Source: an uncultured Gammaproteobacteria bacterium | GTDB lineage: Bacteria > Pseudomonadota > Gammaproteobacteria > DRLM01 | DNA: 42,890 nt | Assembly: GCA_947259075.1 (NCBI GenBank) | Contig: CAMYKQ010000044.1 | Span: 1-42,890, forward strand | Direction: 5' to 3' | In this document: piece by piece, positions 1-42,890 of the stretch | Position numbering within the stretch: position 1 is the stretch's first letter | How the letters are laid out: each line of letters opens with the position of its first letter | Made by a program: the position numbers and the translations under genes | Notes under the pieces: generated by a model | The model's database searches: none | What the model was told of the DNA's origin: nothing | Seen by the model: only the letters and a program-made list of their open reading frames with translations

Positions 1-195
1 AGGCTTCCGCTTTCCCTTCAGGCTTCCGCTTTCCCTTCAGGCTTCCGCTTTCCCTTCAGGCTTCCGCTTTCCCTTCAGGCTTCCGCTTTCCCTTCAGGCC
101 TCCGCTTTCCCTTCAGGCTTCCGCTTTCCCTTCAGGCTTCCGCTTTCCCTTCAGGCTTCCGCTTTCCCTTCAGGCTTCCGCTTTCCCTTCAGGCT
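1..195. repeat. 19-bp tandem repeat array (about 10 copies)
   Basis: Ten head-to-tail copies of the 19-base unit AGGCTTCCGCTTTCCCTTC fill positions 1-190, followed by a 5-base partial copy. The only change seen is T to C in the copy at 96-114. The array begins at the window edge and may continue further left. A unit of 19 is not a multiple of three, and reading it on the minus strand meets a TGA early, so it is not a protein repeat. It lies downstream of the manC stop codon. The near-identity of the copies suggests recent expansion by slippage or recombination. Confidence 0.95.
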
Positions 196-218
196 GCCCC
201 TTCCGCATCGCGCTTTCT

Positions 219-255
219 CCCCTCCTCTCATGAGGAGGGGTGCCCCGTGAGGGGC
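219..255. terminator. Pair of GC-rich hairpins downstream of manC
   Basis: Positions 219-240 form a perfect 9-bp stem with a 4-base loop (CCCCTCCTC / GAGGAGGGG). It is followed at once by a second short stem at 242-255 (GCCCC, loop GTGA, GGGGC). They lie about 170-200 bases after the manC stop on the minus strand. No T-run follows, so an intrinsic terminator is only possible. They could equally be REP-like extragenic palindromes. Confidence 0.35.
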
Positions 256-422
256 GGGGTGGTGTTGTTGACCGTTGCAGATTGCTCACAGCCAGCCCCA
301 CGATCCAGGCGCCTCACACATTTCGAATAAAACAGGTGGCCTACGCACACCCAACACGGTCTGACTTCCCTGTGCAAGGTCGCCATAGCCCCAGTGGCTG
401 AACACGCCGTTTTGGCCAGAGA

Positions 423-1913
423 CTACTTACCCTCGCTCCGCCCGTACACATCCTCGAAGCGCACGATGTCGTCCTCGCCAAGATAGGCGCCGGACTGTAC
501 TTCGATGATCTCCAGCGGCAGGCTGCCGGGATTTTCCAAGCGGTGGCGCTGACCGATGGAGATATAGGTCGATTGATTCTCGGTGAGCAGAAACACCTCA
601 TCGCCGCGCGTCACCCGCGCGGTGCCGCGCACCACCACCCAGTGCTCGGCGCGGTGGTGATGCATCTGCATGGACAGCGCGGCGCCGGGTTTGACCACGA
701 TGCGCTTCACTTGAAAACGCTCGCCCGCGTCGATGCCTTCATAGGTGCCCCAGGGACGGTAGACACGGCGGTGGGTCAGACGCTCGCTGCGGTTTTCGCG
801 CTTGAGCTGCTCGACGATCTTCTTCACCTCTTGCGCTTGATCCTTGTGGGCGACCATCACCGCGTCGGCGGTCTCCACCACCACCAAGTTGTCCAGCCCC
901 ACGCCCGCCACCAGGCGGTGTTCGGCGATCAACAAACTGTTGCGGGTGGCGTGGGTCAGCACATCGCCCTTGGTCACATTGCCATCGGCGTCGGGCGTGC
1001 CCACCTCCCAGATCGCCGGCCAGGCGCCGACATCGGACCAGCCCGCGTCCAGCGGCACCACCGCGGCGCGCAAACCGGCCACCGGCTCGGCGCAGACTTT
1101 TTCCATCACCGCGTAATCGATGGAATCACTCGGGCAGGCGCTGAAGGCTTGCTTGTCGACGCGGTAAAAATCCCGGTCCTGCACCCCGCCCTCGTAGGCG
1201 CGGCGGCAGGCCGCTAGCATATCGGGCCGGTACTGCGCCATGGCGCGCAGCCACACCCCGGGGCGCATCACGAACATGCCGCTATTCCACAGATACTCGC
1301 CGCTGTCGACGTAGGTCTGCGCCGTCGCCCGGTCGGGCTTCTCGACAAAGGCCGCCAGCGCGCGCGGCGCCGTCGCCGATGCCCCGGCCGGCGGCGCCTG
1401 CAAGCTGTCACCGACGCGGAGATAACCATAACCGGTCTCCGGCCCGCTGGGCACGATGCCGAAAGTGACCAACGCCCCCTCATCGGCCAAGGCCACCGCC
1501 TCCGCCACCGCCGCGCCGAAGGCCGCGGTGTTAGCAATCATGTGATCGGCCGGCATCACCAGCATCACCGCATCATCCCCCGCCGCCTCCAGCCTCAAGG
1601 CCGCCAAGGTCAACGCGGGCGCGGTATTGCGGCCGATAGGTTCAAGAATGATGCTGGCCGCCTCGCCCCCCAACTCGCGCACCTGTTCGGCCACCATAAA
1701 CCGGTGTTCTTCATTACACACGAGCACGGGCGCGTCGATGACCAGCGGCGTCGCCGCGCCCTGCCCCAGCACCATCATGCGCAGCACCGTCTCCTGCAAC
1801 AACGAATGACCGCCGAGAAAGGCCAGTAATTGCTTGGGATAATGCTCGCGGGACAAAGGCCAAAGACGGGTACCCGAACCGCCTGACAGAACAATTGGTT
1901 TAAGCCTATTCAT
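423..1913 (-). CDS. manC: Mannose-1-phosphate guanylyltransferase / mannose-6-phosphate isomerase (bifunctional, type II)
   Basis: This 496-residue enzyme makes GDP-mannose for polysaccharide synthesis. It converts mannose-1-phosphate and GTP to GDP-mannose and interconverts fructose-6-P and mannose-6-P, in the cytoplasm. The N-terminal nucleotidyltransferase signature GGSGTRLWPLSRE is at residues 11-23, and FVEKP and LWNSGMF follow, as in the family. The C-terminal cupin carries the type II isomerase motif QMHHHRAEHW from residue 416. The length matches ManC/AlgA proteins (about 470-490). I place the start at 1913 (MNRLKPIVLSGG), because the family begins just before the nucleotide motif; an in-frame start 14 codons upstream adds residues with no family resemblance. 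It is the last gene of the locus, 697 bases after wecA, so it may have its own promoter. Confidence 0.95.
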   Translation of the reverse strand: MNRLKPIVLSGGSGTRLWPLSREHYPKQLLAFLGGHSLLQETVLRMMVLGQGAATPLVIDAPVLVCNEEHRFMVAEQVRELGGEAASIILEPIGRNTAPALTLAALRLEAAGDDAVMLVMPADHMIANTAAFGAAVAEAVALADEGALVTFGIVPSGPETGYGYLRVGDSLQAPPAGASATAPRALAAFVEKPDRATAQTYVDSGEYLWNSGMFVMRPGVWLRAMAQYRPDMLAACRRAYEGGVQDRDFYRVDKQAFSACPSDSIDYAVMEKVCAEPVAGLRAAVVPLDAGWSDVGAWPAIWEVGTPDADGNVTKGDVLTHATRNSLLIAEHRLVAGVGLDNLVVVETADAVMVAHKDQAQEVKKIVEQLKRENRSERLTHRRVYRPWGTYEGIDAGERFQVKRIVVKPGAALSMQMHHHRAEHWVVVRGTARVTRGDEVFLLTENQSTYISIGQRHRLENPGSLPLEIIEVQSGAYLGEDDIVRFEDVYGRSEGK

Positions 1914-2040
1914 AACTTTGTTTATCAACCTTGGAAGTGAAATCTGACCCAGCACACGGCCGCCCCAAATGAGCGGCTAAGTATCTCAAGAAACGAGGAA
2001 TATTAACAGGGAGGCGGGCAAAAACCGGGAAGCCGGGCGC

Positions 2041-2196
2041 TGATGTGTCGCGGCCATCAGGAAACGCTTCGCCCCCCTGTGCGAATCGACCTCGGTCTCG
2101 CGACGTTGATTCCTTTTGCCGCGGACGTCCCGCGTCCACCCCGAGGCGCTACTTCGCAGTGCAATCACGGCCACCACAATGACTGACGCCGCTTCG
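2041..2196 (+). repeat. Dispersed ~155-bp repeat, copy A
   Basis: This segment aligns over its whole length with 22180-22336 (copy C). Both start with the identical 15 bases TGATGTGTCGCGGCC, share a GATTCCTTT block followed by CCGCGTCC, and share GGCCACCACA followed by a CCGC-rich end. Copy B (2315-2473) is the same element inverted. All copies are intergenic in this polysaccharide locus. There is no transposase or evident terminal inverted repeat, so it may be a non-autonomous or structured RNA/DNA element. I do not recognise the family. Confidence 0.75.
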
Positions 2197-2314
2197 CGTC
2201 TATCGCGGGCTTCTCGCCTTCGCTTCGTGGCGCGTCGCGGGAGAAAAGGGCAAGGTCACCTGTTTATTGACGGCGCGCCACGGAAAGCACGGTGAGGGAG
2301 AGAACCCCCGTGGT

Positions 2315-2473
2315 CGACGCCTAACGTCATCAGCCCGTGGGGAGCTAGAACCGATGCGCGGTGGCGTATCGTGGCGAACGCAGCGCATCCGGGGTGAAAA
2401 AAATCAGGGTCACAGCTCCGGGGCGGTTTGCACACGGATGCGCGCTTCGCTCCCTGAGGGCCGCAACACATCG
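2315..2473 (-). repeat. Dispersed ~155-bp repeat, copy B (inverted)
   Basis: Read on the minus strand this starts GATGTGTTGCGGCCCTC, one change from copy C, and continues with a GATTTTTTTCACCCCGGA block and GCCACCGCGC, which match copy C in order. Together with copy A it makes an inverted pair separated by about 120 bases. The copy is more diverged than A or C at its far end, so its boundary near 2315 is approximate. Confidence 0.65.
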
Positions 2474-2610
2474 TATTGAGCTTTCAATGAGCCCCGGCAC
2501 AAGGCTAAAAGATCATTACATGTGCAGCAAGGTGGTAACCCTACGCACTGCCAGTTAGAGAAACTGCTAGAACATCGGCGCTCGTCATTGATGGGAACGC
2601 CATCTCCGCG

Positions 2611-3702
2611 CTAGACGCGTCCGCCCTGTGATTCAACGACACTCGCTGCCGCGGTTGTGCCAGGAATAATACGAGCCGTTTCTTTTCCAAGATAGCTTAA
2701 GGTCCACATGTAAACCACGAAGAGCCCCAAAAAGCCGATGAACATCACGCCGTCGGTCAGCCCATAACTATGACCAAGTATTCCAATAACGGCCAACACC
2801 AGCGCCAGCAGCCAGATCACCATCACGGTTTGCTGCACCGAAAGCCCTTTCGTGAGCAAGATATGGTGCAAATGCTTCCTGTCCGCGGAAAACGGTGATT
2901 TACCCGCCACCATGCGGCGCACAATCACCGCGATGGTGTCCATGAGGGGCACGGCAAAAATCCACAAGGCGATCACCGGATGCATGATCCGCGCATCCCC
3001 TTGCGAGAAATCAATTAAAAACCGCGCAATCACAAAGCCGAGGAACAGGCTGCCCGCATCGCCCATAAACACCTTGGCCTTCTTGCACCAGGGGCTGCGC
3101 GCGTTAAACACCAAGAAACCCGCGACAGCCGCCATCAATACCAGCAGCGCATCCAAATCCCCAGTAATCCCAGACTGATTGGCCAAAAAGGCAAGCGATG
3201 CTAGGGTGATAAGGGCAAGTCCACCAGCCAGCCCATCCAAGCCATCGGACATATTCGTGGCGTTGAGCACGCCCACCGTACAAAAAATTGTGAAAGGGAT
3301 CGCAAACACGCCCAAAGACAGCAGACCGCCATAGGCAAGCCAGCCTAAATCCTGCAAGGCAACCCCGCCCACCAGAATCAGCAAGAGCGCCGCAACGATT
3401 TGCGCGGGAACACGCACCCGCTTGCGCATTTCTCGCAGATCGTCCAGCAAACCCACGGTAAGCAGCAAAAGCCCGCCGATAATCAGGGCAGGAAAACGCA
3501 GCCAAGAATCGTCCAGCAGAGACATCCCGACCGCAAACCCGCCAAACATAGCCAGCCCACCGACAAGGGGCACACAGCCCTCATGGCGTTTGCGGCAATC
3601 GGGCTCATCCACCAAGCCAATCCGGCATGCCATATTGGGTAGAACGTGCACCAAGCACATCACTACGACGATGACCATCAGCGCAATAAAGAATACCCCC
3701 AC
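2611..3702 (-). CDS. wecA: WecA-type undecaprenyl-phosphate HexNAc-1-phosphate transferase
   Basis: A 363-residue polytopic membrane enzyme of the MraY/WecA/TagO superfamily. It starts surface glycan synthesis by transferring a HexNAc-1-phosphate (GlcNAc-1-P in WecA itself) from its UDP donor to undecaprenyl phosphate on the cytoplasmic face of the inner membrane. Family motifs are in order: DEP (32-34), PLVGGL (45-50), the Asp pair at 87-88, NATNMSDGLDGLAGG (147-161), MGDAGSLFLG (213-222) and HLHH (277-280). About ten hydrophobic segments are visible. The start is GTG at 3702, with AGAGGA eight bases upstream. The exact sugar cannot be read from sequence. The gene lies between the glycosyltransferase run and manC, consistent with a Wzx/Wzy-dependent pathway. 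Confidence 0.92.
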   Translation of the reverse strand: MGVFFIALMVIVVVMCLVHVLPNMACRIGLVDEPDCRKRHEGCVPLVGGLAMFGGFAVGMSLLDDSWLRFPALIIGGLLLLTVGLLDDLREMRKRVRVPAQIVAALLLILVGGVALQDLGWLAYGGLLSLGVFAIPFTIFCTVGVLNATNMSDGLDGLAGGLALITLASLAFLANQSGITGDLDALLVLMAAVAGFLVFNARSPWCKKAKVFMGDAGSLFLGFVIARFLIDFSQGDARIMHPVIALWIFAVPLMDTIAVIVRRMVAGKSPFSADRKHLHHILLTKGLSVQQTVMVIWLLALVLAVIGILGHSYGLTDGVMFIGFLGLFVVYMWTLSYLGKETARIIPGTTAAASVVESQGGRV

Positions 3703-3878
3703 CGCTCAAATCCTCTTCTGGCAAAAACCTTGTTACATTTCCCTATCGTGCTCAGCCATCGGCACATAGCAGCGTGATCTTTAGACGGTACGCGGATCAC
3801 CATAAACAAACAAAAGGTTACAGCGACTCAGGCGAACAAACAAGCGTGGCGATTGTATATTTGCGGTCCTCCCCTATC

Positions 3879-5069
3879 CTACACCGTGCGGATTACATCC
3901 AGATATTTCCGGATCACAATTTGCTCGTCGAACTCGCGCACCATTTTATCCCGTCCCCGGCAGCCCATCTCATTCCTAGCCTCGGGTGAAAGCCCTATCA
4001 TTCGCATCATCTTTTCGGCCAGTTCTCCTGCATCCCGCACCTGGCACAAAAAACCGTTTACGCCATCATCCACCACCTCTCGGCACCCCACCGTATCGGT
4101 AGTAATGACAGGACGGCTCATCGCCGCAGCCTCTAGCAAGCTGCGAGGAACACCCTCGCGGTAAAATGATGGCAATACAACGCAATCTGCCATCATGATG
4201 TCGACTCGCACATCGTCACTTACTCCAAGGTAATTCACCACATCCTCCTCGACCCAAGATTGCATCTGCTGCCGCGAAATTGCCGCCGGATTCTGCACAT
4301 CCAAGAACCCCAGCAGACAGAATTCAGCGTTGGGGTAGTGCCGCCGTACCTGCCGCGCTGCTTCCACATACTCTCCCACACCCTTGTCCCACAGCATGCG
4401 AGCGATGAGTAGAAAGCGAAACGCCCCCTCTTCTCTCGCAAGCGGGAGAGGCGATGAAGGCAGCCCGTATTTTTCACTTCCGTCGCTTGCGGCAGGACAG
4501 TCAGTGATGAGAATTTCCTTAGCAGCCACCATCGAGAATCGCTTCAGATCGATCCCCGATCCGGGGACACGATCCGTAACTTGTGCTGGTACAATACCGC
4601 TCTCCACAAACAGGCGCCGGTCATCTTCATTCTGGAAGAACACGCGCGCAGAACGAGATAACGCCAGCCGGTACAAACCCCGCACCACATGCGTCAACCA
4701 AGTGCTGCGGATGAACACCGCTCCTAGACCGGCGATATTGTTAACCACAGGAATATCCAAAGCATGGGCTGCAAGCGAACCATATATATTCGGTTTCACC
4801 GTATAGCCTAGAAAGACGGCCGGCCGTTCCCGCTGCAGCAGGCGATAAAAACGCCACAACAACAACATATCCCGTAGAGGGTCAGTACCCTTGTTGTCCA
4901 TGGGGAGTGGCACATAACGGCAACCAAGTTCAGCGAGCCGGAGCGCATATTCGTCGTGCGGCGCAACTGCCACCACTTCATATCCTTCCGCCACCAGCGC
5001 ACGAATCAAACCACTGCGGAAATTCAGAAGATTCCAGGCGGCATTGAGCGCGATCATCACCTTCGGCAT
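3879..5069 (-). CDS. GT4 glycosyltransferase with an in-frame low-complexity insertion
   Basis: A 396-residue GT-B fold glycosyltransferase of family 4, predicted to add a sugar to the lipid-linked repeat unit in the cytoplasm. The C-terminal nucleotide-sugar half shows the EX7E motif (E305 and E313 in REGVPRSLLEAAA). The N-terminal half has AWNLLNFRSGLIRAL and GYTVKPNIYG, typical of CapM/RfaG-like enzymes near O-antigen loci. The start at 5069 gives a one-base TGATG overlap with asnB; a longer frame reaching 5348 would lie inside asnB. Residues about 180-216 have no place in the fold: they separate the SGIDLKRF strand from FRFLLIARMLWDKG, where related enzymes have a short loop. They include SSPLPLAREEG, the translation of a palindromic repeat at 4423-4460. 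Donor and acceptor unknown. Confidence 0.88.
   Translation of the reverse strand: MPKVMIALNAAWNLLNFRSGLIRALVAEGYEVVAVAPHDEYALRLAELGCRYVPLPMDNKGTDPLRDMLLLWRFYRLLQRERPAVFLGYTVKPNIYGSLAAHALDIPVVNNIAGLGAVFIRSTWLTHVVRGLYRLALSRSARVFFQNEDDRRLFVESGIVPAQVTDRVPGSGIDLKRFSMVAAKEILITDCPAASDGSEKYGLPSSPLPLAREEGAFRFLLIARMLWDKGVGEYVEAARQVRRHYPNAEFCLLGFLDVQNPAAISRQQMQSWVEEDVVNYLGVSDDVRVDIMMADCVVLPSFYREGVPRSLLEAAAMSRPVITTDTVGCREVVDDGVNGFLCQVRDAGELAEKMMRMIGLSPEARNEMGCRGRDKMVREFDEQIVIRKYLDVIRTV
4423..4460 (+). repeat. Palindromic repeat-like sequence inside the GT4 coding region
   Basis: The bases CGCCCCCTCTTCTCTCGC, then AAGCGGGAGAGGCG, resemble the intergenic CCCTCTCCC...GGGAGAGGG repeats of this window (24253, 24477, 36708). 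They form a stem of about seven pairs (CTCTCGC with GCGGGAG, one G-T). On the minus strand they are translated in frame as part of residues 205-215 of the glycosyltransferase. Confidence 0.5.
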
Positions 5070-7045
5070 CAGGCCCGCTGCTCCTCTAGCCACGCCTGGA
5101 ACATCAGCACATCCCACAAGTGATACTGCCAATTGCGCCTTCCTGAAAGATGTTCTCTCCATTTCTGCCGAATCGGTCCGGGTTGGAAATAGCCCTCTCG
5201 CTTCAACCGGTCCTCGTCCAATAGATTCTCCGCCCATTCGCGCAACGGGCCGCGCAACCAACCGTCTATCGGAACTGAAAAGCCCATCTTGGTACGCTCG
5301 ATCAATTCCTTGGGTACATATTTGTAGAGCACCTGCCGCAGCACCCACTTGCCTTGTCCATTACGAATCTTCATCGACAGCGGCAAGCTCCAGGCATACT
5401 CCACCACCCGGTGGTCGAGCAGGGGCACCCGGGTTTCCAGACTGACGCCCATGGCGGCGCGATCGACCTTCACCAGGATATCGTCAGGCAAGTAACTCAC
5501 AGCATCGAGAGCCATCATTTGCTCCGAGATGCCCGCAAGGTGTATCGATGGATGACTGACCTGCGTCGGCGGCTCCGTCGCTCCCACCACGATCCGCGCC
5601 GGATCCGGCCAGTGCGAAACGAAGTGGCGGTAAAGCGAAGCGGGACTCGTCGCGGCAAGCACCCCGGCGAGTTTATAGAGCTTGTTGCCGACATCGAAAT
5701 GCCGATGACGCGCCGGCAACAAACGACCCATCAGACGACCCAATCCATCCCAGGCAGCAGGCCGCAGCGCATGAATGCCGTAACGGCCGCTGTGACGAAC
5801 CCAGTCCGGTAGCGCATGGACCCTGTTCCACCAGACATGCGTCAGAAAATAGCGGTTATAGCCGCCGAACAGCTCATCGCCCCCATCTCCCGACAGTGCA
5901 ACCGCCACCTGCTGCCGGGCGAGTTGCGCCACGAGGAAAGTCGGAATCTGGGATGAATCGGAGAACGGCTCGTCATACAACATCGCCAAGCGCGGAATTA
6001 CCGCCAGGGCATCGGCTGGACTGATGTAAAGTTCCGTGTGCTCGGTCCCGAGATGCTGCGCCACCGCCTTGGCGTGCCGGGCTTCGTTGTAATCACCTTC
6101 GTTGAAACCGATGGTGAAGGTCTTAACCGGGCGAGCGGATTGCGCCTGCATCAAGGCCACCACGGTGGACGAGTCCACGCCGCCTGATAAAAAGGCGCCC
6201 AGCGGCACATCCGCCAGCATCTGCCCTTGCACCGCACTTCGCAGCAACGCTTCCAATCCATCAACCGCTGCCGCATCGCCACCCGAAAAAGGGTGTGCAA
6301 CCCCAGACTCGACAGCTGCGGCAAAAGACCAATAAGACGTGGGCTTGGCCAATTCACGAGCGGAAGCCATCGACGCTGCTAGCCCCGCGAGCGGCAGCCG
6401 CAGAAAAGTGCCTGGCGGTAACTTATGAATGCCGCGATAAATCGAATAGGGCACGGGAATATAGTTATGGCGCATCTGTAGCGCCAGCGCGTCACGGTCG
6501 ATCTCGCCCGCAAAGGCGGGATGCACCTTCAATGCTTTTAGCTCCGAGCCAAACAAGAACGTCGCACCCTGCCAGCCATAATAAAGTGGCTTCTCACCCA
6601 AGCGGTCCCGCGCCAGCGTCAGCGCGCGCTCGAATTTGTCCCAGACCGCCAACGCAAACATGCCAACCGCCTTGCGCAACGTCGCCTCGATACCCCAGGC
6701 ATCAAAACCAGCCAGCAGGGTTTCCGTATCAGAGTGACCCCGCCACTGAATGTGAACCTTCTCCTCTGCCAGCGCGGCCCGCAAATCAAGATGGTTATAA
6801 ACCTCGCCATTGAAAACCAGCACAAAGCGGCCGGAGTGCGACACCATCGGCTGATGCCCCGCCGGTGACACATCGAGAATGGCGAGCCGGCGGTGTGCAA
6901 GCACAACCCCCAAATCACCCTCCAGCCACACGCCACCATCATCCGGACCGCGATGAACGAGTGTCTGCGCCATTCTCTGGCCCACATTCCGCATCGTCGC
7001 AGCGTCCATACGGCTGCCCTGCACGAATCCCGCCAAGCCACACAT
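5069..7045 (-). CDS. asnB: Glutamine-dependent asparagine synthase-type amidotransferase
   Basis: A 658-residue class II glutamine amidotransferase fused to an ATP-pyrophosphatase domain. The catalytic Cys2 follows the initiator Met (MCGLAGF). Glutamine-site motifs include HRGPDDGG (31-38), AHRRLAILD (50-58), FNGEVYNH (78-85) and SDTE (105-108). The synthase half has the PP-loop SGGVDSS (287-293), a SGDGGDELFGGYNRY segment and YLPDDILVKVDRAAM. Family reaction: aspartate + glutamine + ATP to asparagine. Inside polysaccharide loci such proteins are often thought to amidate a sugar carboxyl group (uronamide), and the position between glycosyltransferases suggests that here; this is inference. 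Both ends overlap neighbours by one base (TGATG). Confidence 0.93.
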   Translation of the reverse strand: MCGLAGFVQGSRMDAATMRNVGQRMAQTLVHRGPDDGGVWLEGDLGVVLAHRRLAILDVSPAGHQPMVSHSGRFVLVFNGEVYNHLDLRAALAEEKVHIQWRGHSDTETLLAGFDAWGIEATLRKAVGMFALAVWDKFERALTLARDRLGEKPLYYGWQGATFLFGSELKALKVHPAFAGEIDRDALALQMRHNYIPVPYSIYRGIHKLPPGTFLRLPLAGLAASMASARELAKPTSYWSFAAAVESGVAHPFSGGDAAAVDGLEALLRSAVQGQMLADVPLGAFLSGGVDSSTVVALMQAQSARPVKTFTIGFNEGDYNEARHAKAVAQHLGTEHTELYISPADALAVIPRLAMLYDEPFSDSSQIPTFLVAQLARQQVAVALSGDGGDELFGGYNRYFLTHVWWNRVHALPDWVRHSGRYGIHALRPAAWDGLGRLMGRLLPARHRHFDVGNKLYKLAGVLAATSPASLYRHFVSHWPDPARIVVGATEPPTQVSHPSIHLAGISEQMMALDAVSYLPDDILVKVDRAAMGVSLETRVPLLDHRVVEYAWSLPLSMKIRNGQGKWVLRQVLYKYVPKELIERTKMGFSVPIDGWLRGPLREWAENLLDEDRLKREGYFQPGPIRQKWREHLSGRRNWQYHLWDVLMFQAWLEEQRA

Positions 7046-8190
7046 CAGCTTTGTGCTCCACTCACTAAAGAACGATAAAGCTCCTCATATCGCCGCACAA
7101 TCGCCTCCAGCGAATAGCGTTCGATGATACGGGCGCGCGCCCGCGCGCCCAACGCAATCCGCGCATCCGCCGACAGGGCGAGCGCATCGGCAATCCGGTC
7201 CCCCAAGACATCCATGGCGCCTGACCGTGCCACCCAGCCCGTGTCACCCACGATGTCCGCGCAATCCCCCACATCGGTCACCACGCAAGGCACGCCGCAG
7301 GCCATGGCCTCGCCCACCGCATTGGGAAATCCCTCGCCCCAGGACGCGCACACCCCCACATCGAACGCCGCCGTGAGCCGCGGAATATCGTCACGCCGCC
7401 CCAGCAAACGAAAACGCTCCCGCAACGAGCGCGCATCTATCCATGCCGCCAAGTCCGCATTGCTCCACTCGCACCCCGCGCCCACCAAAACGAAATATGC
7501 GTCCGGCTGGCGCTCATGGACCCGCGCGGCCGCGTCTACGAAGCCGCGATGATTTTTTTGGGGATCGAAGCGCGCGACCAGGCCAACCAGCGGTGCATCG
7601 GGCGTGACGTCGACTTCGTCGCGCACGGAGCGCCGCACCTCTTCATCGGGATGAAACAAATCGGCGTCAAAGCCGTTGGGAATGACCGCGAACCGATCAG
7701 CCGAAAAACCCACCGAGCGATGAATCAAGACCGAGTTGAATGAATTACAAATAATCCGCTCGGGTACCAACCGGGACAAAAACCCATTGAGCCGGACCAC
7801 CCATAACGTGTGCGCCTTGTTTTTGTCCGGATCCAGATTGCTATGACGGATATTCCACACCACGTGCCGCACTCCGCTCATCCTGGCGGCGATCCCGCCC
7901 AGCAGATCGGCATGGTACAACCAGGTCTGGACAAGGTGCGGCCGAAAATCACGAATAAATCTCAACAATCGAGCGAAACCCATAAGAGTGAACCGGCCGG
8001 GCCGCATATCGCAGGTCAAAACGGGGATTCCAAGCGACTCAATGCGCTCAGCCATGACGCCACGACCGGTCAGCGAAATCACCATCAGATCGAATCGAGC
8101 CCGATCCATCCCGGCGAGGAGTTTATAGAGCATGGTTTCCGCGCCGCCGGTGTTGAGGCCGGTGATGACATGCAGCAAACGATACCTCAC
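7045..8190 (-). CDS. GT4 family glycosyltransferase
   Basis: A 381-residue GT-B glycosyltransferase. The N-terminus has the GLNTGGAET loop (residues 11-19) usual for GT4 enzymes that act on lipid-linked glycans. The C-terminal half has IPNGFD (170-175), LVARFDPQKN (204-213) and the EX7E motif in WGEGFPNAVGEAMACG (E286, E294). No membrane segment is seen. Start codon GTG at 8190, one base after the stop of the upstream Wzy-like gene, with the downstream end overlapping asnB by one base. Expected to add one residue of the repeat unit. Substrate not predictable. Confidence 0.9.
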   Translation of the reverse strand: MRYRLLHVITGLNTGGAETMLYKLLAGMDRARFDLMVISLTGRGVMAERIESLGIPVLTCDMRPGRFTLMGFARLLRFIRDFRPHLVQTWLYHADLLGGIAARMSGVRHVVWNIRHSNLDPDKNKAHTLWVVRLNGFLSRLVPERIICNSFNSVLIHRSVGFSADRFAVIPNGFDADLFHPDEEVRRSVRDEVDVTPDAPLVGLVARFDPQKNHRGFVDAAARVHERQPDAYFVLVGAGCEWSNADLAAWIDARSLRERFRLLGRRDDIPRLTAAFDVGVCASWGEGFPNAVGEAMACGVPCVVTDVGDCADIVGDTGWVARSGAMDVLGDRIADALALSADARIALGARARARIIERYSLEAIVRRYEELYRSLVSGAQS

Positions 8191-8191
8191 T

Positions 8192-9457
8192 TTATCGATC
8201 GCCCACTCTTAGCACTTTTGCAGACGATTTACCAAAATAGTAGCCAAAGAGCACCCATGCCAAAGGTTGAGTGAATAACTCGCCACTAAATAGACCTTGG
8301 AAATAGAGTGAAAAAATAACTAGAAACGCGGCAACCCATTCGTTCATAGACATGACACGACGCAGCCAAATAACTCTATAGGCAACGTAGGCAAGAATTA
8401 ACAAGTAACACAAAAATCCTTGCATTCCGAAACCGACCAAAACCTGAATATATGCATTATGCGGGTCGGGTGGAATTGACTGCGGAAAGTAAAGACCAAG
8501 ATATTCTGCAACAGCTGGATAAGTAGCGTTACCTACACCCAATGGATATTCGGAAAATATCTCCACCCCATTTTTGATCTGCGCCATCCTCATTTCATTG
8601 GACGATGATCCCTCGCTGGCAGACAACTCGGTTTGATAAATCTTCGATATCTCGCCTTGAAACTGAAACGCTATCGCCAAACTCAATAACAAAACAACGA
8701 CACTTGCAACAAACCCTTTTCGCCCGCGCAGACGTGACAAAAATACGACTAAAGACACCACCAATACATTAATCCACGCCGCCTTGGACCAAGTTAATAG
8801 AGCCGACACCAACATAAGAATTAGAATTACTAACCAGACAATTTTCTTAGCCTTACTAGCATCGTAAAAGTACATGAGCACCAAAGGCAGAAGAACAGAA
8901 ATCGAGATCCCCAATGGATTCTGCCCGGCGAGCGAGATGGTCGTCGAATTTCCGAAAAAGAAATCCAACACATTAAGGAAACACGCCAACACAACCCCAA
9001 ACACAAGCCAAGTTGCAATATCGTACCTTTCGTAGACTCGCGTTATTGCCGCAGTAAATAACACCAAACCCAAGAAAAATACGACACGAAAGAGTGCGCC
9101 CAAGTTACGGGCTGCAAAATCAACATCAAAATAAAACGACACCAGAAAGCCAAACATGCCAGATATTGTTAAGAGCATGCCTGAAATATAAAACAATCGA
9201 TCATGCAACAACAAGGCATGCTCCGCGGCTCTAACATGTCGATAGCCCATGCCCATGTGAATGATTACAACTACCAAGGAAAGCAGGAGCATACCAAAAA
9301 ACACTGGTAGAGCCTGGCTCGATATCGGCAGCGTCATACCAATTCCGAGAAGAACATAGCCTGACGCAATGATCCACTTAACTATAAGTTGAAGGCGAGG
9401 CTGTAGAGCATGAATGTTTACAATTAATTTCTCCCCCTCGCTCACAATAGTATTCAT
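8192..9457 (-). CDS. O-antigen polymerase/ligase family membrane protein (Wzy/WaaL-like)
   Basis: A 421-residue polytopic inner-membrane protein with about ten to twelve hydrophobic segments and one large periplasmic loop at roughly residues 265-330. The loop contains NGVEIFSEYPLGVG and PPDPHNAYIQVLVGFG; the second, with its His-Asn pair, is the hallmark of the Wzy_C (O-antigen ligase) family. Position inside the cluster and presence of Wzz and a flippase favour polymerase (Wzy), but sequence alone does not exclude ligase. It is visibly more AT-rich than its neighbours, as wzy genes often are. The start ATG overlaps the upstream methyltransferase stop (ATGA). Confidence 0.85.
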   Translation of the reverse strand: MNTIVSEGEKLIVNIHALQPRLQLIVKWIIASGYVLLGIGMTLPISSQALPVFFGMLLLSLVVVIIHMGMGYRHVRAAEHALLLHDRLFYISGMLLTISGMFGFLVSFYFDVDFAARNLGALFRVVFFLGLVLFTAAITRVYERYDIATWLVFGVVLACFLNVLDFFFGNSTTISLAGQNPLGISISVLLPLVLMYFYDASKAKKIVWLVILILMLVSALLTWSKAAWINVLVVSLVVFLSRLRGRKGFVASVVVLLLSLAIAFQFQGEISKIYQTELSASEGSSSNEMRMAQIKNGVEIFSEYPLGVGNATYPAVAEYLGLYFPQSIPPDPHNAYIQVLVGFGMQGFLCYLLILAYVAYRVIWLRRVMSMNEWVAAFLVIFSLYFQGLFSGELFTQPLAWVLFGYYFGKSSAKVLRVGDR

Positions 9458-10086
9458 GACATTACCAAAAAGTTATACGAATACCGCCAATCCCAATTAT
9501 GGTACTCATCCAAAATCGAGAACACTTTCTTGATTTCGGCCCGTATGCGACGCAATGGATAACCCTTTGTTCCAATCTCCCAATAATGTTCACCATTGAA
9601 TTTATGCTCTTTCCAAAATAACGGTATACGCACTCTCAGGGTTTTCACGAACAAGGGCTGCACCGCCACTGTCACTTCAGGAACAAGGCACGCGAACGGC
9701 AAATAGATCAACGCATGCCTACCCACGCGGGCAATCTCCTGGCAAGACTTTCCTAAATACTCGAATGGTAAATGCTCCAGCACATGTGAGGCGATGACCA
9801 CGTCGAATTGTTTGTCGTCGAACATTGAAAGATCATCCACGCTCCCGACCACATCCGGCCCAAGCGCCCCGTCAATATCCAGGACGGTGACATCCACTCC
9901 CAAGTGCCGCAGAATGGCACGTTCAAGCCCGACGCCACCACCGATAATCAACACGCGCTGGGGATCGAAACGCAGGCAATCGCGTATCTGGTAACTGGCA
10001 TTGATGAAGCTGGTTAGTCCCAAGCGTTCGCGATAGCTTGCCGCATTGATTTGCACCTTGGGCACGAATGCCGCGTCTTGATTCAT
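9454..10086 (-). CDS. Small class I SAM-dependent methyltransferase
   Basis: A 210-residue Rossmann-fold methyltransferase. SAM-binding motif I is VLIIGGGVGLE (45-55), the acidic motif II residue is in VTVLDIDG, and ASHVLEHLPFE is the post-motif IV segment common to Methyltransf_11/23 proteins. After about residue 125 it has PFACLVPEVTVAVQPLF and an aromatic C-terminus (YHNWDWRYSYNF), perhaps the acceptor site. It overlaps both neighbours by four bases (ATGA). In this context it probably methylates a sugar of the repeat unit or caps the chain. The target atom is unknown. Confidence 0.82.
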   Translation of the reverse strand: MNQDAAFVPKVQINAASYRERLGLTSFINASYQIRDCLRFDPQRVLIIGGGVGLERAILRHLGVDVTVLDIDGALGPDVVGSVDDLSMFDDKQFDVVIASHVLEHLPFEYLGKSCQEIARVGRHALIYLPFACLVPEVTVAVQPLFVKTLRVRIPLFWKEHKFNGEHYWEIGTKGYPLRRIRAEIKKVFSILDEYHNWDWRYSYNFLVMS

Positions 10087-11153
10087 CTTTCCTCCGTCCA
10101 GTAACCGGCCATGACTTCCACCCTGAACATAGCGGCACGCTGCTTCCCGCCCGCCGCCAAACCATCGCGTAACGACCTATCATTCAAAGTACGTTGAACC
10201 GCCGCGCCCAACGCGGCGACATCTCCCTCTTCTACCAACAGTCCGCTCACTCCATCCTCGATGATCTCCGCAGGACCATAATCGCAATCAAAGCTCACCA
10301 CCGGACATCCGCAGGCCATGGCTTCCATCAGCACATTCGGCCAGCCCTCGTGACGGGAACTAAGGACGAAACACACCGCCCGCTGATACCAAGCCTCGGG
10401 ATCGGGCACGCTGCCAAGCAAGTGCACCCTGTCCTTCAACCCAAGGTCGCTAGCCAATTGGATGAGCGCCGGCCTCTCGGACCCTTCACCGAGTATGACT
10501 AGATCAAGTCCAGGGGAATCAAGCCGGGCAAAGGCGTGCAGCAGACGGTCGTAACCCTTTTGCGGGTGCAGCCGGCCCACGGCCAGCACGAAGCGATTCG
10601 GGAATCCCGGGCATTGCGATGATGCAATATCGAGCTTGGCGCTCATCACCACGGGATTGGGAATGGATCGCAACCGCTCGGCAGGCACACCCATTCGCGC
10701 CAATGCATCTTTCACCCCAGCCGAAACCGCCACCACACGCGCGGGAAACCTGTAAAGCAGTGGAATCAACGCCCGGTAAAAAACGGGGAAGCGCGCAGGA
10801 TCGTTGCGGACGCTCACCGTCAGGCGGCCGAGTTTCCCGGACAGCGCCGCGGCGATGATGGCCGGAAAGTTGGAACTCTCCATGAAACTGATGATGTGGT
10901 CCGGCTGTTCCTGGCGAAACAGCTTGCGCAACATCCCAATGCGGGACAGCGCGTTCTTGGCCTTGTTAACGAGGCCATCTTGAGCGGCAAGATCCAAACC
11001 TATCAGCCTTCCGCCGTAGCCATAGGCAGTAGCGGATGCATCGAATACGCCGATCACCACCTCATGCGACCGTGACCATTCCTGGCTCAGCAATGAAACG
11101 ACCCGTTCCGCTCCTCCTCGGCCCAAGGAGGGGATGACAAGCAAGAGCTTCAC
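10083..11153 (-). CDS. GT4 family glycosyltransferase
   Basis: A 356-residue GT-B enzyme resembling the PglA/PglJ and WbaD-like group. N-terminal LLLVIPSLGRGGAERV is the usual GT4 start. C-terminal motifs are AVGRLHPQKGYDRLL (191-205), LGEGSERPAL and the EX7E motif in RHEGWPNVLMEAMACG (E269, E277), followed by DYGPAEIIEDGVSGLLV. I set the start at GTG 11153, giving a GTGA overlap with the upstream methyltransferase. The longer frame to 11219 adds 22 residues lying inside that gene with no family similarity. Likely adds a sugar to the lipid-linked intermediate. Confidence 0.88.
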   Translation of the reverse strand: MKLLLVIPSLGRGGAERVVSLLSQEWSRSHEVVIGVFDASATAYGYGGRLIGLDLAAQDGLVNKAKNALSRIGMLRKLFRQEQPDHIISFMESSNFPAIIAAALSGKLGRLTVSVRNDPARFPVFYRALIPLLYRFPARVVAVSAGVKDALARMGVPAERLRSIPNPVVMSAKLDIASSQCPGFPNRFVLAVGRLHPQKGYDRLLHAFARLDSPGLDLVILGEGSERPALIQLASDLGLKDRVHLLGSVPDPEAWYQRAVCFVLSSRHEGWPNVLMEAMACGCPVVSFDCDYGPAEIIEDGVSGLLVEEGDVAALGAAVQRTLNDRSLRDGLAAGGKQRAAMFRVEVMAGYWTEER

Positions 11154-11893
11154 CTCGCGCGCTTCCGCAAGCAAACAGCAACACCCACTTGGAACAACAA
11201 AAAACGACTCACCCTGCACATGGAGACCAACGAAATCAATTTCGGATATTTTTGCTTGAGCGCGTCAATATATTCAAGATCAAGGGACTGAACGTCGAAC
11301 CCCGCATTCTCCATGAGACCCGCCGCCTGGCCGCGAGTCACGTAGAAATGCCCCTGGCCATATGAATAAAATGCATCGGTCAACCATTTCATTCTGTGAC
11401 GAAAATCGTGATGCGCGCCAAACCCGAGAAGCACGAGCGATTTGTATATCAATCTTACAAACCCGTTTCTCAAGTTAGCCAAATGGAACAAAGGCAGTTT
11501 TACATGATGTTCAATCAACGCTTCACTGGTGGGAAAAATCAATATGGCTCTACCATCGCTTTTCATGACTCGATGAATTTCTGACAAGAAACGGTTTTTC
11601 TCTTCCACATGCTCGAACACTTGGTTTGAAATGACAATGTCAATGCTATCGTCTTCAAATGGTAACTTGTCTTCCGTCAACACAAATGGGAATGACTGGC
11701 TGAATAAAGCCGCCACTCTTTGCTTATCATTTTCATGAAGCAACATGTCTGTGCCTATCGCATTAATATATTGTTCACGACAGAGCATCTTGACCAGTCG
11801 CCCATCACCGCACCCCACATCCAACACTCTTGAATGCTTATCCGCATTGGATCTCAACCAGTCAAGAATTAGCAGATCAGGCGTATAGCTCAT
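11150..11893 (-). CDS. Class I SAM-dependent methyltransferase
   Basis: A 247-residue methyltransferase of the Methyltransf_11 type. Motif I is VLDVGCGDGRL (about 23-33), followed by AIGTDML. The segment SNQVFEHVEEKNRFLSEIHR and then MKSDGRAILIFP are the conserved downstream elements. The longer C-terminal half includes GFGAHHDFRHRMKWLTDAF and a hydrophobic end near residue 230. The start ATG at 11893 gives a one-base TGATG overlap with the GT4 gene before it; a 21-codon extension to 11956 would only lie inside that gene. AT content is higher than in neighbours. Target probably a sugar hydroxyl or a terminal residue; unknown. Confidence 0.83.
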   Translation of the reverse strand: MSYTPDLLILDWLRSNADKHSRVLDVGCGDGRLVKMLCREQYINAIGTDMLLHENDKQRVAALFSQSFPFVLTEDKLPFEDDSIDIVISNQVFEHVEEKNRFLSEIHRVMKSDGRAILIFPTSEALIEHHVKLPLFHLANLRNGFVRLIYKSLVLLGFGAHHDFRHRMKWLTDAFYSYGQGHFYVTRGQAAGLMENAGFDVQSLDLEYIDALKQKYPKLISLVSMCRVSRFLLFQVGVAVCLRKRAR

Positions 11894-13062
11894 CAAAACC
11901 TTCCATCTATAATTCTCAGGAAAAGATTTTCCAGTTTCTCGGCGATGACAGGCCAATCAAGGTGGGAGACAAAATGGCGGCCGTACTTACCATATTCTTG
12001 ACGCGTCGCCGACACCGCCATGCGCATGAGTGCATTAGTTATCGCCACAGGCTGATCGACAGGCACCACAATCCCCGCGCCGGAATCACGCACCAAATGT
12101 TGCAAGTAACCTACTTCGCTGGCCACCAATGGCAAGCCGTGGGCCATGGCTTCCAACGTGGCGATGGAGAAATTCTCATAGGTGGAGGTCAAGGCAAACA
12201 AATCCGCCACGCCGAGCCAGCGATGCACTTCTTCGGAGGATTGATACCCGACAAAGTGGAGTTGCGATGAAATTCCCAACTCAGCGGCCTGCCGCCGTAA
12301 TTCGTCGGCCAATGGACCATCGCCCACGATGAGCCAATGCCAAACAACACCTCTCTGTTTGGCATGGGCTATGCCCTGGAATAAGAAGTGATGGTTCTTG
12401 ACTCGAACGAGGCGGGCTGTGGTCATGCCTAGGAGATCACTATCCACCAGGCCCAATTGCGCGCGCATTTGTGCGCGGTCGCCCGCCAGGCGCTCCGTAC
12501 GCATGAGTTCAATACCGGGCTCAATGATTGAGTAGTCACTATCACGAATCAGCCCCATGCGGTCAAGGGTCCATGCCGGAGCGCCGTGTGTGAACAGCGC
12601 GAAATGCGGGTTCTTGACCAGAGGAATGATGCGTTTCCGCACCATCCCCGATGGTGGGCCTGGCAACCAGGTAACCGTTGGCAGCTGCATTTTTCCAATC
12701 AATTTCGCCGGCAAGCCGAATAGTGAACAACACTGCGCCACGTCAAAACTACCTGCGGCCTGCCGGCTCAACCAATTCATCACCGAGCGCTCGAACAAGG
12801 CGTTATCGAGATGGTAGAAGGCGGCCGATAGTTTGGCGTGGAGACGCTCGGCGGCATAAGCATAGCGCCGCAACCCAGGGCATGGCACGTACACCACGCG
12901 CACGCCACTGAATTGGTTGTTCGCTTCGCCCCATAAGGGCTTCCCGGTCAGCAGAGTCACCTCGTGACCTCGCTGCATCAAATAACGCGCCGCATTCAAA
13001 TCGAATGACTCTCCGCCGCCAAAGAGAGTACCGAGCGCGCGATTGATGATGAGGATCTTCAT
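11893..13062 (-). CDS. GT4 family glycosyltransferase
   Basis: A 389-residue GT-B glycosyltransferase. The N-terminal loop is LFGGGESFDLNAARYL (13-28), a variant of the usual GGAE loop. The nucleotide-sugar half has TTARLVRVKNHHFL (214-227), IVGDGPLADELR and EX7E in TYENFSIATLEAMAHGLP (E296, E304). The proline-rich WLPGPPSG segment lies near residue 132. It overlaps the methyltransferase upstream by four bases (ATGA) and the one downstream by one base. Specificity unknown. Confidence 0.88.
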   Translation of the reverse strand: MKILIINRALGTLFGGGESFDLNAARYLMQRGHEVTLLTGKPLWGEANNQFSGVRVVYVPCPGLRRYAYAAERLHAKLSAAFYHLDNALFERSVMNWLSRQAAGSFDVAQCCSLFGLPAKLIGKMQLPTVTWLPGPPSGMVRKRIIPLVKNPHFALFTHGAPAWTLDRMGLIRDSDYSIIEPGIELMRTERLAGDRAQMRAQLGLVDSDLLGMTTARLVRVKNHHFLFQGIAHAKQRGVVWHWLIVGDGPLADELRRQAAELGISSQLHFVGYQSSEEVHRWLGVADLFALTSTYENFSIATLEAMAHGLPLVASEVGYLQHLVRDSGAGIVVPVDQPVAITNALMRMAVSATRQEYGKYGRHFVSHLDWPVIAEKLENLFLRIIDGRF

Positions 13063-13895
13063 GCGGCTCCGGGCTTGCGAAGCCGAAGCAAAGCCGCGCC
13101 AGCCCGCTTGCCTGCCAGCGGATCAAACATCGTCTTGTCCGCCCAGCGTACTAACCGATAGAGCGCACGATCGAAGGCCGATTCCCTGAACAACATGCCT
13201 TCCAGTACCCGCACAAGCGTATTCTTGAAACAAGCTTGCTCCAGCACGAACCCGGCCTTCTGCAGCGAGGCAACCAGCTCATCCACGGCCACATCATCAT
13301 GGTGCGGAGAGGGTGGCACGGAGGCCCAGGGCGCGCGTAGCGCCCTCACCCGCCGTGAGTTTTTAATCCGCAATGGCGCGTATAAAAGTCGCATCAAGCC
13401 ACGCAAGAAAGTAGAGTGCTCGTAAAACCAGTCTTCATTCGGCTCATGCACGATCAAAGTCCCACCGGGACGCAAGAGAGCGGCTAGACTATTGGCCACA
13501 CGATCCAGATTCGGCATGTGGTGCAAGCTGCCCAGGCAGGTGATGACCTCATAGCCCTCTCCGGTGGCCACGGAGAATTCTTCGATAGGCGCTTCATGCA
13601 GTGTCATTGCCGATCCCATATCGCGAGCCACCGCGAGCATGTGGGGCGAGATATCCAGACCACTCAAGTTGCGCCATCCTTTACGCTCGAGCAGTGACAG
13701 AAACCAGCCCGTGCCACACCCCACGTCAAGTAGTGGCGCGTCTTTCGGTAGATCCGCCATGATATCTACCACATCATTCTTATAACCTTCGTACGCCAAT
13801 AAGCGAACATAATAGGTGTCGATATAGATGGCCGCCTGATGCCGCTCGGATTCAATTTCTTGGGCATAGACTTGGGTGGTTGTCAGGTTGCTCAT
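13059..13895 (-). CDS. Class I SAM-dependent methyltransferase
   Basis: A 278-residue methyltransferase with motif I LLDVGCGTGWF (55-65), LSGLDISPHMLAVAR (motif II region) and CLGSLHHMPNLDRV, then LLRPGGTLIVHEP as the motif VI strand. The Met-Pro after His-His is typical of the Methyltransf_11/25 families. The C-terminal 100 residues are basic and contain YAPLRIKNSRRVRALRAPW. Both ends overlap neighbours by four bases (ATGA). Within this operon a sugar O- or N-methylation role is the simplest guess. Confidence 0.83.
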   Translation of the reverse strand: MSNLTTTQVYAQEIESERHQAAIYIDTYYVRLLAYEGYKNDVVDIMADLPKDAPLLDVGCGTGWFLSLLERKGWRNLSGLDISPHMLAVARDMGSAMTLHEAPIEEFSVATGEGYEVITCLGSLHHMPNLDRVANSLAALLRPGGTLIVHEPNEDWFYEHSTFLRGLMRLLYAPLRIKNSRRVRALRAPWASVPPSPHHDDVAVDELVASLQKAGFVLEQACFKNTLVRVLEGMLFRESAFDRALYRLVRWADKTMFDPLAGKRAGAALLRLRKPGAA

Positions 13896-14743
13896 GCGAT
13901 CTCCAGCTTATTTGCGACGATGACATACATGGTGGAAAACAGGGCCTCTGCCACACCGGCAGGAAGAATTTTATAAATGCCACGCGCAAAAGCATGACGT
14001 CCCGCGACCCAATGAATGGTTCTTTCCTTGAGGAGGAAATCATGCTTGGCGATACCCGCTTCACATTGGCGCGGCGTCATTAGGTTGATGTGGGTCGGAT
14101 CATTTCGAACATAGCGCCCTTGCCTGACAAGACGTTCGATGGGATGAACAACTTTGTCATAGAAAGCCGTATCCGAAGCCACGATGAGACGTCCTCCTGG
14201 TTTGAGGACGCGCCATGCTTCCCGATAGAACCTATCCAGAGCCGATGACGACATATGCTCAACCATAAAAACGGTATTCACCACATCAAAGAAATTGTCG
14301 AGATAAGGGAACCGTTGGTCAGTGGGAGCGCAGACCGTAATCATGTTTGATAAACCACGGCGATGCACCTTTTTCAAACCATGGAGACTCAAGTCCATCA
14401 CGTGCACGGTAGCTGCCGGATGCCGTTCGGCCCAATCCGATGTGGTATTGCCATCACCCCCTCCAGCGTCCAAAACCTTGAGGGCGCCATCCGGAATAAA
14501 ACAGCTGTAATAGGCATTGTGCTCAGAAGGCGTTTCAGCCAAATAACCTCCACTTGCAACCTTTTGGGCATTGTCGGGATCGGTGTGATACCGCGTCCAT
14601 TGCTCGACCTCCTCGGCGCTGCCGAAGACGGGAATGCCGTCTAACAAGGGCGCCGTGGCACCGCAGGATGGGCAGACAAGTTGACTTTCATTCTTCTGCA
14701 ACAGACCCCCACAGCTGGCACAGCGCAAGTCATCGTATTTCAT
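13892..14743 (-). CDS. Class I SAM methyltransferase with N-terminal zinc ribbon
   Basis: A 283-residue methyltransferase preceded by a Trm112-like zinc ribbon. Cysteines fall at 8 and 11 (LRCASCGG) and at 24 and 27 (LVCPSCG), followed by LLDGIPVF, the usual lead into the catalytic domain. Motif I is VLDAGGGDGNT (90-100); later come FMVEHMSSSALDRFYRE and LKPGGRLIVASD. I chose the ATG at 14743 because GGAG lies six bases before it; an ATG two codons upstream and a TTG at 14755 are also in frame. It overlaps the preceding deacetylase-like gene by 14 bases and the next gene by four. The zinc ribbon suggests a protein or structural contact, but the substrate is unknown. Confidence 0.84.
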   Translation of the reverse strand: MKYDDLRCASCGGLLQKNESQLVCPSCGATAPLLDGIPVFGSAEEVEQWTRYHTDPDNAQKVASGGYLAETPSEHNAYYSCFIPDGALKVLDAGGGDGNTTSDWAERHPAATVHVMDLSLHGLKKVHRRGLSNMITVCAPTDQRFPYLDNFFDVVNTVFMVEHMSSSALDRFYREAWRVLKPGGRLIVASDTAFYDKVVHPIERLVRQGRYVRNDPTHINLMTPRQCEAGIAKHDFLLKERTIHWVAGRHAFARGIYKILPAGVAEALFSTMYVIVANKLEIA

Positions 14744-15560
14744 CGGCATCTCCAATACATTGCGAAACGGATGCGAACGTCAGGTTCAATTCCCCGGCGC
14801 GATGGATCAAGCCGGCAAGGGTGGCGTGCATCGAAGCATCGTCGCGAAATTCCCAATAGTGCGTGGCCAACACATACGGAGCCTGCCAGCGGGCGTAGCC
14901 ATTGAGCGCCTTCAACAGTTGCTCGTGTCGGACACGGGGAGTAAGCGCATGGGCGCACAACTCGACATGACCGCCATAGCGTAACGGGTAGGGATAGGGG
15001 ACGCCGCGTCGCAGTCGCCACACCCAGCGCTTGAGCCAAGCGGCGGGGTAGTCCACGCTGAATGGCCGGTCACCTCCGCGCCCCATGATCCCCGAGAGGT
15101 TCAATCCCGCCGCCCGGATGGCGCGTATCCCCGATGCGCCAATGGTATTGCTGGGCGGAACGAATACACGGATTCGAACATTCAGCAGGCGCTCGAGGTA
15201 ACTCTTGCCCTCGACGACTTCACGCATCAGCTGGCTTTGCGGCTTCCAGCCGAACTCACCGACCCATTTGCCGTTGATTTGTTTGTATTCGTGCGAATAA
15301 CCGTGAAGCATGATTTCCACCTGGCCGAGCGCGATCTTCTCCTTCAAATAATCTACCAAAGCCGCATTCTCCCCCAGTGGCACTTGTTGATCCGGCGCGT
15401 GCACTGCGGAATGGCTGCGACCCCGATGGGTCGACACCGAGAATGGAACGACGGCGAGCGAGATGGGAACCGTTCCCCAATATCGCCCATAAACAAAATC
15501 CAGGTCTTCCGGCCGGGTGAAGAAAGACGTATCGTCATCTCGAATAGCGAAGCGACTCAT
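14730..15560 (-). CDS. Polysaccharide deacetylase superfamily protein (DUF2334-like)
   Basis: A 276-residue protein of the carbohydrate esterase 4 / DUF2334 type. It begins FAIRDDDTSFF, where the Asp cluster would form part of the metal site. EIMLHGYSHEY near residue 90 supplies the His residues, and RVFVPPSNTIGASGIRAI is the conserved motif-3-like strand. No signal peptide is visible, so it is probably cytoplasmic, unlike secreted chitin-type deacetylases. In this operon a role in removing an N-acetyl group from a sugar or lipid-linked intermediate is likely but unproven. The start at 15560 gives an ATGA overlap with the GT2 gene; the ATG two codons earlier has a poorly spaced ribosome site. 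Confidence 0.75.
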   Translation of the reverse strand: MSRFAIRDDDTSFFTRPEDLDFVYGRYWGTVPISLAVVPFSVSTHRGRSHSAVHAPDQQVPLGENAALVDYLKEKIALGQVEIMLHGYSHEYKQINGKWVGEFGWKPQSQLMREVVEGKSYLERLLNVRIRVFVPPSNTIGASGIRAIRAAGLNLSGIMGRGGDRPFSVDYPAAWLKRWVWRLRRGVPYPYPLRYGGHVELCAHALTPRVRHEQLLKALNGYARWQAPYVLATHYWEFRDDASMHATLAGLIHRAGELNLTFASVSQCIGDADEIR

Positions 15561-16483
15561 GGCCATTGCCTAGTGGCGCGCTGGATGAATAACCAACGGC
15601 GCAAAGCCAGTGGTAGAAACAGCGTGACCGTCAACACAATCGCCTTCATCCGCGTGTTTCGATCCGCCCAGCGGAATGTGGACAATACGGCACACCAGGC
15701 GCGCAGTATCTGCCCAGACAGGGCGGCATACATGGCTTGATAAAGTTGATAGCGACCCAGTTGGCATGGGCAATACTCCAACCAGGCGGCGCGGTGTTCA
15801 TTGATCAATTGGGAAACGGCCTCGGTCATCGAGGCGGAGCGGCGAATGACGGAATGCATGCCGGTAAGGTTGTCACCGGCCGCGCGATGATAAACACGCG
15901 CTGGCCTATGCACGAGCAACGCCGGATGATGCTTGGCAATGCGCCAGTGGCGTATCACCTCGTAACCATTAAACGCCGGCCAAGGGGATATCTTCAGGAC
16001 TTCGGTTTTGTAGATAGGAAAGAACTCGCCCCAATGATTTTTTTCGCAGATATTGTCCGCGTATCCGGTCACCATGCGATCGCGTTCCATGTAATGCAAG
16101 CCTTCCCGCCCTTCACTGTCGATGACGGTGAAGCGGACCAGTCCTATTTCCGCGGGAGCGCTGGCGATTTCGTCCACCATCATCGCCAGTGTGTGTTGAT
16201 CGTGGAGTTCGTCGTCGCTATCGAGAAAGATGACATAGCCCGCCTCGATTTCCCGCTCGCCACGGTTGCGGGCCACATTCACACCCGCGTTCCGCTGATA
16301 CACATAGTGAATCCGTTTGTCGCCAAAATTTTCTACGACGCCGCGGGTATCATCGGTGGAGCCATCATCGACGATGATCCACTGAAAGTCGCCTAGCGTT
16401 TGCTTCCGTAGTGACGCCCAGACGCGGGGCAGCAGGCGGGCGCGGTTATAGGTGGGAGTAATGATGGATACGGCAGGATTCAC
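15557..16483 (-). CDS. GT2 family glycosyltransferase
   Basis: A 308-residue GT-A enzyme. The N-terminal signature VSIITPTYNRARLL is followed by IIVDDGSTDDT (nucleotide-binding Asp at 39-40) and by the metal-binding motif FLDSDDEL (87-93). The C-terminal part has a hydrophobic stretch (AIVLTVTLFLPLALRRWLF, residues about 280-300) that may be a membrane anchor. Start codon is GTG at 16483, in a GTGA overlap with the flippase stop. It is the first transferase gene of the coupled run. Sugar donor not predictable. Confidence 0.9.
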   Translation of the reverse strand: MNPAVSIITPTYNRARLLPRVWASLRKQTLGDFQWIIVDDGSTDDTRGVVENFGDKRIHYVYQRNAGVNVARNRGEREIEAGYVIFLDSDDELHDQHTLAMMVDEIASAPAEIGLVRFTVIDSEGREGLHYMERDRMVTGYADNICEKNHWGEFFPIYKTEVLKISPWPAFNGYEVIRHWRIAKHHPALLVHRPARVYHRAAGDNLTGMHSVIRRSASMTEAVSQLINEHRAAWLEYCPCQLGRYQLYQAMYAALSGQILRAWCAVLSTFRWADRNTRMKAIVLTVTLFLPLALRRWLFIQRATRQWP

Positions 16484-17991
16484 CGCGCACCTCGCAGTCC
16501 GAGGATGATGCGGCGCAGGCTGCCGCGCACCAGTTCGCGCTCCCCGCTAACGTAGAAATAGCCACCCGCCAACATCAACACCAATGTCATGAGCAAACCC
16601 ACGAGCAACTGGGCCATTCCGTCGAGTCCCGCGGCCATGCCGGTAAGGTTGAAACCGTAAAGGCCGCCCATCACCACCGTCATCCATGACAGCCACAGCG
16701 CGTGCCGGTGCCAGGCGATGCCGTAACCCAGCCGGGTGACGCCCTGCAAGCCCGAAAGCAGCATGACCCAGTAACTGATGGATGTCGCCAAGGCGATGCC
16801 CCAAATGCCCCAGCCAAAACCAAAAAGAAAAAACGCATTCAAAACGACATTGGTGACCAACCCCAGGATGGTGCGCTTGACCATGAAGGAAATTTTCTTT
16901 TCCACCTGGAACACTTGGTCCAGGACGCCGATGAGAAACATGGGCAGAATCATCAAGGAATATCCCAGTATCGCGGTGGCCACATTAACGGTATCCATGC
17001 GGGTGAACAGCCCACGCTCAAGCAATACTTGCACCATCGCCTGCCCGAAAAGGGCCATGAACACGGTGGCGGCAGTCGAGACGTAGATGCACATGGACAT
17101 GACATCATTCAGTCGAGCACTGCGTTCGGCGACCGTGGCTTTTTCCGCGATGACAGTGATGAACGATCCACCGAGGCTGATGATGCCGGGTAGCAAGGCT
17201 ACCAGGGTCATGCCATAGGCCAAAGCCGAAACAGCCCCTTCCGGCAGGAAGGAGACAAATATCCGGTCGGATAGCACATATATGGAATGCGCCCCATGCA
17301 GGATAAGCAATCCGGGCGCCAGCACGAGGCAGGCCCGTACTTCGGATGAGAATGGGTTGGACAAACGTCCGAGCGAAGATCGCGCTATAAATAAAAGATA
17401 GAGAAAAGACAACGCGACGCCGAGGCTCAATGACCAAAGGAGCACATGGGGATCACCTCTGAACAAAGCAACGCAAATCAGCACAACCAGGGCCGTCAAA
17501 AATTCGGCCTGATAAAAAGCGGAAAAATTTCGAACCGCCCTCATCACCGAGCCGACAAAGCGCAAAGGAATATAGAAGAGCAGCACCGGAATCAGCCAAA
17601 AAAATGCGCTTCTCAACGATTCGATTCTAGCGGCATCGAATCCCATGGCGATTAATGCGATGAAGTCACCAGCGGAATAGATGACGACGGCAAGGACCAC
17701 CGACACTAGAAGACACAGCGAAAGCATGCCTCCGGCTAGTTCACGCAATTGCTGTTTGTCACCTTGCCGCCATAACTCCACCATTCTGGGAACCACCAGC
17801 ACATCCAGGAGACTCGCCCAGGAAAAGATCAAGACACCCAGCAGGGCAAGCGCCATGTAAAAAACATCGAGCTGCGCCGATAGCCCGATCGCTCCGGCAA
17901 TGACGATGTGCTTCAACAAGCCGGATAGGCGATCCAGCCCTTTCCATAGGACGGCGGTACCGATAGAAGACAGAAAAGACTGTGGCTTCAT
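16480..17991 (-). CDS. MurJ/MviN-like lipid-linked oligosaccharide flippase
   Basis: A 503-residue polytopic protein of the MOP exporter superfamily with about fourteen hydrophobic segments. It resembles the MurJ/MviN branch: the opening SIGTAVLWKGLDRLSGLLKH, DVFYMALALLG near residue 42, PRMVELW near 68, and LLERGLFTRMDTVNVA near 328. The cell's essential MurJ is normally encoded elsewhere, so this copy is likely the Wzx-equivalent that moves the lipid-linked repeat unit to the periplasm. It opens the coupled glycosyltransferase run and starts with an ATG overlapping a short upstream ORF by four bases. Confidence 0.86.
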   Translation of the reverse strand: MKPQSFLSSIGTAVLWKGLDRLSGLLKHIVIAGAIGLSAQLDVFYMALALLGVLIFSWASLLDVLVVPRMVELWRQGDKQQLRELAGGMLSLCLLVSVVLAVVIYSAGDFIALIAMGFDAARIESLRSAFFWLIPVLLFYIPLRFVGSVMRAVRNFSAFYQAEFLTALVVLICVALFRGDPHVLLWSLSLGVALSFLYLLFIARSSLGRLSNPFSSEVRACLVLAPGLLILHGAHSIYVLSDRIFVSFLPEGAVSALAYGMTLVALLPGIISLGGSFITVIAEKATVAERSARLNDVMSMCIYVSTAATVFMALFGQAMVQVLLERGLFTRMDTVNVATAILGYSLMILPMFLIGVLDQVFQVEKKISFMVKRTILGLVTNVVLNAFFLFGFGWGIWGIALATSISYWVMLLSGLQGVTRLGYGIAWHRHALWLSWMTVVMGGLYGFNLTGMAAGLDGMAQLLVGLLMTLVLMLAGGYFYVSGERELVRGSLRRIILGLRGAR

Positions 17992-18179
17992 GCGTTTTTG
18001 ATCAAGCCTGCCAAACCAACCATGTATGCAACTACTCTCTCGTCACGATTTGTGGCAAAAGTCACACGTCCGCCATCGATCCCCTGGTTTTCAATCGCGG
18101 CCGGAGAGCTGCATCCAGGCACCTTCGTCTTGCTCATCCGGAGACAGGGCACGACACAGATGTGGTTTCCACCCGCCAT
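17988..18179 (-). CDS. Possible short ORF coupled to the flippase start
   Basis: A 63-residue frame beginning MAGGNHICVV and ending GLAGLIKNA, in the 210-base gap between wzz and the flippase. Its TGA overlaps the flippase ATG by four bases, the same ATGA arrangement used by most genes of this run. I see no known domain. It has no good ribosome site (only AGG one base before the ATG), and the frame stays open further upstream into the end of wzz. It may be a real small protein, a leader that couples translation, or chance. Confidence 0.25.
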   Translation of the reverse strand: MAGGNHICVVPCLRMSKTKVPGCSSPAAIENQGIDGGRVTFATNRDERVVAYMVGLAGLIKNA

Positions 18180-18201
18180 ACCTGGCTTGACGCCGCAATG
18201 T

Positions 18202-19173
18202 TCATCGGGGGAGGTTCTCCGCAGCATTGATGCGCAGCTTTCGTATTGCTGACACCAAAAGCGCGATCATCACAGCCAGGAACAAACCCGCGGCAAAACC
18301 GATCACGACAATGAGCTTGCGCTTGGGTTTGCTTTTCGTTTCGGGAACCACCGCCGGGTCGATGACGCTGAGCGCATATTGATCGCGCGCGCTGGCGAGC
18401 ATGATGTTTTTTGTCTGCGCCTCGATGAGCCGGTAGATGGACTGCTGCATTTCCAGCACGCTGGTCTTGGCAAGCTGATCCTTGAGATAGGTAAGACTCT
18501 TTTCCGCTTCAGAAATCGCTGCCTGTTGTTCATGCTGATTCAAGCGCGCCACCATAATATTGGCCCAGCGCGCCGCTAACTGGGGATCCTCCCACTCGAT
18601 ACTCAATGTAATCAGTCCAGTCTTCTTGTCTTGTGTTATGGAGCGGACACTCCGGTCAAAAACATCGTAGGCTTTACGTATTGTCGGTATATCTTCGGGG
18701 CCTTGGGTTTTCCATCCGCTGCTCTGCACATCCCAAACCTCGGAAAACAAGACCGGCAATAACTTCTCATCCTTAATAAAGGCATCTGTGAAAGCTCGCG
18801 ATCTCATAACCGCAATCGCCTTGTCCGCGGAACTACCACCTGGGGTCATATTTATGCCCGCTATGGATGCGATTCCGCTGAATTCTCCTGCCAGGGCGGA
18901 CAGACGACCACCTTCTTCAGGAGTCACCGGGGCCAGCGTCACTTCGGCGCGGTAAACAGGGGGCATCCACCACGCGACCACCACCGCCGTAACTGTAGTT
19001 ATCAGCGTTATTCCAAAAATTAGCCATTTGTACGAAACCAGCATCCGCCATAGATCAAGCAGGTTGACCTCGTCATCTTCAGAGGATGCGGAGTAAGGCG
19101 CTAGGACATAGTGCACCTGCTGCGGCACGGGCGCGGGATCACTCGGGGACGGCGGTGTATTTTGTGTACTCAT
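18202..19173 (-). CDS. wzz: Wzz-type chain length determinant protein
   Basis: A 323-residue polysaccharide co-polymerase of the inner membrane. It has an N-terminal Pro-rich cytoplasmic tail, then EVNLLDLWRMLVSYKWLIFG leading into the first transmembrane segment (about residues 42-67), WMPPVYRAEVTLAPV just after it, a long periplasmic coiled region, and a second segment near 285-310 (KLIVVIGFAAGLFLAVMIAL). The PETKSKPKRK proline/lysine stretch before it is typical. There is no C-terminal tyrosine kinase domain, so it is the Wzz rather than the Wzc form. The start at 19173 (MSTQNTPP) is 13 bases after the SLBB gene stop; a GTG eight codons earlier would overlap that gene. It should set polymer length together with the Wzy-like protein. 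Confidence 0.87.
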   Translation of the reverse strand: MSTQNTPPSPSDPAPVPQQVHYVLAPYSASSEDDEVNLLDLWRMLVSYKWLIFGITLITTVTAVVVAWWMPPVYRAEVTLAPVTPEEGGRLSALAGEFSGIASIAGINMTPGGSSADKAIAVMRSRAFTDAFIKDEKLLPVLFSEVWDVQSSGWKTQGPEDIPTIRKAYDVFDRSVRSITQDKKTGLITLSIEWEDPQLAARWANIMVARLNQHEQQAAISEAEKSLTYLKDQLAKTSVLEMQQSIYRLIEAQTKNIMLASARDQYALSVIDPAVVPETKSKPKRKLIVVIGFAAGLFLAVMIALLVSAIRKLRINAAENLPR

Positions 19174-19186
19174 TACGGCGTCATTT

Positions 19187-22018
19187 CTATAAAACACCCA
19201 CGGTATTCCACGCCGCGATGGCCAAGCCGAATTGATAAACGATCTGGCTCACGCTGGTCCACAGGGTGAGGGGGCGCAGGCGTTCCACGTCCATGGGCAC
19301 GACGATGGTATCGCCCGGCCTGATATCCGCTTGGCGGCGAAACCAGCCGCTGGATTTACCCGCCATCACCGCGCCATTGGCGCGCACCACATAGATGCGG
19401 TCGTCGTCGGCCTTTTTGGTGGGGCCGCCGCTGAGGTTGACGTACTCATTGCGGTCCAGTCCTTTGCGATAGAGATGCGAGGTGGGGTGAAACACTTCGC
19501 CGATGACGGTCACTGACTGCGTGGCGGCGGGGATCACCAAGGTGTCACCGTCCTTGAGCACCACATCGGCCTCTTTACGTTTGGCGAGTATGGCGGGTAG
19601 GTCTATCACGAGGCGGCCCGCCGCCTTCACCCGGTCCAGCTGCGCGGCCAGGCTGCTCATCACTTGCAACTCTTGGCGTTGTTCGGGATTCGCCTGCGCC
19701 TGTTCCAGACTGAGCGCGGCAATGTCCTCTTGCAGGCGCTGGTGCAGCGCGTCCATTTGCTCTTGTTCGCGCAGGCGCAGTGCCTCGCGCATGAACACCG
19801 AACCGTCGGCATTGGCGAATTCGGTGAGGCCACCCGCGCGGGCAATCGCGCTGCTGAGTGTCTCACCGCGCCGGATGGGATAGGTGCCGGGGAAACGCAC
19901 CTCGCCCATGATCTTGATCTGCTCTTGCTCCCGCCATTGGGGCAGCTCCTTCACGGTGAAACGGTCATGGGGACGCAGCACGAGATCGGCCTCGTGATTA
20001 CCCGCCATCACCTCCGCCATGTTCACGCTTTGGTGTTGAATCTCGCGGTATTCGCCGTTCACTACGCCGTAGCGCGTCAACTCGGCTTCGAGGGTGTAGG
20101 CCGCCTCGGTGAGTTGGCCGCCGGCGCGCATCAGGTCGCTGATGCGCATGCCCTCTTCCAAGGGATATTGGCCGGGAAATTTCACCCGCCCGTCCACGCT
20201 CACGAGCTGGGCCGGTTCACCGGTCTTGGCCTGGCGGTTCAATTCCGCGAACAGGGCCGTGAGGCGGTCATCGCGCTCCGCCGTGCTGCTGAACACCATG
20301 ACCTCGTCTTGCGGTGCCAGGCGCAGATTCGCAATGCTCTGGGGATTCTCACGGGCAAGGCTCAGGTCTATCGAGCGCACGGTGATCTCGCCACTGGAGC
20401 CGCCGCGCTGGCGCTTGACCAAGACATAGTGCAGATCCGTTTCCGGCAAAATGTCCACCGCCGCGCGGATCAAGTCGGTGATACGCATCTCGGGTTCGAA
20501 GGGATAACTGCCGGGATGGCGCACATTGCCGCTCACCGTCACCACCGCCGGGGGCGAATTAAAGCGTGCCTGCAGCTGCAGCTGTTTGATGAGGGGCGCG
20601 ATGATGGCGGCGCGGTCTTCGTCGACGCCGAACACCATCACGTCATCGCGCGCTTGCAGCACGGGGTTCGCAACCGCATCGGCGGGCGCGGCCAGCGCCT
20701 GGCGCAAATCCGCGGAAAACACGCGGATCTCGCGCGCCGGCAACAGCTCGCGCTTGATGAGCACATAATCCAGGTCTGGTTCCGGCAATAAGTCTTTCAC
20801 GGACGGAATGAGATCCGTCAGCCGCATGCCGCCGCGCCACTCAAAACCGCCGGGGCGTTGCGCGTGGCCGGAAAGTTTCACGATGTTTTCCATGCGGTCG
20901 AGCACGGAATAGACCCGCAGCACATCACCGTTGCTCACCGGCGTCGCCAGCATCGCCGGCTCAGTGAGATTAACGTCCAGCAGCGTGCGTTCACGCTGGC
21001 GGGTGATGCGTTCCAATTGCGCGCCTTCGGGATACGCGGTGGACAGCAGACCCCCGCTGAAGCTCAGCACCTCGGCCAGCGTCTTTTCCTGCTTGATCTC
21101 GTAAATCGCCGGGCGCTTCACTTCACCACCCACGCCCACCGTGGCGCCGATGGGCGGCACGAAGATGACGTCGCCCGGTTGCAGGCGGGCGTCGGCGCGG
21201 GTGTCGCCGCGCAGCAAGAGGTCATAAAGATCCAATTGCGTGATGACCTTGCCATTGCGTTTGAGCTGGATATCACGCAAGGAACCGATGGGCCTGACAC
21301 CGCCGCTGACGAATAAGGCATTGGTCATGGTGGAAAGGCCGCTCACCGTGTACGAGCCCGGCTGTTGCACATCGCCCAGCACGAAGATGCGGATGGAGCG
21401 CAGCGGCCCCAAGCTGATATTGGCCTTGACGCCAATCAACTGGCGCTCGACGCGCTGCATGAGATTGTCTTTGAGCTCGGGGAAACTCAGGCCCGCCACC
21501 GACACCGCGCCAAGGCCAGGAAAATTCACACCGCCGTCACGGCCCACCGGCAGGCTGTACTCGGCGTTGTCTTTGCCAAACAGCTGCACCTGTATGGTAT
21601 CGCCGGGCCCGATGATGTATTCCGCCGGCACGGGAATGTCGGTGGCGGGCGCAAAGGTGCTGGGCACACCGGCGAAGAGGTCGTAACCGAACGGCTTGAG
21701 GGCTTGATTGATCTTTTGCTGTGATTCCGGTGGCTCAGCAGCAACGGGCGCATCCACCACGTCACGCGCCTCGGCCTCCATGGCTGAGCTTTGCGGCGCG
21801 GGCCGTGGTTTGACCGTCTCTGGAAATGCGGGCGTGGATTGACTCACACCGCCGCCGCGCTGATTGAACATCTCCAGCGCCTTGGCCTGTTCCGCCGGTG
21901 ACAATTGCTGCAATAACTGACGCTGCTCGGGAGAAAGCTCCACGGCCTGGGCGGCCCAGACACACAAGCACGCGACCACGACAGCCAACGCGCCTCGAAT
22001 AAGACCTCTAGACTTCAA
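19187..22018 (-). CDS. Large multi-SLBB polysaccharide export (OPX/Wza family) protein
   Basis: A 943-residue outer-membrane or periplasmic polysaccharide export protein. A signal peptide is clear (MKSRGLIRG, hydrophobic core, AAQA before VELS); VVAC also makes a weak lipobox. The Poly_export domain is at about 125-215 (YIIGPGDTIQVQLFGKDN). It is followed by about seven SLBB-like units with the repeated core GxVxxPGxYxxxxGxxxxDLI, for example GNVRHPGSYPF, GRVKFPGQYPL and GEVRFPGTYPI. A helical Gln/Glu-rich stretch near 710-780 looks coiled-coil. E. coli Wza is about 380 residues, so this is the extended type. The start is TTG at 22018, supported by GGGAGG nine bases upstream and the basic signal peptide n-region. 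Confidence 0.9.
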   Translation of the reverse strand: MKSRGLIRGALAVVVACLCVWAAQAVELSPEQRQLLQQLSPAEQAKALEMFNQRGGGVSQSTPAFPETVKPRPAPQSSAMEAEARDVVDAPVAAEPPESQQKINQALKPFGYDLFAGVPSTFAPATDIPVPAEYIIGPGDTIQVQLFGKDNAEYSLPVGRDGGVNFPGLGAVSVAGLSFPELKDNLMQRVERQLIGVKANISLGPLRSIRIFVLGDVQQPGSYTVSGLSTMTNALFVSGGVRPIGSLRDIQLKRNGKVITQLDLYDLLLRGDTRADARLQPGDVIFVPPIGATVGVGGEVKRPAIYEIKQEKTLAEVLSFSGGLLSTAYPEGAQLERITRQRERTLLDVNLTEPAMLATPVSNGDVLRVYSVLDRMENIVKLSGHAQRPGGFEWRGGMRLTDLIPSVKDLLPEPDLDYVLIKRELLPAREIRVFSADLRQALAAPADAVANPVLQARDDVMVFGVDEDRAAIIAPLIKQLQLQARFNSPPAVVTVSGNVRHPGSYPFEPEMRITDLIRAAVDILPETDLHYVLVKRQRGGSSGEITVRSIDLSLARENPQSIANLRLAPQDEVMVFSSTAERDDRLTALFAELNRQAKTGEPAQLVSVDGRVKFPGQYPLEEGMRISDLMRAGGQLTEAAYTLEAELTRYGVVNGEYREIQHQSVNMAEVMAGNHEADLVLRPHDRFTVKELPQWREQEQIKIMGEVRFPGTYPIRRGETLSSAIARAGGLTEFANADGSVFMREALRLREQEQMDALHQRLQEDIAALSLEQAQANPEQRQELQVMSSLAAQLDRVKAAGRLVIDLPAILAKRKEADVVLKDGDTLVIPAATQSVTVIGEVFHPTSHLYRKGLDRNEYVNLSGGPTKKADDDRIYVVRANGAVMAGKSSGWFRRQADIRPGDTIVVPMDVERLRPLTLWTSVSQIVYQFGLAIAAWNTVGVL

Positions 22019-22048
22019 GCTGCGGAACCTCCCTGCTCATAATCATGC

Positions 22049-22060
22049 CGTTTGCAAACG
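22049..22060. promoter_or_regulatory. Perfect 12-bp palindrome, possible operator
   Basis: CGTTTGCAAACG is its own reverse complement. It lies 31-42 bases before the TTG start of the SLBB export gene, between the likely promoter area and the ribosome site. This is a plausible place for a dimeric repressor, and the sequence resembles LacI-type half sites only loosely. No second copy was noticed. Confidence 0.3.
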
Positions 22061-22179
22061 CTTCCATAATCGCCATGATTGACCGGGGAAATCTATCACA
22101 ATACAAGCAGATAAAATACCCGGGACCGCGGTTTTTTCAGGTTGGCGGCGGGAGATTACGGCCTGCTGCATGCGCGGTG

Positions 22180-22336
22180 TGATGTGTCGCGGCCCTCGGG
22201 AAACGAGACACATGTCCGCGCGCGAATCGAGCCCGGTCGCGCGACCTTGATTCCTTTCGCCCCGGACCTCCCGCGTCCGTCACGGCACACCACCGCGCGG
22301 CGCATCATGGCCACCACATTGGCTGAGGCCGCTGCG
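22180..22336 (+). repeat. Dispersed ~155-bp repeat, copy C
   Basis: This copy matches copy A (2041-2196) from TGATGTGTCGCGGCC through GGCCACCACA to a CCGCTGCGC end, and copy B (2315-2473, inverted) through CACCACCGCGC. Copies A and C are the closest pair at their ends, while B and C are closest in the middle. So C probably lies nearest to the ancestral sequence. It sits upstream of the SLBB export gene. Confidence 0.75.
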
Positions 22337-22532
22337 CTTTCCGCCGCTCGTCGATGGATATGACGAAGAGAGGATGCCATGAACAGCGGCAAAGCAACAC
22401 CAACGGCAAGTGTTCACCCGCATGGCGTACTCACACGGCCGCGCCGCGAGCCGCGCCACAAAATCAGCATTGCGGCGCTGCTTTTTTCCCATGCATACCG
22501 CTCAGTTGCCTAGCTAAACCTGTTAGCTAAAC

Positions 22533-24152
22533 TTAATAACGCCACTGCCACTGAACGTCGAACTGCCCTTCCGTATCCGTCGCGCTGGCTTGCTCACTCC
22601 GCACCACACCCAAACGCAGACTGAGCTCTTGCTCACGCCACTTGATACGATGCCCCAGCTCCACATTCAACAAAGAAGGGCTGGCCGGGTCGTCGCGGTT
22701 TGGCTCTATATGGCGCAGCAACAGCGCCCAGGGCCGGCCGCGTCCGGTCACGTATAACAGACCCGCGGACAGCATGCGCCCGTCACCGCCTACACCGTGG
22801 CCGATGACGCGGCCGCGATAGGTGTAACCGTCTTTATAAATACTGTGGCGATAGGCGCAGCCGAATTGCGGCTGATCATTGGTAACGCCGCAGACGGCAT
22901 CGGCATATTCAAGGTGGGCGCGCCATGAAGCACCGCGCTCACCCCACGCCCCCCAGGTTTCCACCCCGGCCATACCCAAATATTTTGACGGCAATCCGCC
23001 CGCCTCATCCTCACCAATGAACTGGCCATAGACCGCATAGGGCGCATTGAATAGGGGTGACTGCCAGCGCGCATCAAAGCCGCCGAGTTGATTACCGGGC
23101 TCGTTCGCCAAACTGATGCCGCTGGAACCACGGTTGTCTTTACCGATCAGCAGATCTTTAAAGGTACCGAAGCCTTCCGGGCGGCCGTCACCGCCCCATT
23201 GCGCGCTGCGCGAGAGGCCCAGCTCCAAAGCGGGTGTCGGCCGGAAATTAAGCCGCATCCCTAAAAATAAGGCGTCCGGTATCTCGCGGTCACTTTCCAA
23301 TTGACCCAGGGTGAACAGAAACTGCCACGGTCCGATCCAGCGCAGCCAAGCACTGCCGAAGGGATCGGCATAGTGGCGCTGCACGCTTATAGCGGGAATC
23401 GGCCGCGCATTATTCGAAAGGATCAAACTGCCGTCCCAGCCCGGACCCCACCAGCGTTCCATCGCGCCGGCGGACCAGGCCCAATTGCCCCAGATGGCCG
23501 CGAGATATGAACCGTCGTAACGCCACGCCTTATCGTCATCCGGCGCATCCACCGCCGTCAATTGCAGGCGATAGGCAAATACGTCACCGGTCCAATCGAT
23601 GCCCGCCTCCACTTCACCGCTCTCACGCGGCGTGGACTCGAAGCTGCGGTAGTCCCGCGGCTTGTGGGCGGCGGCGACGCGGAGATGCGGCCGGACTTCA
23701 TGGGTGCGTGACTCCAGGCGATAGCGCCGCATCAGACGGCTGCGCGCGCTCGCCAGTGAAGGCGGCAGCACCCGCTTATCGTCATTAAGGTCGCGCCCGA
23801 TCTCACCCCAGGCCAGCGGCCAGGCCGTGAGTGGCGCGCGCAACACCCCGGCGTCACTCAGCAATTGCACATCGTGGCGCGTTGCCGCATCACCGGCATC
23901 GATCCACGGCGTGGCCGCCAACGGACCCGCCCACGCAACTAGCCAGGCACACAGCGCCACGAAAAAGCCGCGCGAGCGCTGTGAACGCTGCGAACGCTGT
24001 GAACGCTGCGAACGCTGTGAACGCTGCGAATGCTGCGAATGCTGCGAATGCAGCGAATGCAGCGAATGCAGCGAATGCAGCGAATGCAGCGAATGCAGCA
24101 TAAAATGGGCACGGGTCACGGCGGAGAACAATCCATCGTCCTTCTTTATCAT
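22533..24152 (-). CDS. Wzi-like capsule assembly outer membrane protein with N-terminal tripeptide repeats
   Basis: Up to 539 residues. The mature part resembles the Wzi / capsule assembly beta-barrel family, which anchors or organises surface polysaccharide at the outer membrane. Visible features are many alternating aromatic strands, MERWWGPGWDGSLILSNNAR and PIPAISVQRH near residue 240, GGFDARW, and the C-terminal strand ending in aromatic WQWRY. The signal peptide core GFFVALCAWLVAWAGPLAA falls at residues about 62-80, because it is preceded by 14 tripeptides (six LHS, two QHS, six QRS). Start is uncertain: ATG 24152 has no ribosome site, TTG 24131 has AAGAAGGA just upstream, and ATG 24101 begins right at the repeat. 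It is the first gene of the export group. Confidence 0.8.
   Translation of the reverse strand: MIKKDDGLFSAVTRAHFMLHSLHSLHSLHSLHSLHSQHSQHSQRSQRSQRSQRSQRSQRSRGFFVALCAWLVAWAGPLAATPWIDAGDAATRHDVQLLSDAGVLRAPLTAWPLAWGEIGRDLNDDKRVLPPSLASARSRLMRRYRLESRTHEVRPHLRVAAAHKPRDYRSFESTPRESGEVEAGIDWTGDVFAYRLQLTAVDAPDDDKAWRYDGSYLAAIWGNWAWSAGAMERWWGPGWDGSLILSNNARPIPAISVQRHYADPFGSAWLRWIGPWQFLFTLGQLESDREIPDALFLGMRLNFRPTPALELGLSRSAQWGGDGRPEGFGTFKDLLIGKDNRGSSGISLANEPGNQLGGFDARWQSPLFNAPYAVYGQFIGEDEAGGLPSKYLGMAGVETWGAWGERGASWRAHLEYADAVCGVTNDQPQFGCAYRHSIYKDGYTYRGRVIGHGVGGDGRMLSAGLLYVTGRGRPWALLLRHIEPNRDDPASPSLLNVELGHRIKWREQELSLRLGVVRSEQASATDTEGQFDVQWQWRY
23973..24098. repeat. 9-bp tandem repeat encoding LHS/QHS/QRS tripeptides
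   Basis: Fourteen 9-base units in tandem. On the minus strand they read CTGCATTCG six times, then CAGCATTCG, then CAGCGTTCG and CAGCGTTCA variants. The gradual change along the array indicates stepwise expansion with point mutations. Because the unit is a multiple of three, copy-number change alters only the length of the N-terminal extension ahead of the signal peptide and never the frame. Confidence 0.95.
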
Positions 24153-24162
24153 TCAAGCAATG

Positions 24163-24191
24163 TAAATACGCCACTGGCTAAGAGCCAGCAA
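24163..24191 (-). promoter_or_regulatory. Possible promoter with a palindromic spacer upstream of the Wzi-like gene
   Basis: On the minus strand TTGCTG (24186-24191) and TATTTA (24163-24168) are separated by 17 bases. Each hexamer matches the sigma-70 consensus at only three of six positions. The spacer overlaps a perfect inverted repeat, CTGGCT-CTT-AGCCAG (24174-24188), that could bind a regulator. If used, transcription would start near 24156, which favours the TTG start at 24131 over ATG 24152. Confidence 0.3.
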
Positions 24192-24252
24192 CAACCTCGA
24201 ATTCAGATTAAAAATTGAATCGGCCCTGCGCCAATCCAAACCCCAATCTTTC

Positions 24253-24289
24253 GCCCCCTCTCCCTCCGGGAGAGGGCTGGGGCGAGGGG
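24253..24289 (+). repeat. CCCTCTCCC/GGGAGAGGG palindromic repeat, copy 1
   Basis: The copy is a short palindrome (CCCTCTCCC, TCC, GGGAGAGGG region) followed by CTGGGGCGAGGGG. It matches copy 2 at 24477 almost base for base, and copy 3 at 36708 in inverted orientation. Such elements are common between genes in many gammaproteobacteria. Confidence 0.8.
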
Positions 24290-24395
24290 AGCAATCAAAC
24301 CACTACCGTTAATTTCCATTCTCCCTTTAGGCATGTGCTTCTCCTTAGCGTGGTTGGCGGGAGCAATCACCGCTACCGCCAATTTCCATTCTCCC
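24287..24395. repeat. Direct repeat pair (about 38 bp each)
   Basis: Positions 24287-24325 and 24359-24395 both run from GGGAGCAATCA through CTACCG to AATTTCCATTCTCCC. Each unit starts GGGAG and ends CTCCC, so each is flanked by its own 5-bp inverted termini. The two are separated by 33 bases. The function is unknown. Confidence 0.8.
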
Positions 24396-24476
24396 ACCCC
24401 GCCCTTCTCCCCGCGGGAAAAGATACCCTGCGCTCAGTCGCGCTAATCAAAGAAGGCCAGGCGGGCTACTCTCTTC

Positions 24477-24512
24477 GCCCCCTCTCCCTCCGGGAGAGGG
24501 CTGGGGTGAGGG
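24477..24512 (+). repeat. CCCTCTCCC/GGGAGAGGG palindromic repeat, copy 2
   Basis: Nearly identical to copy 1 (GCCCCCTCTCCCTCCGGG, then AGAGGGCTGGGG and TGAGGG), differing at one base in the tail. Same orientation, 224 bases away. Confidence 0.8.
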
Positions 24513-24776
24513 AATCCAAACAACAGCTTCGCACCCTCATCCCGCACTTTGCCCTTTATGAGTAGCCATCCGCCGTTTACATTTGCACCCAGCAATTGAG
24601 GCTCACTTCATAGCATGGTAAGCGTCCATCACCTAATCGCGCGAAATTGACTCATCCCCTCTTGCGGGCTTGCAATGGAGTTACAAACTCAAAACCCTTC
24701 GCCACACTCGCTAAAAGAATACAGCGCGTCATCAGGCATTTTTCCACGTATGCCTCGCCAGGGAAACCCACGCCGC

Positions 24777-24806
24777 AAAAAAAAAACGGGCGCCCGAAGA
24801 CGCCCG
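24777..24806 (-). terminator. Intrinsic terminator after the ComEA-like gene
   Basis: On the minus strand CGGGCGTC-TTCG-GGCGCCCG makes an 8-bp stem (one G-T pair) closed by a cUUCGg tetraloop and followed by ten T residues. It starts 33 bases after the ComEA-like stop codon. It separates the ihfB-pyrF-comEA group from the polysaccharide locus. Confidence 0.95.
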
Positions 24807-24838
24807 AATCAATTTCAAACAACAAGCATTTCAAGGAA

Positions 24839-25120
24839 TCAACGCGCGGGCTTGACCTCACCCACCGTAATCACCTCGCGATTCATCGCGACGAGCTTTT
24901 CGCCTATCCCGCTCACCTCCGCCAACTGCTCGGCGGACTTGAACGGCCCGTGTTGCTTACGGTAGGCAATGATGGCCTCCGCCTTGGCGGGACCCACACC
25001 CTTGAGTATCTTCATCAGCGTATCAGCATCAGCGGTGTTGATATTCACGGATTCACCCGCCGTGGCCAGCGCGGCACAGCTCAACAAAACAGCAAACAGA
25101 ATGTTCTTGATGAACTTCAT
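24839..25120 (-). CDS. comEA: ComEA family helix-hairpin-helix DNA-binding protein
   Basis: A 93-residue secreted protein. A signal peptide (MKFIKN, hydrophobic core, ATA before GESV) is followed directly by two helix-hairpin-helix motifs: VNINTADADTLMKILKGVGP and AEQLAEVSGIGEKLV. This minimal form matches the periplasmic ComEA-like proteins that bind incoming DNA during natural transformation; by itself it does not prove competence. GGAG about ten bases before the ATG at 25120 supports the start. The leader contains a 6-bp inverted repeat (TTCCAA at 25132-25137 with TTGGAA at 25151-25156) that covers part of the ribosome site. It is last before the terminator at 24777. Confidence 0.92.
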   Translation of the reverse strand: MKFIKNILFAVLLSCAALATAGESVNINTADADTLMKILKGVGPAKAEAIIAYRKQHGPFKSAEQLAEVSGIGEKLVAMNREVITVGEVKPAR

Positions 25121-25184
25121 TCCGAGTCTCCTTCCAATTTACATTTGGTGTTGGAAGCATTTTTTAGAGACAACCGCGGAACTA

Positions 25185-25316
25185 CTATCTCCTCCCTGGC
25201 GGCACATTGCATACCACCGTCGCGCAGGTTAGCAGCTCGTTGAGGGGGTCGCAATTGCTCACGCAATAGACCTGGTTTGGCGCATAGCCATCAGGGGAAA
25301 GCATTACTCCAGCCAC
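25185..25316 (-). CDS. Possible short cysteine-rich ORF between pyrF and comEA
   Basis: A 43-residue frame from GTG 25316 (or 39 residues from ATG 25304), ending at TAG 25185. The frame is open further upstream and there reads as a hydrophobic stretch (FHLLAIAVLGSVAGVML) without a start codon. Downstream it has SPDGYAPNQVYCVSNCDP and four cysteines in total. It looks like a secreted peptide or the remnant of one. No ribosome site is convincing and no family is recognised. Confidence 0.2.
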   Translation of the reverse strand: MAGVMLSPDGYAPNQVYCVSNCDPLNELLTCATVVCNVPPGRR

Positions 25317-25402
25317 GGAGCCAAGAACAGCGATTGCTAATAGATGAAATGCGCAAGCCTGACCTCAGGCCGCTCCTCACGCAGCAGCAAACACGGTTTA
25401 TC

Positions 25403-26107
25403 TCAAGCCAGTTCCGCAATAATGGCCTGCAAGACGGCGCTGGGCTCGGGTGCTTGGGTGATCGGCCGGCCGATCACTAAATAATCCGCGCCGGCACGCA
25501 TGGCCTCGGCCGGCGTCATGCTGCGTTTTTGATCGTTCAACGCGGCGCCGCCGGGACGAATACCCGGCGTCACCAATTGAAAGCGCGGGCCGAAACGCGC
25601 GCGCAAGGAACGCGCCTCCTGCGCCGAACACACCACCCCGTCCAAGCCAGCCTGCTGCGCCAAGGCGGCCAAGCGGCTGACATTATCAGCCACGCTGCCA
25701 CTCAGTCCGATCTCGTGTAATTCGGTTTCATCGAGGCTGGTGAGCACGGTCACCGCGATCAACAGCGGCGGCCGTGGCACATCGGCCAAGGCGGCGCGCG
25801 CCGCCGCTAACATCTTGCGGCCACCCAGGGCATGGACATTGACCATCCACACCCCCAACTCCGCCGCGGCCTTCACCGCTTGCGCCACGGTATTGGGAAT
25901 ATCGTGAAATTTCATGTCGAGAAACACGTCGAAACCACGGCTGGCCAATTGCCGTACCAGCTCGGGCCCGCCACGGGTGAACAATTCCTTACCGACCTTC
26001 ACGCGGCAGTGCCGCGGGTCCAATTGCGCGGCCATGGCCAAGGCCTGCGCCGCTTCGGGGTAATCCAGCGCGACGATAATCCGCGGACCTGAGCTTGTGC
26101 TCGTCAT
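25403..26107 (-). CDS. pyrF: Orotidine 5'-phosphate decarboxylase
   Basis: A 234-residue TIM-barrel enzyme that converts OMP to UMP, the last step of UMP synthesis, in the cytoplasm. Family motifs are in order: [39 protein letters not shown] (the catalytic Asp-Lys-Asp array), VTPGIRPGG and [14 protein letters not shown] (phosphate site). I use ATG 26107, two bases after the lapB stop. A longer frame to 26212 would overlap lapB by about 100 bases and adds sequence unlike PyrF. Overlapping context with lapB matches gammaproteobacterial order lapA-lapB-pyrF. Confidence 0.97.
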
Positions 26108-26109
26108 CA

Positions 26110-27270
26110 CTACTCTCCCTCGATCCCGGTGATGGGTTTCACCGTATTCCAACATTTGCAACCCGGACAACGCCAGTGCAAAGTCTTGCCCGCAAAACCG
26201 CAGCGCAGACATTGATACACCGGCTTTTCCTCCAATACTTCATCCAGCGTGGCGCGGACGAGGCGTAATTTTTCAGCGGCGGCGCCCTCATCGTCCGGCG
26301 CCATATCGATGATGTGGGCCAAACCGCGTAACGACGGGCGCTGCTTTAATTGCCCGGCGAGAAACGCCAGCGCCGCCGCCTCGCCGCGCGATTGCAGCAC
26401 CAAATCGGTGAGCGACAATAAAGCCGTCACGCCGCCGTGCCGCGCCGAGACCTCTTCCAAGTATGCGAACAAGTCTTTGTTGTCGCCGCGGGAACGATAA
26501 CACGCCGCCAAGGGCGCGATCACCTCGGACAAATAGGCGGGATCTTGCTGCTCTATTTGCTGGTAAGCACGGATCGCGCCGGTGCAATCGCCGTCCGCCG
26601 CCGCCAGCTCACCACGCAGCATGCTGGCACGCACGCAGCGTTCGTCGGCCGCCAGCGCCTTTTTGAGTAACTCCACTGCCTGGTGTTGATCGCCTTGCTC
26701 GCGCAGCTGTTCGGCCTGCTCGCAATAAAACTGCGCGATCACATTATCCATCGGCTGCCCCGTCACCTTTTGCAAACGGCGGGTAACTTCGATCGCCTGC
26801 TCCCATTCTTTTTCTTGTTGATAGACGTCGCTCAACAAGGCCAGCGCGCGCGGCAAATGACTCTCCGTCTCGATCAATTCGCGGCACAAGCCCTCGGCGC
26901 GATCAAGCAAACCGGCACGGGTGTAGTCCAGCGCCAATTCCAGCAGCGCCTGAGAGCGGTGACTTTTATTGAGACTGGGGCGGGCGATGAGATTTTGATG
27001 AATGCGAATGGCGCGGTCCACTTCACCACGCTGGCGGAAAAGATTGCCTAATGCGAGATGAATCTCCACCGTATCGCTGTCCACTTCCAGCATGCGGACG
27101 AAACATTCGATGGCCTTGTCGGGCTGTTCATTGAGGAGATAGTTGAGACCGGTGAAATAATCACGGGACAAGGATGGCGCGGCCGCGGCGCTGCGTTTGG
27201 CCTCGCGCTTGGCAAGGATCCACCCCGATGCGGCCGCTACAGGCAGTAACAGCCACAACACTTCATTCAT
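26110..27270 (-). CDS. lapB: Lipopolysaccharide assembly protein B (LapB/YciM)
   Basis: A 386-residue inner-membrane protein that, in E. coli, tunes LPS synthesis by directing LpxC to FtsH. An N-terminal transmembrane helix ([19 protein letters not shown]) is followed by TPR repeats. [20 protein letters not shown] and [16 protein letters not shown] are two clear units. The C-terminal rubredoxin-like metal site is YQCLRCGF and [10 protein letters not shown] (residues about 353-375). Length matches E. coli LapB (389). It lies two bases after lapA and two before pyrF, so they form an operon. Confidence 0.96.
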
Positions 27271-27272
27271 GG

Positions 27273-27566
27273 CTAGTGTTTATCTTTGAGAGGAAGCGCG
27301 CGCAGATGAGCCAGTTCTTTTTCCGCCACATTGACGTTCTTCCGCAAACCCGATGTCTGGCGCTTGGCCTTAATCACCACGGTCATACTGGCGGCGATTC
27401 CCAGTAAGGCGCCAAATGCCACCGCCAAGGCCACGATGAAGGCCAAAGGAATTTCACGGCTGCCGAAATAATAATTCAGCGGTACCGACTGGGCATTGAG
27501 CAAGGCGAACACCAGCCCCACGAAGCCGACGATGAGATAAATGGCGAATCGAATCAGACGCAGCAT
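27273..27566 (-). CDS. lapA: Lipopolysaccharide assembly protein A (LapA/YciS)
   Basis: A 97-residue inner-membrane protein of the DUF1049 family that acts with LapB in LPS control. Two hydrophobic segments (residues about 4-23 and 41-65) flank the conserved loop NAQSVPLNYYFGSREIPLA. A basic, helical cytoplasmic tail follows. GGGGAGG just before the ATG at 27566 is a strong ribosome site. It ends two bases before the lapB start. Confidence 0.94.
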   Translation of the reverse strand: MLRLIRFAIYLIVGFVGLVFALLNAQSVPLNYYFGSREIPLAFIVALAVAFGALLGIAASMTVVIKAKRQTSGLRKNVNVAEKELAHLRALPLKDKH

Positions 27567-27703
27567 GGTGCCTCCCCTAGGCCCGTACGAATGAGAGATA
27601 TCTTGCCACGGAAAACCGGTGAAAGCGAAAGGAGGGCCGGAAACACATCTCGGCCCTTGCCCTTGAATCCGTCAGCTTGCACACACAAGGTCATGGACCT
27701 TGC

Positions 27704-27988
27704 CTAATTGTTCTCGTTGACGCGCTCACGAAGTTCTTTGCCCGGCTTGAAATGGGGCACGTATTTGCCGGCCAAGGCCACGGCTTCGCCGGTCTTGGGG
27801 TTGCGGCCGATGCGCGGCGGACGGAAGTGCAGACAAAAACTGCCAAAGCCGCGAATCTCGATACGCCCGCCCCCGGAAAGGATCTGGGCCATTTGTTCCG
27901 TTAAGGTCTTTACCGCGAACTCCACATCCTTGGAGGTGAGTTGACTCTGCTTTTGCGAGAGTTTTTCGATCAATTCAGATTTCGTCAT
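27704..27988 (-). CDS. ihfB: Integration host factor subunit beta
   Basis: A 94-residue HU/IHF family DNA-bending protein that pairs with IHF-alpha. The family motif [20 protein letters not shown] (residues about 46-65) and [12 protein letters not shown] near the end are clear; [10 protein letters not shown] is the canonical N-terminus. I use ATG 27988, with GGGGAGG four bases upstream, and not the frame start at 28009, because E. coli IHF-beta has exactly 94 residues. The location between rpsA and lapA is conserved in gammaproteobacteria. Confidence 0.97.
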
Positions 27989-28054
27989 GATGCCTCCCCG
28001 TGTTCGCATTCAAAATCAAACTCGTTTGCCGCATATCCTTCGCCCGGGAAAACA

Positions 28055-28081
28055 GCCCGGGTCTCATTGCGAGACCCGGGC
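28055..28081 (-). terminator. Intrinsic terminator after rpsA
   Basis: A perfect 11-bp inverted repeat GCCCGGGTCTC / GAGACCCGGGC with a five-base loop begins 11 bases after the rpsA stop codon. On the minus strand it is followed by TGTTTTCC, a short T-rich tract. This should separate rpsA from ihfB. Confidence 0.85.
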
Positions 28082-28091
28082 CTAGGCCATA

Positions 28092-29771
28092 TTAGCCGTT
28101 ATTATTGTTTCCCATTTGCTCCTTGAGCAGATCGCCCAAGGTGGTACCACCACTGTGAGATGAACGGGTGTAACCTTCCAGCACTTCCGCCTCGTCGTCG
28201 CTGTCCTTGGACTTGACGGAGAGGATGATGCTGCGGTTTTTACGATCGACGCCCATGAACTTGGCCTCGACCTTATCACCGACGTTCAAGATCGTACGGG
28301 CATCTTCGACGCGGTCACGCGACAACTCGGAGGCGCGCAAAGTACCTTCCACGCTGTCGGCGAGTTCAATGATCGCGCCCTTGGCGTCGACTTCTTTCAC
28401 TACGCCGGTAACGATGCTGCCCTTGGGATTCTCGGCCACGTAGTTGGACCAGGGATCCTGTTCCAGCTGCTTGACGCCCAGGGAGATGCGCTCGCGTTCG
28501 GAGTCGATGGCCAAGACCACGGCTTCCACTTCGTCGCCCTTCTTATAGTTGCGCACGGCCTCTTCGCCGGGCACGTTCCACGACAAGTCGGACAGGTGCA
28601 GCAGACCGTCGATGCCGCCATCCAAGCCCACGAAGATACCGAAATCGGTAATGGACTTGATGTTGCCGGAGACGCGATCGCCCTTCTTGTGGGTGACGGC
28701 GAATTCATCCCAAGGATTGGACTTGCACTGTTTCATGCCGAGGGAGATACGGCGGCGCTCTTCGTCGATGTCCAAGACCACCACTTCCACCTCGTCGCCC
28801 AGGTGCACGACCTTGGAGGGGTGAATGTTCTTGTTGGTCCAATCCATTTCGGAGACATGCACCAGGCCTTCGACGCCGTCTTCGATCTCGACGAAGCAGC
28901 CGTAATCAGCGATGTTGGTGACCTTGCCGAACATGCGGGTGTTCACCGGGTAACGGCGCGCGATATCGACCCAGGGATCTTCGCCCAATTGCTTCAGGCC
29001 CAGGGACACGCGTTGACGCTCACGGTCGAATTTCAGCACCTTCACATCGATCTCGTCGCCGACATTCACCACCTCGGAAGGCTGTTTGACGCGTTTCCAC
29101 GCCATATCGGTGATGTGCAACAGACCGTCGACGCCGCCCAGATCCACGAAGGCGCCGTAGTCGGTGAGGTTCTTGACGATACCCTTGATGACTTGACCTT
29201 CCTGCAGATTCTCCAGCAGGTTCTCGCGCTCGGCGCCGCTCTCTTGTTCCACCACCGCGCGGCGGGAGACGACGACGTTGTTGCGGCGGCGATCCAATTT
29301 AACAACTTTGAATTCCAGCTCTTTGTTTTCAAGGTAGCTGGGGTCGCGCACGGGACGCACATCCACCAAGGAACCCGGCAGGAAGGCGCGCACATCGTCG
29401 ATCTCGACGGTAAAGCCGCCCTTGACCTTGCCGGTGAGCATGCCCTTGACGGTCTCGCCGGCTTCCAAGGCCTTCTCGAGATAGATCCAGGTGCGGGCGC
29501 GGCGGGCCTTTTCGCGGGACAGACGGGTTTCACCGAAACCGTCTTCCACCATCTCCAGCGCCACTTCAATCTGGTCACCGACGTTGACCACGGTTTCACC
29601 GTTGTCTTCGCGGAACTGCTCGATGGGAATCGCGCTCTCGGATTTCAATCCGGAGCTGACGATGACCATATCGGGGCGGACTTCCACCACGGTGGCGGTG
29701 ACGATGGAACCCGGCCGCATTTTCTGCGCGGCCAGACTTTGTTCAAATAATTCTGCAAAGCTTTCGCTCAT
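28092..29771 (-). CDS. rpsA: 30S ribosomal protein S1
   Basis: A 559-residue protein (E. coli 557) built of six S1 OB-fold domains. It unfolds and holds mRNA on the 30S subunit. The later domains carry the repeated signatures [61 protein letters not shown], spaced about 85-90 residues. The first domain begins near residue 20 ([12 protein letters not shown]). AAGGA lies about ten bases before the ATG at 29771. The gene follows cmk in the classical cmk-rpsA order. Confidence 0.98.
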
Positions 29772-29786
29772 TGATAAACGATCCTT

Positions 29787-29902
29787 GGTTCAGCGGATGC
29801 TGAAACCGGTTATGCCGCAAGGCTGCGGTCTAGTTAAAAACCCGCCTGTTCAGAAACAGAGCGGACCTATAAAACACCAATATTTCTTGGCGATTTTCCA
29901 AG
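29787..29902 (-). promoter_or_regulatory. rpsA leader with three hairpins
   Basis: Between cmk and rpsA the minus-strand leader can fold into three successive stems: CTTGG/CCAAG (29886-29902), CCGCA/TGCGG (29815-29828) and GGTTTCAGC/GCTGAACC with one bulge (29787-29807). The last ends just before the ribosome site. E. coli rpsA is known to be autoregulated through a multi-hairpin leader, so a similar role here is plausible. I did not compute folding energies. Confidence 0.4.
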
Positions 29903-29917
29903 CTCCAGCTTTTGAGT

Positions 29918-30628
29918 TTAGCGTGTTTTACTCGCCACTTCCCGCCACAGCGCCAATATCCGCGTCACCGCGTCATCAATAGTGACACCCGTGGTATCGA
30001 GCACCACGGCATCCTTGGCGGGTTTCAGTGGTGACACGCTGCGCTCGCTGTCGCGGGCATCGCGCGTCGCCAAATCGCTCAAAATGCGCTGTAGATTAGC
30101 ATCCATCCCTTTCTCGTTCAACTGGTTATAACGGCGGCGGGCGCGCTCCTCCCGGCTGGCGGTAAGAAACACCTTCAAACCCGCCTCGGGGAACACCACC
30201 GTGCCCATATCCCGCCCGTCCGCCACCAGGCCCGGCGGCACGCAAAAAGCCTGCTGGCGCTGCAGCAAAGCCTGGCGCACCGCCGGCAGCGCCGCCACTT
30301 GCGAGGCGTCGCGCCCGCATTGCTCGGTGCGCAGGGCATGGGTCACGTCCTCGCCCTCAAGCACGATGCGGCTCTCCACGCCACCGTCCACCCCCTCGAA
30401 CTCCACATCCAAATGGGCGGCCAAGGTTTGCAGCGAAACTTCGTCTTCGAGGGACACGGCGTGATGCCGCGCTGCCAGCGCCACCAAGCGGTACAGGGCC
30501 CCGCTATCGAGAAAATGCCAACCCAGCTTGGCCGCCAGCAAGCGGCTCAGCGTGCCCTTGCCCGAGCCGCTGGGACCGTCGATGGCAATCACCGGGATGC
30601 CGTGTTGTTCACGTCCTTGCTCCGTCAC
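29918..30628 (-). CDS. cmk: Cytidylate kinase
   Basis: A 236-residue P-loop kinase that phosphorylates CMP and d[21 protein letters not shown] (residues about 15-32) is the Walker A region; [20 protein letters not shown] and the lid arginines in [14 protein letters not shown] follow. Length agrees with bacterial Cmk (about 225-230). The start is GTG at 30628; a ribosome site (AGGATGG) is rather far upstream, so a later GTG start is possible. It lies 146 bases before rpsA. Confidence 0.96.
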
Positions 30629-30681
30629 GTCAATTAATCCATCCTGTTACAAATAATCTATATCTAATTGGTAAGGTTAAC

Positions 30682-30711
30682 ATTATAAACCTAGAAATCG
30701 GGTTAAGTCTG
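30682..30711 (-). promoter_or_regulatory. Possible sigma-70 promoter for cmk-rpsA
   Basis: On the minus strand a perfect TATAAT (30682-30687) lies 18 bases after CAGACT (30706-30711), which matches the -35 consensus at three positions. The region is locally AT-rich, unlike its surroundings, and lies just past the aroA stop. Transcription would begin near 30675, about 45 bases before the cmk GTG. Confidence 0.45.
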
Positions 30712-32022
30712 TTGCCGCACCCGCAACCCAGCCCCCTCCGCCAAACTCAGAAAATCGGGGAACGAGGTGCGCACGTTGGCGCAGTCGTCAATCACAACCG
30801 GCCCGCCCGCCCGCAATGCCGCCATGGCAAAGGCCATGGCGATACGGTGGTCACCGCGGCTATTCACCCGGCCGCCGCCGAGCGCGCCACCGTGGATTAT
30901 CATGCCATCCGGGGTGGGCTTGGCGTCGATGCTCAGGGTCAAGAGACCGTCGGCCATCACTTGAATGCGGTCGCTCTCTTTCACGCGCAGCTCTTCGGCG
31001 CCGGTGAGCACGGTCTCGCCTTCGGCGCAGGCGGCGGCGATGAACAAGGCCGGAAACTCGTCGATGGCCAAGGGCACTTGATCCTCGGGGATACGAATGC
31101 CGCGCAAGTGTCTGGCTCGCACCCGGATATCGGCCACGGGCTCGCCGCCCACCTCCCGCTCGTTACTCAGCGTGATCTCCGCGCCCATGGCCCGCAGTAT
31201 ATTAATGACGCCGGTGCGAGTGGGATTCACCCCCACGTGTTCGAGGGTCAAATCGGAGCCCGGCGCGATGGCGGCGCCCACCATGAAAAACGCCGCCGAG
31301 GAGATATCGGCCGGCACGTCAATCTTGCTAGCGCGCAAGCGTCCGCCGCCTTCGACGCAGACGGTGCGGCCTTCGCGCTCCACCCGGTAACCGAAACCCC
31401 GCAACATGCGTTCGGTGTGATCGCGGGTCGGGGCCGGCTCGGTGATGCAGGTCTGCCCCTCGGCGTAGAGGCCCGCCAGCAGCAACGAGGATTTAACTTG
31501 GGCGCTGGCCACGGGCATGAGGTATTCAATGCCGTGCAAATGTTGCTTGCCGCTGATGCGCACGGGCGGCGTGCCGCTGGGGCTGGTGTCGATGACCGCG
31601 CCCATGGTCCGCAAGGGCGCGGCCACCCGTTTCATCGGCCGCCGCGTGAGCGAGGGGTCACCCGTCATCACCACATCAAAAGACTGGCCGGCCATCAAGC
31701 CCGCCAGCAGCCGCATCGAGGTGCCGGAATTACCCATGTACAAATCGCCGGCGGGCGGAGACAAGCCGCGCAGACCCACGCCATAAATCGTCACCCGGCC
31801 GTTGGCGGGGCCGTCGATACGCACCCCCATCGCGCGAAACGCGCCGATGGTGGCCAGACAATCCTCGCCTTCGAGAAAACCGCTGACCTCGGTCACCCCC
31901 TCGGCGAGCGCACCCAGCATAATGGAGCGGTGGGAAATTGATTTGTCGCCGGGCACACGCGCCCTGCCGTGCAAGGCGCCGCCCGGCGCCGCGTGAAACA
32001 CGATGTTCTCATTGCCACTCAT
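30703..32022 (-). CDS. aroA: 3-phosphoshikimate 1-carboxyvinyltransferase (EPSP synthase)
   Basis: A 439-residue enzyme of the shikimate pathway that joins phosphoenolpyruvate to shikimate-3-phosphate. Signatures are PGDKSISHRS (residues about 24-33), MGNSGTSMRLLAGLMAG, TRRPMKRVAAPLRTMGA, PVASAQVKSSLLLAGL, LRVKESDRI and GDHRIAMAFAMAAL. The RPMxRVxxPLR and RDHTERML segments look more like class II enzymes (Bacillus and CP4-like) than the E. coli form. GGA lies seven bases before the ATG. It follows tyrA after 95 bases that hold an 8-bp inverted repeat (32061-32090). Confidence 0.97.
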   Translation of the reverse strand: MSGNENIVFHAAPGGALHGRARVPGDKSISHRSIMLGALAEGVTEVSGFLEGEDCLATIGAFRAMGVRIDGPANGRVTIYGVGLRGLSPPAGDLYMGNSGTSMRLLAGLMAGQSFDVVMTGDPSLTRRPMKRVAAPLRTMGAVIDTSPSGTPPVRISGKQHLHGIEYLMPVASAQVKSSLLLAGLYAEGQTCITEPAPTRDHTERMLRGFGYRVEREGRTVCVEGGGRLRASKIDVPADISSAAFFMVGAAIAPGSDLTLEHVGVNPTRTGVINILRAMGAEITLSNEREVGGEPVADIRVRARHLRGIRIPEDQVPLAIDEFPALFIAAACAEGETVLTGAEELRVKESDRIQVMADGLLTLSIDAKPTPDGMIIHGGALGGGRVNSRGDHRIAMAFAMAALRAGGPVVIDDCANVRTSFPDFLSLAEGAGLRVRQQT

Positions 32023-32060
32023 GGATCAATCCGCCCTTGGAAAAGACTCATTCAATTTCC

Positions 32061-32090
32061 CTTCCCTCGCAATAAAGCCTTTGAGGGAAG
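32061..32090. repeat. 8-bp inverted repeat between tyrA and aroA
   Basis: CTTCCCTC (32061-32068) and GAGGGAAG (32083-32090) are perfect reverse complements, with a 14-base loop. No T-run follows on the minus strand, so it is not an intrinsic terminator. It could be an mRNA processing or stability hairpin. Confidence 0.5.
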
Positions 32091-32117
32091 CGTTAACCGG
32101 CACGCTGCCGCTGGGGT

Positions 32118-32990
32118 TCACTCCAGCCGCTCTTGCCGGCAAAAAAGATCCCGCGCGGTCTTGGCCCGGCTAAACACCTCGGCAACGGCCGCGCCGTCCT
32201 CGCGCTCAATAGCGTCGCGCAGCCCCGCAAGGTCGGCGCTAAACCGGTCCAGCATACTCACCACCGCCTCGCGATTGGCGAGACAGATGTCGCGCCACAT
32301 CGCCGGATCGCTGGAGGCGATGCGGGTGAAGTCACGAAAGCCGCCCGCGGCGTAACGGAATATCTCCGCCTGCTCCTGCATCCGCGCCAAGGTATCGACC
32401 AAGGCATAGGCCAGCACATGGGGCAGATGACTGGTCGCGGCCAGCACCTCGTCGTGATGCGCCACCGCCATGTCCACCACTTCGGCACCGGCCTGTTCCC
32501 ACAGCCAGCGCACGGTGTCATGCGCCGCGCCTTCGGTCTCGGGCAAGGGCGTGAGTATCACCCGGCGCCGCTGGAATAATTCCGCGAATGAGGCCTCGAC
32601 CCCGTTCTTCTCGGTGCCGGCGATGGGGTGGCCCGGCACGAAGCGCGGCGGCACGGTACCGAACACCGCCGCCGCCGCGGCCACGACACTGCCCTTGGCG
32701 CTGCCCACGTCGGTGATGATAGTGCGCGCGTCCACGGCCGGGGCGATGGCGCGCAACACCGGCTCCATCATGCCCAGCGGCACCGCCAGCACCACTACAT
32801 CAGCCCCGGCCACGGCGCGCGCCGGGTCGGTGTCGTAGCGGTCGATTACGCCCAGCTCGACGGCGCGCCGCAATAAAGATTCGTCGCGGCCGCAACCGAT
32901 CACCTCGGCGCAGGCGCCGGCGCGCTTCAGCGCCCGCGCCAGTGATCCGCCGATTAAACCAACACCGATGATGGCTAGCCGCTTAATCAT
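32118..32990 (-). CDS. tyrA: Prephenate dehydrogenase
   Basis: A 290-residue NAD(P)-dependent enzyme of tyrosine synthesis (prephenate to 4-hydroxyphenylpyruvate, or the arogenate equivalent). The dinucleotide-binding motif is GVGLIGGSLARAL (residues 9-21), and later DVGSAKG and GHPIAGTEKNG carry the catalytic His-Ser region. No ACT domain and no chorismate mutase fusion are present. The ATG at 32990 has no ribosome site; a perfect -10 box lies only four bases upstream. Confidence 0.95.
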   Translation of the reverse strand: MIKRLAIIGVGLIGGSLARALKRAGACAEVIGCGRDESLLRRAVELGVIDRYDTDPARAVAGADVVVLAVPLGMMEPVLRAIAPAVDARTIITDVGSAKGSVVAAAAAVFGTVPPRFVPGHPIAGTEKNGVEASFAELFQRRRVILTPLPETEGAAHDTVRWLWEQAGAEVVDMAVAHHDEVLAATSHLPHVLAYALVDTLARMQEQAEIFRYAAGGFRDFTRIASSDPAMWRDICLANREAVVSMLDRFSADLAGLRDAIEREDGAAVAEVFSRAKTARDLFCRQERLE

Positions 32991-32994
32991 AGTG

Positions 32995-33022
32995 ATTATA
33001 TTTCAATGTCTTTAATGGTCTA
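32995..33022 (-). promoter_or_regulatory. Promoter of tyrA, possibly giving a leaderless mRNA
   Basis: On the minus strand TAGACC (33017-33022, four of six consensus bases) is followed after 16 bases by a perfect TATAAT (32995-33000). The tyrA ATG begins four bases after the -10 box. Normal start-site spacing would put +1 at or next to the A of ATG. It sits directly after the DAHP synthase terminator, as expected of an independent unit. Confidence 0.6.
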
Positions 33023-33044
33023 TTTAAAGATCATGTTTACTAAT

Positions 33045-33070
33045 AAAAAAGCGCGCGTGAACCGCGCGCT
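33045..33070 (-). terminator. Intrinsic terminator after the DAHP synthase gene
   Basis: On the minus strand AGCGCGCG-GTTCA-CGCGCGCT makes an 8-bp stem with a five-base loop, followed by TTTTTATTAG. It begins 38 bases after the stop codon of the gene at 33109. It splits the aromatic amino acid cluster into two transcription units. Confidence 0.92.
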
Positions 33071-33108
33071 ACACAAATCAGCTCATCGCTGGCCTGTTGC
33101 CGCCCCGC

Positions 33109-34125
33109 TTACAACTCACGCCCCATAATCGCGGCGATGGCGCGCAGCTCGCCCATCAAAGCAGTGAGCTCTTCCGGGCTCAAGGCCTGATCGGCGTCGC
33201 ACCAGGCCTCCGAGGGACAGGGGTGCATTTCTATCAACAAACCATCGGCGCCCGCCGCCACCGCCGCGCGCGCCAGCGCCGGCACCATCCACGCCTTGCC
33301 GCCGGCATGGCTGGGATCGACGATCACCGGCATATGGGTCTCGCGCTTTAAGACGGGGATGGCGGTCACGTCGAGCATATTGCGGTAATAGGTCTCGAAA
33401 CTGCGCACGCCGCGCTCGCAGAAAATGATGTTGTGATTGCCACCCGCGGCGATATATTCCGCCGCCATCAGCCACTCGGATATCGTCGCCGACATGCCGC
33501 GCTTGAGGATCACCGGTTTCTGCACCTTGCCCACTTCCTTGAGCAGATCGAAGTTCTGCATATTGCGGGTGCCGATTTGAATCACGTCGACGTCGTGCTC
33601 CATAAACGTGTCGAGCATGCGCACGTCCATCAGCTCGGTGACGATGGGCAGATTATGTTTATCCGCCGCCCGGCGGAACATCTTCAAACCCTCGACGCCC
33701 ACGCCTTGAAAGGCGTAAGGACTGGTGCGCGGCTTGAAGGCGCCACCGCGCATTAAACGGCAGCCCGCCGCCGCCACCGAAGCGGCGGCCGAATCCATCT
33801 GCGGCTGGGTCTCCACCGAGCACGGCCCGCCTATCACTTGAATCTGTTTGCCGCCGAGCTTGATGCCGCGGATATCGACCACGGAGTCCTCGGGATGCGA
33901 GACGCGCGAGACGATCTTGTACGGCTTCATCACCCGCACCACGTTCTCCACGCCCGGCAACACCTCCAGCGCCTCGATGTCGATCTTACGCTCGTCACCG
34001 ATCGCGCCCACCACGGTGCGCTCGATGCCCTTCGACACATGGGAACCCATGCCCATGGCCTTCAACTTCTCCGACACCTGCTCAATCTGCGCGTCGGAAC
34101 TGCCCGCCTTCATAATGATAATCAT
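33109..34125 (-). CDS. aroF: 3-deoxy-7-phosphoheptulonate synthase (type I-beta)
   Basis: A 338-residue DAHP synthase that condenses PEP and erythrose-4-phosphate, the first step of the shikimate pathway. The N-terminal ~90 residues (MIIIMKAGSSDAQIEQV...) are the ferredoxin-like/ACT-like domain of the Thermotoga type. The barrel follows with VIGGPCSVE, MRGGAFKPRTSPYAFQG, VILKRGMSATISEWL, ERGVRSFETYYRNMLD and PVIVDPSHAGGK. The length matches that type (about 338). It lies between pheA and tyrA, where Pseudomonas has a hisC-like aminotransferase. The ACT-like domain suggests feedback control. Confidence 0.95.
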   Translation of the reverse strand: MIIIMKAGSSDAQIEQVSEKLKAMGMGSHVSKGIERTVVGAIGDERKIDIEALEVLPGVENVVRVMKPYKIVSRVSHPEDSVVDIRGIKLGGKQIQVIGGPCSVETQPQMDSAAASVAAAGCRLMRGGAFKPRTSPYAFQGVGVEGLKMFRRAADKHNLPIVTELMDVRMLDTFMEHDVDVIQIGTRNMQNFDLLKEVGKVQKPVILKRGMSATISEWLMAAEYIAAGGNHNIIFCERGVRSFETYYRNMLDVTAIPVLKRETHMPVIVDPSHAGGKAWMVPALARAAVAAGADGLLIEMHPCPSEAWCDADQALSPEELTALMGELRAIAAIMGREL

Positions 34126-34270
34126 CTTGCTTCCATCCTATTCACCACGTCCCGCGCAAACCGCGGAACATTACCACGCCCGATTCATCTCGTATTTACA
34201 CCACGGCAACCGTGCGCGCCGCGACCGTGGTCACATCGCCGCGCGCATAAGACGCGCAACGAGACGTCCA

Positions 34271-35350
34271 TCACAATACCGCGCGGGGATAAGACCCCAG
34301 CACCTTCAACATCGCCGCTTCCCCGCCCAGCGCCTTCAAGGCCTCGGTCACTTGCGGGTCATCGCAATGCCCCTCGATATCCACGAAGAACACATACTCC
34401 CACACCCCGCGCCGCGACGGCCGCGACTCGATGCGGGTCATGGAAATACCGTGCTGGGCAAAGGGCGCCAGCAAATGATACAAAGCCCCGGGACGGTTGG
34501 CCGCCGACACCAGCAGCGAAGTTTTATCGCGCCCGCTGCGCGCCGCCGCCTCGCGGCCGATCACCAAAAAGCGCGTGGTATTGTCCGGCTCGTCCTCGAT
34601 GTTGCTGGCCAGCACGCGCAATTGATAAATATCCGCCGCCTCGCGGCTGGCGATGGCCGCCGCGTCCGCCTCCGCGCCCACGCGGCGCGCCGCCTCGGCA
34701 TTACTGCTCAGCGCCACGCGCTCGACGCCGGCCAAATTTTCATCCAACCATTCGCGGCACTGCGCCAAGGCCTGTTGATGAGCATACACCCGCCGCAGCG
34801 CCGCCAAATTATCCGTCCGCGCCAAGAGATGATGATGTATCCGCAATTGCACTTCGCCGATGATCTTCAGCGGCGAATTGAGAAACATATCGAGGGTATG
34901 GGTCACCACGCCTTCGGAGGAATTTTCCACCGGCACCACGCCGTAGTGGCTGCTGCCCGCCTCGACATCGCGAAACACTTCGTCGATGACCGCGTGGCTC
35001 GCCGTGCTCACCGAATGGCCGAAATGCTTGAGCGCCGCCGCCTGCGTGAACGTGCCTTCGGGCCCGAGATAAGCGATGCGCATCGGCTGTTCGAGGGCGA
35101 GACAGGCGGACATGATCTCGCGGAATAAACGCGCCATCTCCTCGCCGCCGAGCGGACCGCGGTTACGCGCGATGACCTTGCGCAACACCTCGGCCTCGCG
35201 TTCGGGGCGGTAGAAGCTCGCCGCGGCGCCGCCGTTTTTTATTTCCGCCACGTCCTTGGCGCATTGAGCACGTGCATTGATCAAGTCCTGGATTTGATCG
35301 TCCAGCCCGTCGATGCGATCGCGTATCGCCTTGAGTTTATCTTCGCTCAT
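34271..35350 (-). CDS. pheA: Bifunctional chorismate mutase / prephenate dehydratase (P-protein)
   Basis: A 359-residue enzyme for phenylalanine synthesis. Residues 1-90 are the AroQ chorismate mutase (LKAIRDRIDGLDDQIQDLIN). The prephenate dehydratase domain follows (IAYLGPEGTFTQAAALKHFG near 93, and NTTRFLVIG with the catalytic Thr near 265). A C-terminal ACT domain has PGALYHLLAPFAQHGISMTR and ESRPSRRGVWEY, the phenylalanine-binding motifs, so feedback inhibition is expected. I use ATG 35350; a GTG one codon upstream is also in frame. Confidence 0.97.
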   Translation of the reverse strand: MSEDKLKAIRDRIDGLDDQIQDLINARAQCAKDVAEIKNGGAAASFYRPEREAEVLRKVIARNRGPLGGEEMARLFREIMSACLALEQPMRIAYLGPEGTFTQAAALKHFGHSVSTASHAVIDEVFRDVEAGSSHYGVVPVENSSEGVVTHTLDMFLNSPLKIIGEVQLRIHHHLLARTDNLAALRRVYAHQQALAQCREWLDENLAGVERVALSSNAEAARRVGAEADAAAIASREAADIYQLRVLASNIEDEPDNTTRFLVIGREAAARSGRDKTSLLVSAANRPGALYHLLAPFAQHGISMTRIESRPSRRGVWEYVFFVDIEGHCDDPQVTEALKALGGEAAMLKVLGSYPRAVL

Positions 35351-35407
35351 CACCCATTCACTCTGCGAAATGCTATTACCGTTCGCGGCATCCTGCCCGT
35401 CGGCGCG

Positions 35408-36574
35408 CTACATCACCCGCACCGACAGCACGCCAGCGATGGCCTTGATGCGCTGCAACACCGCCTCGGTCACCGGCTGATTGACGTCGGCGAGCGTGTA
35501 CGCCAGCTCACCTCGAGACTTGTTGAGCATGTCGATGATATTCAGCCCCGCGTCTGCCATGGCGGTCGATATTTGTCCGACCATATTAGGCACATTGGCG
35601 TTGGCGATGGCGACGCGGCAACCCTCGTTGCGCGGCATCACCACCTCGGGAAAATTCACCGAATTGGTGATATTGCCGTGTTCGAGAAATTCGCGCACTT
35701 GCTCCGCCACCATCACCGCGCAATTGTCCTCGGCCTCGTTCGTCGAGGCGCCGAGGTGCGGCAGCGCGATGACGCGCGGATGATTCTTCGACAAGCGCGT
35801 GGGGAAGTCGCACACATAGGCGTGCACCTTGCCGCTATTGAGCCCGTCCACCACCGCCTGCTCGTCGACGATGCCCTCGCGCGCGAAGTTGAGTATCGTC
35901 ACGCCCTGCTTCATGAAGACCAGCCGTTCACGGTTAATCATATGGCGCGTGGCATCGACCAAGGGCACATGAAAGGAAATCATGTCCACCTGCGCCAGCA
36001 GATCATCGAGACTGCGCGCCTGCTGCACATCGGACGACAAACGCCAGGCGCTCTGCACCGTAATTTGCGGATCATAACCCAAGACCTTCATGCCCAGTTT
36101 TTGCGCGGCGTTGGCGACCATCACGCCAATCGCGCCGAGGCCCACCACGCCCAAGGTGCGGCCGGGCAGCTCGAAACCCACGTAGTCCTTTTTGCCCGCC
36201 TCCACTTGTTTGCTCAGCGCCGCATCGTCGCCGCCCTCCAAACCGCGCGCGTAATCCCAGGACTGACAGATATTGCGCGCGGCGAGCAGCATGCCCGCCA
36301 CCACCAATTCCTTCACCGCGTTGGCGTTGGCGCCGGGGGCGTTGAACACGGGGATGCCGCGCTTGCTCATCTCATCGACGGGGATGTTGTTCACCCCCGC
36401 GCCGGCGCGGCCCACCGCCTTCAGACTGACCGGTATCTCCATGCCGTGCATCTTGAAGGAGCGCAGCAGAATCGCGTCGGGATTTTTTATCTCGGAGGCG
36501 ACTTCATAGTGATCGCGCGGCAGCCGTTCTAATCCGGCGACGGAGATATTATTCAGCGTGAGTATCTTGAACAT
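35408..36574 (-). CDS. serA: D-3-phosphoglycerate dehydrogenase
   Basis: A 388-residue NAD-dependent enzyme, the first step of serine synthesis. NAD-binding motif LGVVGLGAIGVMVANAA is near residue 148; catalytic residues are in NFAREGIVDE (Arg region) and LPHLGASTNEAEDN (His). The C-terminal ACT-type domain starts near 320 (RVAIANANVPNMVGQISTAM) and allows serine feedback. I use ATG 36574 with AAAGGAA six bases upstream; the extra 37 codons of the open frame have no family similarity. It lies between serC and pheA. Confidence 0.96.
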   Translation of the reverse strand: MFKILTLNNISVAGLERLPRDHYEVASEIKNPDAILLRSFKMHGMEIPVSLKAVGRAGAGVNNIPVDEMSKRGIPVFNAPGANANAVKELVVAGMLLAARNICQSWDYARGLEGGDDAALSKQVEAGKKDYVGFELPGRTLGVVGLGAIGVMVANAAQKLGMKVLGYDPQITVQSAWRLSSDVQQARSLDDLLAQVDMISFHVPLVDATRHMINRERLVFMKQGVTILNFAREGIVDEQAVVDGLNSGKVHAYVCDFPTRLSKNHPRVIALPHLGASTNEAEDNCAVMVAEQVREFLEHGNITNSVNFPEVVMPRNEGCRVAIANANVPNMVGQISTAMADAGLNIIDMLNKSRGELAYTLADVNQPVTEAVLQRIKAIAGVLSVRVM

Positions 36575-36648
36575 CCAATTCCTTTCAACGCTAGGCCGCA
36601 GAGCATGAAAAAATATAGCAACAAACCACACCACACTGATCTTCGTTC

Positions 36649-36666
36649 CTTCCTCCGGAGAGGAAG
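36649..36666. repeat. 7-bp perfect inverted repeat upstream of serA
   Basis: CTTCCTC-CGGA-GAGGAAG is a perfect stem-loop between serC and serA. It is about 40 bases from copy 3 of the GGGAGAGGG repeat and may be part of the same repetitive patch. No T-run. Confidence 0.45.
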
Positions 36667-36707
36667 ATTTGATGTGGGACATCAATCAAACGACTGGCGT
36701 TATCGAT

Positions 36708-36742
36708 CCCCTCACCCCAACCCTCTCCCTGAGGGAGAGGGT
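36708..36742 (-). repeat. CCCTCTCCC/GGGAGAGGG palindromic repeat, copy 3 (inverted)
   Basis: CCCTCACCCCAACCCTCTCC followed by CTGAGGGAGAGGGTG is the reverse complement of the pattern at 24253 and 24477. It lies in the 243-base serC-serA gap. The 9-base arms (CCCTCTCCC and GGGAGAGGG) are perfect. Confidence 0.8.
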
Positions 36743-36817
36743 GTTTTACCTCAGTCGTTAACGAACACTAAATTTACTTCTTTGCGCTTGTAACTTTGCG
36801 CTTTTAGCTGAGCGCGC

Positions 36818-37900
36818 TCAGCCATTGCGCCGCGCGAAGTCGCGCATGAAATCAACCAAGGTATCCACGCCCGCCTCGGGCATGGCGTTGTAAATACTGG
36901 CGCGCATGCCGCCCACTGAACGATGACCTTCCAGGGTTTTCAAGTTCGCTTTGGCGGCCTCGGCGAGGAAGGTTTTATCCAAGTCGGCGTTGGCGAGCGT
37001 GAAAGGCACATTCATCCACGAGCGCGCGCTTTTCTCCACCGGATTCTTGTAGAAGCCGGAGTTATCGATGGCGTCGTAAAGTTTTTGCGCCTTGCGTTGA
37101 TTGACCGCGGCCATGGCCTTCAAACCGCCTTGCTTCTTCACGTGTTGAAACACCAGTCCGGCGAGATACCAGCCGTAAGTGGGCGGGGTGTTGTACATGG
37201 AGCCGTTGTCGGCGTGGGTTTTGTAATCGAACATCACCGGCGTTTTGGCATCGGCGCCGCCGATCAGATCGTCACGCACGATCACCACCGTCAAACCGGC
37301 GGGGCCAATGTTTTTCTGTGCACCAGCATAGATGACGCCGAACTTAGTCACGTCGACGGGACGCGACAGCATGGTCGAGGACAAATCCGCCACCAGCGGC
37401 ACGTCACCGATCTGGGGCACCCAATGAAACTCCACGCCGCCGATGGTTTCGTTGGGCGTGTAATGCACATAGGCCGCGCTGGGATCGAGCTTCCATTCCG
37501 CTTGCGGCGGGATGCTGGTGAATTTCGTCGCCTCGCTGCTCGCCGCCACGTTCACCGCGCAGAAACGCTTGGCTTCGTCGATGGCCTTCTTCGACCACAT
37601 GCCGGTGTTGATGTAATCGGCGCCCTTTTTGCCGCGCAGCAGATTGAGCGGCACCATGGCGAACTGGGCGCTGGCGCCGCCTTGCAGGAACAGCACTTTG
37701 TAATTGGCGGGGATGGCCATCAGCTCGCGCAGATCGGCCTCGGCGCGCTCGGCGATACTCATGAATTCCTTGCCGCGATGGCTCATCTCCATCACTGACA
37801 TGCCGGAGCCGTTCCAGTCCAGCATTTCTTCACGCGCGTGTTGCAGCACCTCTTCCGGCAACACCGCCGGGCCCGCACTGAAATTATAGATCCGTGACAT
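36818..37900 (-). CDS. serC: Phosphoserine aminotransferase
   Basis: A 360-residue PLP enzyme of serine and pyridoxine synthesis (3-phosphohydroxypyruvate + glutamate to phosphoserine). Signatures: [15 protein letters not shown] at the N-terminus, [29 protein letters not shown], and [15 protein letters not shown], where the Lys binds PLP. The length equals E. coli SerC (362). AAGGGGG seven bases upstream supports the ATG at 37900; a TATAAT at 37917-37922 hints at a local promoter but lacks a good -35. Confidence 0.97.
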
Positions 37901-37988
37901 TGCGCCCCCTTAAAAAATTATAGTGACATCCGCTACACGCGGCTCACGGCCAGGTGGTCCGCGCGCGCCGCATTCATCTTTACCAATG

Positions 37989-38044
37989 CCCTCTCCGTCG
38001 GGGAGAAGCGGAGATGAGGCGAATGAAACAGCGCACCTCATCTC
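37989..38044. repeat. Degenerate palindromic repeat and 9-bp inverted repeat downstream of gyrA
   Basis: CCCTCTCC-GTCG-GGGAGAAG at 37989-38008 looks like a decayed copy of the GGGAGAGGG element. Just after it, GAGATGAGG (38011-38019) and CCTCATCTC (38036-38044) are perfect reverse complements with a 16-base loop. No T-run follows on the minus strand, so it is not a clear gyrA terminator. Confidence 0.5.
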
Positions 38045-38091
38045 TCCTTTTAGCCTTCTTTCCAGGGGAAAGGGCCATCAACAAGCCGCGA

Positions 38092-40704
38092 TCAAGACTC
38101 CAGGTCCGCGTCGCCTTCGCCAAGCGGCACTTCATCGGCTGCGCCGGTTTCATCTTCGCCAGTCTCGTCGCCGGTCAATTCCGGCTCGATGATGCGTTCG
38201 ATACCCACCAGCTTCTCTTCTTCACCGGTGGCGATCAGCGTCACGCCTTGGGTGTTGCGGCCCAGCACCGAGATGCCAGCGGCGCCGGTGCGGATCAAGG
38301 TACCGGCGTTGGTGATGAGCATGACTTCATCGTCTTCCGTCACCAAGGTCGCGCCCACCACGGCGCCGTTACGCTCGCTGGTTTGAATCGCGATCACCCC
38401 TTGACCACCACGGCCGTGCAGCGGGTATTCGCTCATCTCCGTGCGTTTGCCGTAGCCGTTCTCGGTGGCGGTGAGTACGGTCTGGCCTTCCTCGGCGATG
38501 ATGAGTGAAATCACCTTTTGCTCTTTGCCGAGCTTGATCCCGCGCACGCCGCGGGCGGTACGGCCCATGGGGCGCACATGCTCTTCCTTGAAGCGCACGA
38601 CTTTGCCGGCGCTGCTGAACAACAGCACATCGCGGCCGCCGTCGGTGATGGCCACGCCGACCAGATGATCGCTGTCACGCAATTCCACGGCGATGATGCC
38701 GCTGCTGCGCGGCCGGGAGAAATCCGTGAGCGGGGTCTTCTTCACCGTGCCGCTGGCGGTGGCCATGAAAATGAACTTGTCTTCTTCGTACTCGCGTATC
38801 GGCAGGATCGCGGTGATGCGTTCGCCCTCTTCCAGCGGCAATAAATTAACGATGGGCTTGCCGCGCGAGTTGCGGCTGGCCTGCGGCAATTCATAGACTT
38901 TTTTCCAGTACACCCGGCCGCGGTTGGAGAAGCACAAGATCGTGTCGTGGGTGCTGGCGATGAGCAGTTTGTCGATGAAATCCTCTTCCTTCACCGCCGT
39001 GGCGGACTTGCCGCGGCCGCCGCGTTTCTGCGTGCGGTATTCGGTGAGGGGCTGGGCCTTGGCATAACCGCCGTGCGACAAGGTGACCACCACGTCTTCC
39101 TCGGTGATCAAATCTTCCAGGCTCAGATCCTGATGGGTGAGCATGATCTCGGTCCGGCGCGCATCGCCATATTGGGTCTTGATCGCCAGCAGCTCTTCGC
39201 GGATCACTTGCATCAGGCGATCAGGGTTGCCGAGGATTTCCAGCAAGGCTTCGATCTTGACCAAGATCTCTTTGTACTCGTTGACGATCTTTTCTTGCTC
39301 CAGCCCGGTAAGGGTGTGCAGGCGCAGATCGAGAATGGCCTTGGCCTGGGCCTCGGACAAGCGGTAATTGTCATTGATGAGGCCGAACTCCGCGGTGAGA
39401 TTATCCGGCCGCGAGGCCGTGGCGCCCGCACGCGAGAGCATCTCTTTAACCAGACCCGCAGCCCAGTCCCGCGCCATCAAACCGTCCTTGGCCACCGCGG
39501 GATTCGGCGCGGCTTTAATCAAGGCGATGATGGGGTCGATGTTGGCCAGCGCGACGGCCAAGCCTTCCAATATATGCGCGCGCTCGCGGGCCTTGCGCAG
39601 ATCGAACACCGTGCGCCGCGTGACTACTTCGCGGCGATGGCGGATGAAGGCTTCGAGAATTTGTTTGAGGTTGAGCAGTTTCGGCTGACCATCAATCAGC
39701 GCGACCATATTGATGCCGAACACGCTCTGCATCGCGGTGTGCTGGTACAGATTATTCAGCACCACTTCGGGCATCTCGCCGCGGCGCAGCTCGATGAACA
39801 TGCGCATGCCGTCTTTGTCCGACTCGTCGCGCAGCTCGGTGATGCCTTCGAGACGCTTCTCTTTCACCAAGTCGGCGATCTTCTCCAGCAGATTGGCCTT
39901 GTTCACCTGATAGGGCAGCTCGGTGACGATGATGGACTGCCGTCCCTTGCTGTCTTCCTCGATATGGGTGCGGGCGCGCACATAAATGCGGCCGCGGCCG
40001 GTGTGATAGGCCTCATGGATGCCGCGCGCGCCATTGATGATGCCGGCGGTGGGAAAATCCGGGCCGGGTATATGCTTCATTAACCCGAGAATGTCGATGC
40101 CCGGCTCGTCGATGACCGCGAGGCAGCCGTCGATCACCTCGTTGAGATTGTGAGGCGGCACATTGGTGGCCAGGCCCACGGCGATGCCCGCCGCGCCGTT
40201 GATCAGCAGATTGGGTATCTTGGCGGGGAAGACGCTGGGTTCACGTTCCGATTCATCGTAGTTGAGGGTGAAATCGACGGTCTCTTTGTCGAGGTCGGCC
40301 AGCAGCTCGTGGGCGATGCGCGCCATGCGCACCTCGGTGTAACGCATCGCCGCCGGGGCGTCGCCGTCCACCGAGCCGAAATTGCCCTGGCCATCGACCA
40401 GCATATAGCGCAAGGAAAAAGGCTGGGCCATGCGCACGATGGTGTCATACACCGCCGAGTCGCCATGGGGGTGGTATTTACCGATGACGTCACCAACCAC
40501 GCGGGCGGATTTCTTGTAAGGCTTGTTCCAGTCGTTGCTCAACTCGCTCATGGCGTAGAGCACGCGCCGGTGCACCGGCTTGAGGCCGTCGCGGACATCG
40601 GGCAGGGCCCGGCCGACGATGACGCTCATGGCGTACTCCATATAGGAGGTCCGCATCTCGTCTTCGATATTGACGGACAGGACTTCTTTGGCGAATTCGG
40701 TCAT
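38092..40704 (-). CDS. gyrA: DNA gyrase subunit A
   Basis: An 870-residue type IIA topoisomerase subunit that cuts and rejoins DNA with GyrB to introduce negative supercoils. The catalytic Tyr is Y122 in AAMRYTE, with Arg121 before it. The quinolone-determining region is wild type at both main positions: Ser83 and Asp87 in [12 protein letters not shown]. The C-terminal beta-pinwheel contains the GyrA box variant [10 protein letters not shown] near residue 560. The last residues are very acidic. AAGGA lies nine bases before the ATG at 40704. Confidence 0.98.
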
Positions 40705-40780
40705 GTGTGCAAAATTCCTTTCCAGGGGCTAGGCCGCCGCTGGCAACGCAACCGCAAGTAGCTTCTTGTACAAACGGGCA

Positions 40781-40789
40781 ATTCTAGCA
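40781..40789 (-). promoter_or_regulatory. Extended -10 promoter of gyrA
   Basis: On the minus strand TGC-TAGAAT is an extended -10 element (TGnTATAAT with one change in the hexamer), about 75 bases before the gyrA ATG. No good -35 hexamer is found at 16-18 bases upstream, which is usual for extended -10 promoters. Confidence 0.45.
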
Positions 40790-40983
40790 CAGGCGGCGGG
40801 CGCGTCGCAGCCTGGAAAAGCGGTTTGCACTTTAAGCCGGGGCTGACTCGTCAGGGACGAAAGGCAGAGGGGGAAAATCTTGCGAAGAATCTACGCCCAG
40901 CCCGGGAGGACATGGATTTAAAACAATTTTTCTCAGGGCCCGGCACCGGTAACCGTGCGGCAGCAAACAGCGTCAAGGCCTGC

Positions 40984-42741
40984 TTAATGCGCCAAGCCGG
41001 ACTCCCGTCTGATGTTGAGCGCGCCCGCGCCGATGAACAGCAGCAATACCTCCATCCACGACATCACCCCGCCGCCCGTTCGCGGCGGAGACTCGGCCTC
41101 CGCATTCGCGGACGAACCCTCCAGCGCGGTGGGCGCGGCGACGGCTTGAATACCCTCACCGCGCAGACTGAGCGCCCGCGCGTTCAAACGATGTCCCAAC
41201 TCCAGATCGGTCCAGTAGTCAATCTGCGCCGCGTGGAGTCCGGCCTGATCCGGCGCATAGGCGAGTTCGACGCTGCAGACTTCCCCTGGACTCAGGCGGG
41301 TATTGAGACACAAATCCTCCACCACTGAAAAATCCATCGGGATTGAATTCCCCGGCTCATTGCCCGCCCTCCCCGCGAAGCTCGGCTCTTTGATAGCCAG
41401 GCTGGTGATGGTGAAGGGCTCGGCATCGTTATTGGTAATCGTGAACATTGCGCGAGTGGAGTGGCCCACCGCCACCCCGCCAAAGTCGATGGCCACGGGG
41501 TTCACGATAATGTCCAACGCGACAGGCTCGCCCATGAAGGAGCCCAACACGCCAGCGCCCGGCCGCAAGGCAATGGGCTTATTGAAACTGAAAACCTTGA
41601 ACCCCTTTGGATTGACGTCCAAACGAACCAGCTCATTCGTCACCTGATTAACGATATAGAACCCCCCGATCCCCCACGTCATCCCCTCCACGCCGTGATC
41701 CACCTTTACGTGATAAGGCACGGTGAAATCCGCCGTATCCACCACGTGCAGCGAGGCGCAGACGGACAAGGGCGTATCAACAAGCACGTAGATATGATTC
41801 TCGTCATAGCGGGACAGCTGCAAGCCCTTGGGCAGACCGTCCAGGGTCAAAGTGGATTCCGGCTTTCGTTGCGTCACATCCAGGCGCAGCAAGGCCGTTC
41901 GCAGAGCCAAGGGATCTTGCAAGGTGATATATAAAGTCTGACCCGCATGATCGAAGGCCATGTCTTGCGCCTGAGTGTAGGAGGCATCGGCAAGCTGAAT
42001 CACGGCTTCGGTTTGACGCTCAGCGCCGATGATCGCCAGCGCGCCGTGGCGTCTATCGAGGGCGTAAATCTTGTCCTGCATAAACAGCACGGCGTGCGGC
42101 GAGATTTCCAGGGGAAGGGTAGCGATCCCCGCGCCACTCTTCGTGTCGATCACGCTCAAGGTGTTATCGGCTTCATTGGCGACATACAACTCGGTGCCGT
42201 CGCTGTTTAATGCCAGCCCAGCCGGATTTGCTCCCACCGCCAGCGTCTTGATCACGGTGGACTTCAGCGCATCGATCACCGAGACGCTCGCGCCACCTCG
42301 ATTGCTGACATAGGCATAACGCCCGTCTTGCGATATCACGACACCGTAAGGCGTGTCGCCGCTTGCCACCTCTTGCGCGACGATGGGGTGAACGTTCACA
42401 TTAAACGACATCACCGCGTCTGCCGTGACGTTCGGTATAAAAACAAACGGTCCCCGGCTATAAGTGGAAAATCCGAAGCCGGTCCCGGAGGACGGATAGG
42501 CCGTGCAACCGCCGGGGGACGGCGTAGAGGTGGGCGGATTGCCGTCGGTCACGAAGGTACTGTAGCGAGTCTCATCCTTTACTGGCAGCCGAACAAGCTC
42601 ACCCTGAGGCGCGGCTGGCGCAGCCGTAGGGCCGGGTATCTCATTAACCGTCCATTGATTGTAGTCCGGGGGCGGCCCAGCCCAAACCTGGCCCAGACCG
42701 AGACAGCACAATGCTGAAAAAAACAGTTTGAATCTGAACAT
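40984..42741 (-). CDS. Secreted YVTN beta-propeller / choice-of-anchor D protein with a GlyGly-CTERM-like tail
   Basis: A 585-residue exported protein of unknown role. A signal peptide (MFRFKLFFSALCCLGLGQVW, cleaved before GPPP) is followed by YVTN-type beta-propeller repeats at about 100-390: DGRYAYVSNRGGASVSVIDA and DGTELYVANEADNTLSVIDT. Next is an Ig-like choice-of-anchor D domain (VDFGGVAVG-type motif IDFGGVAVGHSTRAMFTITN, about 420-530). The C-terminus has TGGGVMSW, a hydrophobic segment and NIRR, which fits the GlyGly-CTERM pattern. I use ATG 42741 with GAGGG five bases upstream; an ATG five codons earlier is also in frame. Cysteines at several sites suggest disulphides. The gene stands alone, just downstream of an insertion sequence end. 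Confidence 0.82.
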   Translation of the reverse strand: MFRFKLFFSALCCLGLGQVWAGPPPDYNQWTVNEIPGPTAAPAAPQGELVRLPVKDETRYSTFVTDGNPPTSTPSPGGCTAYPSSGTGFGFSTYSRGPFVFIPNVTADAVMSFNVNVHPIVAQEVASGDTPYGVVISQDGRYAYVSNRGGASVSVIDALKSTVIKTLAVGANPAGLALNSDGTELYVANEADNTLSVIDTKSGAGIATLPLEISPHAVLFMQDKIYALDRRHGALAIIGAERQTEAVIQLADASYTQAQDMAFDHAGQTLYITLQDPLALRTALLRLDVTQRKPESTLTLDGLPKGLQLSRYDENHIYVLVDTPLSVCASLHVVDTADFTVPYHVKVDHGVEGMTWGIGGFYIVNQVTNELVRLDVNPKGFKVFSFNKPIALRPGAGVLGSFMGEPVALDIIVNPVAIDFGGVAVGHSTRAMFTITNNDAEPFTITSLAIKEPSFAGRAGNEPGNSIPMDFSVVEDLCLNTRLSPGEVCSVELAYAPDQAGLHAAQIDYWTDLELGHRLNARALSLRGEGIQAVAAPTALEGSSANAEAESPPRTGGGVMSWMEVLLLFIGAGALNIRRESGLAH

Positions 42742-42767
42742 GCCACCCTCACGCATTTATTATTTTT

Positions 42768-42890
42768 GGGTCTTAGGAAGCAGATTAACTCAGATTGGGT
42801 GTTTTCTGAGTAATTGCAGCAGCTGTTTATAGATGTCCTGTCGACGATGATTAAATCTGAACTCGGTTTCTTTCAAATGTAAATAGAACG
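42768..42890. mobile_element. End of an IS1595-like insertion sequence (partial, cut by window)
   Basis: Transposase C-terminal codons at 42790-42890 are followed, in the minus direction, by a short tail ending in the sequence that reads GGGTCTTAGGAAGCAGATTA on the plus strand from 42768, the likely terminal inverted repeat. The flanking eight bases 42760-42767 (TTATTTTT) would be the target duplication if this family produces eight. The other end is outside the window, so the boundaries are unproven. Confidence 0.6.
42790..42890 (-). CDS. IS1595-like transposase, C-terminal 32 residues (partial)
   Basis: The frame enters from the right edge and ends with TGA at 42790-42792. The visible protein starts FYLHLKETEFRFNHRRQDIY, and ends LLRKHPI. 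The core HLKExEFRFNHR, then a helix with leucines and a short basic end, is the usual C-terminus of ISXO2-like (IS1595 family) transposases. The catalytic residues are outside the window, so activity cannot be judged. It reads towards the YVTN gene. Confidence 0.7.
   Translation of the reverse strand, partial: FYLHLKETEFRFNHRRQDIYKQLLQLLRKHPI

Follow-up and report, generated by a model that had tools for sequence, protein, structure and literature searches.

A 205-bp non-coding mobile element with exact ends and a one-sided target rule in gammaproteobacterial genomes

Results

Three copies of a dispersed repeat in the window

The window, by which we mean the whole stretch of 42,890 nucleotides analysed here from an uncultured gammaproteobacterium, holds three copies of a dispersed repeat (A, B and C) in or beside a polysaccharide locus (423-24152), with genes for a mannose-1-phosphate guanylyltransferase, a wecA-like protein, an XrtA/PEP-CTERM amidotransferase and an EpsE-like export protein. 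The first-pass annotation had described three related intergenic stretches of ~155 bp without a transposase. These are indeed genuine repeats: an end-to-end alignment of all three holds, each lies between open reading frames, and the element is devoid of any coding gene. The unit had, however, been drawn too short at its 3' side, because the full element measures 205 bp, from CGATGTGTCGCGGCC at its start to TTGGCTCGTCG at its end, and the ~155 bp correspond to its first three quarters. The features are as follows.

2041-2237, forward strand: copy A, 197 bp, almost full length, 5' end TGATGTGTCGCGGCC, 3' end GCGTCG; matches positions 2-188 of the 205-bp consensus with 94% identity
2047-2052 (left arm, GTCGCG) and 2099-2104 (right arm, CGCGAC), forward strand: paired arms close to the 5' end of copy A, forming helix 1 of the genus
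2238-2241, forward strand: 3' flank of copy A, CGGG, with G at +4
2271-2473, reverse strand: copy B, full length (consensus 1-205), old and diverged, ~69% identity to the consensus; 3' flank TCAA, without G at +4
22180-22353, forward strand: copy C, 174 bp, both termini kept, internal deletion of ~31 bp near the 3' side
22354-22357, forward strand: 3' flank of copy C, ATGG, with G at +4

Copies A and B are arranged tail to tail, with 33 bp between them. An Rfam search of the window returned no match at the gathering cut-off, and a search with the element at E values up to 10 gave nothing credible. Other repeats are found in the same stretch: CCCTCTCCCTCCGGGAGAGGGC repeats at 24250-24288, 24474-24512 and 36705-36741, a 19-bp tandem repeat at the contig end (1-209) and a 9-bp tandem array (GAACGCTGY) within an ORF region (23956-24108). 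Two other REP-like stretches of the CCCCTCCT type, taken from flanks in a congener and perhaps of one family with the CCCTCTCCCTCCGGGAGAGGGC repeats, have >60 matches in the window's genome.

The element has transposed recently within the genus

When copy C was used to query the window's own 3.10 Mb assembly (G000), 23 matches were obtained, 19 of them at E < 1e-10, the first non-self match having an E value of 6e-30. A 205-bp consensus written from these matches found 35 matches in the same genome, fragments and the window copies included, so that the repeat, as had been supposed, is present elsewhere in the genome, in ~30 copies or pieces. The congener G001 (JAHFRV01, a groundwater MAG) yielded 24 matches to the consensus, among them 11 full or near-full-length copies with 91-93% identity. 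Nine of the G001 copies, compared base by base, differ at 0-7 of 205 positions (mean 3.3), and the copies have identical ends and unrelated flanks. Near-identical copies with the same ends in unrelated surroundings imply recent transposition in this congener. The youngest copies are those of G001; the window's own are mostly older.

The element also occurs in altered forms: shortened copies, the smallest of ~65 bp (L094), retain both termini, and nested and tandem copies occur (L002, L006, L015). A subfamily in G002 (L066, L070, L074) carries a paired insert, CCAGCAAGAGTGAGACAGCCGGA and its inverse further along the element, which gives rise to an extra hairpin. In L012 (G000:C58:9635-9803) the element runs into an apparent S1-repeat coding sequence near a contig end, as a fusion or a truncation.

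Relatives form a wider superfamily

Scanning GTDB genomes for a DNA pattern identified carriers in the congeners JAHFRV01 and CAKKSB01 (from Hainich) and in USCg_Taylor (MUGK01), a MAG of a USC-gamma methanotroph in which many contigs break off within the element. Longer forms were recovered from G039, G020 and G041 by blastn of relatives. Among plasmids, the long form is present in Methylobacter and Methylomonas and an end fragment in Methyloprofundus; in plasmid and phage collections, neither the window's consensus nor that of the long form matched anything other than Methylococcales plasmids. IMG/VR contigs also carry the long form, in two cases within tail-gene regions. The elements of USC-gamma, the Methylomonas and Methylobacter plasmids and G039 have common ends and a common target rule and, over the superfamily, span 205-285 bp. 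CGTC is found at the ends only in the genus and USC-gamma; in the long relatives the terminal sequence is CAGCG.

In the complete genome G039, 154 copies (149 of them full length) lie in the 1.6 Mb read, about half of the genome, which extrapolates to ~330 copies in total. Roughly 53-58 of 144 copies are located inside ORFs that open once the element is removed, and they lie there in both orientations; this fits a genome tolerant of broken genes. To judge by translations, the genes interrupted in the first 1.6 Mb apparently include mqo, dprA (twice), cheA, nosR and a haemagglutinin-like gene (three times). Intron-like or in-frame behaviour was considered for G039 and rejected, because gene insertions occur in both orientations (31:22) and the lengths of sense-oriented copies are not biased to multiples of three. 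A separate observation is a 1.85-kb stretch, 99% identical and with the element, in G020 and G041 (L056, L057), genomes assigned to two families, which suggests transfer or a binning error.

Insertion is exact and follows a one-sided target rule

Interrupted genes show the exactness of insertion. Within a gene for a PD40-repeat lipoprotein of G001, taking out 205 bases restores the frame (...LYLAEPNF^SPDNKTLL...). A RAYT gene of the same genome is interrupted by copy L073 (G001:C3:121-325). When the sequences on either side of this copy are joined, their alignments to two homologues in the window's genome contain no net gap (195 and 177 bases, on both sides). The RAYT gene of the USC-gamma MAG (L114) carries two copies of the element, and removal of the first, from CGTTTG... 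to ...CGTCG, restores ...RRPFR^LDAVVVLPDH..., a join that was read by eye. No target duplication or loss was seen in any of these three interrupted genes. Terminal alignment of the copies revealed no terminal inverted repeats either; the two ends share only CGAYG. RAYT genes are interrupted in three lineages (L073 in G001, L114 in USCg_Taylor and L209 in G039, at C1 near 3163757), twice in one gene; such interruptions may reflect dispensable targets rather than preference.

The 3' flank obeys a simple rule. Among the 36 distinct flanks of genus copies, G occupies position +4 in 33 (p = 1e-14 against 0.30 expected) and is never found at +5. The corresponding figures for G039 are 139/144 and 4/144, and the +4 G is kept in most of the USC-gamma flanks read and in nearly all Methylomonas plasmid copies. 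The target rule is therefore one-sided, NNNG followed by a base other than G, which on the opposite strand amounts to insertion 3' of DCNNN. The flank at the 5' end follows no rule in the genus. Ahead of GGGG in G039 the bases are mostly YC, and the left boundary, as placed by frame restoration, varies: most joins are consistent with YC inside the element, and a minority are not. The terminal tetranucleotide of this other end is not conserved between lineages.

A subterminal hairpin is maintained by compensatory changes in the long form

The first-pass annotation had looked to compensatory base changes for support, and these were found. They are clearest in the long form, at the end that adjoins the target-rule flank, where ten sequences chosen by hand were examined for a structure that the analyst had named, a procedure that favours it. 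Six of the nine pairs of this subterminal hairpin changed on both sides and none on one side only, with 98.9% pairing; 0 of 500 shuffles reached the same covariation, and slid controls were paired to at most 49%. That compensatory changes keep the hairpin is thus shown for the long-form relatives only. All of its changes are two-sided and pass through no G-U intermediates in the ten sequences, and a DNA hairpin accordingly fits at least as well as an RNA one.

In the window's own family the target-side hairpin is weak (only ~3 bp). Five named stems of the genus include 10 pairs changed on both sides, versus 5.2 in shuffles (3/500), with a covariation score of 0.129 versus 0.106 (0/500) and slid controls paired to at most 46%. 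Helix 1 is paired in 93% of cells over 22 genus copies, with one pair changed on both sides. RNAalifold predicted little structure from the genus alignment.

Orientation follows replication in G039

Copies in G039 are oriented according to GC skew, whose minimum is near 570 kb: the ratio is 46:13 to one side of this point and 14:81 to the other (p = 3e-15). The strand starting CGCTGA lies mostly on the G-rich strand, that is, on the lagging-strand template, an orientation that has been described for IS608 and ISDra2 (PMC6006769). Orientation shows no bias relative to contig GC skew in G000 (10:7) or G001 (7:7), and the replication evidence therefore cannot be extended to the genus of the window.

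Search for the mobilizing enzyme

Of the enzyme families searched that leave no target duplication, Y1 alone was found in the complete genome G039, in the form of RAYT-type genes. Y2_Tnp had no match in G039 or in G002 (75% complete) and matches, mostly fragments, in G000, G001 and G033; the IS110 transposase (PF01548) had no match in G039 or G002. No Y1 match was obtained in G001 (96% complete), where an interrupted RAYT relic lies at a contig end. An autonomous element with these ends was found neither in the 1.6 Mb of G039 read nor on the Methylomonas plasmid.

Several candidate partners were rejected. Y1 loci were scanned in seven genomes, and none had these ends or a flanking pair of copies. 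The RAYT gene beside a G039 copy (L209) is itself interrupted by the element, and the repeats that accompany the intact RAYT gene at 687302 are REPs of the ordinary GTAG type and not the element; the Y1 genes of G039 are either RAYT-type with other repeats or broken. Split copies on the Methylomonas plasmid, which might have been autonomous forms, owe their insert to a group II intron: its reverse-transcriptase ORF lies inside a copy on CP157006.1 (148533-150844), and a second copy near 164356 has the same left junction (L377-L378). A tnpB gene 70 bp downstream of a Methylobacter copy seems to be part of a separate insertion sequence, and an IS200 gene near the Methyloprofundus end fragment is ~1.5 kb away, with a replication-protein-like ORF in between.

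Discussion

What kind of repeat is this? Three options had been put forward at the outset: a non-autonomous mobile element, a structured RNA or a protein-binding element. Tens of copies with shared ends, in this genome and in relatives, near-identical recent copies, clean gene insertions and compensatory changes support the first of these. Mobility, precise ends, the target rule and insertion without target duplication or loss are direct observations. Exact insertion without duplication, a one-sided target, near-end hairpins and the lagging-template orientation in G039, taken together, point to single-strand transposition by an HUH enzyme. We envision a non-autonomous 205-bp element that encodes no protein and would be moved as single-stranded DNA by an HUH/Y1-type transposase, a reading that we prefer and to which we give an even chance. 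Such an enzyme, supplied in trans, would excise and insert the element by reading a short flank together with its subterminal hairpins, in the manner of IS200/IS605 elements and archaeal PATEs, and the active strand would be the one starting CGACGAGCC (CGCTGA in the long relatives). Against such an enzyme, which we infer at about even odds, stand the failure to find an autonomous partner, the REPs that the intact G039 RAYT has for itself and the lack of a Y1 match in G001.

The closest parallels bear on this proposal. Like IS200/IS605 elements such as IS608 and ISDra2, the present element is free of target duplications, has a one-sided target and subterminal hairpins and, in G039, takes the lagging-strand-template orientation (PMC6006769). 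Unlike them, it contains neither tnpA nor tnpB, and no autonomous relative was found; its target is essentially one fixed base, looser than the known tetranucleotides, with no tetranucleotide guide shown. With respect to insertion, the one-sided DCNNN rule was observed, and the replichore bias is present in G039 and absent in G000 and G001. The palindrome-associated transposable elements (PATEs) of Haloquadratum likewise lack terminal inverted repeats, have palindromes near their termini, cause no target duplication, are too short for a transposase and form core-deletion derivatives (PMC3119063). Near-terminal palindromes are strong in the long form, whereas in the genus the stem lies near the other end (helix 1) and the target side offers ~3 bp. 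PATE ends are related to those of known IS605-type transposons, whereas none with the present ends was found at the Y1 loci of seven genomes, about half of G039 having been read; moreover, the present elements are bacterial, 205-285 bp long and governed by the one-sided DCNNN rule. The element may well work like a PATE and is a candidate member of that group. REPs, REPINs and BIMEs associated with RAYTs (GTAG- and CGTC-tagged) are also dispersed, non-coding, hairpin-bearing and presumed to be moved in trans, and the genus ends carry CGTC (PMC3733652, PMC3116915). REPs, however, are single hairpins of 20-40 bp, as opposed to multi-hairpin elements of 205-285 bp, the long relatives end in CAGCG, and RAYT genes are here interrupted by the element instead of being flanked by it (PMC3733652).

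Might the mover belong to an enzyme family hitherto unlinked to such repeats, one that makes no target duplication and requires one or two bases of flank? The absence of partners with matching ends (in 1.6 Mb of G039 and on the Methylomonas plasmid), the Y1 genes of G039, which are RAYT-type with other repeats or broken, a target rule looser than that of known Y1 elements and the lack of replication bias in the genus all speak for it, but the combination of end hairpins, a one-sided target, no duplication and, in G039, an orientation on the lagging-strand template is what Y1 elements display (PMC6006769, PMC3119063), and we hold this alternative to be rather unlikely. Also rather unlikely is the idea that a widespread gammaproteobacterial superfamily is moved by a hitherto unlinked single-strand transposition enzyme. 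This enzyme would recognise the covarying hairpin and, needing a single fixed base (DCNNN), accept nearly all targets, and ~330 copies could thereby build up in one lineage, many of them inside genes.

A derivative of a rolling-circle element (IS91/Helitron-like, Y2 HUH), acting on the strand first read, with a terminal hairpin and cleavage before NNNG, would explain the 3' flank requirement, the subterminal hairpin at the same end and the absence of duplication, and Y2_Tnp matches, mostly fragments, exist in G000, G001 and G033. Known IS91 targets are a specific tetranucleotide, however, and neither the complete G039, with its ~330 copies, nor G002 (75% complete) has a Y2_Tnp match, which makes this origin improbable.

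Bacterial MITEs such as ERIC, NEMIS, RUP and QpRS1 are similarly short, non-coding and present in tens to hundreds of copies, but they carry inverted repeats at their termini and are usually bordered by target duplications, neither of which is seen in the element. That it arose as a classical MITE does, by deletion from a DDE insertion sequence whose ends are inverted repeats, is very improbable: high copy number and internal-deletion derivatives that keep both ends (~65 bp in L094) would suit such an origin, yet exact gene joins without duplication and ends that share only CGAYG contradict it. Equally improbable is the spread, by selection and not transposition, of a sequence that acts as a functional RNA or binds a protein. 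The strength of the folding and the compensatory changes are in keeping with such a sequence, but as the cause of the spread it is contradicted by near-identical, exact-ended copies in unrelated flanks and by gene-breaking insertions in both orientations. The suggestion of a structured RNA survives in part, in that the element is strongly structured, although no RNA function appeared in anything tested; there is room for a secondary RNA or protein-binding role. HEARO, which is in Rfam, is a standalone structured mobile element of similar length, but the element gave no HEARO match in the Rfam search at E values up to 10. The least probable route is an RNA copy made by a group II intron or another reverse transcriptase, for although the lack of duplications, the replication-linked orientation in G039, a possibly structured transcript and the intron in two Methylomonas copies might favour it, both ends are precise, 149 of 154 G039 copies have no 5' truncation, no conserved 5' exon-type target exists and the intron has itself been inserted into the element.

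The element bears on a standing puzzle, that of small repeats that make no target duplications and have no known transposase. The SMRs of Haloquadratum have been called enigmatic (PMC3119063), and CGTC REPs have been reported without a dedicated transposase (PMC3733652). The superfamily accounts for the interruption of genes in its carriers and for places where contigs break in assemblies, USCg_Taylor among them, and relatives of the element have jumped, at times hundreds of times, through many gammaproteobacterial genomes. Because the superfamily has carriers in cultured genera (Methylomonas, Methylobacter) as well as exactly placed ends, copies of recent date, a covarying end hairpin and a target rule that is sharp at one base, the question of what moves it is open to direct testing.
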